64,000 bases of DNA from Lysinibacillus sp. 2017 (GTDB lineage Bacteria; Bacillota; Bacilli; Bacillales_A; Planococcaceae), in contig NZ_CP029002.1 of the NCBI RefSeq assembly GCF_003073375.1, positions 3,272,001 to 3,336,000 on the forward strand. Reading direction: 5' to 3'. How positions within the stretch are numbered: position 1 is the stretch's first letter; each line of letters opens with the position of its first letter. The notes under the pieces were generated by a model. The model was given only the letters and a program-made list of their open reading frames with translations. It did no database searches and had not been told where the DNA came from. Both the position numbers and the translations under genes were made by a program. Positions 1-64,000 of the stretch are shown here, piece by piece.

Positions 1-1
1 C

Positions 2-559
2 GGCGTTCTTTGGGGAAGTATTTCTGGATTATTAGGTGGACGTGTCGATAACATTATGATGCGTATTGCCGATGTTTTAACTGCAATTCCTTACATGCTA
101 GTTGTAATTATCTTATTAGTTGTTATGGAAAAAGGTTTAGTTCCAATGATTATTGCCTTATCCATTACTGGTTGGGTAAATATGGCACGTATCGTTCGTG
201 CAGAAGTTCTTTCAATTAAAAGTCGTGAATTCGTTTTAGCTTCTCGAACATTAGGTGCGAATAGTTGGCATTTAATTAAACGCCATTTAATTCCGAATGC
301 GTTGGGTGTTATTTTAGTAACAATGACATTAACGATTCCTGGTGCTATCTTTACAGAATCATTCTTAAGTTATATTGGTTTAGGGGTGCAACAACCGATG
401 GCAAGTTGGGGTACGATGGCTTCAGAAGGTAATAAGGCCATTCAATCTGCACCTTGGCGTTTAATCTTCCCAGCCCTCTTCATTTCGTTAACGATTTTTG
501 CATTTAACGCTGTTGGAGATGGACTTCGCGATGCATTAGATCCTAAATTACGTAAATAG
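2..559 (+). CDS. oppC: Oligopeptide ABC transporter permease OppC (5' end outside window)
   Basis: The reading frame is open from base 2, so only the C-terminal 185 or so residues are present. The protein is an inner-membrane permease that would pair with OppB to move peptides into the cell. Several hydrophobic helices are visible, together with the EAA-type loop around EFVLASRTLGANSWHLIKRH that docks onto the ATPases. It is collinear and closely similar to the complete OppC at 60049-60981, which fixes the identity and the frame. It is followed after 15 bases by oppD and then oppF in the same direction, so this is the end of an opp operon whose oppA and oppB lie left of the window. Confidence 0.93.
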   Translation, partial: GVLWGSISGLLGGRVDNIMMRIADVLTAIPYMLVVIILLVVMEKGLVPMIIALSITGWVNMARIVRAEVLSIKSREFVLASRTLGANSWHLIKRHLIPNALGVILVTMTLTIPGAIFTESFLSYIGLGVQQPMASWGTMASEGNKAIQSAPWRLIFPALFISLTIFAFNAVGDGLRDALDPKLRK

Positions 560-574
560 AAAAGGGTGTACGAT

Positions 575-1621
575 ATGAAAAAGAAAATTTTAGAAGTTAA
601 TGATTTACGTATTCATTTCAAAACGTACGCCGGTATTGTACAGGCCGTACGAGGCGTAAATTTTGAATTATTTGAAGGTGAAACGCTCGCAATCGTTGGC
701 GAATCAGGCTCAGGTAAAAGTGTTACAAGCAACGCTTTAATGAAGCTAATTCCCGAGCCACCTGGTATTTATGCTGGGGGCGAAATTAAATTTAATGGTC
801 GCGATATCATTCCTCTTTCTGAAAGAGAAATGTTATCTATTCGTGGCAATGAAATTGCAATGATTTTCCAAGATCCCATGACGGCATTAAATCCAACGAT
901 GCGTATTGGCAAACAAATTATGGAAGTTTTATTAAAGCACAAAAAAGTTTCTTCTAGAGGCGAAGCCAAAACTCGCTCAATTGAATTACTAAATCAGGTA
1001 GGTATTCCACATCCTGAAAAACGTTATAGTTCTTATCCGCATGAGCTATCTGGAGGGATGCGCCAACGTGTTGTTATTGCGATTGCACTTGCTGCAGATC
1101 CAAAGCTATTAATCGCAGATGAACCAACAACAGCACTTGATGTAACGATTCAAGCACAAATTTTAGAGTTAATGAAGGAAATTCAAAGAAATTCAAATAC
1201 GTCAATTATTTTCATTACACATGACTTAGGTGTTGTAGCGAATGTAGCTGATCGTGTTGCAGTTATGTATGCTGGCCAAATCGTTGAGTATGGCACTGTA
1301 GAGGATATATTCTACAACCCGCAACACCCTTACACTTGGGGCTTACTAGGTTCAATGCCTGACTTAAACAACTCAACAGATGAGCTATTACGTGCCATTC
1401 CTGGTTCACCTCCAAATTTAATCAATCCACCTAAGGGCTGTGCTTTTGCTCCTCGAAACGAGCTAGCTTTAGCAATTGATTTTGAAGAAGAACCACCAAT
1501 GTTCCAAATTTCTGAGACGCATTTTGCGAAAACGTGGTTACTTCATCCGAATGCGCCAAATATTCCACTGCCAGAAGTGGTTGCTCGCCGTATTGAATCC
1601 GCAAAAGGAGGCGAGGCATAA
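575..1621 (+). CDS. oppD: Oligopeptide ABC transporter ATP-binding protein OppD
   Basis: Cytoplasmic ATPase subunit of a peptide importer, 348 residues. Walker A (GESGSGKS), the Q-loop region ([12 protein letters not shown]), the ABC signature (LSGGMRQRV) and Walker B ([12 protein letters not shown]) are all present, followed by the C-terminal oligopeptide/dipeptide extension with a [16 protein letters not shown] segment. An in-frame GTG lies 9 bases upstream, but AAAGGG at 561-566 is correctly spaced only for the ATG at 575, and the paralogue at 60997 begins at the equivalent residue. The stop overlaps the oppF start (TAATG), indicating translational coupling. Confidence 0.95.
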
Positions 1622-2526
1622 TGCGTAAAAAGATTTTAGAAGTCAAAGGATTAAAACAACATTTTGGTACTGATAAAGCACCGATTAAAGCGGTTGATGG
1701 CATCAGCTTTGATATTTATGAAGGTGAAACACTTGGACTTGTAGGTGAATCAGGTTGTGGTAAATCGACTACTGGGCGTTCTATTATTCGCCTTTATGAT
1801 ATTACTGACGGCGAGATTTTATTTAACGGGAAAAACGTAAATTCTTATTCTTCTCGTAAAGAAGCGCTGAAGTTTAACCGTGATATGCAAATGATATTCC
1901 AAGATCCATACGCATCGTTAAATCCGCGTATGACGGCTGGCGAAATTATTGCGGAAAGTTTTGATATCCACGGCCTTTATAAAAACAAAAAAGAGCGTCG
2001 AGAAAAAATTGGGGAGCTGCTAGAATCGGTTGGTTTAAACCGTGAGCACGCAAACCGTTATGCACATGAATTTTCAGGCGGTCAGCGTCAACGTATCGGA
2101 ATTGCCCGTGCACTTAGCTTAGATCCAAGCTTTATCATTGCCGACGAGCCAATTTCTGCACTTGATGTATCGATTCAAGCACAAGTTGTTAACTTATTAA
2201 AGCAACTTCAAAAAGAACGTGGACTAACCTATTTATTTATTGCTCATGACCTATCAATGGTGAAATATATTTCTGACCGAATTGCGGTAATGTATCGCGG
2301 AAAAATATTAGAGCTAGGGGCTGCGGATGAGATTTATAATCACCCTATTCACCCATATACGAAATCTTTACTTTCAGCTGTACCTCAGCCAAACCCAGAG
2401 TATGAGCGAAAACGTGTACGTATTCCATACACACATGAAGAAACATCAGAAAATGTACAAGTTTTAGAAGCACGCCCTGGCCACTTTGTATTAGCTACAA
2501 AAGAGCAACTTTCTAAGTGGTTGTAA
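1621..2526 (+). CDS. oppF: Oligopeptide ABC transporter ATP-binding protein OppF
   Basis: Second cytoplasmic ATPase of the peptide importer, 301 residues. Walker A (GESGCGKST), signature ([15 protein letters not shown]) and Walker B ([12 protein letters not shown]) are intact, and the C-terminal peptide-transporter extension ([15 protein letters not shown]) is present. The ATG shares one base with the oppD stop, and AAAGGAGG lies just upstream inside oppD. It is the last gene of the operon; a hairpin terminator follows. The closest relative visible is the OppF at 62045-62959. Confidence 0.95.
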   Translation: MRKKILEVKGLKQHFGTDKAPIKAVDGISFDIYEGETLGLVGESGCGKSTTGRSIIRLYDITDGEILFNGKNVNSYSSRKEALKFNRDMQMIFQDPYASLNPRMTAGEIIAESFDIHGLYKNKKERREKIGELLESVGLNREHANRYAHEFSGGQRQRIGIARALSLDPSFIIADEPISALDVSIQAQVVNLLKQLQKERGLTYLFIAHDLSMVKYISDRIAVMYRGKILELGAADEIYNHPIHPYTKSLLSAVPQPNPEYERKRVRIPYTHEETSENVQVLEARPGHFVLATKEQLSKWL

Positions 2527-2535
2527 AAATGAATT

Positions 2536-2568
2536 GCCGAACATCCAAATTGGATGCTCGGCATTTTT
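2536..2568. terminator. Terminator between convergent oppF and katA
   Basis: An 11-bp stem with one mismatch (GCCGAACATCC and GGATGCTCGGC, 5-base loop) is followed by ATTTTT on the plus strand and by CATTTTT on the minus strand side. It probably stops transcription from both oppF and the convergent catalase gene. Confidence 0.8.
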
Positions 2569-2569
2569 A

Positions 2570-4117
2570 TTATAACGGACCTGTTTCCTTACTATTTTCA
2601 ATTGCTTGCTGCACAGCTTCATCGTTTTTTGCATTGCCGAGTGGGCCCGAATCTGGATTATTCGTTGCGTGTAAATTATCACGTAAGCGGCGTCCGTATT
2701 CTGCATCTGCTTGTTCGGCATAGCGAATAATCGTTTCTTGGATAACTGGAGCACACTTTGCTAAATCGGTTGTTAAATTCAGGATTAAATCATCCTGCTC
2801 CCATTTTTCAAAATTACGATAGGTCTCTCCAGCTTGCTTCGTATCATTCGTTCGATCAAGTGGTGCACGAACGAGATGCCCTTCGACAAAGGGGGTATGT
2901 TCTTTTCCAACTTGCTTTGCTTCTTTCAAACCACCTAATAAGGAAGGTTCATAATTAATATGTGGATTTTCATGCGTATCGACTTTGTATTGCATTTGTC
3001 CACCACGTTGATTCGTTGCCACATACTTTTTCGGCGCATTGATTGGCAACTGTAAATAGTTTGGTCCAACACGATAACGCTGGGTATCCGAATAGCTGAA
3101 AGTTCGTCCTTGTAGCATTTTATCATCTGAAAAATCAAGTCCATCCACGAGAACCCCTGTCCCAAATGCAACCTGCTCTACCTCTGTAAAATAATCTTCA
3201 GGATTTTTATTAAGCGTCATTTTACCGACTGCCTTCCATGGGAATAATTCCTCTGGCCAAAGCTTTGTGTCATCTAACGGGTCAAAATCAAGCTCTGGAT
3301 GTGGTCCGTCTTCCATGATTTGCACAAATAACTCCCACTCTGGATATTCCCCTTGTTCAATTGCATCATGTAAATCCTGTGTCGCATGGTTGAAATTTTT
3401 TCCTTGAATTTCTTCTGCTTGCTGTTGTGTTAAATTGCGAATGCCTTGCTTCGGCTCCCAATGGTATTTTATGAGCACACCTTTTCCTTCTGCATTCACC
3501 CATCTATACGTATTAACCCCTGAGCCTTGCATCATGCGATAATTCGCGGGAATCCCCCATGGCGAATAAATAAGGGTTACCATATGAAAGCTTTCAGGAG
3601 ACGCCGCGCAAAAATCAAAAAAGCGTTCTGCATCTTGCCGATTCGTAAGTGGATCAGGCTTAAATGCATGAATCATATCAGGAAACTTCATCGCATCCCG
3701 GATAAAAAAGATTTTTAAATTATTGCCGACTAAATCCCAGTTCCCATCCTCAGTATAAAACTTCACCGCAAAGCCACGTGGATCGCGTAATGTTTCAGGA
3801 GAATGTCCACCGTGAATGACGCTCGAAAGGCGAACAAAAACAGGTGTCTGTTTTCCTTTTTGTTGAAACAACTTCGCCCTTGTATACTTTGAAATTGGTT
3901 CATCCCCTACCATTCCATAAGCTTCAAAAAAACCGTGTGCCCCTGCGCCTCTCGCATGTACAACACGTTCTGGAATTCGTTCTCGGTCAAAATGACTAAT
4001 CTTCTCAATAAAATCGTAATTTTCTAGTGTCGCAGGACCACGATTTCCAACTGATCTTAGCTGTTGGTTATTTGTAATTGGATGTCCTTGTCGATTCGTT
4101 AATGTTTTATCTTCCAT
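2570..4117 (-). CDS. katA: Heme catalase
   Basis: Converts hydrogen peroxide to water and oxygen. The 515-residue product is a clade-typical monofunctional catalase. Visible active-site parts are the distal His ([12 protein letters not shown], His54), the distal Asn in [14 protein letters not shown] (Asn132) and the proximal heme-ligand Tyr in [14 protein letters not shown] (Tyr342). An in-frame GTG three codons upstream overlaps the AAAAGGAG ribosome-binding site, so the ATG at 4117, eight bases downstream of it, is the better start. The gene is convergent with oppF and shares its terminator. I cannot tell a vegetative KatA from a spore KatX by sequence alone. No PerR-type operator was identified. 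Confidence 0.93.
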
Positions 4118-4213
4118 ACTGCTCACTCCTTTTGTGAAGCATTGGAAATATAATGGAATTTTATACGTTAGGAATTCATTTTCAAATGGATTATTTTTTT
4201 GATTTCAAACAAA

Positions 4214-4248
4214 TAAAAAGGAAGAATCTCTACTTAGAGACCTTCCCT
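4214..4248 (-). terminator. Terminator of the small gene at 4279-4431
   Basis: Read on the minus strand, GGAAGGTCTCT pairs with AGAGATTCTTCC (one bulge) and is followed by TTTTTATT. Confidence 0.7.
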
Positions 4249-4278
4249 TTTCTTGATTTCAATTATTGTAACGGATGC

Positions 4279-4431
4279 TTAAAACTGTCTCGCTTTTGCT
4301 TCAGTTCTCAAAATACGGTTATGAAGCGTAATTTCTGTTTCGCCGTTTTGTTGAGCTTTTTGATGCTTTTCACTTGTCCAGTTTTGGTGGATTTTTTCAG
4401 ACTTTTGAATTGACTTTGGATCTTTACCCAT
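4279..4431 (-). CDS. Small hydrophilic protein, 50 residues, unknown
   Basis: I do not recognise this family. The minus-strand frame begins ATGGGTAAAGATCC behind a strong TAGGAGGCGG site and encodes 50 residues (start MGKDPKSIQKSEKIHQNW, end RTEAKARQF) with no hydrophobic segment and many Lys, Gln, Glu and His. Composition resembles small spore or coat-associated proteins, but no SASP signature is present. It has its own hairpin terminator downstream, so it looks like a stand-alone transcription unit. The opposite-strand frame over the same bases has no ribosome-binding site. Confidence 0.7.
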   Translation of the reverse strand: MGKDPKSIQKSEKIHQNWTSEKHQKAQQNGETEITLHNRILRTEAKARQF

Positions 4432-4529
4432 CTGCTTCCGCCTCCTAATCATCAGCGTTAATAAATGAAATCAATCCTAGTATTGTGCATATTACGTTTT
4501 CTATTCAGGAAATTAGCTAAACCAATCAA

Positions 4530-5096
4530 CTAATTTAACACGAATACCCCACGAAAACCTCTTGCCCCGTAGTACGAATCCGCACCATTATGATAAACAA
4601 ATACGGTATCATAGCGGCGATCGCAGAATAATGCGCCACCAAGCTTTCGAATGTTGTCAGGAGTAGCAATCCAACTTGATGTTTTCAGATCAAATTCACC
4701 TAACTCTTGAAGCGCACGATATTGTGCCTCCGTAGCTAATTCAATTCCCATTTCTTTCACTACATCCATCGCACTTGTTGCAGGCTTATTATTTTTTCTT
4801 GCATCTAATGCTTCTCGGTCATAACAAATACTTCTTCTTCCCTTTGGACTCTCTGCAGAACAGTCCATGAATAGATAGCCGCCTGTATTTGCATCAACAC
4901 CAATTACATCTGGCTCACCTTCTGTTTCTTCCATTTGCTGAAGTGACCATAACTTTTCTGGACATTCTTCCAGCTTTTCCAGTACTTGCTCCCACTGTAT
5001 TCCTTCATGTCGATTCATGTTTTTTTCAAATCTTTGTTTTAAGGTCTGTAATAATTGTGCAAGTTGTTCTTCTGTTACCGTTTTACTTTTAAGCAT
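4530..5096 (-). CDS. DUF4256 family protein
   Basis: A 188-residue cytoplasmic protein of the DUF4256 family, whose function is not established. Family-typical conserved stretches are visible: GEPDVIGVD, DCSAESPKGRRSICYDRE, the KTSSWIATP region and the C-terminal GALFCDRRYDTVFVYHNGA followed by a Tyr/Gly/Arg-rich tail. No signal peptide or membrane segment. It stands alone, diverging from the DUF1540 gene on the other strand. Confidence 0.85.
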   Translation of the reverse strand: MLKSKTVTEEQLAQLLQTLKQRFEKNMNRHEGIQWEQVLEKLEECPEKLWSLQQMEETEGEPDVIGVDANTGGYLFMDCSAESPKGRRSICYDREALDARKNNKPATSAMDVVKEMGIELATEAQYRALQELGEFDLKTSSWIATPDNIRKLGGALFCDRRYDTVFVYHNGADSYYGARGFRGVFVLN

Positions 5097-5312
5097 TATT
5101 ATTCTCCTTTTCCAATTGAATTCTTGTCTTTAAATTAACGAAACAGCTAGTATTTCGTCAACATAAAGCTTAGAAAAGGAGATTCATTCGTTTGAAAATA
5201 AAAATCCGCCAATTGGACAAAATAAAATTTGAAGAATATAAAAAGGGCAATTATTGATTATCGCCTTTTTCTGTATTTTTCAGGATTAATCAAATCAAAG
5301 AGGAGGAAAGCT

Positions 5313-5543
5313 ATGCCCACTTTAGAGGTAAAATGTACTGTGTCCAACTGTTTTTTTCATGCAAAGGGGAATGTTTGTGGCGCCGAAAAGATTGAAATCA
5401 ATATGAATGATCAAACCAACAAAAATGATCTGACAGAGTTTGCTTCTGATTTTTTTCATGAGGTAAAAGGGAAAGCCGCACACTCAACAGATACGTGCTG
5501 TAAGACGTTCATATCCAAAAAAGATAAGGCTCATCGTCCTTAA
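5313..5543 (+). CDS. DUF1540 cysteine-rich small protein
   Basis: A 76-residue protein. Cys8, Cys13 and Cys22 (VKCTVSNC, GNVCGA) plus the C-terminal DTCCKTF form the DUF1540 pattern, thought to bind a metal. AGAGGAGG lies seven bases before the ATG at 5313; a longer in-frame extension to 5229 lacks such a site and is rejected. DUF1540 genes are common in spore-formers and often sporulation-linked, but no promoter was identified here. A hairpin-like stretch (about 5238-5272) lies upstream of the gene. Confidence 0.82.
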   Translation: MPTLEVKCTVSNCFFHAKGNVCGAEKIEINMNDQTNKNDLTEFASDFFHEVKGKAAHSTDTCCKTFISKKDKAHRP

Positions 5544-5601
5544 AAAAGCACATTTCGCGCCAAATCATGCGAAAAGTGGATTACCTTGAATTACCTTAAT
5601 T

Positions 5602-5645
5602 AATTCACAGAAGTATTCGCTAAATCAGCGTTACTTCTGTGAATT
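5602..5645. terminator. Long perfect hairpin between DUF1540 gene and tlp
   Basis: A 14-bp perfect stem (AATTCACAGAAGTA and its complement) encloses a second small stem (CGCT/AGCG). It lies between two convergent genes and probably acts as a two-way terminator, although the T tracts on both sides are interrupted. Confidence 0.6.
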
Positions 5646-5687
5646 ATAACATTTGTATTTATTTTTCCTTTACTAATTAATCATTGC

Positions 5688-5924
5688 CTATGCTTTCCCT
5701 CTTTTGCCTTTTGTAACTTCTTCTTTTATTTCTTCTTTAAGTTCTTCTATTGAGTATTTGCGTCGCTCGTTTTTTTCTCTTATAATTTCACGCTGCACAG
5801 GATTTACGAATTCCTTGCTAAATTCGGCGTCCATAAGATTGCCTTCAGTGTTTTTAATAATATCGCGTATTCGGTCGACATTACTCGAGTTGTCATTTGG
5901 TTTCCCTTTACTTGAATTAGACAT
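5688..5924 (-). CDS. tlp: Small acid-soluble spore protein, Tlp family
   Basis: A 78-residue hydrophilic protein. It matches the Tlp pattern: KPNDNSSNVDRIRDIIKNT near the N-terminus and the hallmark REKNERRKYSIEELKEEI near the C-terminus. Tlp proteins are forespore-made minor SASPs. A TAGGAGG site precedes the ATG. It follows the gene at 5956-6195 by 31 bases on the same strand, so the two are probably one forespore unit. The C-terminus carries an extra basic tail (TKGKRGKA). Confidence 0.78.
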   Translation of the reverse strand: MSNSSKGKPNDNSSNVDRIRDIIKNTEGNLMDAEFSKEFVNPVQREIIREKNERRKYSIEELKEEIKEEVTKGKRGKA

Positions 5925-5955
5925 GTTAACCTCCTAGATGAGTGAATTTTGAATT

Positions 5956-6195
5956 TTACCTTAGACTGTTACGATCTAAATTGATACTGCCAGGTATTTG
6001 ATTTAATTTGTAGGCATTACTGTCTACTTCTAACTTTTCCTTTAGTGGTTTAAGCGGAATTTCATCGACCGTTTGAACTTCAGATTCTTGTGCGAGTAAC
6101 GCTTTTGCATCGTTATAAGAAAGACCAGAAGCTGCATTTAATCGCTTCACTTCATCAATATCTGTCCCAGCTTCCGTAAACTTTTTTTCTTCCAT
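5956..6195 (-). CDS. Small protein with gamma-SASP-like repeat motif
   Basis: A 79-residue hydrophilic protein with no membrane segment. The stretch AGTDIDEVKRLNAASGLS resembles the TETDVQxVKxxNAxS repeat unit of gamma-type small acid-soluble spore proteins, which serve as amino-acid stores in the spore. Only one such unit is present, and the C-terminal half (LNQIPGSINLDRNSLR) is not typical. GAGGAGG lies just upstream of the ATG. Coupling to tlp supports a spore role. The family call is tentative. Confidence 0.55.
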   Translation of the reverse strand: MEEKKFTEAGTDIDEVKRLNAASGLSYNDAKALLAQESEVQTVDEIPLKPLKEKLEVDSNAYKLNQIPGSINLDRNSLR

Positions 6196-6399
6196 TCACA
6201 CACCTCCTCTTAGCTATAGGATGCACGAAGTTATGAAGGTTATGTAATAAAAACAGTAGCTATATGTAAGTAACGATCGTTTGAACTTCAACTTCATCTC
6301 GACTATTAACTAAACCATATACATTGCATAAAATAGATATGAAAGATTTGTAAAAAAGCGGCTGTATAAAATAACTTTTTTTAGATGAGGAGGATTTCA

Positions 6400-6519
6400 G
6401 TGGCAAGAATATGTCTACTTCCAAATGCCGAAGAAATATCTGACAACTGGATTCATGATGACTGCGATATAGATCGGTGGGAAAATGATGGTGGCACATA
6501 CCACCTTACGTTTTATTAA
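6400..6519 (+). CDS. Possible 39-residue acidic small protein
   Basis: GATGAGGAGG is followed six bases later by a GTG start. The 39-codon frame encodes an acidic peptide rich in Asp, Trp and His (start VARICLLPNAEE, end GGTYHLTFY). The stop overlaps the last four bases of the convergent MFS gene. I do not recognise it. The strong ribosome-binding site is the main support; conservation is unknown. Confidence 0.45.
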   Translation: MARICLLPNAEEISDNWIHDDCDIDRWENDGGTYHLTFY

Positions 6520-7796
6520 CTACTTTTAGGTTGTTTGGACATTTCTTTGGCGTCCTGTCGCTTTTCCTTAAAACAACTTGCTCCAATCAATCCAATGATG
6601 GAGAAAATCACGGGCGTGATGAAACTGTAGTAGTAACCTTCAGTGATACTGCTTGTGGGGGACTGAAAATGATCCAGTATATTTCCAAAAATAATTGGTA
6701 GCAACACCGCACTTAGAAATCCACCCGTATTTGCAAACCCCGATACGATACCTGATTCTGTTATTTTAAAAGATTGACGAACGGCAGCGAAAGTTAATGC
6801 ACTTGCCCCATATCCATAGCCAATGATAAAGAAAAGTATTAGTAATAAGACGTATGGTGGGTGCGCCTTAAATAAGAGGAAGCAAGACCAGCAGAATAAA
6901 ACAATTAATTGCACCACAACATAGGGGCGTTTAATCGTTTCTAATCGACTTGAAATCCAACTAGTTAGAGGAGCTCCAATCAATGCGCCCACTAGACCAA
7001 TCATAACCAACCCGCTCGCATCCGAACGTGTCATTCCATACACACTAATTCCGTAAGGCACTGCCCACGAACTGATAAATCCAACATACGCCCCAACAAC
7101 ACCAAAATGACAAAAGAATAAACTCCACGCTTGCCAACTTGAAAATATTCTTCGTAGTAAAACTGATGTTTTTTCACGCTCGCCATTATTGGTTACAACG
7201 TCCGGCTCATTGTGAAAAATTTGTTTTGGTTTTTTTAAGAGGACAAAATAAAGCAAAATGCCACATAAGCATAATAAAAATCCCGCTGAAAAAAATGCGC
7301 CTCTCCAACCAAGTAAGTCAATCCATGCAGAGAAAGGGACGGTTGCCAAAAGAAATCCTAAACTTCCTGTCATGCCGGCCAGACCAATTAATCGAACAAA
7401 TTCCTTTGTGCTAAACCATCCGCCCAAAATCAACACAAGGTTAACCCAGATGGTCGCATCCCCCATCCCCGTCAGCATTCTGGCAAAGAATAAGACAAAC
7501 TCATGCGTACCAAGACTGTAAATAATTGTTCCAATCCCTGTTAGAGTGGCCCCGACAATCAGAAAATAATTGGGCCCAAAACGGTCAGCCAAAATCCCCA
7601 TAGGAATTTGCAAACCCGTGTATATAAAAAATTGTATACTTGCCAGAAATCCAATCGTAGATGCCGTTACATTAAAATCCCTCATCACTTGGTCCGTAAT
7701 CAATCCCGGAGCTGTTCGTTGACTCGCCATTAACAAATACGTAAGCATTACAGAAACAAATACAACCCATCTATATTTGCTATTTTGTTTATCCAA
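6516..7796 (-). CDS. MFS transporter
   Basis: A 426-residue membrane protein with about 12 hydrophobic segments. Major-facilitator features include the loop 2-3 motif (GILADRFGPNYFLIVG) and GIGTIIYSLG. The fold and length resemble the anion:cation symporter and nitrate/sugar-phosphate branches, but no residue fixes a substrate. Single gene, divergent from the cupin gene across a 176-bp gap; no obvious operon partner. Confidence 0.85.
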   Translation of the reverse strand: MDKQNSKYRWVVFVSVMLTYLLMASQRTAPGLITDQVMRDFNVTASTIGFLASIQFFIYTGLQIPMGILADRFGPNYFLIVGATLTGIGTIIYSLGTHEFVLFFARMLTGMGDATIWVNLVLILGGWFSTKEFVRLIGLAGMTGSLGFLLATVPFSAWIDLLGWRGAFFSAGFLLCLCGILLYFVLLKKPKQIFHNEPDVVTNNGEREKTSVLLRRIFSSWQAWSLFFCHFGVVGAYVGFISSWAVPYGISVYGMTRSDASGLVMIGLVGALIGAPLTSWISSRLETIKRPYVVVQLIVLFCWSCFLLFKAHPPYVLLLILFFIIGYGYGASALTFAAVRQSFKITESGIVSGFANTGGFLSAVLLPIIFGNILDHFQSPTSSITEGYYYSFITPVIFSIIGLIGASCFKEKRQDAKEMSKQPKSS

Positions 7797-7972
7797 TCTC
7801 TCGACTCCTATAACCTTTTACTCTATATATGAAATTTTGCTAACGGTAAAGACCAATTGATTAAAGTAATTTGCTATTTAACGTTTACTAACGATGTACA
7901 CCGAACAAGTTGTAAGTGCATAACCTACCTAGAAGATTTGTTATCAATAATGTATCGAGGTGAAAAAATTAT

Positions 7973-8599
7973 ATGTCCTCTTTGGATTACACATCTCCAT
8001 CTGCTCAATTCACATTTGATGTAAATAAGAGTCCGCTATTCCAAAAAGATAGCAACAACTTTATTAACGTATTAGGTGTACAACAATTAAATACACTGGA
8101 TCAGGTATCACTCTTAGATATTTCCCTAAGTGCTAATAATGTCATAGAACCGCACTATCACCAAAATGCGGCCGAGTTAATCTATTGTATCGCGGGCGCT
8201 GTTGTTGTCTCAATCCTAAATCCATTCACAAAACAACTTCTCGATTTTCCGATTACCCCTGGGCAAGTGGCAAATATTCCACAAGGCTGGTGGCATTATA
8301 TCGTAGCAACTGCTGATAACACGCACCTATTAGCCATTTTTAATGCGCCAACGCCAGAAGTAATTTCAGGCTCTGATATTTTAAAATTTACACCTGCATC
8401 AATCATGGCTCATACGTATTGCATGGATGAAAATCTATGGAAGCAAGCCATTGCACCAGTTAAGCCTTCCACATTTATTGGTCCCCCTGTGGATTGCAAC
8501 AAAGTAGTAGAATGTGCGCCTCATCCATATATAAATCAAAATTATCAATGGCCACATTATCAGCAATTTAATTATGTTCCTCAGTACCTGCACTATTGA
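7973..8599 (+). CDS. Cupin-domain protein (germin/oxalate decarboxylase-like single domain)
   Basis: A 208-residue protein with one cupin barrel (about residues 45-150). The metal-binding set is visible: EPHYHQNAAELIYCIAG supplies two His and one Glu, and GWWHYI a further His, so it probably binds Mn or another divalent metal. The closest well-known families are germin-like and oxalate decarboxylase cupins, but it has one domain rather than two. The tail is rich in Tyr, Gln and Pro (NQNYQWPHYQQFNYVPQYLHY, partly), as in some spore-surface proteins; that link is speculative. A GAGGTG site precedes the ATG. A strong hairpin terminator follows. Confidence 0.75.
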   Translation: MSSLDYTSPSAQFTFDVNKSPLFQKDSNNFINVLGVQQLNTLDQVSLLDISLSANNVIEPHYHQNAAELIYCIAGAVVVSILNPFTKQLLDFPITPGQVANIPQGWWHYIVATADNTHLLAIFNAPTPEVISGSDILKFTPASIMAHTYCMDENLWKQAIAPVKPSTFIGPPVDCNKVVECAPHPYINQNYQWPHYQQFNYVPQYLHY

Positions 8600-8646
8600 G
8601 ACTAAAGGAAGATTTGGTTAGCCTTTACTAAAATGACGCATAATAA

Positions 8647-8707
8647 AAAGCATCAAATTCAAAAAAGAGTTAAACAGCTCTTTCTGAATTTGATGCTTTC
8701 ATTTTTA
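8647..8707. terminator. Strong terminator between cupin gene and dus
   Basis: A perfect 15-bp outer stem (AAAGCATCAAATTCA with its complement) carries an inner AGAG/CTCT stem and is followed by TCATTTTTAT. It lies between convergent genes and is likely bidirectional. Confidence 0.85.
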
Positions 8708-8781
8708 TCTAAGCTACAACCTAGCACTGTGGTAAGTGGATTTGACAAGATTTAAGTTGTTAGCCCATTATTTATATGTCA

Positions 8782-9750
8782 TCACTCAACATTGTCTAAT
8801 TCAAATTGATCGAGCAATGTACGCACTTCATCCGTTGACTTTGTATTCATCAATTGATTTCTTAATTCGCCTGCACCACGGAATCCTTTAACATAAATTT
8901 TGAAAAAGCGATGAAGTCCAGACATTGCGCGTGGCAATATTTCTGCGTACTTGTCTTGTAGGTCCAATTGTAATTTTAAAAGATCAAGATATTCTTTTGG
9001 ACTATGCTCTTTTGGCTCTTTTTCAAAAGCAAACGGATTTTTAAAAATACCGCGCCCAATCATAACCCCGTCAATACCGTATTTTTCAGCAAGTTCTAAG
9101 CCCTTTGCACGGTCAGGAATGTCGCCATTAATAGTTAATAACGTATTCGGTGCAATTTCATCTCGTAATTTTTTAATTTCTGGAATCAAATCCCAATGCG
9201 CATCAACCGCACTCATTTCTTTTCTTGTACGTAAATGAATCGAAAGGTTGGCGATATCTTGTTTTAAAATATGTGTCAGCCACTCTTTCCACTCATCGAC
9301 TTCTTTATAACCTAGTCGCGTTTTTACACTGACAGGTAATCCGCCCGCTTTGGCTGCTTCAATTAGTTCTGCTGCCACTTCTGGTCGTAAAATTAAGCCA
9401 CTACCTTTCCCTCTTTGTGCTACATTCGGTACAGGACAGCCCATATTAAGATCAATGCCTTTAAAGCCTAGTTCCGCCATCCCAATACTCATTTTACGGA
9501 AATACTCAGGGTTATCTCCCCAAATATGTGCAACAAGCGGCTGCTCATCTTCTGTAAAAGATAAACGCCCACGCACACTTTTAATACCTTCTGGGTGACA
9601 ATAGCTATCTGAGTTTGTAAACTCCGTAAAAAATACATCTGGTCTTCCTGCTTCTGCGACGACATGACGAAATACAAGATCCGTCACATCTTCCATTGGT
9701 GCTAGTACAAAAAATGGCTTTGGTAAGTCCTGCCAAAAATTATTTGCCAT
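8782..9750 (-). CDS. tRNA-dihydrouridine synthase (Dus)
   Basis: A flavin enzyme reducing uridine to dihydrouridine in tRNA D-loops. The 322-residue TIM-barrel protein shows the FMN-site opening [12 protein letters not shown], the [13 protein letters not shown] motif with the catalytic Cys, [23 protein letters not shown] and GVMIGRGIF. The paralogue class (DusA/B/C) is not assignable; it is closest in feel to the DusC-like group. The ATG at 9750 follows AAAGGA at a somewhat long spacing; an in-frame TTG 12 bases upstream abuts that site and is less likely. Single gene. Confidence 0.9.
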
Positions 9751-9933
9751 AGTAATATTCAAATCCTTTCATTAATGGGTAAGACAACTACTTATCCCAA
9801 AATGCAAAAGTAACATGCTCTTACTTTTAATCATTATTATAGTATAACCTAGCTCTTTTAATTTTTCTTCACACAACTTCGGATTCCACTAAATTTTCAT
9901 TTAACCATTGAAAATAAGAGCAAATGGTTCAAA

Positions 9934-9970
9934 AAAAAAACGAATTCCACCATCGGGAATTCGTTTTTTT
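9934..9970. terminator. A-tract/T-tract terminator hairpin
   Basis: ACGAATTCC pairs with GGAATTCGT, flanked by a run of A and TTTTTTT. It sits downstream of the gene at 9999-10853 (minus strand) and upstream of dus, and could act on both strands. Confidence 0.75.
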
Positions 9971-9998
9971 ATCATTCTTAATAGCTTTAGGCTAACGT

Positions 9999-10853
9999 CT
10001 AATTACGCATTAATGCGCCATTAGGCTTTGTTAACTCTTGGGCTGTAATTTGATTCATTTTGCAAAAATATTTGAAAAATTGTTGTGCCAGCTCTCGTTC
10101 CTCTGGGTCAGTCTTTAATGAAACGATATCTAACAAAATTTGAGCCATCCAAGAATTATCGAAATAACGGTGTTTACCTGTATTCCATGTCATTTTATGG
10201 GTGAATTTTTCATTTACGTAATATTCCCAGAAAAGAATCTTATTCGATTCTTCTTCTGTAAGTTGGATTCTGTATTTTGAATGAGCAGGAATATATCCGT
10301 CTTCACAAAGCTTACCGATAAATCCTTCCTCCACCATATAGACACCTAAGATGCGTCTTTCTTTTTCAGGCATGTCAGGATCTACTGATGTTAACAACAC
10401 AGCACTATTTTGATGCAAGCGTACGGGTTTGCTTGGCTTTCCTTTATTATTACCGCTTTTCGAAACGCCAGCAAAAACCTTCCACTCTGAAAAGGCACTA
10501 CTTTGTTCTTCTTTATCACACCAAAAAACCATTTGTGATTCGGGATGAAGTTTATGGTTTTTCATAAGTTTTTCATGTTGCAAGTGAAGTTCTTCATTAA
10601 TTCGTTGGAGTTTTTTCTCCTCTTCCTTCTTAACTTCTTCTTCCTTACGCTCTATTTCATTTTTTTGTATCATTTTTTCAAGTGAATTGGCATCGCTTTT
10701 ATCATGTAGTTTAAGATGCGTTCCAAATACATCAGGGAAAACAAACTTTTTACTTTCTGTTGCGAAATGTATTTCAATACTAGAATCATTATGTTTAACT
10801 ATACTACCTGTACCAAAAAGCTTGTGTGTAACTTTCTTATTGATTAGATTCAT
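9999..10853 (-). CDS. Coiled-coil protein of unknown function, 284 residues
   Basis: I do not recognise a named family. Residues 1-50 form a small beta domain of the kind GxGxIVxxxxxxIEIxFxxxxKKFVFPDVF. Residues 55-105 are a charged coiled coil (KNEIERKEEEVKKEEEKK). The rest is a soluble domain with MVFWCDKEE, SAVLLTSVDPDMPEKERRI and ILFWEYYVNEKF, rich in aromatics. No signal peptide or membrane segment. GAGGAGG lies nine bases before the ATG at 10853; an upstream in-frame extension lacks support. Single gene with its own terminator. Confidence 0.7.
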   Translation of the reverse strand: MNLINKKVTHKLFGTGSIVKHNDSSIEIHFATESKKFVFPDVFGTHLKLHDKSDANSLEKMIQKNEIERKEEEVKKEEEKKLQRINEELHLQHEKLMKNHKLHPESQMVFWCDKEEQSSAFSEWKVFAGVSKSGNNKGKPSKPVRLHQNSAVLLTSVDPDMPEKERRILGVYMVEEGFIGKLCEDGYIPAHSKYRIQLTEEESNKILFWEYYVNEKFTHKMTWNTGKHRYFDNSWMAQILLDIVSLKTDPEERELAQQFFKYFCKMNQITAQELTKPNGALMRN

Positions 10854-11289
10854 TCTTCTAATCCTCCTCATGGAATAAAAACTCCGTTACTTTTGGATAG
10901 CAAATTGATAAATCATTCAACTAACTTCCTTTAAGGCTTACACAACTGTTTAATTTTTTCTGTCCTTTTAAATAAGGATATTAAAAAAACGTATCCTTAA
11001 TTCTATCTGCAAAAGATACAGTGGAATTCGAAAATACGATTCAAAAAAACAATTATAAGCTTATCATAACATTTTTTTTGAACAAACACAACTTTATTGT
11101 TGACAATATATTTTGCAGTGATGTAAAATGAAAGTTTTATTATTCGTGATACGTTATAATCACTATAAAATAAAGGTTTTCGGCAATTGGTTGCGTCTAA
11201 CTTTAATGTGTGCAAAATCGGGAAAAATCAACACATGAAGAACGTTCTTAAAGGTATTTTTTTTTTTGATTACAAAAATAATATTTAAT
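10854..11289. other. AT-rich gap with no supported gene
   Basis: About 440 bases of very AT-rich sequence. A short minus-strand open frame (11003-11215) has no ribosome-binding site and looks random. No RNA gene was recognised. Confidence 0.6.
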
Positions 11290-11318
11290 GTATAAAAAAT
11301 AAAAAATGACCCATACTA
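11290..11318 (+). promoter_or_regulatory. Putative forespore SigG promoter
   Basis: GTATA at 11290-11294 and CATACTA at 11312-11318, 17 bases apart, fit the known SigG pattern (GHATR and CATWHTA, usually 17-18 apart). It lies 45 bases before the AGGAGG of the degenerate SASP-like gene that follows. Confidence 0.5.
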
Positions 11319-11363
11319 TTATAGATTTCACTTCCAATCCAAATGACTAGGAGGGTTAACCCG

Positions 11364-11493
11364 ATGAGTGCGAATCATCAATCTCAAAAGGACCATCAAA
11401 ACTGAATGAAGCTAAAGCAGAGTTTTCTTAGGGAAATCTTAAGATTCAATGTGAAAGCGAGGCAGTGTGTCATGGAGGAATTTAAGTAAGTGA
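11364..11493 (+). pseudogene. Probable decayed alpha/beta-type SASP gene
   Basis: TAGGAGG is followed by an ATG whose frame stops after 13 codons (MSANHQSQKDHQN). In the next frame the text continues as SKLNEAKAEFS-LG and later, after stops, KRGSVSWRNLSK. These pieces, in order, recall the alpha/beta SASP landmarks (ALxxMKxEIAxEFGVxLG and RxNGSVGGEITK). A SigG-type promoter in front and a strong terminator behind support a former spore-protein gene now broken by several frameshifts. It could instead be a short peptide gene or a small RNA. Confidence 0.4.
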
Positions 11494-11500
11494 TAATCAA

Positions 11501-11539
11501 GCCCGGAATTTGAACTATAAAATTCCGGGCATTTTTTTT
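11501..11539 (+). terminator. Strong terminator
   Basis: GCCCGGAATT pairs with AATTCCGGGC and is followed by ATTTTTTTT. It ends the unit that starts at the forespore-type promoter. Confidence 0.88.
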
Positions 11540-11667
11540 GCAAGATGTACCCTTTAATGATTTTTATATCAAAGTATTATTTGCAAAGAACAACTACACA
11601 ATTTTCCACATCATAAATTTTCCTTCATTAAATAAGCTAATATTAAATACGAAAAGAAGGTGATGAC

Positions 11668-11748
11668 ATGTTAGCAATATTAGGAAATATTACTTTTATT
11701 TTTATTCAAAATCTTCATATCATCAATCCTGGAGAAACTCATGAATAA
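11668..11748 (+). CDS. 26-codon leader frame overlapping the splB start
   Basis: AGAAGGTGAT precedes an ATG whose 26-codon frame (start MLAILGNITFIFIQNL, end NPGETHE) terminates eight bases inside splB in another frame. The peptide is hydrophobic in its first half. In Bacillus subtilis splB is preceded by splA, a longer regulator gene; this frame is much shorter and shows no SplA likeness that I can see. It may couple splB translation to a leader peptide, or be a splA remnant. Confidence 0.4.
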   Translation: MLAILGNITFIFIQNLHIINPGETHE

Positions 11749-12769
11749 ACCCTTTATACCCCAGCTTGTTTATTTTGAGCCAAAAGCCTTGGAGTATCCG
11801 TTAGGTATAGAACTGAAAGAAAAGTTTGAAGGGCTAGGTATCGAGATTCGTTATACAACCTCACATAATCAGATACGGAATTTACCTGGAGACAATGATT
11901 TGCAAAAGTATCGTATCGCAAAATCTACGCTCGTCGTGGGCATTCGCAAGACATTAAAGTTTGACACGTCCAAACCATCCGCAGAATATGCCATTCCTCT
12001 TGCGACAGGATGTATGGGGCATTGTCATTATTGTTATTTACAAACAACGATGGGGAGTAAACCGTATCTTCGTACATATGTGAATGTCGATGAAATTTTA
12101 GAAGTGGCAGATCATTATATAGAAGAACGTGCTCCTGAGATTACGCGATTTGAAGCAGCTTGTACATCTGATATTGTTGGGATAGACCATTTAACGCATT
12201 CATTGAAAAGGGCAATTGAACATTTTGGCCAAACGGAATTAGGAAGATTAAGGTTTGTAACAAAATTTCATCATGTCGATCATTTGCTCGATGCTAATCA
12301 TAACGGCCACACAAGATTTCGATTTAGTATTAATGCAGATTACGTCATTAAAAATTTAGAGCCAGGTACTTCACCTTTAGCAAAGCGTATTGAAGCAGCT
12401 GGGAAAGTAGCAAGAGCTGGTTATCCACTTGGTTTTATCGTAGCACCGATTTATCTTCATGAAGGTTGGCAGGATGGGTACTATCATATGTTTGAGCGTC
12501 TTGATGCGGAGTTACCGAGGGATGCACGAGAAGATATCACATTTGAATTCATTCAGCACCGATTTACAAAGGCTGCAAAAAACGTCATTGAGAAAAACTA
12601 TCCGAAGACTAAATTAGAGTTAGATGAATCTTCAAGGCGTATTAAATGGGGAAAGTATGGAATCGGAAAATACATTTATCAAAAAGAAGAAGAGGATGAA
12701 ATGAAAGTACAGTTATACAGCTATATGGAAAAATTCTTTCCAAATGCGAAACTCGAGTATTTTACGTGA
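11741..12769 (+). CDS. splB: Spore photoproduct lyase
   Basis: A radical-SAM enzyme that reverses the thymine dimer of UV-damaged spore DNA during germination. The 342-residue protein has the cluster motif CMGHCHYC (Cys91, Cys95, Cys98) and the conserved hydrogen-donor region ACTSDIVG with Cys141, the same position as in Bacillus subtilis. Length is normal for the family. A GGAGA site precedes the ATG, and the 26-codon frame just described overlaps it. A 5' fragment of this gene is repeated at about 16847-16907. Confidence 0.95.
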   Translation: MNKPFIPQLVYFEPKALEYPLGIELKEKFEGLGIEIRYTTSHNQIRNLPGDNDLQKYRIAKSTLVVGIRKTLKFDTSKPSAEYAIPLATGCMGHCHYCYLQTTMGSKPYLRTYVNVDEILEVADHYIEERAPEITRFEAACTSDIVGIDHLTHSLKRAIEHFGQTELGRLRFVTKFHHVDHLLDANHNGHTRFRFSINADYVIKNLEPGTSPLAKRIEAAGKVARAGYPLGFIVAPIYLHEGWQDGYYHMFERLDAELPRDAREDITFEFIQHRFTKAAKNVIEKNYPKTKLELDESSRRIKWGKYGIGKYIYQKEEEDEMKVQLYSYMEKFFPNAKLEYFT

Positions 12770-12831
12770 GCACATAAGATATTATTGACTTTCCATTTAT
12801 GTGGTTATTGAAGAATTTTAAAATAAAAAAT

Positions 12832-12860
12832 AGACGGGCGATCTCACTGCCCGTCTGCTT
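12832..12860 (+). terminator. Terminator of splB
   Basis: AGACGGGC pairs with GCCCGTCT; the following T tract is weak (GCTTTGG). Confidence 0.6.
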
Positions 12861-12884
12861 TGGAGAAGAATTTTATTTTTGCAC

Positions 12885-12913
12885 TAGACAAATGTTATTT
12901 TCTGTTATATACT
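12885..12913 (+). promoter_or_regulatory. SigA-type promoter of the cold-shock gene
   Basis: TAGACA and TATACT are separated by exactly 17 bases. Transcription from here would give an mRNA leader of about 150 nucleotides before the csp start, as in other csp genes. Confidence 0.65.
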
Positions 12914-12955
12914 ATATTCAATAAGACATTTACAAGACAATAACAACAACAATAA

Positions 12956-13013
12956 ATTCACCTATTACAAAGAGTATATGTGTTTTAGTTGGTACTTTTT
13001 GTAATATGTGAAT
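12956..13013 (+). promoter_or_regulatory. Long hairpin in the csp mRNA leader
   Basis: Two 21-base arms (12956-12976 and 12993-13013) pair with one mismatch and one G-U, leaving a 16-base loop. There is no T tract, so it is not a terminator. Its place in the leader of a cold-shock gene suggests a folding switch or mRNA-stability element. Confidence 0.6.
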
Positions 13014-13068
13014 CTTTTCTTTATAGGAAATGTGATCTTATTAAATACGAATAACGGAGGTCATTTAA

Positions 13069-13269
13069 ATGACACAAGGTACAGTAAAATGGTTTAACGC
13101 AGAAAAAGGTTTTGGTTTTATCGAAGTTGAAGGCGGAAACGACGTATTCGCTCACTTCTCAGCAATCCAAGGCGACGGTTTCAAATCTTTAGACGAAGGT
13201 CAAAAAGTTGAATTCGAAGTTGAAGATGGTCAACGTGGCCCACAAGCTACAAACATCGTAAAACTTTAA
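13069..13269 (+). CDS. csp: Cold-shock protein (CspA/CspB family)
   Basis: A 66-residue single cold-shock domain that binds single-stranded RNA and DNA and acts as an RNA chaperone. Both RNA-binding motifs are visible: KGFGFIEV (RNP1) and DVFAHF (RNP2). Length is standard. ACGGAGGTC precedes the ATG. It is monocistronic with a clear promoter, a structured leader and a strong terminator. Which of the usual paralogues it represents cannot be told. Confidence 0.95.
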
Positions 13270-13287
13270 TTTTAATGATGTAACCAT

Positions 13288-13325
13288 AAAAAGAGGCATC
13301 CTTTCATTAGGATGCCTCTTTTTTT
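13288..13325 (+). terminator. Terminator of csp
   Basis: AAAGAGGCATCC pairs with GGATGCCTCTTT and is followed by a T run. Confidence 0.9.
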
Positions 13326-13444
13326 CATGGGATTTTATAATTGAACGGCACCAGGCGCCAAAACAATACAGATAATTAACTCCAATTCAAAATCAGCATT
13401 AGTTGCTACTTCTAATTCCTAATAACTCTACATTATTCACAAAT

Positions 13445-13530
13445 AAAAAGCCGTGCCGCAAAATCTGACCACAATCAGATTTAACGACACGGCTATTTTT
13501 CATAGATTAAACTAATTTATCCAAGTGACC
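13445..13530. repeat. Terminator hairpin with a weak rlmCD-tail-like sequence
   Basis: A two-step hairpin (AGCCGTG/CACGGCT outside, AAATCTGA/TCAGATTT inside) of the same layout as the rlmCD terminator at 49298-49350. The bases after it (about 13508-13530, AAACTAATT then CCAAGTGACC) weakly resemble the rlmCD 3' tail copies further right. It probably ends degV on the minus strand and may be the most degenerate, outlying copy of that repeat family. Confidence 0.45.
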
Positions 13531-13568
13531 TGTATTTAGATAACAAAGATACTTTTTCAAAATCATTT

Positions 13569-14420
13569 CTATCGTTCTATTCCCGAAATCCCAAAACATC
13601 CAGGTCCAGCATGGGTAGAAATCGTTGGACCCCCTTGTATCCACTCTACCTTTTCAAAGCCTTTATCCTTTGCGATTTTCTCCATATTTCTTTTTATAGT
13701 TTCATTAAGTCCGATAGAATAGATTAAATTTAGCTGTTTTCTATCAATATCATATTGGTTTAAGTAATCTTGCATAAGTTTTTCCGCGACATATCTCATA
13801 TTCCCATGATATTTTTTAGTTGGAACGAGCTTTCCTTCTTTTAATTCGATGCATGGCTTTATTTTTAAAAGCGTCCCGCCAATAAAAGCAACGTTACTCA
13901 CCCGTCCGCCCGCTCTTAAAAACTCTAAACTATTGGGAATGAAAGAAAACCTTGTTTTAGACGCAATGAATTCTATTTTTTCAATCAGCTGAACATGGTC
14001 AATAGAAGGATCTTCTTCAAGTAATTTAGCCGCATACATCACAATTGTAGCCAATCCACCTGTAACATTTAGCGTATCCACTAGGAATAGATTTTCGAAA
14101 TCTTGCGCTGCAATTAACGCACTTTGAAAGGAACCCGAAGATCTTGACGTATATCCCAAGTGAATAATAATGCTATCAGGAAATTTATTCCTAATCCCTG
14201 TAAATAAACTATGATATTCATGTGCATTCGTAGATGTTGTAGATGGGATTTTTTTAGTATGATTATAATAATCAAAAACTTCCTCTACAGAAAGCTCGCT
14301 CTCTAAATAATCTTTTCCATCCATGATGACATGCATCGGTATGATTTGAATTTGATACTTTTCAATAAAGTCTTTTGGTAAGTCGGCTACACTTTCTGTA
14401 GATAAAACAATCTTGCTCAT
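13569..14420 (-). CDS. DegV family fatty-acid-binding protein
   Basis: A 283-residue protein of the DegV/FakB family. Family members bind an acyl chain and some hand it to a fatty-acid kinase. Visible features are the N-terminal VLSTESVADLP, the TSTNAHEY segment, the SRSSGSFQSA loop and LRAGGRVSN. The C-terminal GPGCFGI matches the usual GPGA(L/V)G end. Cytoplasmic, no signal peptide. AAAGGGATG lies before the ATG. Single gene; no FakA homologue is nearby. Confidence 0.9.
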   Translation of the reverse strand: MSKIVLSTESVADLPKDFIEKYQIQIIPMHVIMDGKDYLESELSVEEVFDYYNHTKKIPSTTSTNAHEYHSLFTGIRNKFPDSIIIHLGYTSRSSGSFQSALIAAQDFENLFLVDTLNVTGGLATIVMYAAKLLEEDPSIDHVQLIEKIEFIASKTRFSFIPNSLEFLRAGGRVSNVAFIGGTLLKIKPCIELKEGKLVPTKKYHGNMRYVAEKLMQDYLNQYDIDRKQLNLIYSIGLNETIKRNMEKIAKDKGFEKVEWIQGGPTISTHAGPGCFGISGIER

Positions 14421-14614
14421 TGTACATCCCTTTCAACTAATGCAGTCATTACTGCTTACATATATATTTTAAGTCATTCTAAATATACACCATAAACGGG
14501 AAATACATGTTGTAGTATTTACAAAAAATTATTTTTCTAAGTGAAATCTCCCTATTAAAATAGACAACTCTTGTATAAGGATTTTTTCTCTAACAGAAGC
14601 ATCTAGTTTTCCTT

Positions 14615-15730
14615 CTATTTTATATATATGATACTGCTGTTATAGTTTCTTTCATTCAGTTCTGAAACGACAATTTTTTTACCTGAAGGGCTCCATCTGA
14701 TTTCGCCATACACTGTACCTTTAATGACTTGCATGGATTTACCAGTCGAGACATCATATAGGTATAGTCCACTACTATCTCCACCATTTATATTAGAAAT
14801 TAGTTGAAATGCAATCATTTGCTGATTGGGAGACCATGAAGCTCCAGTCACTTCAGAACCTTCAGCAATTGTACTTTGTATTGTTCCATCGGCATCAGCA
14901 ATTATTAGCCTTTTCGTAGACCCTGTTACTTGATTAACCAGTATTTGCTTTCCATCCGGCGAGATTGTGATTCCATTCACATTTTCTAATTGCAGATTCT
15001 TTTTTTCTTTGGTCATCGGATCCAGCATATACACCTGATAGGATGGGCTATCTGTAGTTATATAATAGATTTTTCCCTGGATTTTATGAACTGTGAACAA
15101 TTGTTCTTCCTGAAGCTCATCAATTTGAGTTAGATTACCTACCGTGTCAGCCATATATGCTCCACCACTATAGGAAACACCAATTACATATTGTTCATCA
15201 GTCCACTCAGCTGTATAAGCGATACCAATACTATCCTCCGGCACAGAAGATTGCTCCTCGTCCTCTAAACTCATCAGATAATAAGCTACATCCCCCATAG
15301 CGTATTCATAATATAATAGATGTTTTTTATCTGTAGACAAAGTCGCTCCACCAAGAAATGCTCCTTTTTGGGCTTTTATCTTTTTAAATTCTTTGGTGCC
15401 CAAGTTGTACACATAAATGCTCCTAGGGTAGTACTCAGTATTCTCGAAAAGCGTCATTTTTTCAAGTCCTTCGTTTTCCTTTGCAAGGACAACGGTCTGT
15501 TCATCGATCCAGTCGGTAATTTCCATGCCCTCATATGTTTCAATTTTTTCGATGGAAATAAAGTCTAAGTCGGCTTCGGTGCTTTCGTTTTCACTATCAA
15601 TAATGTCATCACCTGGCTTTTCAATCTCTGTACTAATTTCTTCCCGCAACATACTGCAAGCAGAAAGAGACAATAAGACTAATAAGAACATAACAATTTT
15701 ACAGATCCCAACTTTTTTTATTTGAATCAC
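14615..15730 (-). CDS. Lipoprotein with TolB/WD40-like beta-propeller repeats
   Basis: The first 25 residues form a lipoprotein signal with lipobox LSAC, so the protein is anchored outside the membrane. The 345-residue body has several propeller repeats with the ISPDGKQI, WSPNQQMI and WSPSGKKI signature (PD40/TolB type). It resembles YqgU-type lipoproteins, function unknown. The start is uncertain: the GTG at 15730 overlaps the only good site (AAGGGAG), and the spacing would suit a rare ATA or ATT start six to eight bases later. No clear operon partner. Confidence 0.75.
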   Translation of the reverse strand: MIQIKKVGICKIVMFLLVLLSLSACSMLREEISTEIEKPGDDIIDSENESTEADLDFISIEKIETYEGMEITDWIDEQTVVLAKENEGLEKMTLFENTEYYPRSIYVYNLGTKEFKKIKAQKGAFLGGATLSTDKKHLLYYEYAMGDVAYYLMSLEDEEQSSVPEDSIGIAYTAEWTDEQYVIGVSYSGGAYMADTVGNLTQIDELQEEQLFTVHKIQGKIYYITTDSPSYQVYMLDPMTKEKKNLQLENVNGITISPDGKQILVNQVTGSTKRLIIADADGTIQSTIAEGSEVTGASWSPNQQMIAFQLISNINGGDSSGLYLYDVSTGKSMQVIKGTVYGEIRWSPSGKKIVVSELNERNYNSSIIYIK

Positions 15731-15806
15731 TCCCTTGTCTTTTACCTTATGTAAAAAAATCTAATATCTCTTACTACTAATTAATTAATTTTACTTGGGT
15801 CAAACT

Positions 15807-15853
15807 GAACCCCGAATAACGGACACTTAAAAAGAGTGGACCTATTCGGGGTT
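15807..15853. terminator. Hairpin between two minus-strand genes
   Basis: AACCCCGAATA pairs with TATTCGGGGTT, with the T tract on the plus-strand side only. For the minus-strand gene at 15887-16792 it is a weak terminator. The arm sequence resembles insertion-sequence end regions, so it may be a scar. Confidence 0.45.
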
Positions 15854-15886
15854 TTTGTGTAAAAGGCAAAAAGGATTATTAAGGAA

Positions 15887-16792
15887 TCAAAAACGTTCCA
15901 TAGTTAGATCAGTATTTACGGAAACTGCAGCTTTATTGCCCTTGGCAGCTGAAATCATTAATGAGGTGGGTTTGGACTTTTCAGTTTCTCCCGCAATATA
16001 TATATTTTTTTGGGTTGATCTACCAACACCATCTGTTATAACCTTTCCATTTCCATGAACTTTACAGCCAAGCTTCTCAGCAAATTGATTAGGGCGGTAA
16101 TAGGATGGCGCAACAAATCCACCTGATCTTGAGATGGTTTCTCCTGTTACAAACTCAATTTTTTGTAGATATCCGTCATTACCTATTAAATTTTTTATCG
16201 GCTCTGATATAATTCTGATGCTGCGTTTTTGTAACTCTGTAACGCCTTCTTTAGATAGTTCAAGTCCATTTGTTAGGACAACTAAATCCTGCGACCAGGT
16301 ATAAATCAATTTAGCCAGATGCAATACATGCTCTTCTTTTTCTGCAATAACAACTAATGGCTTATCCCTTTGCTCCCAGCCATCGCAATACGGGCAGCTA
16401 AATAGACTTTTTCCATAAAAATTTCTAATACTTGGTATAGAAAACACCTCTCGAATACCGGTAGCTAATATAATCTTTTCTGCAACAAATTCCTGACCAT
16501 TAGCTGTTTTGATAATAAATTTATCATTACTTATATCCTTATTTATTTCCGTAATTGTTGTATTAAAATATGATATGGATGGATAATTCTCCAACTCTTT
16601 TAACCCTATTTCTTTAAACTCTTGTGGTTTTATCCCATCTCGAGTAATAAAACCATGTGACTCTTGCGTTACTCTATTCCTATTCGTTCCATCGTCAAAT
16701 AACGCAATATTTCTCCTTGCCCTCCCTAAAGTTAAACTGGCACTTAACCCAGATGGGCCTCCACCTATAACGATGCAATCAAAAACATCCAT
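15887..16792 (-). CDS. Thioredoxin-reductase-like FAD/NAD(P) disulfide oxidoreductase
   Basis: A 301-residue flavoprotein. The FAD-binding GGGPSGLSASLTLGRARR lies at the N-terminus, the redox-active CPYC pair at about residue 135 (SCPYCDGWE), and a C-terminal FAD segment near IYIAGE. It differs from classical TrxB in lacking the usual GxGxxA NADP loop, having VVIAEKEEHVLHLA there. Such homologues often accept other partners, for example in antibiotic or disulfide metabolism. The ATG is preceded by AAGGGG. Partner thioredoxin is not adjacent. Confidence 0.8.
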   Translation of the reverse strand: MDVFDCIVIGGGPSGLSASLTLGRARRNIALFDDGTNRNRVTQESHGFITRDGIKPQEFKEIGLKELENYPSISYFNTTITEINKDISNDKFIIKTANGQEFVAEKIILATGIREVFSIPSIRNFYGKSLFSCPYCDGWEQRDKPLVVIAEKEEHVLHLAKLIYTWSQDLVVLTNGLELSKEGVTELQKRSIRIISEPIKNLIGNDGYLQKIEFVTGETISRSGGFVAPSYYRPNQFAEKLGCKVHGNGKVITDGVGRSTQKNIYIAGETEKSKPTSLMISAAKGNKAAVSVNTDLTMERF

Positions 16793-16846
16793 TTTTACCT
16801 ACCCCTTGATTTGGCTTTTATTTTGTTATTTTGGAAAAGAAGTTTA

Positions 16847-16907
16847 TAAATAAACCCTTTATGCTCCATCTTATTTATTTTGAACCAAAAGCCTTGGAGT
16901 ATCCGCT
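16847..16907 (+). pseudogene. Duplicated 5' fragment of splB
   Basis: About 60 bases match the first 21 codons of splB (11741-11804) with roughly 90 percent identity. Translated, the fragment reads INKPFMLHLIYFEPKALEYP, against MNKPFIPQLVYFEPKALEYP in the intact gene. It then loses all likeness. It has no start codon or ribosome-binding site. Confidence 0.8.
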
Positions 16908-16974
16908 ATACAGATTGCATCACTTATACTAAAAAAAGCTAAGATCATTTGAGAATAAATAAGCTAGTCAAATT

Positions 16975-17009
16975 AAAAAGACCACTTTATCGTAAAATGG
17001 TCCTTTTTC
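16975..17009 (-). terminator. Terminator of the vanW-like gene
   Basis: On the minus strand GGACCATTTTA pairs with TAAAGTGGTCT and is followed by TTTTT. Confidence 0.8.
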
Positions 17010-17021
17010 ATATCCAATTAT

Positions 17022-17825
17022 TCAGTTTAATTCCTCCGGTATAGGATACTTCACTTCTGAAAAGTTTTTAATTAGCAGCTCTTCTTTTATCATTTGCCCC
17101 GTTTTTTTATCGATAGTCTTTCTCCAAATCCCATTCTGGCGATAGTTTTTCCCATTCTGTTTTAAAAATTGATGTTGTCTTTCCTCAATATGATAGGAGT
17201 AGGGCATTTCTTCATTGGAGAATATGGCACCTTTCAAATGTTTATCAGTTACCCAAACTTTTATTTGAAAAGATCTAGAGGTCGGATTATAAAATCGTAA
17301 ATCTATGTAATTGTAAAAAACACTCGCACCACTACCAAATGGAAGAGTTCGTCCCGAGTCAGGAAATGGGTCAAAACTATGATGATGCCTTTCCGTAACA
17401 ACAAGGGATGTGTGCAGCGTCATCCAATATAGTAAATTCGCTAACTGACAAATTCCACCGCCAATTCCCGTCTTCACTTCTCCCATTGAGAGCTGCATGC
17501 CCTCAATATAGCCTCTTACTTCAGTAGTTTTACCCACCAGTTGCCAAAAAGAAAAGGTTTCACCAGGTTTAATAATTACTCCGTCCATTTCACTCGCAGC
17601 AGTCTTTAAATTTATTATCTTATTTTCTTGTAATTTAGGGTCGCTATTTCCCAATTTTCTTCTTAACAATGATTGGTGCTTTTTACAAGTATAAGAGAAT
17701 GTTGTTGATAATTCTTTATGCGTTGCAAACCGTTTTCTTTCCTGTAAATTTGCTAAAAATCGAAAAAGTCTTTTCTGTTGAATTCGTGCGCGGTAGAAGA
17801 TTGGATGAAGTTCAGATAATCTCAA
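17022..17825 (-). CDS. VanW family protein
   Basis: A 267-residue protein with a VanW domain (about residues 60-190). Landmarks are KPGETFSFWQLVG, the GIGGGICQLANLLYWM core and HHSFDPFPDSGRTLPFGSGA. VanW was first noted in VanB-type vancomycin clusters, but its function is not known and lone copies are common in Bacillales. No van genes are nearby. The start is a TTG, seven bases after GGGAGG. No signal peptide is seen. Confidence 0.85.
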   Translation of the reverse strand: MRLSELHPIFYRARIQQKRLFRFLANLQERKRFATHKELSTTFSYTCKKHQSLLRRKLGNSDPKLQENKIINLKTAASEMDGVIIKPGETFSFWQLVGKTTEVRGYIEGMQLSMGEVKTGIGGGICQLANLLYWMTLHTSLVVTERHHHSFDPFPDSGRTLPFGSGASVFYNYIDLRFYNPTSRSFQIKVWVTDKHLKGAIFSNEEMPYSYHIEERQHQFLKQNGKNYRQNGIWRKTIDKKTGQMIKEELLIKNFSEVKYPIPEELN

Positions 17826-18042
17826 TTATTTTCCTCCCTCACTTGAAAAACAAAGAAATGGAGCGTGTACTTATCATTATTCAACGCTTCTCTTTATTAG
17901 TACAACTCATTCGTCAAAAATACCTTTAGATCCTGGAACTATAAAACCAAATACTTTTATTTTACTTTCCAATTAGTGTATTAATTTCATACTGTTGAGA
18001 GAAAATAATAAAGAGGTCAGTATTTGAACAGGAGTTAAAAAA

Positions 18043-19551
18043 ATGAGTAATCTTTCAAATGAACAAAGCAATCTTGAGAACAGTTTGGAGATTAATGTAG
18101 AAATCATAAAAAAAATACTTGGAAACCCCGCAGATTTAATTATTCGAGAAAGTAGTATTGGAATTATTGAAAATAAATTTGTCATGATTTATTTAAAGGG
18201 AATTGTAAATGAGGACCAAGTAAATAACAATATCTTAAGAATCCTTGAGTTGAACAAAAAAGAACCTAAAACTTCCATGTTTGATACGGTTTACGAAGAA
18301 ATGATTGCACTGACCGAAATTAAAAAATCGAAAAATATTAATCAGATTATTAAAGCCTTATTAGAGGGCGATACGGCTGTTCTATTAAATGAATGCAACC
18401 AAGCGATACTGTTAGGGACAAGTGGTGGCGAATTTCGTTCGATCGAGGAACCACAGTCTGAATCTGTAATACGTGGCTCTAGATCAGGCTTTGTCGAGAG
18501 CTTAAAATTTAATCTTGCACTTATACGACGAGAAGTTAAGGATCCAAATCTTCGCATTAATACAATGAAAATTGGGAAACAATCTAATCAAAATATTGCT
18601 ATTTGCCATATTGAAGGACGAGCTAAACCCGAAATTGTAGATGAGGTCGTTCGCCGATTAAAAACCATGGAGATTGATTTTGCCCCGGATTCTGGATTTA
18701 TTGAACAATGGATTGAAGATAGTAATTTATCGCCCTTTCCACAAATACTTGATACAGAGAGGCCTGACAGAGTCGCCTATAATTTAACGAAAGGGAAAAT
18801 TTGCATTATCGTAGAAGGTTCACCTTTTGCTCTCCTCATGCCAATCACTATTGGGGATTCCCTTAAATCAATTGAAGATTATAATCAACGATGGTTAATA
18901 AGTACGTTACTACGTCTTTTGCGCTTTGTTTCTTTCTATATGACACTTTTTTTACCAGCACTTTATGTAGCACTCGTATCCTATCACCCGGAATTAATTC
19001 CGACACAGCTTTTATTTACAATTGCTTCCTCAAGAGAGAGTGTGCCTTTTCCTTCCTTAATCGAAGCATTGATAATCGCGTTATTTTATGAAATATTGCA
19101 GGAAGCTGGAACAAGATTACCTAGTAAGATTGGTCAGACTATTGGGATTGTGGGTGGTATTGTTATTGGTGAAATTGCCGTACAAGCTGGTATTGTAACC
19201 CCTTTAATGGTAATTGCCATTTCTCTAACAGCAATTTCAGCATTTACACTTCCAAATTACAGTCTATCCATAGGGCTTAGAGTCATACGTTTTGGCGCTA
19301 TTTTTGCCGCTACGATGCTTGGATTGTATGGAATTATCCTTGTCTTTATAATGATTCACATTCACTTGGCAAATTTAAAAAGTATCGGAATCCCTTATTC
19401 AGCACCTTTTGCACCCAATTACTTATGGGATTTAAAAAATGTGATCATCCGCGCTCCCATTACTACACTTGTAAAGCGTCAGCCTCAACCATTTTTAGAA
19501 CCTGACGAGGATAAAGAACAAAAGAATAATGGAGGAAAGGGTAAGCCATGA
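18043..19551 (+). CDS. Spore germination protein, GerA subunit A family
   Basis: A 502-residue A subunit of a nutrient germinant receptor in the spore inner membrane. It has a soluble N-terminal domain (about residues 1-270) followed by hydrophobic helices (LLRFVSFYMTLFLPALYVAL, IGIVGGIVIGEIAVQAGI) and a charged C-terminus. The PFPSLIEALIIALFYEILQEAGTRLP stretch (in parts) is typical. It is the first gene of an operon A-B-C-D; its stop overlaps the B gene by four bases. Forespore expression is expected, though only an approximate SigG -10 (CATACTG) was seen upstream. Confidence 0.93.
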   Translation: MSNLSNEQSNLENSLEINVEIIKKILGNPADLIIRESSIGIIENKFVMIYLKGIVNEDQVNNNILRILELNKKEPKTSMFDTVYEEMIALTEIKKSKNINQIIKALLEGDTAVLLNECNQAILLGTSGGEFRSIEEPQSESVIRGSRSGFVESLKFNLALIRREVKDPNLRINTMKIGKQSNQNIAICHIEGRAKPEIVDEVVRRLKTMEIDFAPDSGFIEQWIEDSNLSPFPQILDTERPDRVAYNLTKGKICIIVEGSPFALLMPITIGDSLKSIEDYNQRWLISTLLRLLRFVSFYMTLFLPALYVALVSYHPELIPTQLLFTIASSRESVPFPSLIEALIIALFYEILQEAGTRLPSKIGQTIGIVGGIVIGEIAVQAGIVTPLMVIAISLTAISAFTLPNYSLSIGLRVIRFGAIFAATMLGLYGIILVFIMIHIHLANLKSIGIPYSAPFAPNYLWDLKNVIIRAPITTLVKRQPQPFLEPDEDKEQKNNGGKGKP

Positions 19552-20651
19552 CACTTTATAAAGAAGCTGAATTTATTAACGATAAAGACATTATGTTTGC
19601 CGTGGCCTCAAATATTATTAGTGTTACCATTTTATTTTTGCCACGTTATATTGCCGAAAATACAGTATCAGCGGATGGATGGCTTACCATTTTATTTGGT
19701 GGACTTATTGCCATTGTTTTTGGGTGGCTACTTGCAAAAATTGCAAGTTCCTTTCCAAATCAATCATTTCTTTCCTTTGCATCTTATTTAGTTTCAAAAC
19801 CAGTTGCCATTATTTTGAGCATTCTCTTTATCGCACAATATATCGCCATTTCTGCCTTTCAAATTAGAGAAATCGCAACATTATCCCATGAATATTTATT
19901 TGATCGTACACCGATTGAAGTTGTTTGTTTAGCGTTTATTCTCGTAGTCGTTTATGCTGTTAGCGGTTCTCGTGCCGCTATTTTTCGTCTTAATATTCTT
20001 TTTTTTCCCTTTGTTATCGGTGGGTTATTATTACTGATCTTCTTTCCTCTTGGAGCAATGAAACTTGAAAATTTACTGCCTATCTTTGAGTCAGATTTAA
20101 AAGGGATTGTTCAAGGAACGACATCTAGTTTACATGCCTTTTTAGGTTTTGGTATTGTATTATTTTATATTTCGCTCGTAAAAAAACCTCAGCAGACACC
20201 TAAGATGACTATGTTAGGAATTTTATGGCCATTTTTCTTTTATATCATTATTTTTATTGTGTGCATCGGTGTTTTTGGGAATGCAGTTACAAATAATCTC
20301 TACTATCCGGTATTTGAGTTATCAAAAACAGTATCAAATCCTGGAAACTTTATTGAGCGCTTTGATTCAATTTTATTTATTATTTGGACGCTCATTGTAT
20401 TTACAACCAGCTTAATGGCCTTTGATATTGCTGTACTGCTACTAAATTTAATTTTTAAAAATGCTAATAAAATGACAATTATTTTTATCTTGTCTCCTGT
20501 TATCACCTTTTTAGCTATGTTGCCGACAAATTATATTGCAGTCAATCAAATAGCAAAATATATGGCATACATACAGATAGGCTTTTTAGTTTTTGTTATA
20601 TTTCTTCTTGGAATTATGTTATTAGTCAAGGGTGTGAAGACGAATGATTAA
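19548..20651 (+). CDS. Spore germination protein, GerA subunit B family (permease)
   Basis: A 367-residue integral membrane protein with about ten helices, of the endospore germination permease family (APC superfamily), the subunit that binds the germinant. Landmarks are the N-terminal FAVASNIISVTILFLPRYIAE and the long alternating hydrophobic segments. It overlaps its neighbours on both sides (4 and 8 bases), implying coupled translation within the receptor operon. Confidence 0.93.
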   Translation: MTLYKEAEFINDKDIMFAVASNIISVTILFLPRYIAENTVSADGWLTILFGGLIAIVFGWLLAKIASSFPNQSFLSFASYLVSKPVAIILSILFIAQYIAISAFQIREIATLSHEYLFDRTPIEVVCLAFILVVVYAVSGSRAAIFRLNILFFPFVIGGLLLLIFFPLGAMKLENLLPIFESDLKGIVQGTTSSLHAFLGFGIVLFYISLVKKPQQTPKMTMLGILWPFFFYIIIFIVCIGVFGNAVTNNLYYPVFELSKTVSNPGNFIERFDSILFIIWTLIVFTTSLMAFDIAVLLLNLIFKNANKMTIIFILSPVITFLAMLPTNYIAVNQIAKYMAYIQIGFLVFVIFLLGIMLLVKGVKTND

Positions 20652-21912
20652 AAATATAGGATTTATTATTCTTTTATTAAGTCCGCTACTTCTTGCTGCT
20701 TGTTGGGATAAAATTGAGGTTGAAGAAAGAGGGTTTGTATCCGGTATTGCAATCGATATGGCAGATAGTTCTAGCAAGATGGATATTGATGAACGCGCTC
20801 AACCGCAAATAGTAGGCGAAACGCGATTACAACAAGACGAAAAAATAATTAATCAACACCTTAATGAAGATTATGGTCAAGATAAAAATAGTAAGTTTCA
20901 ATTAACACAGCAACTTATTGTGCCCTCTGGCTTAGTGCAGGGTCAAAATAGTGGTAATTCAATGCCGGCCTTTCGAAATTTATCTCAAACTGGCAATACA
21001 ATTATTGAAATGAATCGAGATATGATTAAACAAGCAGGGCGAATCACAAATGTGACGCATTTAAATGTTGTCCTATTTTCTGAGGCAGTAGCAACAGAAG
21101 AGGGTTTATTTGAGGATTTAATGGATATTTTCCTTCGTGAAAAGGATATGTTACGTAGTGTAAAAGTTGCGATTACAAAAGATCATGCGGGGGATTACCT
21201 ATACGTTCTCCCTGAAAACGAGAAAATCCCTGGTATGTATATTTCCAAGCTATTAGAAAACAAGTCGAATTTGGAAATAGCTCAACCACTAATAGTTGGC
21301 GATATACAAGCTTTACTTCTATCCAAAAAAAGTTTTGCCATTCCTATATTAAATATCGTAAATACATCAACCATCAATTATACCGGTCTTTCAATTTATA
21401 ACGGGAAGAAAAACAAGGTCGTTGGTATGTTAACTAGTGATGACGCTAAAGGAGTTAATTTCATCAATTCTAAAGATCAAACGGGTACGTTGAATATTAA
21501 ATTTAATAATCATGATATTACGTTTGAAATATTAAAAGTTAAAAGTAAAATTTCACTAAAAAATAAGGATAAAAATCATTTAAAATTCCATATTACAATT
21601 AATGTTGAAGCAGGCATTGCAGAGCAATATGGTTCCCTTGATATCATGAACGAGTCTCACTATAAAGAGTTAAAAAAAGCATTGGAAAAACAGATTACTC
21701 AAATGACTACAAATACGGTTTCTATTTTGCAAAACGATGTGCAAACAGATTTACTTGGGATAAATACACATCTTTATAAATACCATTATCCTTTATGGTC
21801 AAAAGTCAAAGATGATTGGGAAGACGGTCAAGCTTATTTTTCAAAGAGTGATGTGAATATTGATGTCAATGTAACAATCGAAAAGCCTGGAAATATTCTT
21901 AAATCGCATTAA
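20644..21912 (+). CDS. Spore germination protein, GerA subunit C family (lipoprotein)
   Basis: A 422-residue Ger(x)C lipoprotein. The signal peptide ends in lipobox LLAACWD, and the mature start WDKIEVEERGFVSGIAID is the family hallmark. The C subunit completes the receptor on the outer face of the spore inner membrane. Compared with common Ger(x)C proteins it carries an extra Gln/Asn/Asp-rich insert after residue 35 (DIDERAQPQIVGETRLQQDE region). A D gene follows 15 bases later. Confidence 0.92.
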   Translation: MIKNIGFIILLLSPLLLAACWDKIEVEERGFVSGIAIDMADSSSKMDIDERAQPQIVGETRLQQDEKIINQHLNEDYGQDKNSKFQLTQQLIVPSGLVQGQNSGNSMPAFRNLSQTGNTIIEMNRDMIKQAGRITNVTHLNVVLFSEAVATEEGLFEDLMDIFLREKDMLRSVKVAITKDHAGDYLYVLPENEKIPGMYISKLLENKSNLEIAQPLIVGDIQALLLSKKSFAIPILNIVNTSTINYTGLSIYNGKKNKVVGMLTSDDAKGVNFINSKDQTGTLNIKFNNHDITFEILKVKSKISLKNKDKNHLKFHITINVEAGIAEQYGSLDIMNESHYKELKKALEKQITQMTTNTVSILQNDVQTDLLGINTHLYKYHYPLWSKVKDDWEDGQAYFSKSDVNIDVNVTIEKPGNILKSH

Positions 21913-21927
21913 GGGAGGTATTTATAT

Positions 21928-22077
21928 ATGTGGAATATTTTAATCGACCACCTTACTAATGTAACAATGGTGATATGTACAGTTTTATCGTTTGTCATTC
22001 CATTTACTGTTTATAAAATCAATAAAATTTCCCATAAGAATACGAATCCCCCATGGAAAAGAAATAATTTGGATTGA
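21928..22077 (+). CDS. Small membrane D subunit of the gerA-type operon
   Basis: AAGGGAGG precedes an ATG with a 49-codon frame. The product has one strong hydrophobic helix (VTMVICTVLSFVIPFTVY) and a basic, Pro/Asn-rich tail. Small one- or two-helix D proteins are known next to gerA-type operons of Bacillus and modulate receptor function. The position directly after the C gene and before the operon terminator supports this role. The sequence itself is too short for a firm family call. Confidence 0.7.
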   Translation: MWNILIDHLTNVTMVICTVLSFVIPFTVYKINKISHKNTNPPWKRNNLD

Positions 22078-22112
22078 TGAATTGTGCATACGAAAGCTTT
22101 TTGGCCATACTG

Positions 22113-22143
22113 AAAAAGTCGATTGCTCCTCAATCGACTTTTG
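22113..22143 (+). terminator. Terminator of the germination operon
   Basis: AAGTCGATTG pairs with CAATCGACTT, followed by TTTT. Confidence 0.88.
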
Positions 22144-22190
22144 GCACTTTTCTATTAACAAGAATGCTAAATGAACCTACATTCTAAGCT

Positions 22191-22391
22191 TTACATTTTC
22201 AATTTCAATTTTGCTAGTTCAGCAGCCTCTTTACCTCCCATACAGATTGCTTTCTTTCCAAGTAATCGGGTTTCGAAAATATCAGAATTGAAACTGCTAC
22301 GTTTATTCAAGATATACCTATATCCTTCTCTTATAAGGCTTAAACTATGGTCTATCCCTTCTTCTCGAGGCATTTCACCTGCATTTGACAT
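22191..22391 (-). pseudogene. 5' fragment of a fatty-acid hydroxylase cytochrome P450 gene (cypC-like)
   Basis: The 66-residue frame ([41 protein letters not shown]) matches the N-terminus of the P450 BSbeta/CypC peroxygenase family, which hydroxylates fatty acids with hydrogen peroxide. The match ends after about 60 residues; the heme-binding Cys region is absent, so it cannot be an active enzyme. Its first 140 coding bases and 112 bases upstream are repeated at 27876-28127. Confidence 0.75.
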
Positions 22392-22503
22392 AGAATCAAC
22401 TCCATTTTTTTGAGCTAGTTCTATTATTTCTCATTCATTCCTTATTTATTCTAATGATTTGTACTAATGTCCCCTTTAGGTGCAAATGAACCTCATAATT
22501 GTC
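22252..22503. repeat. 252-bp direct repeat, left copy
   Basis: Identical to 27876-28127 apart from about three substitutions, same orientation, same length. It contains the start and upstream region of the cypC-like fragment. The two copies bracket the ABC exporter and two-component genes exactly (permease stop 14 bases from the left copy). Confidence 0.92.
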
Positions 22504-22517
22504 CCGTTCGAATCATT

Positions 22518-24854
22518 CTATTCTGTAATTAAACTGTAAGCAGTAATTTTCTTAATTTTTATGGATACGAGTATTGAGACAATGTAGGCTAAAAAAAGGA
22601 TGCCTACACAAAGCATTAGAATAATTGGTAAATGAATGATAAATTCCAAACGTTTAACCCCTACACTTGAAAGTAATAAGGAAAGCATAGGATTAGTAAA
22701 AAATAGCCCTAATCCACCACCAATTCCAACGCCTGCAATGATTACAGGTAGAAAACTGATCGATATTTGATTCATCAGTTGGAACGTTGAATAGCCTATT
22801 GCTTTCATTACGCCAAATTCTTTTTTACGCTTTGTAATCATCGTTGTAACGACTAGATATAGAATTATTACAACGACCAGAACATTAATTGTCAAAACCA
22901 TCAGCATCACTGCAAATATTGCAGTGATATAAATAATTGTTTGGCTTTCTATATTTTCATCGATATCTAATGTATCAACTATAAAACTTCCGTACTGTTC
23001 CTGAACATTCTTGATAAAGTCTTTGTTCGATATTCCATCTAAATATACATGAAGTGTAGTACCTTTATAATCTGATTGTAATTGATTCATACCTTCCATT
23101 GTTAATGAAGCCGTCTGTCCTAAATTACCAATTGATTGACTAAGGCCCGTCACTAGAAAACTAACTGTTTCAGTCCCATATTCTACATCAACCATATCCC
23201 CAATTCCTTTATCAATTTGATTGGATACAACCCAGGAGATGGATATTTCATTTTCATGTTTTGGCTGACGACCTTCGTATACGGTATCATTCTCCAAGTT
23301 GTTATAATTATCAGTAATATTAGTATATACGGTTTGGCCATCAATTTTTGTTGTAATAAGATCAAATATATTTACTTTTCTTACTTGATCCATTTTTTTT
23401 ATTTGACTTAAAAGTTCCCTTGGCTCTACATCTGACTTAATAGATACCATCACATTTGACGGTTCCGCGCCGAATAAGTTAACAAATGCGGTTTTGTCTG
23501 ATGCAATGTTATAGTAAAGCACCACTGAAAATACAGAAGCGAATGTTAAAGCGATCATAATTAAAAATATCATAATGTTCTGTTTTGCATTTGAGAGCAT
23601 CGATTTAATACCAAGTAAGAAATGCAGTCCACCTCTCGTATTTTCCAATGGAAAGTAATTTTTTCTAAAACTGTGGGTGTGAATGCCGCCTCGAAGTGCC
23701 TCAACAGGTTGAACTTTTCGTATACGAAAGGCAGATACGAAAGTTACGATTACAACACATATTGTCACAAAGAAAATACTGATTAAGTTAACAATCATAT
23801 CAAAGCTTTGAATCCATAATAATCCGGATAAAGATGAAATAATACCTCCAATCAAAGGCATCAGACAATATGACAATACAATCCCCACTACACTTGCACT
23901 AAAAGCAATCAAAGTAAACTGTAAGATAATGGATGAAAGAATTTGCCTACTTGTATAACCAATTGCTTTAAGTGTTCCTATATTCGTCATCCCGTCTTCA
24001 ATACTATTTGATACACGGTACTTAATGACAATTAGTGATACAAGCACAATAATGGTTGCAAAAGCTACTAATATTATAGCCACGATGTTAACGGTTAACG
24101 TGTTTACATTTTTTACCATTTCAATGTCTAATCCCCAAATATATGAATTCTTTTCACTTACTGTTGATTGAGGAAACTCCTTAGTAAAATCACTTAGTAA
24201 ATTTGTTGATTGTGTTTTGTCTTCCATCACTGCAGATATAATCAAACCTTTTGATACATTGTCAAGTTTCTCTGCTAATGCTAGGTAGGCAGTTTCTGGT
24301 AACATAAATTTTAAAATTCCAACACTAGTCGTACCCATCATTGTTGTTTCAAAGAACCCAGCAATTCGATAATCGTATTCCTTTTCTTGATAGTGAATAG
24401 TAAAGTTTTCACCTAACTTATAACCACCATTTGTTTTAAAACTATATGGAATAAAAATATCATTAGCACTCGAAGTATTTAGCTTTTCAATCAACTTCAA
24501 CGCTCCGATACTACGATTATGATCTGCATTAAAAATAGTGGCATTACTAGCTAATTCACTATTGCCAAAATTAAATTTTGCAATGTTCATAATGATAATC
24601 TCTTCAGTTTCTGTCTCTGTTACTCCAGGATAATTCGCTATGAATTCTTCATAGTTCGAGTTATAACTTGCATATTCCATCATTGTTATTACATGAGGAT
24701 CTTTTAATTGTTCTACTTTACTATCAAAAAATGCACTTACTTGAGTAATAACCATTAGACCTATATTCAGAAGTAGCGCAGCAACTAAAATAAATATAAA
24801 TAAAGAAGCTGTTGCAGACTTACTTTTTCTAATATTAGCAAGAGCTAGATTCAT
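22518..24854 (-). CDS. FtsX/MacB-type ABC transporter permease
   Basis: A 778-residue membrane protein with two FtsX domains. One helix near the N-terminus is followed by an extracellular domain of about 200 residues, three helices around the first FtsX core (GTLKAIGYTSRQIL), a further helix, a second large outer domain, and three helices with the second core (EFGVMKAIGYSTFQLM). This is the double-FtsX plan of peptide or lipid exporters rather than the 10-helix BceB plan. The start at 24854 follows AAGGTG and lies ten bases after the ATPase stop; longer frames into the ATPase gene have no support. Confidence 0.88.
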   Translation of the reverse strand: MNLALANIRKSKSATASLFIFILVAALLLNIGLMVITQVSAFFDSKVEQLKDPHVITMMEYASYNSNYEEFIANYPGVTETETEEIIIMNIAKFNFGNSELASNATIFNADHNRSIGALKLIEKLNTSSANDIFIPYSFKTNGGYKLGENFTIHYQEKEYDYRIAGFFETTMMGTTSVGILKFMLPETAYLALAEKLDNVSKGLIISAVMEDKTQSTNLLSDFTKEFPQSTVSEKNSYIWGLDIEMVKNVNTLTVNIVAIILVAFATIIVLVSLIVIKYRVSNSIEDGMTNIGTLKAIGYTSRQILSSIILQFTLIAFSASVVGIVLSYCLMPLIGGIISSLSGLLWIQSFDMIVNLISIFFVTICVVIVTFVSAFRIRKVQPVEALRGGIHTHSFRKNYFPLENTRGGLHFLLGIKSMLSNAKQNIMIFLIMIALTFASVFSVVLYYNIASDKTAFVNLFGAEPSNVMVSIKSDVEPRELLSQIKKMDQVRKVNIFDLITTKIDGQTVYTNITDNYNNLENDTVYEGRQPKHENEISISWVVSNQIDKGIGDMVDVEYGTETVSFLVTGLSQSIGNLGQTASLTMEGMNQLQSDYKGTTLHVYLDGISNKDFIKNVQEQYGSFIVDTLDIDENIESQTIIYITAIFAVMLMVLTINVLVVVIILYLVVTTMITKRKKEFGVMKAIGYSTFQLMNQISISFLPVIIAGVGIGGGLGLFFTNPMLSLLLSSVGVKRLEFIIHLPIILMLCVGILFLAYIVSILVSIKIKKITAYSLITE

Positions 24855-24864
24855 GATTTTCACC

Positions 24865-25626
24865 TTACCACCCCATCTCTGCAAGGAAGGCCCTAAGCTT
24901 TTCATGACGCTCCATATTCTCTTTCTCCTCGTAAGCACCTAACTGCAAATCACCGTAAATAACTCCATCTCGCAAATATAAAATTCGATTTCCGCGCAGT
25001 GCAGTTTTAATATCATGTGTTACGATGACCATACTTTGCCCATGACGGTTTACATTTGTGAATACATCTAAAACACTATCACTAGATGCCGAGTTTAATG
25101 CACCGGTTGGTTCATCAGCAAATAGTATTCTCGGATTGTTAATTAATGCTCTAACAATCCCAACTCGTTGTGCCTCACCACCAGAAAGTTGTGTTGGAAA
25201 TTTAGACCATGAGTTTTCATTGATTCCTACTCGTTTTAAGAGCTCTTTTACATTTTTAACAAGTTCACGTTTATCTTTATTTACTAAAAGACCACTTGCC
25301 AATACATTATCGAGTACACTCATATTGTCTAATAAATAAATTTGTTGAAATACAAAGCCACAATTCTTTCTTCTAAATATCGCCAGTTGATCATTGTTTA
25401 ATTTCGATAAATTTTTCCCACCAAAATCGATTTCGCCTAATGTCGGTTTATCCATTCCGCTAATTGCATAAAGTAAAGTGGATTTCCCAGATCCCGAACT
25501 GCCCATTATGACTGTAAAATCTCCTTCCATTAAACTGATATCTAGATTTTTTAATACATGCTGTTGAATTCCATCGCTCGAAAAGGTTTTACATAACTTC
25601 TCGGTTTTAATAATTGTGTTCGTCAT
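24865..25626 (-). CDS. ABC transporter ATP-binding protein (MacB/LolD-like)
   Basis: A 253-residue ATPase with Walker A (GSSGSGKST), Q loop (FVFQQIYLLDNMSVLDNV), signature (LSGGEAQRVGIVRAL) and Walker B (ILFADEPTGAL). The LDNMSVLDNV segment is typical of the MacB/LolD group that serves FtsX permeases. It is followed at once by its permease, and the sensor pair upstream is likely its regulator. A terminator hairpin separates it from the histidine kinase gene, so it probably has its own promoter in 25627-25680. Confidence 0.92.
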   Translation of the reverse strand: MTNTIIKTEKLCKTFSSDGIQQHVLKNLDISLMEGDFTVIMGSSGSGKSTLLYAISGMDKPTLGEIDFGGKNLSKLNNDQLAIFRRKNCGFVFQQIYLLDNMSVLDNVLASGLLVNKDKRELVKNVKELLKRVGINENSWSKFPTQLSGGEAQRVGIVRALINNPRILFADEPTGALNSASSDSVLDVFTNVNRHGQSMVIVTHDIKTALRGNRILYLRDGVIYGDLQLGAYEEKENMERHEKLRAFLAEMGW

Positions 25627-25677
25627 GTTTTTAGCACTCTCCTTATTAAGCTCATCATTGTATTTCCAACCAAAAGA

Positions 25678-25709
25678 AAAAAGACCGTAATGAAGATTAC
25701 AGTCTTATC
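25678..25709 (-). terminator. Terminator between kinase and ABC genes
   Basis: On the minus strand AAGACTGTAAT pairs with ATTACGGTCTT, followed by TTTTTT. It separates the two-component genes from the exporter genes. Confidence 0.75.
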
Positions 25710-25764
25710 ATACAAATGGAATCCTTATTAAATCTTTGTGCAATTCTTAACTAATTCTTAATTA

Positions 25765-27033
25765 TTATGCATGCTTAATTTTCAAAACTACCGTAAAACC
25801 ATTATCTCGAATGTAACAGCTAATTTGGCCGCCCATATTTTCCATAAAGTACTTCGATATATAGAGACCTAGGCCAGACCCATTCTTGCCTTCAACATTT
25901 TTCCCACGATAATATTTATTGAACAATAGGGGTAATTCTTCTGCACTAATTTTGGGTCCGTAGTCTATGATGTGAAGTTCAAGATATCCCTGATTAATTC
26001 GAGACTTAATCGTGATTTTTGTTCCTGCATATTTATATGAATTACTGATAATATTGTCTATTACCTGCTGCATACGTACGGGATCCATTAAAATAATACA
26101 TTGTGGCATTGAATCATAGACGATTTGCTGATCAAAATTGACATTCTCAATCATATCAACAAGTACTTCGCTCGATTCTTCGGTTACCGCTAATTTTAAC
26201 TGTTGCAGTTCTTCTAAAGTGGCGTGAAACATATCTGTTACAAGTAAGTTTATTTGCTCTGCTTTCGAATAAATCGTATTCACTTGTTTAATCACCTTAT
26301 CGTCTTTTGCCTGCATAAGCATTAATTCGCTTACCGCTTTAATTGAAGCAACAGGCGTCTTAATATCATGACTTAATGTGGCAACAAGCTCTTTTTTACT
26401 ACGGTTAGATTCATACTCTCTTTGACGTGCACGCCCCAGTTCTTCACGCAATAAGTCAAAACTCTCCGTAAACGCACCAAAGTAATTGTTCTTGTCCATA
26501 TTTAAAGGGATCTCTAGATTGCCTCTAGCCACATTCACTGCAAAATATTGCAGTTGCTGGAACGGTTCCAATAACGTTTTATAAATAAACGTAATGTAAA
26601 GAATACTAATAATCATTAATAGACCAAAAATCAAACTTATAGATGTAACCAGTTCATTTTTCATTTGTTCTACTATTTCTTGTTCGTTATTACGAATAAT
26701 TATTTTCCCTACAATCTCGTTATTTTGTTTCAGATCTATAACTGTGTCTCTATTTTTTATAGCATCGTATATATTGTTAAAATGATTGCCTGATGTTTGG
26801 TATATCAGGTTTCCCGAGTGATCTATAATAGAAAATGGTTGTTTTATGGCGCTGCTGTTGTGAAAAGTTTCTTCACTAATTTGCCCCCAATTTTTTTCGG
26901 CAGTCTTAACCACATCATTTATGGCCACAAGATCTACTTTTGAAATATTTTTATTACTAATTATGATTATTGAGAAAGTTATTCCTGCAGTAAAAAGAAA
27001 CAAAATCATGACAATTAGTAATTTTATTCTCAT
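25765..27033 (-). CDS. Sensor histidine kinase
   Basis: A 422-residue membrane kinase: helix at the N-terminus, an outer domain of about 110 residues, a second helix, a HAMP-like linker, then the H box (LVATLSHDIKTPVAS), N box (NIISNSYKYAG) and G boxes (GSGLGLYISKYF). The sizeable outer domain sets it apart from the short intramembrane-sensing kinases of Bce-type modules. The ATG overlaps the response-regulator stop (ATGA). Confidence 0.92.
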   Translation of the reverse strand: MRIKLLIVMILFLFTAGITFSIIIISNKNISKVDLVAINDVVKTAEKNWGQISEETFHNSSAIKQPFSIIDHSGNLIYQTSGNHFNNIYDAIKNRDTVIDLKQNNEIVGKIIIRNNEQEIVEQMKNELVTSISLIFGLLMIISILYITFIYKTLLEPFQQLQYFAVNVARGNLEIPLNMDKNNYFGAFTESFDLLREELGRARQREYESNRSKKELVATLSHDIKTPVASIKAVSELMLMQAKDDKVIKQVNTIYSKAEQINLLVTDMFHATLEELQQLKLAVTEESSEVLVDMIENVNFDQQIVYDSMPQCIILMDPVRMQQVIDNIISNSYKYAGTKITIKSRINQGYLELHIIDYGPKISAEELPLLFNKYYRGKNVEGKNGSGLGLYISKYFMENMGGQISCYIRDNGFTVVLKIKHA

Positions 27034-27719
27034 TGGTTGGTATCCTCTAAAACATATCCCGTTCCCCATACAGTTTTTATAAATAGCGGGTTCTTTGGAT
27101 TACGCTCAATTTTCTCCCGTAAATGACGGATATGTACATTTAGGGTCCCATCCCCTACAAAGGAATCTTTCCATACATTTTGAAACAATTCATCTTTTGT
27201 GATAATGCGATTTTTATTTTTTGCCAAATAATACAAAAGTTTATATTCCATCGTTTTTAGTTGAATATCTATACCATTTACTCGAACACGATGAAGATTC
27301 GTATCAATTTGAATCTGTCCAAATTCTAAAACTTCTTGTTGGTTGCTAGAATCGTTACCATATCTTTTGAGAACTGCTTTTACTTTCGCTAATAAAACAC
27401 TTAATGTATATGGCTTTTGTATGTAATCATCGCCACCTATGTTAAGCGCAATTAGAACATCGTCATCGCTGGAACGAGCACTTACAAACAAGATTGGAAT
27501 CTGCGTTATTTTACGCAACTTTTTACACAAGTCAAACCCCGATTCATTACCGAGATTGATGTCTAGTAGAATCAATGATGGTTCATGTTCCTCAAAAAAA
27601 AGCTCGCACTCCTCCGCACTTGTCACAAACGCCGTTTTGACTTCAAACATATTAAAATATTCACAAGTTGTTTCAGCTAAAGCAATTTCATCATCAACAA
27701 TTAAACAATCTATTTTCAT
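27030..27719 (-). CDS. Response regulator, OmpR/PhoB family
   Basis: A 229-residue regulator. The receiver domain has DDE, the phospho-acceptor Asp in LILLDINLG, and Lys in YIQKPYTL. The C-terminal winged helix contains MEYKLLYYLAKNKNRIITKD and the DNA-contact stretch LNVHIRHLREKIE, followed by WGTGYVL. It is first in the operon and overlaps the kinase gene by four bases. It probably controls the adjacent exporter in response to an envelope stress or peptide. Confidence 0.94.
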   Translation of the reverse strand: MKIDCLIVDDEIALAETTCEYFNMFEVKTAFVTSAEECELFFEEHEPSLILLDINLGNESGFDLCKKLRKITQIPILFVSARSSDDDVLIALNIGGDDYIQKPYTLSVLLAKVKAVLKRYGNDSSNQQEVLEFGQIQIDTNLHRVRVNGIDIQLKTMEYKLLYYLAKNKNRIITKDELFQNVWKDSFVGDGTLNVHIRHLREKIERNPKNPLFIKTVWGTGYVLEDTNQ

Positions 27720-27875
27720 CGTAAATCTCCTGGAAAAAGACTTTCCTACTTGTTTAATAGGATATTTACATTATACATTAAATGGAATATTAAAGTATGA
27801 ATTTTGGATATATTTAGAATAATGAAAGACTCAAGGTGACGCAGTTAATCGTGACGACATTATATTCCAGAAAGA

Positions 27876-28127
27876 TTCTTTCCAAGTAATCGGGTTTCGA
27901 AAATGTCAGAATTGAAACTGCGACGTTTATTCAAGATATACCTATATCCTTCTCTTATAAGGCTTAAACTATGGTCTATCCCTTCTTCTCGAGGCATTTC
28001 ACCTGCATTTGACATAGAATCAACTCCATTTTTTTGAGCTAGTTCTATTATTTCTCATTCATCCCTTATTTATTCTAATGATTTGTACTAATGTCCCCTT
28101 TAGGTGCAAATGAACCTCATAATTGTC
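27876..28127. repeat. 252-bp direct repeat, right copy, with second cypC 5' fragment
   Basis: Near-identical copy of 22252-22503. It includes the first 47 codons of the cypC-like gene on the minus strand (start at 28015) and the same upstream sequence. Outside the repeat there is no likeness. See the left copy. Confidence 0.92.
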
Positions 28128-28274
28128 TATATAACTGAAACCTTCCAATGCGCCGCCTTACTTATCGAACGACTTCATGAAACTTCAATAACGTATTTCA
28201 ACTGCTGTAATTTTGGATTTTTGCTAATTTATTTGAATATAATATGAAACCAAAGTAATTAGGGGGTTGGTGTA

Positions 28275-28526
28275 GTGAGCGAAATAGATAAACGAAACAG
28301 ATTAGGTGAGGAACCATTCACTTATCAAATAATGAAAAATGGAACAGTTACAATCAATTACAGAGGTAAACAGATTAAAGTTGTAAAGGATAAGGAGGCT
28401 GAGCGTCTTATAGCGAGAATTAAAGCAGTTGAAAATAATATATTAGAAGTACAGTTACTGTTAGCGAAAATTACGGGTAACTTTAAACGTGGAAATGAGA
28501 AACTCGGTAAGAATAAGAGGAAATAA
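28275..28526 (+). CDS. Conserved small protein of unknown function
   Basis: An 83-residue soluble protein starting at GTG, nine bases after AGGGGG. The N-terminal half has a beta-type pattern (FTYQIMKNGTVTINYRGKQI) and the C-terminal half a helical one ending in ATGNFKRGNEK-like text (KITGNFKRGNEK). Similar small proteins with this ending occur in many Bacillales, function unknown. It lies between the cypC repeat and the first rlmCD-tail repeat. Confidence 0.7.
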   Translation: MSEIDKRNRLGEEPFTYQIMKNGTVTINYRGKQIKVVKDKEAERLIARIKAVENNILEVQLLLAKITGNFKRGNEKLGKNKRK

Positions 28527-28566
28527 GTTAATCTTAATTTTCTATAGGATAACGGGGTGCTCACCT

Positions 28567-28695
28567 TGCTTCATCCATAAATAAAAAGCAGATGGCAATT
28601 AGATGTGTGATACCCACACTTCTAAACCGTCTCTTTTTACTTCACTATTAGACTAACTTCAATCAAGCGACCGCTTCACAATGTGATGAGTGCTG
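28567..28695. repeat. rlmCD-tail repeat D with terminator hairpin
   Basis: A hairpin (about 28581-28638, imperfect) is followed by the tail core at 28654-28685 (ATCAAGCGACCGC then TTCACAATGTG), which equals the last codons of rlmCD on the minus strand. The whole 129 bases are about 88 percent identical to repeat C at 45032-45163. Confidence 0.85.
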
Positions 28696-28711
28696 AGCTT
28701 GGAGTAAAAGC

Positions 28712-29548
28712 TCAGCTTTCATCAAGAAGGTTAATCCAAATGCTACCACCGCTTACCGTAACATAGTAGTTTATTTCGGTACCTTCATCACTTTCAAAGC
28801 GGATGGAAGTATTGCCATCATGCTTTGCAGTCAGCGTGACATGGTTTCCTTCTGTAATCTCCACAACGACAACGGACTCATCCTCCAGCGAGTAATTCCA
28901 ACTTCCCTCGTCAAGTAATATTTCCTTTGACTTGTCTATTCCAGTGAAGGAAACAAATGCAATAACAACTGCAACTATAACAGTAAGAGCCGCGATGCGA
29001 TGCTTTTTCTTATCCAGCAAAACAAAAACAAAGAAAACGGCCAGAGCAATGCAAAATATAGCGCTGAGCAAATGATTAGGAAAATTTGCCATTGCAGCTC
29101 TGAAATAACGGACGCTAGCAGCAGAAAGATAACCTGTTGCCACGGATAAAACTACAACGCTGAGCCAGTTTTTCTTTTTAAGTTGGAATGCAATCACGGC
29201 ACCTGGCAAGGTCAGAAGTGTGATTTTAAACCAGTAATCATAATAGCGGAATATGTCCCAACCGTATCCGTAAAACGGAACCTCAATCAAATATATGAGG
29301 GGCTGGCTGACAAGGAAGAACACGAAACATTTAAGCGCGGCTTCCAACCACTTCTTACAGTTAACAACAATGAATACGGCAAAAAGAATCCAGCAGTCCG
29401 CATAAATGGCGATGTCCTGAAATGAGGTATCTTTCAAAAACGACACCTGATTGATAAGCGCAGTATATACTGCTGTAATAATAGCCAAAAGAATAACCCT
29501 CGGCCAGGTCATATTAAATTCTCCAAAATATTTTTTAACTTTTTCCAC
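28712..29548 (-). CDS. Polytopic membrane protein, unknown
   Basis: A 278-residue protein with about seven hydrophobic segments in the first 200 residues and a small outer beta domain at the C-terminus (SVVVVEITEGNHVTLTAKHD, YYVTVSGGSIWI). I do not recognise a named family. Its base composition is visibly higher in G+C than its neighbours, consistent with transfer from elsewhere. The stop lies 26 bases from the rlmCD-tail core D. Confidence 0.72.
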   Translation of the reverse strand: MEKVKKYFGEFNMTWPRVILLAIITAVYTALINQVSFLKDTSFQDIAIYADCWILFAVFIVVNCKKWLEAALKCFVFFLVSQPLIYLIEVPFYGYGWDIFRYYDYWFKITLLTLPGAVIAFQLKKKNWLSVVVLSVATGYLSAASVRYFRAAMANFPNHLLSAIFCIALAVFFVFVLLDKKKHRIAALTVIVAVVIAFVSFTGIDKSKEILLDEGSWNYSLEDESVVVVEITEGNHVTLTAKHDGNTSIRFESDEGTEINYYVTVSGGSIWINLLDES

Positions 29549-29852
29549 GTTTTTCTCCTCTAAATAAAACCTTATTCGAAAGTAATCCCAAAAGGCTTAT
29601 GTTTTTCTATGATTTATTTAACCCGACAAATCCTAATTTGTCTATTTTATTCTACCATTCGGGCAACTCATTAAACATAGTACTGATTGTTGGTTATCTT
29701 ATCCTATCCATAATTTTTCCGAGTAACTTCTTTAGTTTTGTTAAACTTAATTGTAAAATAAACACAAAGAGTTATACCAATAAATCCCAACACAGAACAC
29801 ATCATGCCCTAACTCTTCCTAATACTGAAAATAGAAAATACAGGAGGTAAAA
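29549..29852. other. Gap between divergent genes
   Basis: About 300 AT-rich bases upstream of the amidohydrolase gene. Promoters for both flanking genes should be here, but none is clear enough to name. Confidence 0.5.
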
Positions 29853-31193
29853 ATGCGCAATTTTATTATTAAAAATGGAACAATTATTGATGTTGAAAAT
29901 GGCGGTTCTTATGTAGGCTCAATTGAAGTAGAGAGAAATATGGTAAAAAGAATATTTAAAAGTGATGACGTGTTACCACAAGGTGTAGATATAGTTGATG
30001 CTGAAGGTAAATATATTATCCCAGGTCTAATCGATATGCATTGTCATATCAATGAGCGATTTGCTCCCCATTTCGTTGCATCAGGGGTTACGACTGTGCG
30101 AAATACTGCCGGTAATGTCCTTTTACTAAAAAACTTAATTGAGAAACCTGACGATGCACCAACACCACGAGTATACGCATCAGATAGAATGATTGACGGA
30201 ACACCTGGTCAATGGGGTCCAACTAGCTATGGGGCTCTCGTAACCGACGATCCGGAAGAGGCCAGAAAAGAAGTTCGTAGACAAGTAGAAGTGGGCGCAA
30301 AGTTTGTTAAATTGTATGGATGGATCAAAAGAGAGGTTATGTCAGCAGCTGTAGATGAGGCGAAGAAGTACAACTTGGAAGTTGCTATTGATTTGGTGAA
30401 TTCAAAAGAATTAACTGCTTTAGATGCAGCTGAGCTAGGGGTTGATTGGATTGAACATGCATCCGGTTTTGCACAAGAGATGTATAAAGGGTGGAATCTA
30501 TTTGTAGACCAAGAGGAATGGAGTCATATCGATTGGGTAAACCCAGATCAAGAAAAAATAAAGGAACTTTGTGAGAAAATGTTGGGTTACAATGTAAAAC
30601 TATGTCCAACAATGGTTATTTACGATCAATCTATCAATTATCCTGAATTTTGGTCTCCTAAAAATATTGTCATAGAATCCGCTTCAAATATAGATTACAT
30701 TATGCAATATTGGAATCAACAAGTGGAACATGTAGACTCAATAAAAAAATATAATGCTAAAACACAAAACTTACAGAAAGCCATAGCTAAAATTTACTAT
30801 GATATGGGTGGAACAGTAGTTGCTGGAACGGATACGCCTGGCTTATTATATACTTACCCAGGTATGGTTTTACACCGTGAACTCGAAATATTTGTGGAGA
30901 TTGGCTTTACTGAATTGGAAGCTTTACAAGCAGCGACAGTAAATGCGGCAAAATCTATTAATCTGGATGGGATTGGTGTAATTAGAGAAGGAGCTATTGC
31001 TGATTTAGTTATTTTAAACGACAATCCATTAGAGAACATTAAACATACACAAGAGATTCATACGATTGTAAAAGGCGGTAAAGCTTATACACAAGAGGAA
31101 ATACTAAGCCATGTTCCAAATGAAGAAGAAGTGGAGAAATCAATGGCTAAATTCACGGAACAGTGGGAATCATTAGGAGAATTAAAAATTTAA
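29853..31193 (+). CDS. Amidohydrolase family protein (imidazolonepropionase/prolidase-like)
   Basis: A 446-residue metal-dependent hydrolase. The metal-binding HxH is in GLIDMHCHI, a likely carbamylated or catalytic Lys in KFVKLYGW, further His in WIEHASG and the catalytic Asp in VVAGTDTPG. The C-terminal ATVNAAKSINLDGIGVIREGAIADLVIL is typical of the superfamily. Substrate cannot be inferred. CAGGAGG precedes the ATG. Single gene with a terminator. Confidence 0.87.
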   Translation: MRNFIIKNGTIIDVENGGSYVGSIEVERNMVKRIFKSDDVLPQGVDIVDAEGKYIIPGLIDMHCHINERFAPHFVASGVTTVRNTAGNVLLLKNLIEKPDDAPTPRVYASDRMIDGTPGQWGPTSYGALVTDDPEEARKEVRRQVEVGAKFVKLYGWIKREVMSAAVDEAKKYNLEVAIDLVNSKELTALDAAELGVDWIEHASGFAQEMYKGWNLFVDQEEWSHIDWVNPDQEKIKELCEKMLGYNVKLCPTMVIYDQSINYPEFWSPKNIVIESASNIDYIMQYWNQQVEHVDSIKKYNAKTQNLQKAIAKIYYDMGGTVVAGTDTPGLLYTYPGMVLHRELEIFVEIGFTELEALQAATVNAAKSINLDGIGVIREGAIADLVILNDNPLENIKHTQEIHTIVKGGKAYTQEEILSHVPNEEEVEKSMAKFTEQWESLGELKI

Positions 31194-31226
31194 TGAGATT
31201 AACCCTAAAGTAAAACTGACTCATAT

Positions 31227-31260
31227 AGGCTTGTTCCATTAGTGGAATCAAGCCTTTTTT
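31227..31260 (+). terminator. Terminator of the amidohydrolase gene
   Basis: AGGCTTGTTCCA pairs with TGGAATCAAGCCT, followed by TTTTTT. Confidence 0.88.
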
Positions 31261-31291
31261 ATTAATCTTTTTCTGTAACACTGGTTGGGAA

Positions 31292-31570
31292 CTACACCTT
31301 GTTTAAAGTGAAGTTGTAAGGTATTTTGACACGTTCTGTGCTCTTTCGTTGCTTTCGCCATACGATAATACGGCGAATACGCTTCAAGTTGTACGTGATC
31401 AAGTATTGATTTTGAAGCGTCATTTTAATTTGGCGTGCTCCTTTTTTGCTTCCTCGGAAATAATACGCCTTTAAAATGATGGCTTTGACCATTTCATCTG
31501 CTTTTTGTTTTGCTACACGTTTTTGCGCTGATTTTTCCGTGAAATAGTTGCTATCTGATAGAGTACATTT
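31292..31570 (-). pseudogene. IS3-family transposase remnant
   Basis: Minus-strand text reads KADEMVKAIILKAYYFRGSK, ARQIKMTLQNQYL, NLKRIRRI, then, after a frameshift, RMAKATKEHRTCQNTL. This order matches the N-terminal part of IS3-type OrfB. The DDE catalytic part is missing. It abuts the 3' end of the gene at 31580. Confidence 0.7.
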
Positions 31571-31579
31571 TATTCTAAA

Positions 31580-32077
31580 TCAGAGGGGGGCCTTTTTCAG
31601 TATTTCAACAAGTTTATTATAAAAATTTGAATCCTCCAATATATAAACTTCATCACTATAATTTGTTGTTATTAAAATTTCATTATCTTTATTTTCCTTC
31701 AATAAAAAATCTATGGCTAAATCATAGCTCATTGTATAACCATTATTATCTAAGGCAAGTATGTACATTCCAGAATCAACATCAGCAATACTCTTTAATG
31801 TTTTTTTTACTTTAGTAGTTGCTAATAAATCTATAATATCTTGTGCATCTGATTCAGATATTTCCGTACCAGCACTTTCCTCTTTATATCTGTAAGTCAT
31901 ATACCCTGATATAATACTTTCAGCTAAAAATGGCTTATCTTCTTCAAAATAAGTTGAATTTTTAGCTACTTCAAGAAGAGTCGTCTCTTCTTGAAAAAAG
32001 GTGCCTCTAACAAATAAAATTGCTACAAAAAGTACAACAACTGTTGCAATAATTGAAATCCATTTTTTCTTAGTCAT
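31580..32077 (-). CDS. Single-span membrane-anchored protein, unknown
   Basis: A 165-residue protein with an N-terminal signal anchor (WISIIATVVVLFVAILFV) and a soluble extracellular domain with no recognised motif. GGGGGA precedes the ATG. Its 3' end meets the IS3 remnant, so the C-terminus may be altered by that insertion. Confidence 0.65.
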   Translation of the reverse strand: MTKKKWISIIATVVVLFVAILFVRGTFFQEETTLLEVAKNSTYFEEDKPFLAESIISGYMTYRYKEESAGTEISESDAQDIIDLLATTKVKKTLKSIADVDSGMYILALDNNGYTMSYDLAIDFLLKENKDNEILITTNYSDEVYILEDSNFYNKLVEILKKAPL

Positions 32078-32240
32078 TCAATAATCCCCCACATCCATTA
32101 AGGAAATTATATACAAATAGCCTATACTTATCTATACTCGAAATCTTTATAAAATTGAATTTCATAACACATTTAATTTACATAATAACGGATATACCAT
32201 TCTATATTTAGATCGAGAGTTTTGTTCCTTGCACTATAAA

Positions 32241-32280
32241 TAAGGGCCTATCTGAAAACAAACTTTCAGACAGACCCTTA
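32241..32280 (-). terminator. Terminator of the FAD-oxidase gene
   Basis: TAAGGGTCTGTCTGAAA pairs with TTTCAGATAGGCCCTTA on the minus strand. Confidence 0.75.
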
Positions 32281-32290
32281 CACTATTTAA

Positions 32291-33661
32291 TTACTTCTCC
32301 ACTTTAATATTATGATTATGACAAAATACGTTTGTCGGGTCATATTGCGCTTTCACTTGTTGTAAACGCACGTAATTCTCAGCAAACGCATCCTCAGTTG
32401 CAGTTTCTGTAGGATTAATAGAATTTAAGTAAGATGCTTTTTTATGCGCGTATGGGCGTAATCCATCATATAAATCGTTAATCCACGTTTCACATACTAC
32501 ATCGTCGTCGTCCATTGCCATCACGTCCACTATTACTGCCCAGCCCGCATCACGCATCGCAAATGGTGATGTTTCCGCTGTCATTTCGTTCATCTTGCCA
32601 CCGAGTGACCATACTTGCCCTAAAATCCCAGGTGATGGTGGTGCATCCATAAAGCTTAAAAACTTCTGTAACGCTTCGCCTTCTAATTTATCGAAGTATA
32701 AGGCAGTGCCGTAACAGTTGACGCTTGGTGGAATCATCGGGTCAAGCTTTTGCTGTAGTGTGGTATACGGCATAATCGCGGAATAGTCCACGATTGGCTT
32801 TGCTAGCTCGCGTAATGGTTGCATAGCTGCTTCGCCTTCCTCTTTCACACCTGCATACATACCTAACACCATAATGACTTTTTTGAAGTGTAGTGCTTCT
32901 GGTAAAAATGGTACTGGAGGTAAAATCGTCACCGTAAAGTTGACCGCCACACTTTCATTTGGTGCGGCCTCTACAAAGCGTTGTGCCTTGATGAACACCT
33001 CTTTTGCATCCGCGTAGTCATACATTAAATCTAATGCAAATACCTCCGTGCCGATTTCATACGCTTGGAATACCAGCTTCGTTACAACACCGAAGTTTCC
33101 GCCACCACCGCGCAGTGCCCATAAAAGATCTGGGTGTGAATATTCATCTACTGTTAAAATTTCTCCATCTGCTGTCACAATGGTAGCGCCGATAATATTG
33201 TCGCAAGCTAAGCCATACACACCGCGTAAATAGCCAATTCCACCACTTAGCGCGACACCAAATGCGCCTGGGTTTGAAGCGGTTCCGAGTGGTACGGCTA
33301 AACCGTACTTTTGCACTTCAGCTGTTAGTTCCCCTGCCTTTACGCCAGCTTCCGCTTCTACGGTTTTCGTTTCTTCATTTATCGTCATTGTTTTCATCGC
33401 TGACATATCGATTGCCACACTACCTTCTGCTATGGCAAACCCTGCTAAATGGTGTCCACCACCTTTGATCGCAATCGTTAATCCTCTTGCATTTGCATAA
33501 TTTACGGCCTCCACTACATCCTGTTCCGTTTCGCAGACAATGATGGCTGCAGGTTTTGACTGGACCGCGGAGTTGAAAATTTGGCATTTCTCTTCATACA
33601 GTTCGTTTGTCGGTAATAGTAACTTCCCTTGTAACGCTTGCTCGTATTGCTGAATACTCAT
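32291..33661 (-). CDS. BBE-type FAD-linked oxidoreductase
   Basis: A 456-residue flavoprotein of the berberine-bridge/oligosaccharide-oxidase type. The FAD domain has PAAIIVCETEQDVVEAV and GGGHHLAG, whose His is the usual covalent FAD anchor. YGLACDNI offers a Cys at the site used for a second covalent link in bicovalent members. The C-terminal BBE segment (NYVRLQQVKAQYDPTNVF) is intact. Substrate is unknown; bacterial relatives oxidise sugars or complex natural products. GAGGTG fits the ATG at 33661. No cargo partner. Confidence 0.88.
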   Translation of the reverse strand: MSIQQYEQALQGKLLLPTNELYEEKCQIFNSAVQSKPAAIIVCETEQDVVEAVNYANARGLTIAIKGGGHHLAGFAIAEGSVAIDMSAMKTMTINEETKTVEAEAGVKAGELTAEVQKYGLAVPLGTASNPGAFGVALSGGIGYLRGVYGLACDNIIGATIVTADGEILTVDEYSHPDLLWALRGGGGNFGVVTKLVFQAYEIGTEVFALDLMYDYADAKEVFIKAQRFVEAAPNESVAVNFTVTILPPVPFLPEALHFKKVIMVLGMYAGVKEEGEAAMQPLRELAKPIVDYSAIMPYTTLQQKLDPMIPPSVNCYGTALYFDKLEGEALQKFLSFMDAPPSPGILGQVWSLGGKMNEMTAETSPFAMRDAGWAVIVDVMAMDDDDVVCETWINDLYDGLRPYAHKKASYLNSINPTETATEDAFAENYVRLQQVKAQYDPTNVFCHNHNIKVEK

Positions 33662-33739
33662 TCGACACCTCATTCAATTTTTGATTTCCTTAAAGGAACA
33701 TCAGGTATATATATGTGAACAGATCAGCAAATACGACTC

Positions 33740-33910
33740 TGTTTATTAGAATATAAACTTCAAGTAAATTTAGAGAAAAAAGTCACTCATTCAGTCAAAC
33801 CTCTTTCTCCAGAAGAGGACGTGCAAGCTCGTCAGCAAGAAACAAAACCAATCGTTGAATGCCTCTGCGAAAACAAAATAGCCATCTTATCCGATAAAAA
33901 ATTCAGATAG
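33740..33910 (+). pseudogene. IS66-family transposase remnant
   Basis: A frame without start reads PLSPEEDVQARQQETKPIVE, matching the C-terminal part of IS66 transposases (LSPEERYExRxExSKPIL). About 55 codons remain, ending in TAG at 33908. Terminal repeats are not visible. Confidence 0.6.
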
Positions 33911-34010
33911 ATGGCCATATGTCGTACGTATCGGAAAAGTGCACATTTTTTTATATTTCGGGCTTACCCTGAGAACAGTTCACTTTTTAGTTGGGTTGGT
34001 ATTCCCCTCT

Positions 34011-34032
34011 ACCAAGTGACCGCTTCACAATG
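34011..34032. repeat. rlmCD-tail repeat G, fused to the merR 3' end
   Basis: ACCAAGTGACCGC then TTCACAATG, one base different from the core in rlmCD. This short copy supplies the TGA stop of the MerR gene at 34025. Upstream terminator-like sequence is absent here. Confidence 0.75.
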
Positions 34033-34369
34033 ATTTAATAATAATTTTCTGATCAATTTCACTAATAAAAGAATTTAAAACATCAATTTGCTCTTCTAAT
34101 TTTTTCTTGTGCTGAATTAATATAGCTTGCGTATTAATCTCTTCCTGTTCTAAACTCAGCGTTGAAATATTTTCTCTTATATCCTCAATTGACATGCCTA
34201 GATTTCGAAAACATTTAATTAATTTTAAAAGTTCAATGTCTTGTTCATCAAATATTCGATGCTCTTGTTCATTTCTTTTTACTGGTGGAATTAAATCTAT
34301 TTTTTCATAGTATCGAATTGAACTTGCAGGAATTTCAATTAAGAGGCTCGCTTGTTGAATTGTATACAC
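34025..34369 (-). CDS. MerR family transcriptional regulator
   Basis: A 114-residue regulator with the MerR winged helix (YTIQQASLLIEIPASSIRYYEKIDLIPPVKR) in the first 35 residues and a helical dimerisation region. There is no Cys-rich metal site, so the signal is probably organic or electrophilic. It diverges from the DJ-1-like gene across 74 bases that contain a MerR-type operator. The C-terminal residues KSL and the stop come from the rlmCD-tail repeat, so the natural end may have been replaced. Confidence 0.85.
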   Translation of the reverse strand: MYTIQQASLLIEIPASSIRYYEKIDLIPPVKRNEQEHRIFDEQDIELLKLIKCFRNLGMSIEDIRENISTLSLEQEEINTQAILIQHKKKLEEQIDVLNSFISEIDQKIIIKSL

Positions 34370-34381
34370 GATGTGTCCTCC

Positions 34382-34410
34382 TTGACTTAAAGTATGGTTT
34401 AACCTTTAAG
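34382..34410 (+). promoter_or_regulatory. MerR-type operator/promoter
   Basis: TTGACT at 34382-34387 could be a -35 element. The inverted repeat CTTAAAG and CTTTAAG, 11 bases apart (34386-34410), covers the spacer, as in MerR-controlled promoters with long spacers. It should control the DJ-1 and nitroreductase genes. Confidence 0.55.
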
Positions 34411-34443
34411 CTTGATAGTATCAAACTTTAAGGAGATTTCATA

Positions 34444-35130
34444 ATGAAAAAGATCTTATTAGTAGTAACGAATATTTCTAAATATCCCAATTTACAACGT
34501 GCAACAGGATTATGGTTAGGGGAAGCTGTTCACTTTGCAGATGAAATGGAAAAAGAAGGGTATCAAATTGATTATGTGAGCCCTAAAGGTGGTCATACGC
34601 CACTTGACCCACACAGTTTACAAGCTGATCAAATGACCGAATTAGATTGGAAATATTACGCAAATGCTGATTTCTTAAACAAACTAAGCACTACTTTGCC
34701 GGCTGACTCTATTAACCCGAATGATTATGATGCTATCTATTATGCAGGTGGTCATGGAGTTATGTGGGATTTCGCAGAAGATGAAAACCTACAAAACATT
34801 GCAAGTACTATTCACGCTAACGGTGGCGTTGTTTCTGCTGTTTGTCATGGTGTTGTTGGATTATTAAATATTAAAAATGGCGACGGTGAATATTTAATTA
34901 AAAATACTAAAGTGACTGGTTTTACTAACACAGAAGAAATTGCTGTTGGACTAGATAAAGTCGTTCCATTTTTAACTGAAGATGAACTTGTTCGTAAAGG
35001 GGCTAATTACGTAAAAGATGCTGATTGGTCAGTATTCACTGTAACTGATAATCGTATCGTTACAGGACAAAATCCCGCATCAGGTGGCGCAGTTGCCAAA
35101 GATGTAATTAAATTATTAAAATCACTTTAA
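34444..35130 (+). CDS. DJ-1/PfpI family protein (Hsp31-like glutamine amidotransferase fold)
   Basis: A 228-residue protein with the class I amidotransferase fold. The nucleophile is in VSAVCHGVVGL and the GGHG motif in YYAGGHGVMWD. The family includes chaperones and glyoxalase III enzymes that remove methylglyoxal and other electrophiles. The divergent MerR gene and the downstream nitroreductase suggest a small electrophile- or quinone-stress set. AAGGAG precedes the ATG. Confidence 0.88.
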   Translation: MKKILLVVTNISKYPNLQRATGLWLGEAVHFADEMEKEGYQIDYVSPKGGHTPLDPHSLQADQMTELDWKYYANADFLNKLSTTLPADSINPNDYDAIYYAGGHGVMWDFAEDENLQNIASTIHANGGVVSAVCHGVVGLLNIKNGDGEYLIKNTKVTGFTNTEEIAVGLDKVVPFLTEDELVRKGANYVKDADWSVFTVTDNRIVTGQNPASGGAVAKDVIKLLKSL

Positions 35131-35252
35131 TCTTTGCTTATGTAAAATTACGTTTAAATAACTCTTACAGAGCTAATACAAAGTTCGCTCTATTTTTAAA
35201 TTGATGAGCAAAAGCAGAATATAGATTACTAAAATAATAGAGGATGGTAAAT

Positions 35253-35882
35253 ATGCTACAACAAAAAACAGCTTTAGAAAAATTAATGGATGAACGTAAA
35301 TCAGTGCGTAAATATGAGCCTGGTGTTACAATTCCGCGCGAAACAATCCAACATATCCTAGAGCAAGCAACATCAGCTCCATCATCAAGTAACTTACAAC
35401 CTTGGCGCTTTCTTGTTATCGATGATCAAGAACAAAAGAAAGAATTGCGTATTGCTGGTTTTAATCAAGCACAAATTGAAACATCATCAGCAATTATTGC
35501 TGTTTTAGGCGACAATGAAATGTATAAAAATGCGAAACAAATTAATGATTTAAATGTTGAACTAGGCTATATGCCGCGCGATATTGCTGATATGATGATT
35601 TCAAATTCTGAATCTGCATATAGTAATTTTTCTGAAATTGAACGCACAAATATTGCACATTTAGATGTCGGTTTAATTTCTATGCAAATCGTACTTTTAG
35701 CGAAAGACATGGGCTATGAAACAGTAATTATGGGTGGCTTTGATAAAGTAGCTTTCGCTAAAAAATACGAGCTTCCTGCAAACGAATTACCGATGATTTT
35801 AATTGCTATCGGAAAAGCTGCAGTACCAGCACGTAATTCATCACGCTTACCATTCGAACAAATTATTCGTTTTTCTAAATAA
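35253..35882 (+). CDS. Nitroreductase family protein
   Basis: A 209-residue FMN-dependent oxidoreductase. MDERKSVRKYEPG and APSSSNLQPWRF are the FMN-binding motifs, and GYETVIMGGFDK the C-terminal one. It probably reduces quinones or nitro compounds with NAD(P)H. AGAGG favours the ATG at 35253 over one nine bases upstream. Same direction as the DJ-1 gene, 122 bases on. Confidence 0.9.
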   Translation: MLQQKTALEKLMDERKSVRKYEPGVTIPRETIQHILEQATSAPSSSNLQPWRFLVIDDQEQKKELRIAGFNQAQIETSSAIIAVLGDNEMYKNAKQINDLNVELGYMPRDIADMMISNSESAYSNFSEIERTNIAHLDVGLISMQIVLLAKDMGYETVIMGGFDKVAFAKKYELPANELPMILIAIGKAAVPARNSSRLPFEQIIRFSK

Positions 35883-35941
35883 GAAAATTGATTACATCTG
35901 ATAAAAAAATAAATCATTTAATGCATCATCATTTTTAACCG

Positions 35942-36120
35942 TAAAAAAGCTGTGCTAAAATCTCCTACAACGTAGATTTTTGACACAGCTTTTTTATTGT
36001 ACTTCTTTCTATCTAACTCCAACCAAGCGACTGCTTCACAATGTATAGAGTGTTTGTGGCTACACATTGATGGGTTTAATTATTTGCTCGGTTCCTATTT
36101 AAATGGAATCGAGCCTATTT
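35942..36120. repeat. rlmCD-tail repeat E with two terminator hairpins
   Basis: Hairpin 1 (35942-35996, AAAGCTGTGC/GCACAGCTTT type with inner AAAATC/GATTTT) is of the same layout as the rlmCD terminator. The tail core follows at 36014-36044, then an rlmCD-like upstream stretch in the reverse sense, and hairpin 2 at 36086-36120 (GCTCGGTTCC with GGAATCGAGC). Hairpin 1 can also end the nitroreductase gene. Confidence 0.8.
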
Positions 36121-36197
36121 TCTGATTCTTATTTCAAACACGCCCGATTGTTGTATAAAAGGTGGTTTGGTAAATATGAAGCAGGAGAAACAGCAAG

Positions 36198-36243
36198 TAA
36201 ATACAGTCACCCCTAAATTTAACTTTAGGAATGACTGTATTAG
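36198..36243 (-). terminator. Hairpin downstream of the Asn-rich gene
   Basis: TAATACAGTCA with inner CCTAAA pairs with its complement across a short loop. A long T tract is lacking. Confidence 0.55.
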
Positions 36244-36261
36244 CTATCTAAATTACTGCTA

Positions 36262-36528
<267 letters not shown>

Positions 36529-36654
36529 GACTGTCCACCTCCTTCACCAAATTAGAATGCCCAAAACGGTTAAGGAGAATACTCGATATTTGTAATTTTA
36601 ATATTTGGAAAATGTAAGTTTCCAAACATGATATGGAAATTCAATTCGATTAAA

Positions 36655-36726
36655 CTCCGAAGGTAGGACTCGAACCTACGACCAATCGGTTAACAGCCGA
36701 TTGCTCTACCACTGAGCTACTTCGGA
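36655..36726 (-). tRNA. tRNA-Asn (anticodon GUU)
   Basis: A 72-nucleotide cloverleaf: acceptor TCCGAAG/CTTCGGA, D arm AGCTCAGTGGTAGAGC, anticodon stem ATCGG/CCGAT around CTGTTAA, and T arm GGTTCGAGTCC, with discriminator G. CCA is not encoded. It stands alone, not in an rRNA or tRNA cluster, directly upstream of the Asn-rich gene and in the same direction. Confidence 0.95.
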
Positions 36727-36901
36727 AAGATTATATGGCCTTTATTTCGTACTCGATTATAATAGCCAATCAAAAATCAATTTATACTATTTTTTTGTTT
36801 ACTTCTACTTTTGTATAAGTTAAAGAACATAATACTAATTAGAATGGAATGATTCTCCGAAATGTACTAAAGCTACTCTTTTATTTGAAGTAACCAGCAA
36901 T

Positions 36902-37777
36902 TCAAATTTTATTAAATGGTGGCGATTTCAGGTATTCAATGAACTTTTTCGTAGCTGGAGCAAGGGTTTTAAAATTAGTAGAAGCAATGCCAATTGTTCG
37001 GAAATTTTCTCCCTCTAACTTAATCGTTCGAACGTTCGTTGGAACCCGATGCAAAACCATTTCAGGTAGTATACTAATTCCCATACCATTTGCAACCATT
37101 GAAATAATTGCTTGGTCATCTGTCAGTTCAAATTTTATATTAGGGGTAATATTATGTTCTTTTAATATTCGTATTAGATCGTTATCACTCCCCTTTTTCG
37201 ACTTGATTAAAGGGTCCTCTTTAATGCTTACAAAACTAATCTCATTCTGATCCGCAAGAGGGTGTTCATCTGAAAGAACACAGAGCAATCTATCCTTTTT
37301 TAAGGGGATCGCTTCAAGATGTTTCGAAGTTGGTAGAGACACGAAACCAATATCAACCAAACCAGTTGATATCCAATACTCGACATCATCATAATCCCCC
37401 TCTAGGAGTTTGATCTCGATAGAGGGATAACACTCAGTAAACATTTTCATGATTTCAGGCAGCCAGTGAATGGACACACTTGAAATCGTTCCAATGCGTA
37501 CTGTACCAATTTCAAGTCCATTGATATTCGCTATTTCTTGAATCATTTCTTCGTTCCACTTTAGAATTTCGCGTATGTATTTTAAAACGTGCTCCCCATT
37601 ACTGGTCAAATGGATACCTGAGCGTCCACGTTTGAGGATAGAAAATCCCCATTCTGACTCAAGGCTAGTAATGGCATGACTCACGGCAGATTGACTTAAA
37701 CCAAGTGTTTCACTTGCTCTCGTAAGGCTCCCCAATTCCACAACAGTACTAAATATCTCATACTTAACAAGAGACAG
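36902..37777 (-). CDS. LysR family transcriptional regulator
   Basis: A regulator of about 290 residues: winged helix (VELGSLTRASETLGLSQSAVSHAITSLE) and a LysR substrate-binding domain. The start is uncertain. AAAAGGAG is placed for a CTG start at 37777, which also gives the usual short LysR N-terminus (xSLVKYEIF); an ATG at 37810 has no ribosome-binding site. It diverges from the EamA transporter gene and probably controls it. Confidence 0.87.
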   Translation of the reverse strand: MSLVKYEIFSTVVELGSLTRASETLGLSQSAVSHAITSLESEWGFSILKRGRSGIHLTSNGEHVLKYIREILKWNEEMIQEIANINGLEIGTVRIGTISSVSIHWLPEIMKMFTECYPSIEIKLLEGDYDDVEYWISTGLVDIGFVSLPTSKHLEAIPLKKDRLLCVLSDEHPLADQNEISFVSIKEDPLIKSKKGSDNDLIRILKEHNITPNIKFELTDDQAIISMVANGMGISILPEMVLHRVPTNVRTIKLEGENFRTIGIASTNFKTLAPATKKFIEYLKSPPFNKI

Positions 37778-37899
37778 TTTGATCACTCCTTTTACTTGAA
37801 AATTATTCATGTAAAACTTTAGAAACATTCATTTTTCTTATACTGATTTTACAATTATACTTAAAAAAATTCTATTTGTAATAGGTTAGGAGATCAAAA

Positions 37900-38844
37900 A
37901 TGAATGGCAATAAACTTTCTGAAATAATAAACCGTATAGGATCAGACACTCAATTAAAGGCAAATTTTATGATGCTGATTGTAACTATGTGTTGGGGTTC
38001 ATCTTATTTGTTTATGAAGATGGGTCTCGATTCTTTTGAAGGGTTTAACTTGATAGCACTACGTTTTGGCATTGCCTTTATTTTAGCTGGAGCTATATTT
38101 TATAAGCGTTTAATTCGCATTGATAGTAAAACGATTTTTTATGGATTTATATTAGGGACACTTCTTTTTTTATTAATGTCAGTTGTCACGATTGGATTAA
38201 AATTCACGTCTATTTCAAATGCTGGATTTCTATTTAGTCTATCTGTCGTCTTTGTCCCATTGTTATTAGCGATATTTTTTAGAAAAAAACCAGGAAAAAA
38301 AGTGATTTTGGGCGTATGCTTCTCTATTACAGGTATTGCTCTTTTAACATTAAATACTGAATTAAAAATTAATTCCGGAGACTATCTAGTGATTTTGGGT
38401 GCAATATTTTATGCAATCCAGATTATCGTTACAGATAAGTTGACGAAAAATGTTGACTCGATCACGCTTGGAATTTTACAACTGGGATTTGCAGGGGCAT
38501 GGGGACTACTATTCTCACTAATTTTCGAAAAACCTCATCTTCCAGGCAATACTGAAGCATGGGTATCCATCCTGGCATTAAGTATCCTTTGCAGTGCGAT
38601 TGGATTTATCGGCCAAGCTGTAGCACAAAAGCATACCACTCCAACGCACACAGGTCTTATCTTTTCATTGGAACCCGTTTTTGCAGCGTTATTTGCGTTT
38701 ATTTTCATCGGTGAAATACTTCCAGCAAAAGGATACATAGGGGCAATTCTTATTTTGATAGGTGTATTAGCTGCTCAGTTCAATTTCAAGAAGCCATTTA
38801 TGGGGAAAAGATTCAATCATTCAGTTGACGGGTCTAAAGTGTAA
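37900..38844 (+). CDS. EamA/DMT family transporter
   Basis: A 314-residue membrane protein with ten helices in two EamA repeats (MLIVTMCWGSSYLFMKMG; second repeat from about residue 165, ending EPVFAALFAFIFIGE). Substrates of this family are amino acids, metabolites or drugs. It starts 122 bases from the divergent LysR gene. An N-terminal extension of about 25 residues precedes the first helix. Confidence 0.9.
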   Translation: MNGNKLSEIINRIGSDTQLKANFMMLIVTMCWGSSYLFMKMGLDSFEGFNLIALRFGIAFILAGAIFYKRLIRIDSKTIFYGFILGTLLFLLMSVVTIGLKFTSISNAGFLFSLSVVFVPLLLAIFFRKKPGKKVILGVCFSITGIALLTLNTELKINSGDYLVILGAIFYAIQIIVTDKLTKNVDSITLGILQLGFAGAWGLLFSLIFEKPHLPGNTEAWVSILALSILCSAIGFIGQAVAQKHTTPTHTGLIFSLEPVFAALFAFIFIGEILPAKGYIGAILILIGVLAAQFNFKKPFMGKRFNHSVDGSKV

Positions 38845-38971
38845 CTTTGAGTGTCCTTTGTTGCGAAATTTAATCTTTCCTATCCAAATGGGGCAACTCA
38901 CTTCCACAAATTTTTGGCCAGCTTTAATTTTAAAGCAACAAGAAAAAAGAACGATTTCCACCACCTGGAAT

Positions 38972-39124
38972 TCATTCTTCTTTCATTTGTATCTGAGTTT
39001 TCTTTTTCTGAGCTTTAGTACATACTTGCTGAATTGATAGTTGGACATGTCCTTCAATTAACAATGACAAATATGCATCATGTAATTTTTCTTTCGATTT
39101 TACTTGTCGTGGATCTAACTTCAT
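38972..39124 (-). pseudogene. Truncated TetR family regulator
   Basis: Fifty codons starting MKLDPRQVKSKEKLHDAYLS and continuing LLIEGHVQLSIQQVCTKAQ match the first part of a TetR DNA-binding domain (DPRVxKSKxxLxxAxxxLLxE, then IxxICxxA). The recognition helix (normally xRxTFYxHF) is missing, replaced by KKKTQIQ and an early stop. It sits in front of the SDR gene, a common TetR partner, so it is likely the remnant of that gene's regulator. Confidence 0.65.
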
Positions 39125-39180
39125 TATTATCACCCACTATTATCAAAGTATCATGAAAATACTTATGTAATAAAACAAAA

Positions 39181-39924
39181 TTATAGCGCTGTCCATCCAC
39201 CATCAATCACTAGTTCAGCACCTGTCATAAAGCGGGATTCATCTGATGCTAAGAATAACACACCGTATGCTACATCTTCTGGTTCCCCCATATACGGTAA
39301 TTGTGTATGCATCTCATAGAATGGCATACCCGCTTCCATCGTTGGGGCAGTCATTGGTGTTACAATAATTCCTGGGTGTACAGAGTTAACACGAATTTTA
39401 TCTTTCCCGTATTCTACTGCAGCTGATTTCGACAACGCACGTAATGCGCCTTTAGCAGCTGTGTAAGGGCTTGAACCAGCCATTCCTACAATTCCACCGA
39501 TTGATGAAATATTAATAACTGAGCCACCGCCCGCTTTTTGCATTTCAGGAATCGCATACTTCATACCTAAAACACAACCGTTTAGGTTAATGTCCATGAC
39601 CCAATTCCACTCATCCATTTCCATTGTTGCGAAATTTTTGTTAATGGCAACACCTGCATTATTAACTAACACGTCTACTTTACCGAACGTTTCGACTGCT
39701 TTTGACACAACAGCTTTCCATTCTTCTTCCGATGCAACGTTATGTTTTATCGCTAATACTTCGCCACCTGCCGCTTTAATTTCTTCAGCAAGCTCTATTA
39801 ACTTTTCTTCATTTACGTCAGTTGCTACAACTTTAGCACCTTCTTTTGCAAATATTTTCGCTTCAGCAGCACCCATACCGTTTGCTGCACCTGTAATAAT
39901 CGCTACTTTCCCTTGTAATCGCAT
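39181..39924 (-). CDS. SDR family NAD(P)-dependent oxidoreductase
   Basis: A 247-residue short-chain dehydrogenase. The cofactor motif TGAANGMG, the NNAG motif, catalytic Ser in INISSIGG, and YxxxK in SPYTAAKGAL are intact. Asp in VVATDVNEE suggests NAD preference. Relatives are glucose 1-dehydrogenase and 3-oxoacyl reductase-like enzymes. GAGGAGG precedes the ATG. Confidence 0.92.
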   Translation of the reverse strand: MRLQGKVAIITGAANGMGAAEAKIFAKEGAKVVATDVNEEKLIELAEEIKAAGGEVLAIKHNVASEEEWKAVVSKAVETFGKVDVLVNNAGVAINKNFATMEMDEWNWVMDINLNGCVLGMKYAIPEMQKAGGGSVINISSIGGIVGMAGSSPYTAAKGALRALSKSAAVEYGKDKIRVNSVHPGIIVTPMTAPTMEAGMPFYEMHTQLPYMGEPEDVAYGVLFLASDESRFMTGAELVIDGGWTAL

Positions 39925-40079
39925 CTAAATATCCTCCTCTAAATATCCTAATTTACAAAATGTAAATCATTTTATATAATAAACTAACAGAACATCTATT
40001 ATTTTACAAATAAAAAGGAAAAAATAAAGTAGCTAATTTTAAGTTTCAACACTAAACTCTGAAAACATGAAGGGATTGT

Positions 40080-40919
40080 ATGATTTTGAATAGTACTTTA
40101 CAAGCATTTGTTAATATAGCCCCTGTTATTAAAGAAATACTTGGAATTTCTACTGCCTTAGCTGTTGTTGATACTGAAAAGTATATTTATGTTTCTCCGT
40201 CGGATACCCTACCATTACCAATTAAAGTTGGCGATTCTGCAATTGTTCCTGGAGATGATACGTACATACGAGCATTAAAAGGAGAAAAAATCTCAATGAT
40301 TCTTCCACCCGAACTATTCGGCGTACCTGTAACTACGAAGATTCTTCCGATTCGAGATTTTGAAACGAATGAAGTTGTTGGAATGATTACTTACTCAAGA
40401 TCACTTGATCATGAAGCAAAAATTGATAGTGAATTAGTTCAACTAAATGAAATCATTCAAAATATCCATGACAATATGCAACGTTTAGCAGCTCAATCAG
40501 AAGAACTTACTGCTACAAGCTCAGATATCAATGAGCAGGCTAATACATCTTATGAACATTCAAAGCAAATTGGGGAAGTTGTTAAGTTAATTGAAGGAAT
40601 TTCAAATCAAACAAACTTATTAGGACTTAATGCTGCAATTGAAGCAGCTCGTTCTGGAGAAGCTGGAAAAGGATTTGGCGTTGTAGCCGATGAAATCCGT
40701 AAACTTTCTCTACATACTAAGGAAGCTGTTGGGACGATTAGTCAATCGCTAAATAAAATTCGAGATAACTTAAATAAATTAAATAATGGAACTAAAGAAG
40801 TTTCTGCTGCCTCTGAAGAACAATCCGTTGTTACAGTTGAAGTTGTTAACGAAATCGAACTGTTAGATAATAAAAGTAAAGAACTAGTTAGCTACATGAA
40901 AGAAATGTTAAAAAATTAG
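40080..40919 (+). CDS. Soluble chemoreceptor-like protein (YfmS-type)
   Basis: A 279-residue protein with no membrane segment. Residues 1-120 form a PAS/sCache-like domain ([20 protein letters not shown]). Residues 130-275 are a short MCP signalling domain whose hairpin tip [21 protein letters not shown] is conserved. It resembles the soluble receptor YfmS of Bacillus subtilis. It would act inside the cell on CheA/CheW, which are not in the window. GAAGGGAT precedes the ATG. Confidence 0.85.
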
Positions 40920-40920
40920 A

Positions 40921-41036
40921 AAAGCGCTCTCTTAGCCCCGACCGACATTGGAGGGCCCAACGCAAAAGTAAACGCTCCACCACTTTTGCACGGATAGACC
41001 GAATGGTGCGATGGGCTGGCGCTTTAGCATAGACAC
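40921..41036. repeat. GC-rich structured element, candidate dispersed repeat or RNA
   Basis: About 115 bases, much richer in G+C than the surroundings. Nested pairings are visible: AAAGCGC/GCGCTTT (40922/41030), AGCCC/GGGCT (40935/41024) and GCAAAAGT/ACTTTTGC (40963/40983). It lacks a ribosome-binding site; an open minus-strand frame across it (for example VVERLLLRWALQ) is a known type of spurious ORF in repeated elements of Bacillales. Likely a dispersed repeat or structured 3' RNA. Confidence 0.5.
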
Positions 41037-41073
41037 TGCTAAAATGCAAAAAAGTTATACTTTCTTATCTTTT

Positions 41074-41237
41074 AAAAAACGACTTTCACAAATGAAAGTC
41101 GTTTTCTTTTTTTACATTATACTAACTCCAACCAAGCAACCGCTTCACAATGAGTGGAGTGTATGCGGCAACACATGAGTGCTGGTGGGTTTAAGTGATT
41201 GGCTAGGTCCTACAATTGTAGAACCTAGCCCTTTTTA
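41074..41237. repeat. rlmCD-tail repeat F with terminators
   Basis: A hairpin (AAACGACTTTCA/TGAAAGTCGTTT with T tract, 41074-41113), then the tail core at 41123-41152 (CCAACCAAGCAACCGC then TTCACAATG), then a stretch shared with repeats B and E, then a second hairpin with T tract (GGCTAGGTCCTAC region, 41201-41236). Confidence 0.82.
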
Positions 41238-41444
41238 GTATGCATAAATTTTTATTTTGGAATGTTATTAGATTAATTTTTATATGCTTTATTATAAATC
41301 CTTTCTTTACTAAAGCATCCCGTTAGTTGAATAGTAAAAGAGATGCTATTTTGATTGTTTATATCTAATAAAGATGAAATGTATAAAGGTATTGAAATGA
41401 TTATGAAACATTTCAATTGCCTTAATTAGAAAGGGAGAGAATAT

Positions 41445-42032
41445 ATGAAGGATATACTATTAAAATATATGTCTGACTTTACTTTAATGAGTGAAGATGA
41501 ACAGCGGGCAATCTATGAAAGTTTACGAATTGATGAATATAAAAAAGGACAATATCTTCTTAGACAAGGAGAACTTTCTGCTATTAAATGTTATTTCGTA
41601 TTAATGGGGTGCGTTAGGCAGTTTTTTATAGATGAATCAGGTAAAGAAGTAACATCAAATTTTTTTACTGAAGATCAAGCTATTCCAATTATCAACGAAA
41701 AGACTCAAGATGACTTATCTAAGTATTCATTCGTGTGTGTTGAAGATTGCATATTAGTTGTTGGTGATGTTGATTCTGAAAATACGATGTTTAACAAATA
41801 CCCACAACTTGAAATAATGGTGCGCAAAATGATGGAAATAAACATTGGTGAAATACAAGAACAATTCGGTCAATTTATTGGTTCTTCTCCAGAAGAACGA
41901 TACGAATCCGTTTTAAGGAAACGCCCCGAGTTAATTGACCGTGTACCACAACATCAATTGGCGAGTTATCTAGGCATTACTCCTGAATCGTTAAGTAGAA
42001 TAAAAAAACGAATTAAAAAAAATAAATTATAA
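41445..42032 (+). CDS. Crp/Fnr family transcriptional regulator
   Basis: A 195-residue protein with an N-terminal cyclic-nucleotide-binding-type beta roll (QYLLRQGELSAIKCYFVLMG) and a C-terminal helix-turn-helix (PQHQLASYLGITPESLSRIKKRI). No Cys cluster for Fe-S is present. AAAGGGAGAG precedes the ATG. It is 220 bases upstream of the interrupted dehydrogenase gene and may have regulated it. Confidence 0.88.
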   Translation: MKDILLKYMSDFTLMSEDEQRAIYESLRIDEYKKGQYLLRQGELSAIKCYFVLMGCVRQFFIDESGKEVTSNFFTEDQAIPIINEKTQDDLSKYSFVCVEDCILVVGDVDSENTMFNKYPQLEIMVRKMMEINIGEIQEQFGQFIGSSPEERYESVLRKRPELIDRVPQHQLASYLGITPESLSRIKKRIKKNKL

Positions 42033-42252
42033 AATAGATTTCATCCCACAATTATCCTGCTTCACAGTAGCAACTACGCACCGAAGACTGACTCACCAAA
42101 CATCATTGAACCATATATCACCCTTAACTTTTGTGATTACAACTAAAAAAATTTATAAAGTATCTAGAAGTTAACTTAAGTCAATGAACGGTTTTTATCT
42201 CCTTGTTATTATTAAATTTAATCAAAGATATTAACATTTGGAGGGGATTTTT

Positions 42253-43112
42253 ATGAAGGCAATAGTTTGTGATAAATATGGTTCACCTGATGTACTTGAA
42301 TTAAAGGAGGTAAAAAAACCTTTTCCTACCGAGAATCAAGTATTAGTTAAGGTTCATTCAGCATCTTTAAACTTTGGCAACCTAGTTCTTTTGAAAGGTA
42401 AACCCTTCTTAGCCCGTTTTGCCTTTGGACTAACGAAACCAAAATACTCAATTCCAGGAGGTGACATAGCTGGTACAGTTGAAGCTGTTGGGGAAAACGT
42501 TAAGCTATTTAAAGTAGGCGATGAAGTATTTGGTGACCTTTCTGGTTGTGGCTGGGGTGGTTTTGCTGAATATGTAACGGCCCCCGAATATGCTTTAGCC
42601 TTAAAGCCAACCAATACCTCCTTTGAGGAAGCTGCTGCGTCTCCTATGGCAGGCGTGACTGCCTTACAAGGACTACGTGATAAAGGTGAAATTAAATCGG
42701 GGCATAAAGTATTAATTTATGGCGCATCTGGAGGCGTTGGAACTTTTGCGGTACAAATTGCTAAATCATTCGGTGCTGAAGTAACGGGCGTATGTAGTAC
42801 AAGAAATGTAGAAATAGTGCGTTCGATAGGAGCCGACCATATCATTGATTATATAAAAGAGGATTTTTCACAACAAAAGGAATGTTATGATTTGGTTCTT
42901 GGCGTGAATGGTTCTAATTCCATTTCAGCTTATAAACGTATACTAAAGCCAAATGGAAATTTTGTTCACGTAGGAGGTTCCGAGTCTCAACTTTATCAAA
43001 CATTATTTCTTGGACCTTTAATTTCAATGACTGGAAGAAAGAAAATGCGTAGCCTGTTACAAAGAGCAAATCAAAAAGACTTAAATGATGTAAAAGAGTT
43101 ACTTGAGAGCGG
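42253..43112 (+). pseudogene. NAD(P)-dependent alcohol dehydrogenase (MDR family), 5' part, split by IS
   Basis: The first 287 codons of a medium-chain dehydrogenase/quinone-reductase-like protein: KAIVCDKYGSPDVLELKEV, GGDIAGTVEAVG, and the cofactor motif YGASGGVGTFAVQIAK. After LLESG the frame runs into an insertion element and reads through 39 foreign codons. The missing C-terminal part resumes at 44905. GGAGGGG supports the ATG at 42253. Zinc ligands are not evident, placing it with the zinc-free quinone-oxidoreductase branch. Confidence 0.88.
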
Positions 43113-43282
43113 TGTCTGTCAATATAGTTGTCGCATCAAGTTACTTTATTTTTCTACTAAACTCATATTTATTGTGTTCAGAATCCCCATATCAATCGAA
43201 GCTATCGCGCTTTGCTTGATCGCCTGTTAATCTTCAATGGAAGGAAAAGCTTCTTCCATTGAAGATTAACAGGAAAAGGGGG

Positions 43283-44347
43283 TTATTCTGACATGATTTT
43301 TTCTTTCATTGGATTCAGTGCTACTTCTTTATGCGCTGACCAATTACGTGTTGCTCCTGTCCAACGTTCGGGATTCTTCTGCTTCGATTTCTCGTAAACT
43401 AGTTTTCTATTTGCTAGAACTTTATGATGCTCACCCGTATGACACTGCACAGATGTCACAAAATTTAACGCACTATGCAAATGCACTTCGTTATACCAAC
43501 AAACAAATTCCAACGCCCATTTTCTTGCTTCCTCAATTGTTTTAAAGCCTTTTCGAGGGAAATTTGGACGATATTTTAACGTCCGAAACATCGCTTCTGA
43601 AAACGGGTTATCGTTACTCACACGTGGCCTAGAATACGAACTTTGTATGCCCATTTTCTCCAGAAAACCTTGAAATGTCGAAGCTTTCATCGGGCTACCA
43701 TTATCAGAATGTAACACTAATGGTGCGCCTTGAATCCTTTCATTCAGAACCGCTTTTTGTACTAACTGCTCCGCATATTTCGCTTCTTCTGTTTCCCAAA
43801 CTTCCCAGCCTACAACCTTACGGCTAAATAAATCGATAATTAAATAAAGGCGGTAATACATGCCTTTCACAGGTCCGGCCAACCACGTAATATCCCATGT
43901 CCACACTTGATTCGGTGCTACCGCAAGATGGCTTTCTGGTGTACGTTTTGTTGGCTTTTGACTGAAGCCTCGGTGATTTTGCATGTTTTCTTCACGTAAT
44001 ACACGATAAAATGTTGATTCTGAGGCAATATATGTGCCTTGATCGGCTAGCTTCGGGACAATCTGAGTTGGAGGTAAATCAGCGAATTCATCTTGCTTCA
44101 CAACCGTTAAAATTTCTGTTCGTTCTTCTTCCGACAGCTTATTTTTGGGTACAGGTCGCTTGGCTTTCGGGCGTTGATCTAACTGAATTTCGCCGCCCTT
44201 TACCCAACGTTCATACGTTCGTACACTAATATGCAGTTCTTCACATGCTTTCGCCAATCGCGCCCCATTTTGATTCGCTTCTTGAATCAGCTCTACCGCT
44301 AGTTTGCGATTTGACGGGCAGGTCATTCTTCCTCTTCGTCCCCCCAA
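43283..44347 (-). CDS. IS3-family transposase OrfB
   Basis: A 354-residue integrase-core protein. DDE residues are seen in VWTWDITWLAG (Asp), LVLHSDNGSPMKA (Asp) and FSEAMFRTLKY (Glu). The N-terminal helix-turn-helix (ISVRTYERWVKGG) is encoded here as well. It overlaps orfA by 25 bases in the -1 frame. A TTTGGGGGG slip site in the overlap suggests that an OrfAB fusion is made by programmed frameshift, as in other IS3 elements. Confidence 0.9.
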   Translation of the reverse strand: MGGRRGRMTCPSNRKLAVELIQEANQNGARLAKACEELHISVRTYERWVKGGEIQLDQRPKAKRPVPKNKLSEEERTEILTVVKQDEFADLPPTQIVPKLADQGTYIASESTFYRVLREENMQNHRGFSQKPTKRTPESHLAVAPNQVWTWDITWLAGPVKGMYYRLYLIIDLFSRKVVGWEVWETEEAKYAEQLVQKAVLNERIQGAPLVLHSDNGSPMKASTFQGFLEKMGIQSSYSRPRVSNDNPFSEAMFRTLKYRPNFPRKGFKTIEEARKWALEFVCWYNEVHLHSALNFVTSVQCHTGEHHKVLANRKLVYEKSKQKNPERWTGATRNWSAHKEVALNPMKEKIMSE

Positions 44348-44832
44348 ATCGCTTGGGCCTTTTTTCGAAGTAAGAGTAATGCCGCTGCTTCTGCGAGTGC
44401 CTTTTCTTTCTTCTGTAAATCTTTTTCTAATGCTTTTGAACGCTGCTGTTCTTCTTTGAGCTGACCATTTAATTGTTTCGCTTGATCAAATACTTGACCA
44501 TTTGCCTGAAGGCAAACCTCTTTCCATGCTTCAATCTGTTCTCGGTACAAGCCTTTTCTACGACAATATTCTGCGAGTTCCACTTCATTCATTGCGAATG
44601 TTTCCATTACGACTAAAAACTTATCCTGACTGCTCCACTTATCACTTATTTGGTTGTTACCTGGGGTAACTTCGCCAGTCGCACGTGCTTCCTTGCGCCA
44701 TTTATATAGTGTTACATCTGTAACGCCCGTTTCTGCGCTTAGTTTCGGTACCGATTCATTTTGTGGAGGCATCATTCGTGCAATAATCGCCTGCTTTTGT
44801 TCAGCTGTGTATCGTCCTCTTCTTAGTTCCAT
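44323..44832 (-). CDS. IS3-family transposase OrfA
   Basis: A 169-residue protein: N-terminal helix-turn-helix (RYTAEQKQAIIARMMP, TGVTDVTLYKWRKEAR) followed by a long coiled coil with leucine-zipper spacing. It supplies DNA binding for the OrfAB transposase. GGAGG precedes the ATG. It ends at GDEEEE with the slip site just upstream. Confidence 0.88.
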   Translation of the reverse strand: MELRRGRYTAEQKQAIIARMMPPQNESVPKLSAETGVTDVTLYKWRKEARATGEVTPGNNQISDKWSSQDKFLVVMETFAMNEVELAEYCRRKGLYREQIEAWKEVCLQANGQVFDQAKQLNGQLKEEQQRSKALEKDLQKKEKALAEAAALLLLRKKAQAIWGDEEEE

Positions 44833-44904
44833 TCGTCTCGACCTCCGTGTTTTTACTTAATCATATCACGTTAGCTCGGTACGACATCTATCCTAACAGA
44901 GGGG

Positions 44905-45021
44905 GAGAGCGGAAAAGTAAAACCAATAATTGATAAACGATTTAAGTTAAGTGAAATAACGGAAGCATTCAAATATTTTCAGGAAGGTCACGCTCAAGGG
45001 AAAGTGGTGATTACTTTATAA
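44905..45021 (+). pseudogene. Alcohol dehydrogenase, 3' part after IS
   Basis: After the repeated GAGAGCGG the frame reads GKVKPIIDKRFKLSEITEAF and ends GHAQGKVVITL with a TAA stop. This is the classical end of MDR dehydrogenases and completes the gene that starts at 42253. Without the IS the protein would be about 323 residues. Confidence 0.88.
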
Positions 45022-45031
45022 TAGAGTGCCT

Positions 45032-45163
45032 TACTTCATCCATAAAGAAAAAGCAGACGGTAAACTAGAAGTGCGATACCAACACTTCTAAACCGTCTGC
45101 TTTTTACTTCACTATTATACTAACTCCAACCAAGCGACCGCTTCACAATGTGGTGAGTGTTGA
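45032..45163. repeat. rlmCD-tail repeat C with terminator hairpin
   Basis: Hairpin (AAAAGCAGACGG/CCGTCTGCTTTT, 45047-45105) followed by the core at 45121-45152 (CCAACCAAGCGACCGC then TTCACAATGTG), an exact copy of the rlmCD tail over that stretch. The full 132 bases match repeat D at about 88 percent. Confidence 0.88.
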
Positions 45164-45178
45164 TGATGACACAAAATA

Positions 45179-46954
45179 TTAGATAGATGCGGTAGATTCA
45201 CCTTCACTTATAGATTTCATTCCTTCCACAATTTCTGATGTACTATCTAAATGGGTAATTTGCGTTTCTTTATCTGCTAATATTTCTAAAGCTTCTTTCA
45301 TGGCTTTTACAGCAGGTATGGCTCCATCATTTAAGTCCCAACTTTGGGCTAATTTAAATGCCGATAATGGTTTTCCTAACGTTGAATCATAAGAATAGCC
45401 ATGTGCTTCTTCGAAATTCTTTTCCATTATAAATCTACTAGCACTCTTCTCCGATATTGAGTTAAAACTTGCAATGCATTGATCAATTTTTGTATTCATA
45501 GTCCATGCTGCTGAAGTCTTTCCAGATACAGTTTTTTCGTCATCTAGATCATGTACGACAAAATATTTTATCTCAAAATGCTCTAAGACCTTTTGGAATG
45601 CTGGAATGTTCATCTTCGAACCACAATTAACAATTAAAGGGGATTCTGCTAATTTCAATGTTCTATTTTCAACAAAACCTTTTAATATTTCTCTGAACAC
45701 TATAGCCTCTGTATCTCCCTCAACTAAAATAACTTTGTCAGCAAAGAATGCTTCGCATACATAAGGATTAAATGTGTTGAGCATTTTTAAAGTTTCCTTC
45801 TCATCAGATTCAAATATATTACTTTTAACTTGATGAGCCTTAGTTCCCTTATCTGTCATTATAACTCTTATTAGTGTTGTATGATTTTTACTTAAATCTA
45901 CTAATATTGGCGAATGAGTTGCAGTCATTATTTGAAATTTTGAACCTTCTGCCAAATTATATAATGTATTAGTAAATGCTCTTATTGATTGAGGGTGTAA
46001 AAATAACTCTGGCTCTTCAATTAAAAGTATACTTGATTTATTTTCTACTTGTTCAGTTTGAACCCCTAAGGTGTCAAGTATCCCATCATTCTTTCTTTGA
46101 GCTTTAGTTTTACTTAATTCAACCATTACATCATTTAATTCTCTCATAGCATTAAATAAAAATTGTCTTCTAACACCATGACCGTGATTTTCCATACCTA
46201 CAGCAAAAGTATTATTGTTAGTTATTTGTACTTCGGTATCTACAAAGTCACCAACTTTCTTTTCAATACTCGCCTTTTCCTTGTTTACCAATTCTAAATT
46301 CATGTTTGGAAATGTATCTTTTAGTAATCCATCTAATCTATCTTGTAACTTAATCGTATATTCATGTTCACGTATTTCATTCCTTAGTACCTCTAAATTG
46401 CTATTTAATTGAGTGTAAATTGGTAGCTCAGTTACCTTTGATATCACTTTTTCTTTTATTAATTTATTTACCGTTTCTAATATTGCCTCGGCACTATCTA
46501 ATCCTCGTAACCAGATTGGTGTTGGGCAAGCATTTTGTAATATTGTATCGAATCCTCCTGCCCCACCTTTATCCCATTCTTTCGTTGTTACATTCCAAGT
46601 AAACTTCTCAGCGGACTTTCCGACTTCGCTCCATACTTTCCTAAATCGGCCTATTTTATTTTTATCCATTGAATTTGTCATGGCACGGTGATTTTCATCG
46701 TCTGTTCCCTCGGCTTTAATCCAAGCTTCAATAATAATTTTGTTATCTAAGCCATTATAAAAATCATCATTTAAAGCATTTATCGAAGTAGTAACAAAAT
46801 AATCATATGCATGTAATATAGATGATTTCCCCACATTATTCTGCCCAATCAAATTAATTACATTTGTATCCTCCATATCAATTACTACACCCGGAGTTTC
46901 ATCATTACCGCCAATTGATCTGAAATTAGTAATTAATAACTTCATCAACTTCAT
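45179..46954 (-). CDS. OLD family ATP-dependent nuclease (AAA ATPase plus TOPRIM)
   Basis: A 591-residue protein. The ATPase half has Walker A (IGQNNVGKSS), the ABC-type/Walker B region (LLIEEPELFLHPQS) and a switch His (ATHSPIL). The C-terminal TOPRIM nuclease has Glu in VILVEGDTEA and Asp-x-Asp in VVHDLDDEK. OLD proteins exclude phages; some need a helicase partner (Gabija type), but none is adjacent, which suggests a stand-alone class 1 OLD. AAAGGGG precedes the ATG. The stop is 26 bases from the core of repeat C. Confidence 0.87.
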   Translation of the reverse strand: MKLMKLLITNFRSIGGNDETPGVVIDMEDTNVINLIGQNNVGKSSILHAYDYFVTTSINALNDDFYNGLDNKIIIEAWIKAEGTDDENHRAMTNSMDKNKIGRFRKVWSEVGKSAEKFTWNVTTKEWDKGGAGGFDTILQNACPTPIWLRGLDSAEAILETVNKLIKEKVISKVTELPIYTQLNSNLEVLRNEIREHEYTIKLQDRLDGLLKDTFPNMNLELVNKEKASIEKKVGDFVDTEVQITNNNTFAVGMENHGHGVRRQFLFNAMRELNDVMVELSKTKAQRKNDGILDTLGVQTEQVENKSSILLIEEPELFLHPQSIRAFTNTLYNLAEGSKFQIMTATHSPILVDLSKNHTTLIRVIMTDKGTKAHQVKSNIFESDEKETLKMLNTFNPYVCEAFFADKVILVEGDTEAIVFREILKGFVENRTLKLAESPLIVNCGSKMNIPAFQKVLEHFEIKYFVVHDLDDEKTVSGKTSAAWTMNTKIDQCIASFNSISEKSASRFIMEKNFEEAHGYSYDSTLGKPLSAFKLAQSWDLNDGAIPAVKAMKEALEILADKETQITHLDSTSEIVEGMKSISEGESTASI

Positions 46955-47651
46955 TTAATATTTCCCCTTTGCTATGAAATGATGTTTAATCTAGATGTTA
47001 CTCTACAATTAATTATTCCTCACTAACAATAATTTGTAAATGTTGGAAATTATTTATTTGGATGACCTACACCGGGTGGAAAAACAACTCCGACAATCAT
47101 CTACAATTCAAAAAGCCATGCCGAAAATCCCAATATAATCTAGATTTTCGGCATAGCCATTTCTTAATAATTATTAAATCAAACTAATTCCAATCAAGTA
47201 ACCATTTCACAATGTGTCTAGTGTATGTGGTAACACATGGATGCTGGTGGGTTTTGTTTGTGCACCCGGTGCATGTTTCTTCTACGAAAAAGAAGATTAT
47301 GATAGTTTACTCGAAAGGTTAGATTGTCAATTACACAAAAATTTTGAAATTCAAAAAGCCAATATAACATCATGCTGACCGTAAGATGAAAGTGCGTAAT
47401 ATCTTTAACTTGGATTTACCGTTTGTTATGGGATTACGTTAGCAAAATGTAAACACTTATAAGCAGATGTGTATTAAGGTATTTCATATATTCCACTTAG
47501 CATTATTAGATAATTATTACAAACACCTATAGACTATAGTATCATTTATCTTTTAATTAGGACTGTCTTAAACATTTAATCGTTCAACCTACATATGTTT
47601 AAAGTGATTTTTTTATGCTACATCCATTGATAAAAATGATTGTTACGTTTT
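46955..47651. other. Gap carrying repeat B
   Basis: About 700 bases between the OLD and KwaB genes. Apart from rlmCD-tail repeat B, the only feature is a 42-codon open frame near 47245-47372 with no ribosome-binding site. Confidence 0.5.
47110..47265. repeat. rlmCD-tail repeat B with terminator hairpin
   Basis: Hairpin 47110-47165 (AAAGCCATGCCGAAAATC with its near complement) has the layout of the rlmCD terminator. The diverged core is at 47185-47216 (CCAATCAAGTAACCA then TTTCACAATGTG). The next 50 bases (for example TGTGGTAACACATGGATGCT) resemble those of repeat F and, more weakly, the preceding codons of rlmCD. Confidence 0.75.
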
Positions 47652-48479
47652 TTACACCTTAGATACAGAGTTTGCTACCATTTTTTCATTCCCAACTGGT
47701 GTAGTATAGTACCGTTGTTCAATCCCCCATAGTAAATGTTTTAGTTCATCTTCATTCTTTATATTAAATTTCGACTCTTTTTCATCGAAGGAGAGCTTTT
47801 CGCTACAATAATCTTTTATGTAAGAATAGATTGTACTTTTCTCCCTTCTTGAAAATCCTCTAATTGTTTCCATAGCTAGTGCTATTCTTTTTCTATTTGC
47901 TGTTTTTACTTGTAAAGCATGATAACCATCTGCTAGTTCAATAAATTCACTTTTTAAAAAATCTTCTGTTTCTTGTTGTGTGGCTTCCTTATAAAGTTCT
48001 ATTATGCCCTTAAAAATCGAGGTAAGCGATGATATATTCTTAAAATAAAGCGTGTCCTCTGACTCTACATAAACAGCATCGGGAATTTCATTAATAACTA
48101 TTATAGGCGATTGATTTTCGATTACTGGTTCACCAATCTTAAACCACTTTTTATTAACAATTAATGATGGTGTGATTTTTTGAAAAAAATAGACGCCTTC
48201 TTGGTATGAGCATAAGAAAAGTAAATCCTTAATGTCAATAGTCCCCATTTGATCATAATCAGTAGAGATAAAATCCCGTTTTAGAAACTCTATACAGTAG
48301 TCCTCATTTGAAAATTTGGGTATATAAAACCATTCATCATCTTCTAATTTATAGTCAGAATTGTATCTTTTAGGGTTATCTAAGTATTCTGGCAATTCAA
48401 AAACTTTACCAGATAAAACCCTATAAATTTTCCCTTCTTTTCCTTTGGTACTAGCAACTAAATAATTCATATGTTTCAT
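47652..48479 (-). CDS. kwaB: KwaB-like protein of a Kiwa-type defence pair (DUF4868)
   Basis: A 275-residue soluble protein. The C-terminal half has the pattern I associate with DUF4868/KwaB: helices around ISSLTSIFKGIIELYKEA, NRKRIALAMETIRGF, then FNIKNEDELKHLLWGIEQRY and a final YYTTPVGNEKMVANSV. In Kiwa, KwaB is the cytosolic effector that works with membrane protein KwaA against phage. The ATG overlaps the stop of the KwaA-like gene (ATGA). The family call rests on recall of motifs and on the gene pair, not on a search. Confidence 0.6.
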   Translation of the reverse strand: MKHMNYLVASTKGKEGKIYRVLSGKVFELPEYLDNPKRYNSDYKLEDDEWFYIPKFSNEDYCIEFLKRDFISTDYDQMGTIDIKDLLFLCSYQEGVYFFQKITPSLIVNKKWFKIGEPVIENQSPIIVINEIPDAVYVESEDTLYFKNISSLTSIFKGIIELYKEATQQETEDFLKSEFIELADGYHALQVKTANRKRIALAMETIRGFSRREKSTIYSYIKDYCSEKLSFDEKESKFNIKNEDELKHLLWGIEQRYYTTPVGNEKMVANSVSKV

Positions 48480-49072
48480 CTCCCCAAGTCAATAAAAGTA
48501 AAATCATTAATTCTTCTCAATTTCGGCAAGTTAATATCATTAGGATTTTTAAGAGACTTTCGAGTAATTAAAAATATTTTAGTTCTATTAACTGTTGTCA
48601 AATAATAGAAATGGTATCCGAGCAACAAAAATAATGGATTAAAATAATGGGTTTGAGAAAAGAATGTGAATAAAAACAGTATTAAGAAAATAAAAGTCAA
48701 GGTTTCAAAATTAGTTATACTAAGCGCTACAAAGAAATAGCCAAGATAACTTGGTAAAAAAGCGTTATTCGCTTGTTCCACTTCAATTATTTTAGATATT
48801 TCAATAGTTTGTTCTTTCCCATTTTCTTTCTTTATTCTTTTTTCAGTTTTCTCAAGACTATCCTTAGCTAATAACTTAGCTAAAAGGAGACTTATAAAAG
48901 TAAAAGTTATTGGCAAACAAAAATACAGGGCATACGAGACAAAATCCGGTACAAAGGATAGTTTATTATGCCATTGTATTGTTAATTGTTCTTTCACAAG
49001 ATATATCACAATTATTAGTGATGTAGAGTTGAAGGTAAGAAATAATCTATAAAAAAGATTTATGATTAACAA
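48476..49072 (-). CDS. kwaA: KwaA-like membrane protein of a Kiwa-type defence pair
   Basis: A 198-residue protein with about four hydrophobic segments (residues 3-25, 45-68, and two between 108 and 155). The C-terminal half FLPSYLGYFFVALSI, HYFNPLFLLLGYHFYYLTTV and the closing IFLITRKSL resemble KwaA, where FLASYxxP and NPxLxLFGYxLY are typical. KwaA forms the membrane platform of Kiwa. The start is a TTG very close to AAGGGGG; another start could not be identified. The neighbouring OLD gene also points to defence. Confidence 0.6.
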   Translation of the reverse strand: MLIINLFYRLFLTFNSTSLIIVIYLVKEQLTIQWHNKLSFVPDFVSYALYFCLPITFTFISLLLAKLLAKDSLEKTEKRIKKENGKEQTIEISKIIEVEQANNAFLPSYLGYFFVALSITNFETLTFIFLILFLFTFFSQTHYFNPLFLLLGYHFYYLTTVNRTKIFLITRKSLKNPNDINLPKLRRINDFTFIDLGR

Positions 49073-49297
49073 CCCCCTTCTTACATGAAATTATAAGTAA
49101 AATAATGTAATTACGCAAATTTATTTACACTTATAATGAAACTATGTCAGTATATTAGTAAGGCTAAAGCCGAACGTTTGATAATAGCTATCCTTCATAA
49201 AAAATCAAGAACAACAATGGGATAGTTGTACGCCGAATAATCTGCACCAGATATAAGAACAACCTAGATAATTAACTACAATTCCAAAGTCACAAAC
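49073..49297. other. AT-rich gap, likely Kiwa promoter region
   Basis: About 225 bases between the KwaA gene and the rlmCD terminator. No further gene is supported. Confidence 0.5.
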
Positions 49298-49350
49298 AAA
49301 AAGCTGAGCGAAAATCCCTTTACTAGTTGGATTCTTCGCACAGCTATATT
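49298..49350 (-). terminator. Terminator of rlmCD (repeat copy A)
   Basis: AAGCTGAGCGAAAATCC pairs imperfectly with GGATTCTTCGCACAGCT. The same layout recurs at 35942, 47110 and 13445. Confidence 0.75.
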
Positions 49351-49357
49351 TATTCTA

Positions 49358-50722
49358 TCAAACCAACTCCAACCAAGCGACCGCTTCACAATGTGTCGTA
49401 TGTGGGAACATATCAACTGGCTGTACTTCCTGTGTTTTATAGCCACCATCTTCTAAAATGCGAAGATCGCGTGCTAATGTTGCTGGATTACATGAAACGT
49501 ATACAACACGTTTCGGTTTTTGCTCGATAATTGTATTTAGTAGTGCCTCATCGCAGCCTTTGCGCGGTGGGTCAACTACTAATACGTCAGCTTCTTTACC
49601 TTCTGCGTACCAGCGTGGAATGACTTCCTCTGCTGGGCCTGCTTCGAAATACGTATTCGTTAAGCCGTTTAACTCCGCGTTACGTTTCGCATCTTCAATT
49701 GCTTCTGGTACGATTTCTACACCCATTACTTGTCCTGCTTTTTGAGCTAAAAATAACGAAATTGATCCGATACCACAATACGCATCAATTACACGCTCAT
49801 CACCTTGTAGCTGTGCATAGTCTAGTGCTTGTTTGTAAAGCACTTCTGTTTGGATTGGGTTTATTTGATAGAACGAACGTGCTGAAATTTCAAAGCGTAC
49901 GTCGCCAATTGTATCTTCGATCGTATCGTTACCCCAAAGCGTAATTGTTTCGTCGCCGAAAATAACATTGGTTTTTTCGCTGTTTACGTTTTGTACAATG
50001 GATGTCACATTTGGAACAAGTTCACGGATTTTTTCGATTACCGCATCTACTTGTGGGAATTTTTTTGATTTTGTGACAAGTACGATCATCACTTCTCCAG
50101 TAGCACGACCTTTACGGACAACAACATGACGTAGCATGCCTTGATGGGACTTTTCATCATATGGACGAACACGTAATAATGCTAACTCATCCTTTAATTT
50201 ACCCATCATTGTATCTGCTTCACCAGTTTGAATTAGACAACGATTCATATCCACAATGGCATGTGATTTTGTTTTGTAGAAACCTGCCACTGCATCGCCT
50301 TCTTCATTTTGTGCAAATGGAATTTGTGATTTATTGCGGTACTGCCACGGCTCTTCCATACCTTTTACTGGATGCACGGGTGCGTCGATTTTACCTAATC
50401 TCTTCATTGCATTCTCAACCATGTTTTGTTTCCATTTTAATTGACCTTCATATGAGAGATGCTGCAATTGACAGCCCCCGCACTGGTCAAAATATTCACA
50501 GGTTGCATCTACACGATCTGGTGATTTTTCTAGGATATCTACCACTTTTGCAAAGCCGTAGTTTTTTAATGTTTTTAAGACATGTACTTCTGCTGTCTCC
50601 CCAGGAAGTACGCCTTGAATAAATAATGGATAGCCGTCAATTTTTGCAACGCCATTACCATCATGTGTTAAATCTTCTATATAAACAGTTGTACGATCAT
50701 TTTTTTTAATCGGTGCAGTCAT
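49358..50722 (-). CDS. rlmCD: 23S rRNA (uracil-5-)-methyltransferase RlmCD
   Basis: A 454-residue SAM-dependent enzyme that makes 5-methyluridine in 23S rRNA. TRAM domain in residues 1-60; Fe-S Cys in [20 protein letters not shown]-binding [27 protein letters not shown]; and the catalytic [14 protein letters not shown]. The last codons ([15 protein letters not shown]) form the sequence repeated through the accessory region to the left. It lies near dgkB, an arrangement common in Bacillales. Confidence 0.94.
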
Positions 50723-50911
50723 GTTAAATTCGTCCCCTCATTTCAATCACTATATTGTAACATGTCCTCATTAAAATGCACCAAGACAAACAATTTTCTT
50801 CCTTTTCTGAAACTTCTATTTCTATTATTTATATAGTCATCCAAGTTCAATACCTATATAATGGAGGAATCAATACATTAAATTTTCCAATAATTCAAAG
50901 GAGGAAAGTCT

Positions 50912-52597
50912 ATGTCAGTTCGTAATAAGCTTAATATTGGATTTCTTACCATTGGATTTTTCCTACTTTTATCAATAGGCTTCGCTACTATACAATTCTT
51001 TCGTATAGGCGATGAAGTTTCAAAAGCAGTTGATGTCCAAATGGCACAAATCCAGCGTGTAAATGATATTGAACAAAATTTACTGTCACAAGGGATCAAC
51101 GCACGTGCCTATACAAGTGACCCTTCACAGAAAAATTTAGATGCCCTTAATGAACACACGAATAATCTAGTCACTTTAATTAGCGAAGTTCAAAAGGAAA
51201 ACATGTTAAAAGAAGCAACAAATCCTATATCAAATTTAAAAGATCAATCTGAAATAATTCAGCAGCAGATTGAAAAAGTTGTGGTAGCCGTTCAAAGTCG
51301 TGATATTTCGACAGCGCTTTCTGCTATTAATGGTGATTACAGTTATACAAGTAATTTTACACATGAGCTTACAACGAATATCGAAGAAATTGAAAATGCG
51401 CAACTCGATAAAATTGTACATCGGACAAAAGCTATGATTACATTGGCTACAATTGTGTCCATTGTTTTCATTATAGTTACCGTTGCTATCATCACGTTTT
51501 ACATAATTTTCACAAAACGTGGCATCACAAATCCCCTTCAAATTATTGTGGGAGATTTGGAGCAAATGGCGAATGGTAATTTAAAGATTGAACATAAAGC
51601 GGTTAAATCTAAAGATGAAATTGGCCAGCTTTCAAGGGCGTTTATTACATTACATCGAAATTTCGAAGAATTATTACTTAGTATTCAACATAACTCGAAT
51701 GAATTAAGTAATTCGTCAAATCTATTGCAGAAAAACAGTGGTGTTATTTCTAAAGAAACGGCTCAAATTCAAAAACTAATTCAGCATACCGCGCAAATGT
51801 CTGAAGCGATGGCAACTGGAGCGAGTGAAAGTGCTGTAGCTGTAGACGAAACCTCTCACGGTATTAGCGCCATTGCACAATCTACTAACGAGCTACATAA
51901 CGGTGCTATCATGTTGGCACATTCAGCAAGTGAAGGTGTACAGATAGTTGATGAAGCGAAACAACAAATGAATACAATGCATCAATCTACAAAAATGATT
52001 TCCAATTTAACAAATGTATTAATCGAACAGTCAGAGCAAATTAGCTTGATTACAAATGCGATTACCGCTATTGCTGACCAAACGAATTTACTTGCATTAA
52101 ACGCCGCTATTGAAGCCGCCCGAGCAGGTGAACATGGTAAAGGTTTCGCTGTCGTAGCAGATGAGGTACGTAAGTTAGCTGAGCAATCGAAGCAATCTGC
52201 CAATGAAATTGTCGTACTAACAGAAACCATTCAAGAAAACTCAAAAAATGTTAGTGATGCCGTAGAAAATAGCTTACATTGTGCACAACAAGGCGTAGTC
52301 GTTATCGATCGTGCAGGTCAGTCATTCCATCATATTTCTGATAATATTTTTGCAATGAGTGAACGTGTAGAGCAAATTTCCGCGACTGCTCAAGAAATTT
52401 CTGCAAGTGCTGAAGAAGTGACTGCCTCTGTAACTGAAATTTCATTTGGTACAGAGCAAACAACAGATAATGTTGAAAAAGTTGCCTTGGCAACATCTTC
52501 GCAAGTGGATGTTGTAAAGCAAATTGAAAGCTTATCTCACCGATTAGCAGAGCAATCTAAAGAGCTCCAAAATAGCATGCACCGCTTTACGCTATAA
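50912..52597 (+). CDS. Methyl-accepting chemotaxis protein
   Basis: A 561-residue transmembrane receptor. N-terminal helix (GFLTIGFFLLLSIGFATIQF), an outer four-helix-bundle domain to about residue 175, second helix (ATIVSIVFIIVTVAIITFYI), HAMP (GITNPLQIIVGDLEQMANG) and a signalling domain with the conserved tip [20 protein letters not shown]. Ligand unknown. AAAGGAGG precedes the ATG. Single gene, divergent from rlmCD. Confidence 0.94.
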   Translation: MSVRNKLNIGFLTIGFFLLLSIGFATIQFFRIGDEVSKAVDVQMAQIQRVNDIEQNLLSQGINARAYTSDPSQKNLDALNEHTNNLVTLISEVQKENMLKEATNPISNLKDQSEIIQQQIEKVVVAVQSRDISTALSAINGDYSYTSNFTHELTTNIEEIENAQLDKIVHRTKAMITLATIVSIVFIIVTVAIITFYIIFTKRGITNPLQIIVGDLEQMANGNLKIEHKAVKSKDEIGQLSRAFITLHRNFEELLLSIQHNSNELSNSSNLLQKNSGVISKETAQIQKLIQHTAQMSEAMATGASESAVAVDETSHGISAIAQSTNELHNGAIMLAHSASEGVQIVDEAKQQMNTMHQSTKMISNLTNVLIEQSEQISLITNAITAIADQTNLLALNAAIEAARAGEHGKGFAVVADEVRKLAEQSKQSANEIVVLTETIQENSKNVSDAVENSLHCAQQGVVVIDRAGQSFHHISDNIFAMSERVEQISATAQEISASAEEVTASVTEISFGTEQTTDNVEKVALATSSQVDVVKQIESLSHRLAEQSKELQNSMHRFTL

Positions 52598-52688
52598 ATT
52601 TCAAAGGGCTTTTCGAAAAGTATCCTTCTCCTATATTTATTAACCGCTTAAGGCGGTGGTCAGAATAAATTCTCACCATCCTCGGCGC

Positions 52689-52728
52689 AAAGGGCTTGTT
52701 CAGAAATCACTTTCCGAACAAGCCCTTT
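52689..52728. terminator. Terminator between the chemoreceptor and cyd genes
   Basis: AAAGGGCTTGTTC pairs with GAACAAGCCCTTT. It ends two bases before the cydS stop and serves the minus-strand cyd operon; the plus-strand chemoreceptor gene may use it too. Confidence 0.82.
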
Positions 52729-52729
52729 A

Positions 52730-52834
52730 TTATTGTCTGCTGCTATTTTTATCTTTCGGTGCTACATAAAATGCTAATACTAATGAGATTACTACGACTA
52801 AAAATGGTGCAAAGAAAATTAAAAACGGTATCAT
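52730..52834 (-). CDS. cydS: Cytochrome bd oxidase small subunit CydS
   Basis: A 34-residue single-helix protein (FLIFFAPFLVVVISLVLAFY with a short basic tail) directly after cydB, behind AGGAGG. CydS is known from the Geobacillus bd oxidase, where it packs beside CydA and stabilises heme b558. Length, hydrophobic profile and position fit. Confidence 0.85.
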   Translation of the reverse strand: MIPFLIFFAPFLVVVISLVLAFYVAPKDKNSSRQ

Positions 52835-52846
52835 TCAATCATCCTC

Positions 52847-53872
52847 CTAAGCATGGTCATCATGTGCACCACGTACATAGTCTTTGTTGAATACAAATAG
52901 CTTAAATAATAAATACAGAGACGGGATGAGGAGTAACGCGCCCAGTCCAAAAGCAATAATTAAGGCAATTGCCATCTCATTATTTGTAAAACTGTCATTG
53001 ATGGATAAGTAAGGATACAGTAAATAAGGATAATGCGATATTCCGTATGCAAAAAAGGCAAAGGCAAACTGTGTAAACAATAATATGACCATTAAGCCAT
53101 ATTTTTTCTTCGTCCATAAGAGCCCTGTCGTAATTAAAAATAATAATCCCGAGATGGCAAATAGCCACCATACATCGACAACTTTTTCAAAACGAAATGG
53201 GTTATGTCCGCGAAATTCAAACAATATTCCCCCTGCTGCAATTGCAAGGGGTATCGTCCAAATAAGCCCATATTTCCGCATTAAATTTGCTGCAATTTCA
53301 TCATTTGCTTTACGTGCATACCACGTTAAAAATACTGCAGAAATATATAGAACCGCAACGATACTTAGCACCACAATACTCCAAGTGAGCGGACTCACAA
53401 ATAAAGCTTTGTAATTTAATTTGGGCACATTTCCAACAAGCTCAACAAAGCCACCCTCTGAAATTGTTAATACAACCGATAATGACGCAGGAATAAATAG
53501 CCCTGCTATCCCATAAGCCGTTGCATAGCCTTTATGTCCTGTTACCCCATAAGATTCAAATGCATAATACGCACCACGAATGGATAATAAAATGAGTGAA
53601 ATACTAACTGGCACGAGTAAGATGGTGCCGTAATAATAGGCGGTTTGTGGGAAAAAACCAACAATCCCTACAAAGAAAAATACGAGAAATACATTCGTTA
53701 CTTCCCAAACGGGGGATAAATAACGTTTGATGATATCACTTAACACGTCGGATCGATTGGTTAACACGCTATATGCATTATAAAATCCAGCACCAAAATC
53801 AATTGAGGCGATAATCACATAACCAAATAGAAAAGACCATAGTACACAAATACCAATCAATTGTAATGTCAT
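52847..53872 (-). CDS. cydB: Cytochrome bd ubiquinol/menaquinol oxidase subunit II
   Basis: A 341-residue membrane protein with about nine helices. The N-terminal ICVLWSFLFGYVIIASIDFGAGFYNA (in parts) and the VTNVFLVFFFVGIVGFFP segment are typical. It partners with CydA. The ATG overlaps the cydA stop by four bases, and cydS follows. Confidence 0.92.
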   Translation of the reverse strand: MTLQLIGICVLWSFLFGYVIIASIDFGAGFYNAYSVLTNRSDVLSDIIKRYLSPVWEVTNVFLVFFFVGIVGFFPQTAYYYGTILLVPVSISLILLSIRGAYYAFESYGVTGHKGYATAYGIAGLFIPASLSVVLTISEGGFVELVGNVPKLNYKALFVSPLTWSIVVLSIVAVLYISAVFLTWYARKANDEIAANLMRKYGLIWTIPLAIAAGGILFEFRGHNPFRFEKVVDVWWLFAISGLLFLITTGLLWTKKKYGLMVILLFTQFAFAFFAYGISHYPYLLYPYLSINDSFTNNEMAIALIIAFGLGALLLIPSLYLLFKLFVFNKDYVRGAHDDHA

Positions 53873-55212
53873 ACTACGTCATCCCCCTTCGCGTTTCTTG
53901 CTGCAAGCTCTTTGACTATTGGATTATTTTTGAACATACGATGCAGTGTAACAATACTACCTACCGCCAAAATAAAGTAAAGAATTGAAAATAAAATGAG
54001 CATAACATCCACATAGCTACTCGTAGTTGCCCCCTGCTCCGTACGCATAATACCGCGCATCACCCATGGTTGACGGCCAACTTCTGCTAACCACCAGCCC
54101 GTTTCAATTGCTACTATCGATAAAGGTCCACCTGCTACAATTCCTGCGCGGAACCATTTTGAACGGACAAATGACCATCTTCGCCATATTGCGAGTAAAT
54201 AAAGTAGTGATACGGCAAACATAAACATTCCAATGATAACCATTATGTTGAATAAATAATGAATACTTAACGGTGGATGCTCATCAATCGGAAATTGATC
54301 AAGTCCGATTACTTCAGCTTTTGGATTACTATACGCTAGAATACTAAGGGCATATGGAACTTTCAGTGCATACTTTACTTCGCCATCGTCTAATAAACCA
54401 AATAACACTAGAGATGCATTTTCACTAGTTTCAAAATGCCATTCCGCAGCAGCTAACTTTTCTGGTTGATATTCTGCTAAATACTTACCAGAAAAATCCC
54501 CTATAAGTATCGTAGCGGCCGTAAAAATAAAACCGATTTTCATTAGTAAATAAAGCGCTTTTTTATGATAAATATGGTTGGAACCACGTAACAAGCGGTA
54601 TGCTGCAATCGAAGCTAATAAAAATGCACATGTCATATAGGCTGTTACCAAAACATGTGCCACTTTTGTCGGCATCGCTGGATTGAACATTGCAACTAAT
54701 GGTTGAATATTAATTATTTGACCATCCACAATATCAAAACCCTGTGGTGCATTCATAAAAGCATTCACGATGGTAATAAATACAGCTGACATCGAAGCTC
54801 CTATGGCTACTGGTATTAGCAGCAACATATGCTTTTTCTGATTTTCAAAGCGATCCCATGTATATAAATAAATACCTAAAAAAATGGCTTCAAAGAAAAA
54901 AGCAAAAGTCTCCATAAACAACGGAAGTGCAATTAATTGTCCAGCTGTTTGCATAAAGTTTGGCCATAATAAGGAGAGTTGTAATCCTATAATTGTTCCT
55001 GTAACAACCCCAACAGCTACCGTTATGACGAATCCTCTTGCCCAACGCCTTGCCATTAAAATATAATGTTCATCGTTATTTCGAATTCCAATCCATTGGG
55101 CAATCATAATCATAATTGGAACGCCAACCCCAATTGTTGCATAAACAATATGGAATGATAGCGTGACTTCCATTAAAATTCGACTCCAATATACAGCAGA
55201 TTCATTAATCAC
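53869..55212 (-). CDS. cydA: Cytochrome bd oxidase subunit I
   Basis: A 447-residue heme-bearing subunit that oxidises quinol and reduces oxygen. The axial His near the N-terminus (SFHIVYATIGVG), a second His (KVAHVLVTAYM) and the quinol-site GRQPWVMRGI are visible. The Q loop is short, as in Gram-positive enzymes. The start is GTG, eight bases after GGGAGG. It is the first gene of cydA-cydB-cydS. Confidence 0.93.
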   Translation of the reverse strand: MINESAVYWSRILMEVTLSFHIVYATIGVGVPIMIMIAQWIGIRNNDEHYILMARRWARGFVITVAVGVVTGTIIGLQLSLLWPNFMQTAGQLIALPLFMETFAFFFEAIFLGIYLYTWDRFENQKKHMLLLIPVAIGASMSAVFITIVNAFMNAPQGFDIVDGQIINIQPLVAMFNPAMPTKVAHVLVTAYMTCAFLLASIAAYRLLRGSNHIYHKKALYLLMKIGFIFTAATILIGDFSGKYLAEYQPEKLAAAEWHFETSENASLVLFGLLDDGEVKYALKVPYALSILAYSNPKAEVIGLDQFPIDEHPPLSIHYLFNIMVIIGMFMFAVSLLYLLAIWRRWSFVRSKWFRAGIVAGGPLSIVAIETGWWLAEVGRQPWVMRGIMRTEQGATTSSYVDVMLILFSILYFILAVGSIVTLHRMFKNNPIVKELAARNAKGDDVV

Positions 55213-55296
55213 TTTTTAGGCCTCCCATACGTAGGTTTTTCATTAATTACTATACCCATCTATCCTTAATTCGAACGCTCTTCTTTTTAAAAGCAT

Positions 55297-55330
55297 AAAA
55301 AAAAGCTCGTAAGGATTCCCTACAAGCTCA
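55297..55330 (-). terminator. Terminator of dgkB
   Basis: GAGCTTGTAGG pairs with CCTTACGAGCT (one G-U) and is followed by TTTTTTTT on the minus strand. Confidence 0.82.
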
Positions 55331-55337
55331 TCAAAGT

Positions 55338-56264
55338 TTATATTTCTTTTTCCATCGTATTCAGTTCTCCCAGTTGTGCTACTGGTGCAAAAACTTCAAT
55401 ATGGCGTTTTAAGTTTTGGAATGTCGCTGGAACATCGCCACCGTATTCACCATCTAAATTCAAATGAACCTCTTCTTCTGAAGTGATAACAACATGGCTT
55501 GCTTTACGGTAAACTACACGTTCATCATTTAAATGTTCTCCGCGTAGTGCAAGTGAAGCAATTCGTATAAAATCGCCAATATTACATTCCTTTAAAACCA
55601 TCACCGTAAATAAGCCATCATTGATCGATGCATCTGGTGCAATTTTTTCAAATCCACCCACTGAGTTTGTTAACCCACAGAAGAACATCATGGCGTTGTC
55701 GTCGAAAGTTTCCCCATCCATTTCTATCTTCATATGCGTAGATTTAATAGAAGGAATCATTTCGATGGCCTTTAAATAATAGGCCAATTGACCAAGCATT
55801 GTTTTCATCTTGCTTGGTACTTCATACGTCAACTCCGTAATTCGCCCACCTGCAGCTATATTAATAAAATAGCGTTCATCATTTACTAGCCCAACATCGA
55901 CTGGAATTGACTTTCCTGCCAAAATAATTTCAAGTGCTTCTTCAACTTTACGAGGAATGTGCATCGCGCGCGCAAAATCATTTGTCGTACCCATCGGAAT
56001 AAGCCCTAACTTCGGTCTATTTTCACATTGGCTAATCCCCGCAACGACTTCATTTAATGTACCATCTCCACCAACGGCAATCACAATATCGAACTCACGA
56101 CGAACAGCTTCAATTGCAGCTGTTGTTGCATCACCTTCACCAGTTGTTGCGTGACATGACGCTTCATAGCCAGCTATTTCTAATTTTTCAAGTACTTCTG
56201 GTAACTGCTTTTTAAAAGCTTCTCGACCAGATGTAGGATTGTATATTATTCTCGCTCTTTTCAT
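55338..56264 (-). CDS. dgkB: Diacylglycerol kinase
   Basis: A 308-residue lipid kinase that recycles diacylglycerol from lipoteichoic acid synthesis into phosphatidic acid. ARIIYNPTSGRE, the GGDGTLNEVVAGI nucleotide motif and MGTTNDFARAM are the family hallmarks. AGGAAGAG suits the second ATG (56264), which also begins the conserved MKRARIIYNP. Single gene with a terminator. Confidence 0.93.
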   Translation of the reverse strand: MKRARIIYNPTSGREAFKKQLPEVLEKLEIAGYEASCHATTGEGDATTAAIEAVRREFDIVIAVGGDGTLNEVVAGISQCENRPKLGLIPMGTTNDFARAMHIPRKVEEALEIILAGKSIPVDVGLVNDERYFINIAAGGRITELTYEVPSKMKTMLGQLAYYLKAIEMIPSIKSTHMKIEMDGETFDDNAMMFFCGLTNSVGGFEKIAPDASINDGLFTVMVLKECNIGDFIRIASLALRGEHLNDERVVYRKASHVVITSEEEVHLNLDGEYGGDVPATFQNLKRHIEVFAPVAQLGELNTMEKEI

Positions 56265-56376
56265 TCGCATCTCTTCCTGCTATTTAAATTTTTTACTCTG
56301 TTAAAAGTATACTGTTGAATGTTTTTGTAATGCAACTTTATACTATCTAACCAATTAATATTAAATACGTATTTTT

Positions 56377-56414
56377 GAAAAAAAAGTTCCTACTATATTA
56401 TATAGTAAGAACCT
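56377..56414 (-). terminator. Terminator of the thioredoxin-like gene
   Basis: GGTTCTTACTATA pairs with TATAGTAGGAACT across a three-base loop, followed by TTTTTTTT. Confidence 0.85.
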
Positions 56415-56445
56415 TAAGTAGTGTCTATTAGATTTTTTCAGTAAA

Positions 56446-57003
56446 TTAAATAGCCTCAGAAACTTTCTTTTTAAAATCTTCATACACATAATTCCATAGC
56501 ACTGGATTTTCTGCATATTGTTTACGCATATTTTCATATACAGCTGCTTGCGCTTGTTCAAATGTTGGATCTTCTTTAGCAGGCAAGCCCGCACGTAAGT
56601 CCATAACAAGCTGTTGTAATTGCGGTGCACGTGGTCCCCAAGTTGTAATGACCTCACCTGATTCGTTTAATACTAAATACATTGGAATAGCACGGCCTCC
56701 ATTTGTTAAATAACGATCGATTAAATCTGTATCTGCATCGCGTAAGGCTGTACGTATTTCCACATTCGCTGCTTCTGCAATTTTACGGATGACTGGGTTG
56801 TTGACCATTGCATCTCCACACCAGTCTTCGGTGATTGCTAAAATATGCACATTTGCTTTTTTTAGTCTTTCTATAAACGCATCCTCTTGCGGAACATTAA
56901 AACCTTCATAGACCGCAAAGCTTTGATCCTTCATTTGAGACATTCCGTCCATATAATCTTTCATTAAAGTACTTTCCTCAAAATAGTGTTGTTCTGTTTT
57001 CAA
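56446..57003 (-). CDS. Thioredoxin-family protein with single-Cys active site
   Basis: A 185-residue thioredoxin-fold protein. The active-site region is ITEDWCGDA rather than WCGPC, so only one redox Cys is present; cis-Pro is in GGRAIPMYLV. Such proteins are widespread in Bacillales and of uncertain role. The start is probably the TTG at 57003, spaced correctly from AAAGGGTGG; a GTG 12 bases upstream overlaps that site. Confidence 0.83.
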   Translation of the reverse strand: MKTEQHYFEESTLMKDYMDGMSQMKDQSFAVYEGFNVPQEDAFIERLKKANVHILAITEDWCGDAMVNNPVIRKIAEAANVEIRTALRDADTDLIDRYLTNGGRAIPMYLVLNESGEVITTWGPRAPQLQQLVMDLRAGLPAKEDPTFEQAQAAVYENMRKQYAENPVLWNYVYEDFKKKVSEAI

Positions 57004-57245
57004 TTGAATTACCACCCTTTCTTTTTTCTCTCTTTCTATTTTGCATGTAATTTTGGAAAATTGAAAGTTAAATGTGTCAAAATTGTTAACACATTAATAT
57101 ATTCAGAATTTTCAAAACAAAGAGTGTTAGCGAGAAATATTTGTTATTAAGTAACAAAAAAAGGCATAGTTATTATTTCACAAAACAATTTATAGATTTA
57201 TTAATAATTTAAGAAAATTCACACTTATCTTATTTATTAGGTTTT

Positions 57246-57273
57246 TTGCTTTTTTTAGAATGTAGTCTATATT
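57246..57273 (+). promoter_or_regulatory. Possible promoter of the opp operon
   Basis: TTGCTT and TATATT, 16 bases apart, in an AT-rich 350-base leader region before oppA. Weak support. No other feature was found in 57004-57360. Confidence 0.35.
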
Positions 57274-57360
57274 TATCAACAATATTCTGATATATTAGAT
57301 TAACGCATCAAATTATTATCAGAAAATTTAATTTACATGATTTTTATAGGGGGTTTATTA

Positions 57361-58980
57361 ATGAAACGTAATAAAAAAGTCGTATTAACTGCAACAGCTC
57401 TTTCATTATCTGCAATTTTAGCAGCATGTGGTGGAGACGAGGAAAAAAACACAGCATCAACGGGTGATGGCGAAAAAGAATTAAACTTATTAATTCCATC
57501 TGAGCCACCTTCATTACATCCACAATTAGCTTCAGATACAACTTCTGGTGCGATTATTGAAAGTGCTTTTGAAGGTTTAACAACAATGGTCGACGGTGAA
57601 CCCGTATTAGCCGCTGCTAAAGACTATGTTGTTTCTGATGACTTATTAACGTATACGTTTACATTACGTGATGCACAATGGTCAAACGGAGATAATGTAA
57701 CAGCTCAAGATTTTGAATATGCTTGGAAATGGGCATTAAATCCTGAAAACGCTTCTGAATATTCAACAATCCTTTACCCAATTAAAGGTGCGGAAAGCTA
57801 TAACACGGGTGCAGGCACTGCTGAAGAAGTGGGCGTTAAAGCAATTGATGAAAAAACATTAGAAGTAACATTAAACGCGCCAACTCCTTATTTCTTAGAG
57901 TTAACAGCATTTAAAACATTCTTCCCTATTAACAAAGCAAACGCTGAAGCAAACCCAACTTGGTATGCAGAAGCTGATTCTTATGTAGGTAACGGTGCTT
58001 ATACACTAGCTACTTGGAATCACTCAGGTGACATCGTATTAGAGAAAAGTGAAACTTATTGGGATGCTAAAAATGTAAACATCGATACAGTAAATATAGC
58101 AATGGTTGAGTCTGAAACTACTCAAATGACAATGTATGATGCTGGAGAAGTCGACTACTTAGGTGCTCCATACGGTTCAATTTCTCTTGATGCTATCGAC
58201 CGCTTAAAATCAGAAGATAAGTTAAACGTATCTAACCAAGCCGGTATTTACTGGTATAAATTCAACACGAAAGATCCTGTGATGCAAAACGAAAATATCC
58301 GTAAAGCATTAGCACTTGCAATCGACCGTGAAGGATTAATCAAAAACATCGTTAAAGGCGAACAAGAACCAGCATTAGGCATGGTTCCAAACTCAGTAGA
58401 TGGATTTAGCGAGGATGACGGTTACTTTAAAGATGCGGACTATGAGCAAGCGAAAAAATATTTAGACGCTGGTCTTAAAGAATTAGGCATAGCTAGCGCT
58501 GCTGACTTAGAAGTAAAAGTTTCTTACAACACTTCAGAAGCTCACTCAGCAATTGCACAATTTATTCAACAAGGTTGGACTGATAAATTAGGTATTTCAG
58601 TAAAACTTGATAATGCTGAATGGCAAGTATACTTAGACAAAATATCTAATGGTGACTTCCAAATTGGTCGTCTTGGATGGGGCGCTGACTACAACGACGC
58701 ATACTCATTCTTAGAAATGTACAACTCAGCTGCCAACGGTAATAACCAAACAGGTTGGTCTAGTGATGAATATACAAAACTATTAAACGAGTCTGTTGTT
58801 GAAACAGATCCTACAAAACGTACTGAAAAATTATTAGCTGCTGAAGCTGTAATTATGGACGATATGCCGGTAGCACCAATCTACTACAATACAAATCTTT
58901 TCATCGAATCTGATTCAATTGAAAACATGGTTCCAGATGCTTTAGGTAACATCAACCTTAAATACGTTGACGTAAAATAG
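57361..58980 (+). CDS. oppA: Oligopeptide ABC transporter substrate-binding protein OppA
   Basis: A 539-residue extracytoplasmic lipoprotein that captures peptides. Signal peptide with lipobox LAAC (Cys24 or so), then an SBP_bac_5 fold with PSEPPSLHPQLASDT, the W-rich WSNGDNVTAQDFEYAWKW region (in parts) and NIRKALALAIDRE. AGGGGG precedes the ATG at 57361; an upstream in-frame ATG lacks a site. First gene of oppABCDF. A partial terminator separates it from oppB. Confidence 0.95.
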   Translation: MKRNKKVVLTATALSLSAILAACGGDEEKNTASTGDGEKELNLLIPSEPPSLHPQLASDTTSGAIIESAFEGLTTMVDGEPVLAAAKDYVVSDDLLTYTFTLRDAQWSNGDNVTAQDFEYAWKWALNPENASEYSTILYPIKGAESYNTGAGTAEEVGVKAIDEKTLEVTLNAPTPYFLELTAFKTFFPINKANAEANPTWYAEADSYVGNGAYTLATWNHSGDIVLEKSETYWDAKNVNIDTVNIAMVESETTQMTMYDAGEVDYLGAPYGSISLDAIDRLKSEDKLNVSNQAGIYWYKFNTKDPVMQNENIRKALALAIDREGLIKNIVKGEQEPALGMVPNSVDGFSEDDGYFKDADYEQAKKYLDAGLKELGIASAADLEVKVSYNTSEAHSAIAQFIQQGWTDKLGISVKLDNAEWQVYLDKISNGDFQIGRLGWGADYNDAYSFLEMYNSAANGNNQTGWSSDEYTKLLNESVVETDPTKRTEKLLAAEAVIMDDMPVAPIYYNTNLFIESDSIENMVPDALGNINLKYVDVK

Positions 58981-59031
58981 TAAATCTTATTTTGGGAAAA
59001 CACTTCTTATATAAGTGAAGAACCGATTTAT

Positions 59032-59072
59032 GAAAGGCTGCTGAAACATACCCATGTTTCAAGCAGCCTTTC
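59032..59072 (+). terminator. Hairpin between oppA and oppB (attenuator or processing site)
   Basis: GAAAGGCTGCTGAAACAT pairs with ATGTTTCAAGCAGCCTTTC (one bulge), with a weak T tract. In other opp operons such a structure keeps oppA mRNA more abundant than the rest. Confidence 0.7.
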
Positions 59073-59119
59073 ATTCTCTATGAGAATATTCAAAATAGTA
59101 CAAAAAGGAGGCTGGGACA

Positions 59120-60049
59120 TTGTTAAATTTTATCTTGAAACGCTTAGTTTATATCGTGATAGCAATGTACTTAATTATTACAGCAACATTCTTCTTAATG
59201 CAGTTAGCTCCCGGTAGCCCATTCGCAAGTGAACGTGAATTACCACCTGCCATTGAAGAACAATTAAATGCCAAATATGGCTTAGACAATCCTTGGTATA
59301 TTCAGTATAAGGATTACTTATTGGATACAATTACATTCGATTTTGGTGAATCGATGAAGTATAAAGGACGTTCAACAAATGATATTATCTCTGAAAGCTT
59401 CCCAGTTTCACTAGCTTTAGGTATTGAGGCTATGATTTTAGCGATTGGTCTTGGTATTTTACTTGGTGTTATTTCAGCACTGTATCACAACAAATGGCCA
59501 GATTATTTATCAACAATTATCGCAATATTAGGGATTTCGGTTCCTTCATTTATCTTAGCGGGCTTGCTTCAATATTATTTATCATTTAGAGCCGGATGGT
59601 TCCCAGTAAGTGGTTGGAAAGGTTTTAGCTATACATTATTACCGGCAATTGCAATTGCTGTTACACATGCAGGTTTTATCGCGAAGTTAACTCGTTCAAG
59701 TATGCTTGAGCAAAACAACAGTGAATATGTGAAACTTGCACGTGCAAAAGGTCTTGGTAAATGGAAAATCGTTTTCAAGCACTCTCTACGTAACGCTTTA
59801 CTTCCTGTCGTTACATACTTAGGCCCATTATTTGCGGGGGTTATTACAGGTAGTTTCGTAATCGAACAAATTTTTGCGGTACCTGGACTTGGTCGCCACT
59901 TCGTAACAAGTATTACGAACCGTGACTACACAGTTATTATGGGAACAACCGTATTCTATTCATTAATTTTATTAGTAGCTGTATTAATCGTAGATATTTT
60001 ATACAGTGTCATTGATCCACGTATTAAATTGAAAGGAGCGAAAAAATAA
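59120..60049 (+). CDS. oppB: Oligopeptide ABC transporter permease OppB
   Basis: A 309-residue permease with six helices. [20 protein letters not shown] is the first helix, and the coupling loop [20 protein letters not shown] precedes the C-terminal helices. The start is TTG, eight bases after AAGGAGG. The stop overlaps oppC by one base. Confidence 0.94.
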
Positions 60050-60981
60050 TGGCTCAAAACGAAAAGCAAATTCCAAAAGTGTCACCTGAGATGTTCGAAA
60101 TTGTCGGTCGTTCAGAAAATACAGACTCTCTTTCAAAAAAACAAGTGTCCTATTGGAAAGAAGTATTTTATCGCTTCTCTCATAACAAATTAGCTGTTAT
60201 TGGTTTAGTTCTATTAGTAGTCATCGCATTGATGGCCATTTTTGCACCGGTTTTCTCTTCATTTAAATATGATCAAAATGTCGGTCTATATAACTCTGTC
60301 CCATCTGGTACGAACTGGTTTGGTACAGATGACCTTGCGCGTGATATTTTCGTTCGTGCTTGGGAAGGTGCTCGAATTTCATTATTTATCGGGATTACTG
60401 CCGCGGTCATCGATTTAATCATCGGTGTGCTATGGGGTAGTATCGCAGGTCTTTCGGGCGGTCGCGTTGATAACATTATGATGCGTATTGCGGATGTATT
60501 AACGGCGATTCCTTACTTATTAGTCGTAATCATTCTTTTAGTTGTTATGGAACCTGGTTTAGTTCCAATGATTATTGCCCTTTCGATTACAGGTTGGGTA
60601 AACATGGCGCGTATCGTGCGAAGTGAAGTACTAAAAATTAAAAACCAAGAGTATGTTTTAGCTGCTCGTACATTAGGTGCAAACCAATGGCACATTATTA
60701 AACGTCACTTAATTCCAAATGCGATGGGTGCAATTTTAGTAACAATGACCATGACAATTCCAAGTGCAATTTTCACGGAAAGTTTCTTAAGCTATTTAGG
60801 TTTAGGAGTTCAGGCTCCTTTAGCAAGTTGGGGGACAATGGCCTCTGAAGGGTTCAAAGCAATTCAATCTGCCCCATGGCGATTACTGTTCCCTGCAGCT
60901 TTAATCTCGATTACAATTTTCGCATTTAATGCAGTTGGTGACGGCTTACGTGACGCACTTGATCCGAAATTACGTAAATAA
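60049..60981 (+). CDS. oppC: Oligopeptide ABC transporter permease OppC
   Basis: A 310-residue permease with six helices. The N-terminal cytoplasmic tail is typical of OppC, and the coupling loop EYVLAARTLGANQWHIIKRH is intact. It is closely similar to the partial OppC at the left edge of the window. AAAGGAG lies inside oppB just upstream. Confidence 0.95.
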   Translation: MAQNEKQIPKVSPEMFEIVGRSENTDSLSKKQVSYWKEVFYRFSHNKLAVIGLVLLVVIALMAIFAPVFSSFKYDQNVGLYNSVPSGTNWFGTDDLARDIFVRAWEGARISLFIGITAAVIDLIIGVLWGSIAGLSGGRVDNIMMRIADVLTAIPYLLVVIILLVVMEPGLVPMIIALSITGWVNMARIVRSEVLKIKNQEYVLAARTLGANQWHIIKRHLIPNAMGAILVTMTMTIPSAIFTESFLSYLGLGVQAPLASWGTMASEGFKAIQSAPWRLLFPAALISITIFAFNAVGDGLRDALDPKLRK

Positions 60982-60996
60982 GGAGCGTGTACGAAG

Positions 60997-62043
60997 ATGA
61001 AGAAAAAAGTATTAGAAGTAAATGACTTACGTATTAATTTCAAAACGTACGCTGGTGTCGTACAAGCCGTACGTGGAGTTAGCTTTGAATTATTCGAAGG
61101 CGAAACATTAGCCATCGTTGGGGAATCAGGTTCTGGTAAATCTGTAACGAGTAATGCCCTAATGAAATTAATCCCCGAGCCACCTGGTATTTATGCAGGT
61201 GGTGAGATTAAATTCAATGGACGTGACATCATTCCTTTAACTGAAAAACAAATGATGAAAGTTCGCGGGAATGATATTGCGATGATTTTCCAAGATCCAA
61301 TGACAGCCCTGAACCCTACAATGCGTATCGGTAAACAAATTACAGAGGTAATTGTAAAACATAACAAAGCAACATCTCGTGATGATGCTAAAAAACGTGC
61401 GATTGAGCTTCTTGATCAAGTAGGGATTCCGTTCCCTGAAAAACGTTATAAAGCTTATCCTCATGAATTATCTGGTGGGATGCGCCAACGTGTTGTAATC
61501 GCCATCGCACTTGCTGCGGATCCAAAGCTATTAATTGCTGACGAACCGACAACTGCGCTTGACGTAACAATTCAAGCTCAAATTTTAGAGTTAATGAAAG
61601 ACCTTCAAAAGAAATCAAATACATCGATTATCTTCATTACCCACGACCTAGGTGTTGTTGCAAACGTAGCAGACCGTGTTGCGGTAATGTATGCAGGGCA
61701 AATTGTTGAGTACGGTACGGTAGAAGATATTTTCTACAATCCACAACACCCTTACACTTGGGGCTTACTTGGTTCAATGCCAGACTTAAACAACTCAACG
61801 GATGAGTTACTTACGGCAATCCCTGGTTCTCCACCAAACTTAATCGATCCACCAAAAGGCGATGCATTTGCTGCCCGTAATGCGTACGCAATGAAAATCG
61901 ACTTTGAAATGGAACCACCTATGTTTCAAGTATCAGATACACACTTTGCAAAAACGTGGTTACTGCATCCTGATGCACCAAAAATGCCACTTCCTGATGC
62001 GGTAGCCCGCCGTATTAATGGCTATCAACAGGAGGTCAAATAA
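60997..62043 (+). CDS. oppD: Oligopeptide ABC transporter ATP-binding protein OppD
   Basis: A 348-residue ATPase with [17 protein letters not shown] and [12 protein letters not shown] intact and the peptide-transporter C-terminal extension. The first 200 residues are nearly identical to the OppD at 575-1621; differences cluster in the tail ([20 protein letters not shown]). AAGGAG precedes the ATG. Confidence 0.95.
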
Positions 62044-62044
62044 T

Positions 62045-62959
62045 ATGAATATGGCAAATAAAATTTTAGAAGTTAAAGGCTTAAAACAATATTTCGGTTC
62101 AGCTAAACAACCGATTAAAGCGATTGATGGTATTTCTTTTGATGTATATGAAGGCGAAACTTTAGGTTTAGTTGGCGAATCTGGTTGTGGTAAATCAACA
62201 ACTGGTCGTTCAATTATCCGCCTTTATGACATTACTGAAGGTCAAATCACGTTTAAAGGTCAAAATATTTCCGAGTTAAAATCACGTAAAGAATTAATGC
62301 AGTTTAACCGTGAAATGCAAATGATTTTCCAAGATCCATACGCGTCATTAAACCCTCGTATGACTGCTGGGGAACTAATTGCAGAAGGCTTTGAAATTCA
62401 TGGTCTTTATAAAAATAAAAAAGAACGCCAAGAGCGCATTAGTGAATTACTTGAAGCAGTTGGTTTAACACGCGAACATGCGAACCGTTATGCCCACGAA
62501 TTTTCTGGTGGCCAACGCCAACGTATCGGCATCGCACGTGCACTAAGTTTAGACCCAAGTTTCATCATTGCAGATGAGCCGATTTCTGCACTTGATGTTT
62601 CCATCCAAGCGCAAGTTGTTAACTTATTAAAGCAACTTCAAAAGGAACGTGGTTTAACGTATTTATTCATTGCGCATGACTTATCAATGGTTAAATACAT
62701 TTCAGACCGTATCGCGGTTATGTACCGTGGGAAAATCTTAGAACTTGGTTCAGCGGATGAAATTTATAATAATCCTGTTCACCCTTATACGAAGTCTCTA
62801 CTTTCAGCTGTCCCTCAGCCAAACCCTGAGTATGAGAAAAGTCGTGTACGTATCCCGTACAAACATGTCGATCATGATCCAGCTGCAATAGTAATTGAAG
62901 CACGTCCTAACCACTTCGTTTTCGGAACGGAAGCACAAGTTAAGGAATGGGTTAAGTAA
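62045..62959 (+). CDS. oppF: Oligopeptide ABC transporter ATP-binding protein OppF
   Basis: A 304-residue ATPase with [24 protein letters not shown] and [12 protein letters not shown]. It closely matches the OppF at 1621-2526. CAGGAGG inside the end of oppD fits the ATG at 62045, which lies one base beyond the oppD stop; an open frame extending back into oppD is not used. A terminator follows. Confidence 0.95.
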
Positions 62960-62971
62960 TTAAACAAAGAC

Positions 62972-63008
62972 AAAACTCCTTCACAAAATATTTGTGAAGG
63001 AGTTTTTA
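62972..63008. terminator. Terminator between opp operon and pruA
   Basis: AAACTCCTTCACAAA pairs perfectly with TTTGTGAAGGAGTTT, with A and T tracts on either side; likely bidirectional between convergent genes. Confidence 0.9.
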
Positions 63009-63050
63009 TATCAAAAAGGAGTTCTAACAAAATCGTAGTAGTTGAAAAAA

Positions 63051-64000
63051 TTAGAACGCTTCTGATGTCGTTTTTGCTTGCATGTGTAAAGTTAAGTAAT
63101 CTGGTCCGCCTGCTTTTGAGTCTGTACCTGACATGTTGAAGCCACCAAATGGTTGGTAACCAACGATTGCACCTGTACAGCCGCGGTTGAAGTAAAGGTT
63201 TCCTACATGGAATTCTTCACGTGCATATTCTTGATTCATACGGTTTGATGTAATAACTGCACCAGTTAATCCGTATTCTGTGTTGTTTGCAATCGCAATT
63301 GCATCTTCAAAGTTATCTGCTTTTGCAATTGCTACGACTGGTCCAAAAATTTCTTCTTTCATAATACGTGCTTCTGGAGCAACATCTGCAAATACAGTTG
63401 GATTAACGAAATAGCCTACTGAATCATCTGAAGTACCGCCAGAAACTAGGCGACCTTCTTGTTTACCGATTTCAATATAATCGTTAATTTTCTTAAATGC
63501 CGCAGCATCGATAACTGTCGCCATAAAGTTAGCATTATCTACAGGATCACCGATTGTTAAAGCATTTGTTAATTCTTCAACGCGTGCTACTACTTGGTCA
63601 TACACATCTTTTACAATGACAACACGTGAACATGCTGAACATTTTTGACCTGAGAAGCCGAATGCTGATTTTACGATTGATTGTGCCGCTAATTCTAAGT
63701 CAGCTTCCTTGTCGACTACGATTGTGTCTTTACCGCCCATTTCAGCGATAACGCGTTTAATCCAAATTTGACCATCATTTAATTTTGATGCGCGTTCGTT
63801 AATACGTAAGCCAACATCACGAGAGCCAGTGAAGCTAATGAAGCGTGTTTTCGGGTGATCTACTAAATAGTCCCCTACTTCAGCACCACTACCTGGTACA
63901 TAGTTTACGACACCTTTTGGTAAGCCTGCTTCTTCTAATACTTCAATAAATTTATAAGCGACAACTGGTGTTGTTGAAGCTGGTTTTAATAATACCGTGT
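63051..64000 (-). CDS. pruA: 1-Pyrroline-5-carboxylate dehydrogenase (N-terminus outside window)
   Basis: The frame stays open to the right edge, so the 5' end is missing; 316 residues are present. It oxidises glutamate semialdehyde to glutamate with NAD in proline and arginine breakdown (also called rocA). Landmarks are [11 protein letters not shown] (cofactor site), [12 protein letters not shown] with the conserved Glu, catalytic Cys in [22 protein letters not shown], and the closing [14 protein letters not shown]. An internal Met at 63740 is not the start, because homology continues upstream of it. Confidence 0.93.

Follow-up and report, generated by a model that had tools for sequence, protein, structure and literature searches.

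The locus considered here raises the question of how the 3' end of a single gene came to be repeated, copy after copy, behind that gene. The window, a stretch of 64,000 nucleotides from Lysinibacillus sp. 2017, carries an rlmD (rlmCD-type) gene. Its 3' tail recurs in six further copies in the interval 28648-47214, each with the orientation of rlmD and on its 3' side (Table 1). Based on this genome and on related ones, the ladder is likely, with a probability of about 0.8, to have arisen through a series of site-specific insertions into the rlmD 3' end, made by large serine recombinase (LSR) elements and by derivatives of them that lack an integrase. In the preferred reading each tail is a former rlmD 3' end that was displaced, and the element supplies the gene's new 3' end.

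The original prediction had placed tail copies at 47185, 45121, 41123, 36014, 34011 and 28654. A 16-bp probe run against the window with up to three mismatches gives six matches, where 0.08 are expected, all on the plus strand. On the rlmD strand, a 54-column tail profile trained on 58 tails from other loci in other species scores five of the six copies at 50 to 76 bits, compared with a top score of 11.0 among 40 dimer shuffles of the window (both strands). The sixth, at 34011, is present in truncated form; it scores 7.5, has 20 of the first 21 bases of the rlmD tail in common and is fused to the end of a MerR gene. The top profile site scores 1.7 on the opposite strand, and the top site right of the gene on its own strand scores -6.7, which agrees with the predicted uniform orientation and position. 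A further weak copy suggested near 13508 did not hold up, being outside the top 16 profile sites and having no blastn-short match to a block left end. Across all 3.74 Mb of the genome, patterns for the tail and the arms match the rlmD locus and one other site, 1,647,361-1,647,420, with no scatter in both orientations. The tail has no match in phage records or plasmid records, and no exact match to a 24-base pattern is found in viral contigs.

Most copies had also been expected to adjoin a terminator hairpin. Folding of 90-nt pieces, used in place of a simple terminator scan, shows that six of seven tails are immediately followed by a hairpin on the rlmD strand (fold z -2.9 to -7.0), the exception being the copy at 33997-34032 (+1.2). 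The simple scan yields 11 terminators in 28500-48400 against 11.9 expected, which is no excess.

Table 1. Features of the rlmD locus (window coordinates; scores are from the tail profile)
Feature	Position	Strand	Basis or remarks
rlmD/rlmCD-type 23S rRNA uracil-5 methyltransferase	49358..50722	-	Pfam tRNA_U5-meth_tr and TRAM
rlmD tail in use	49358-49393	-	last 36 bp of rlmD, 11 residues; score 57.8
Cassette 1: KwaA (48476-49072) and KwaB (47652-48479), Kiwa-like anti-phage pair	47652..49072	-	PADLOC profiles
Tail copy 1	47179..47214	-	score 50.4; type-A arm before; hairpin after, fold z -4.88
Cassette 2: OLD-family ATPase-TOPRIM nuclease	45179..46954	-	Pfam; PADLOC Old 2.3e-70
Tail copy 2	45115..45150	-	score 72.9; type-B arm before; hairpin after, fold z -7.00
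IS3-family insertion within cassette 3	43112..44908 (limits approximate)	-	rve and HTH_Tnp_1 ORFs; alignment to G015 copy
Cassette 3: Crp-like regulator, zinc-type alcohol dehydrogenase	41445..43230	+	
Tail copy 3	41117..41152	-	score 75.9; type-A arm; hairpin after, fold z -4.38
Cassette 4: tRNA-Asn, LysR regulator, EamA transporter, SDR oxidoreductase, MCP-domain protein	36654..40919		
Tail copy 4	36008..36043	-	score 63.9; type-A arm; hairpin after, fold z -4.58
Cassette 5: MerR regulator, DJ-1/PfpI protein, nitroreductase	34025..35882		
Tail copy 5, truncated	33997..34032	-	score 7.5; no arm recognised; fold z +1.20
Cassette 6: unknown protein, amidohydrolase, weak SIS-domain match, FAD-binding/BBE protein	28712..33673		
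Tail copy 6	28648..28683	-	score 57.1; type-B arm; hairpin after, fold z -3.49
dus-like gene	8782..9762	-	DNA match to region behind rlmD in relatives

The two anti-phage cargos foreseen among the blocks are recovered as profile matches to KwaA with KwaB and to an OLD-family nuclease. As also foreseen, no integrase of phage or LSR type is present among the 19 ORFs scanned from 28.7 to 49.1 kb (overlapping and short ORFs excluded). The transposition genes in this set are the IS3-type pair only, and the insertion that carries them has the 8-bp repeat CCGCTCTC at either end. Two findings count against the LSR reading: no LSR C-terminal remnant was found in the window's six blocks, and the genome contains no LSR of the rlmD-site clade at E<=1e-30, though it encodes four other Recombinase-domain proteins.

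In the proposed mechanism, crossover would take place within the core CATTGTGA. To the right of the core, the incoming element would carry a replacement rlmD 3' end and usually a terminator-like hairpin, while at its other end an arm of type A or B would precede the core. Insertion would provide rlmD with a new 3' end and displace the old one to the far side of the element, where it would stay as a tail. The new 3' end still looks like the target, so each insertion would leave a renewed site for the next element to enter. Sequence comparison implicates an LSR as the probable catalyst, both from genes at the same position in relatives and from remnants in cassettes. The LSR genes would have been lost after insertion, and integrase-less derivatives of the elements may have entered the same site.

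Homologues of the LSR (E<=1e-30) occur in 15 of 261 genomes of the family. Among 12 loci examined, seven have the gene just 3' of rlmD and three just 3' of a RumA-type paralogue, in convergent orientation; of the other two, one is without rlmD within 20 kb and one is off the contig end. In seven loci (including G013 and G161) the stop of the LSR frame lies 17-57 bp beyond the gene end, and in two, L195 and L199, the frame ends inside the gene 3' end. In L199 the LSR is split by a transposase-like ORF, and in L204 it is decayed. In G013 the LSR frame is open and encodes Resolvase, Recombinase and Zn-ribbon domains; at a distance of 22.7 kb there is a B-arm tail. At least 65 relatives are found in the protein database at E<=1e-40, some from Ureibacillus, Bacillus altitudinis, Lysinibacillus and Solibacillus ferritrahens. 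Relatives occur in 163 phage records, all below 60% identity (26-30% in 12 of these records), so no close phage source is seen.

The same recombinase has left traces in cassettes. LSR C-terminal codons are present at the left end of nine of 63 other blocks (E<=2e-12), with one more weak case, and such remnants extend to inner blocks (L193_b2, L165_b3, L194_b2). One mismatch tells against the reading: the nine remnant left ends have GCNGTNGC after the core, whereas those beside a long LSR (L187, L192) have ATGCTGTGC. Conservation of arms A and B continues as far as the core. A CCACATAC-like motif begins 16 bp ahead of the core in 25 of the 28 tail arms having the motif and 12 bp ahead of it in all 72 rlmD ends having it. 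The attP and attB half-sites of LSRs show a similar offset. Insertion also appears to replace the C-terminus of the target protein, as judged by comparing tail and rlmD end in L028, L174, L187 and L192. The far tail of L028 encodes HVECCVLLKLR, a fossil 3' end from which the rlmD end differs, and in L174 rlmD ends in HVECVSQLILK with tails behind it that encode EAVAWLEL or near it.

A tyrosine recombinase, either of the G013/G161 type or a host enzyme, might instead move the small cassettes and leave only the large elements to the LSR. A tyrosine-recombinase-like gene is indeed carried by both LSR elements, those of G013 and G161, and no LSR remnant was found in the window's cassettes. However, the A arm is paired with LSR-remnant left ends in three blocks, the tyrosine-recombinase-like ORF of L192 clusters with no ORF from the other 29 ladders, and in 16 genomes of the genus no tyrosine integrase (PF00589) lies by rlmD among the matches listed (to about 1e-18). 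We regard this explanation as very improbable.

Of 81 distinct rlmD loci, 29 have extra tails, a proportion that is no prevalence figure because relatives beyond the genus were picked partly for having arms, and all 54 of these tails are downstream of rlmD and co-oriented with it. Against the LSR reading, some arm-plus-tail sites are located away from rlmD. Tail-bounded blocks recur as units across species and genera, in other order and at other ladder positions, which supports the earlier proposal of integration at the rlmCD 3' end with one more tail per event; no sign was seen that the blocks are an ancestral set that does not vary unit by unit. Cassette 3 is found tail to tail in G015 and G151 (Psychrobacillus) and partly in G001, at 91-93% identity compared with 73-85% for rlmD, and the DJ-1/MerR part of cassette 5 occurs in G007 and Psychrobacillus insolitus. 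Blocks L172_b1 and L189_b1 are 89.9% identical over their entire length (rlmD 72.1%), and L176_b1 and L193_b2 share 94.8% identity, a match that ends 50-110 bp short of the tail on the right (76.5% for rlmD).

The shared cassettes also bear on the alternative raised at the outset, that homologous recombination after DNA uptake captures cassettes via rlmD and the tail-terminator, the tails being guiding homology only. Tail and hairpin do provide short similarity at many cassettes, left-end families recur among cassettes, the rlmD ends of LSR-remnant cassettes look mosaic, and the early end of the L176_b1/L193_b2 match would fit such an exchange. In contrast, among 15 cassette pairs tabulated, ten have a common right end, and in six of them the arm has an identity of 0.77-0.93, but immediately beyond the tail the value is down to 0.42-0.49 (background 0.48-0.53). 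Homology that stops at the 36-bp tail leaves a very short stretch for crossover, and this sharp drop weakens the alternative. In the other four pairs identity past the tail is 0.64-0.84, above background; the next stretch is also common in three, and one is a same-genus pair. The location of LSR remnants at block left ends and the conservation of both arms up to the core likewise argue against capture by homology, which we consider unlikely.

The extent of the accreted region may be estimated from a gene that, by its sequence, we take to be dus-like. Its DNA matches the region 85-1134 bp behind rlmD in L022, L024, L026, L028 and L029. Since dus directly adjoins rlmD in several relatives, it is more likely an old flank than ordinary cargo, though it lies between two tails in L160, L190, L043 and L194. 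Judging from gene order, accretion may extend as far as dus (9762). The site at 8729, just behind dus, is weak, with a profile score of 10.5, inside the shuffle range.

The ladder looks like the result of repeated insertion by a serine recombinase, a process of a known kind that has here left an unusually long series with few integrases; the precedents are rumA-targeting streptococcal ICEs, SCC/ECC at rlmH and Dehalococcoides ssrA islands. As described in the accounts cited, streptococcal ICEs and IMEs at rumA have a single serine integrase and share with the present locus the target gene family, short repeats in the 3' part of the gene and a RumA C-terminus changed on insertion (PMC4701971, PMC5704250). 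Insertion at the gene 3' end with repeats at both ends is likewise found here. Their att site lies inside the integrase gene, so that its C-terminus is exchanged as well. L195 and L199 may have this layout, with an LSR frame that ends inside rlmD; in G013, G161 and five others the frame stops outside the gene. What sets the G013 and G161 LSR apart from the streptococcal elements is that it ends outside the core, 17 bp before the shared codons. A serine integrase at the element end is not found among the window's scanned ORFs and is present at the same site in relatives. Most blocks here are also smaller than 3 kb, lack an integrase and stand in long ladders, in contrast to the streptococcal case.

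The ssrA islands, attributed to DsiB and described within Dehalococcoides, are likewise tandem, with repeats of the 3' end behind a single gene; beside attL, the reverse strand encodes a serine recombinase of 540 residues, a smaller resolvase-type gene adjoins it, and 15 islands are without an integration module, comparable to the integrase-less blocks here (PMC3146451). Their target is a tmRNA gene in a different phylum and not a protein gene, whereas the site here is rlmD. SCC/ECC elements resemble the ladder in their use of a methyltransferase gene 3' region, large serine recombinases, direct repeats and remnant elements, but differ in the gene and in repeats of about 50 bp, and that study made no direct observation of tandem ECCs carrying several ccr sets (PMC6222049). 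They insert at rlmH by Ccr recombinases, and the site here is again rlmD. In cis-mobilizable elements (CIMEs) and accreted islands, integration genes are lost, att ends are kept and units stack by further insertions (PMC5704250). Arms, tails and LSR remnants give the same picture here, unlike CIMEs as described there in the number and small size of the units and in the occurrence of the same integrase-less unit in more than one genus.

Other reports concern prophages between rlmCD and fosX in Listeria (PMC8386393), insertions around rlmCD in pneumococci (PMC8321556) and IME8, with a tyrosine recombinase and yolD (PMC13239906). Among the papers listed for rlmD/rlmCD/rumA integration, Planococcaceae recombinases and Solibacillus islands, titles and abstract openings mention no such ladder. 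What is new is the host family and site, the small size, the scarce integrases and the sharing across genera.

The small cassettes arrayed behind a fixed entry site recall the integron. Integrons keep a small-cassette array behind such a site by means of the tyrosine recombinase IntI and folded attC sites; unlike them, the 19 array ORFs scanned include no IntI-like or integrase-type family. It is possible, though we rather doubt it, that the rlmD 3' end of Planococcaceae is the serine-recombinase counterpart of the integron: a renewable entry site served by a family-wide pool of small integrase-less cassettes, each with a replacement 3' end and terminator and moved as a unit by a recombinase in trans, with the ladder recording past RlmD C-termini in order of arrival. 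The locus is a mapped hot spot of gene gain, anti-phage systems included, for Solibacillus, Lysinibacillus, Psychrobacillus, Viridibacillus and others, and its cassette borders can be read by sequence. The evidence suggests that serine-integrase accretion reaches down to cassettes of one to a few genes that pass between genera without an integrase, and it makes testable the idea of a serine recombinase running an integron-like store.

The genome that holds the window consists of a single contig of 3.74 Mb. Beyond the end of rlmD itself, the window carries five strong copies and one truncated copy of the tail, that is, of the last 36 bp of the rlmD 3' end. These were scored with a profile trained on 58 tails from other loci, so the window sequence was excluded from its own scoring. 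All six copies lie left of rlmD on the minus strand, which confirms the original prediction of a ladder of serial rlmCD tails that share the orientation of rlmCD and lie on its 3' side. The hairpin that had been described at most copies is also borne out, as a strong one occurs at six of the seven window tails, rlmD's own included, and is placed here directly after the tail on the rlmD strand. Two other features of the window are a weak tail-like site at 8694-8729, right behind the dus-like gene (score 10.5 vs a shuffle maximum of 11.0), and a lone tRNA-Asn(GTT) gene at 36654-36727 in cassette 4. Tail-like sites behind dus are also present in the loci L024, L160, L190, L043, and L194.

Coordinates of rlmD and of the tail copies in the window; for tails, the first base on the rlmD strand is listed
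Feature	Position	Strand	Remarks
rlmD	49358-50722	minus	predicted RumA-family protein with TRAM and U5-methyltransferase domains, compatible with either RlmD or RlmCD activity
Tail	47214	minus	left of rlmD
Tail	45150	minus	left of rlmD
Tail	41152	minus	left of rlmD
Tail	36043	minus	left of rlmD
Tail	34032 (truncated copy)	minus	left of rlmD
Tail	28683	minus	left of rlmD

Similar ladders are found behind rlmD in other genomes. Loci were gathered from 80 database records and 29 further genomes (15 other genus mates and 14 picked for arm matches); the window, 56 of the 80 database-record loci, and the additional 29, minus five duplicates, gave 81 distinct loci. Extra tails, defined by at most four mismatches, occur in 29 of these 81 loci, a sample partly picked by arm matches. 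All 54 extra tails are on the rlmD strand and on the rlmD 3' side, with none elsewhere; the DNA covered past the rlmD start was 9.9 kb or more for 48 of 51 distinct database-record loci, 13.3 kb for the window, and only 0.4-6.0 kb for the others. Nine of the 16 genomes of the window's genus carry an additional tail in the DNA fetched, and genome G013 has one 22.7 kb away. The 64 blocks of DNA between successive tails in 30 ladders have a median length of 2193 bp (range 390-11895, with 45 under 3 kb), and 38 of them have a right-hand tail that can be read through ten codons without a stop, codon 3 encoding E and codon 7 encoding W. An array of four tails away from rlmD, accompanied by a dus fragment and a left end resembling a large serine recombinase (LSR) remnant, was also observed (L171; G158:C76) and is perhaps a piece relocated by rearrangement.

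Alignments of all blocks indicate that some cassettes are common to several species. The first block of a Psychrobacillus locus (L172_b1, genome G151) aligns tail to tail with that of a locus from the window's genus (L189_b1, G015); the match between L176_b1 (G002, window's genus) and L193_b2 (Lysinibacillus odysseyi), at 94.8% identity, starts at the left tail and ends 50-110 bp short of the right one. The unit seen in L189_b1 and L172_b1 also forms cassette 3 of the window, which encodes a Crp-like regulator and an alcohol dehydrogenase and, once its IS3 insertion is set aside, can be aligned with both over its full length. This unit occupies the third place in the window ladder and the first place in the ladders of the two relatives. 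Of 17 pairs compared, 16 are more alike in cassette DNA than in rlmD, by 3-20 points, and one (L043_b1/L194_b1) is equally alike in both, a comparison biased in favor of the cassette because its identity is that of the best local alignment. Block-end identities were tabulated for 15 pairs, and the right end is common to ten. For six of the ten, identity is 0.77-0.93 in the arm, the sequence that precedes the putative crossover core, and drops to 0.42-0.49 past the tail, against a background value of 0.48. Three others, each involving L191_b3, also have the following stretch in common (0.69-0.84), and in one pair, from the same genus, identity remains 0.64 past the tail. Three loci from a single genus (L160, L010, and L174) have adjoining blocks in common and in the same order, the pattern expected of vertical descent. 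Overall, the recurrence of cassettes as units across species supports the reading that elements integrate at the rlmCD 3' end and leave tails. The alcohol-dehydrogenase cassette lacks an LSR remnant in all four copies, one of them partial, so the unit would seem either to have travelled with no integrase of its own or to have shed that gene ahead of its spread.

The C-termini of RlmD group into classes, including one that is LSR-bearing, HVECVSQLILK, HVECVALMSR, and others. At L028 the far tail retains HVECCVLLKLR and the present rlmD end reads differently; at L174 rlmD ends in HVECVSQLILK and the tails behind it read otherwise. These mismatches fit an exchange of the 3' end at every insertion, whereby each insertion would supply a new rlmD 3' end in place of the old one. 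In streptococci, ICEs are described as replacing the C-terminus of RumA when they insert (PMC4701971).

The bases directly before the core are mostly of two conserved types, A and B, with matches in 21 and 7 of 261 family genomes, respectively. Both arms finish with text near RCACTCnnCACATTGTGA, as judged by eye. A CCACATAC-like motif lies 12 bp before the core in all 72 rlmD ends having the motif (duplicate rlmD loci included) and 16 bp before it in 25 of 28 tail arms having it. The attP and attB half-sites of LSRs differ by an offset of a similar kind. At left block ends, ATGCTGTGC follows the core in the long-LSR loci L187 and L192, and GCNGTNGC is found in nine LSR-remnant blocks.

Arm and tail sites also occur away from rlmD. 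The rest of the window's genome adds only one A arm, whose tail is degraded; it lies far from rlmD, at 1,647,361 (L155 9961; G000:C1:1647361). Several other such sites lie within a common unit of about 860 bp, reaching from roughly -100 to +780 relative to the A arm, that bears a 155-aa ORF and is found in unrelated places in L156, L158, L162, L163, and L173. Its main part is 91-96% identical among the five genomes and is partly deleted in L162; one copy is on a 191-kb contig, perhaps a plasmid, of a two-contig genome. At L157 (G008) a 649-aa ORF, presumably LtaS-like, lies between two arm and tail sites, and similar sulfatase-domain proteins form cassettes at rlmD in L166 and L170.

In genomes G161 and G013, the block adjoining rlmD starts with an LSR gene that is convergent with rlmD and has its stop 17 bp past the shared codons. 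The gene is broken into two overlapping ORFs in G161. In G013 it is uninterrupted over 544 codons and encodes Resolvase, Recombinase, and Zn-ribbon domains; TP901-1 integrase is its closest solved relative by sequence. In a family-wide search, relatives at E<=1e-30 were found in 15 of 261 genomes. Of 12 loci inspected, seven are at rlmD, three at a RumA-type paralogue, one at neither within 20 kb, and one at a contig end, a tally that leaves out the matches in G233, G243, and G244 and second matches in G248, G250, and G013 (all 34-37% identity). At two loci, L195 and L199, the reading frame of the LSR terminates within the rlmD 3' end on the opposite strand, so that insertion would alter the C-termini of both proteins; this resembles the streptococcal rumA elements. 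LSR C-terminal codons are kept at the left end of nine further blocks, plus one weak case. The window's genome has no LSR of the G013/G161 clade at E<=1e-30, and its ladder is thus at present without a known engine; four other Recombinase-domain proteins are encoded there. The G013 element also bears type I modification and specificity genes, a second resolvase-like ORF, and a tyrosine-recombinase-like ORF, an arrangement close to that of the Dehalococcoides ssrA-island module (PMC3146451). The ladder probably belongs with the serine-recombinase accretion islands, as a novel form and not a separate kind of system.
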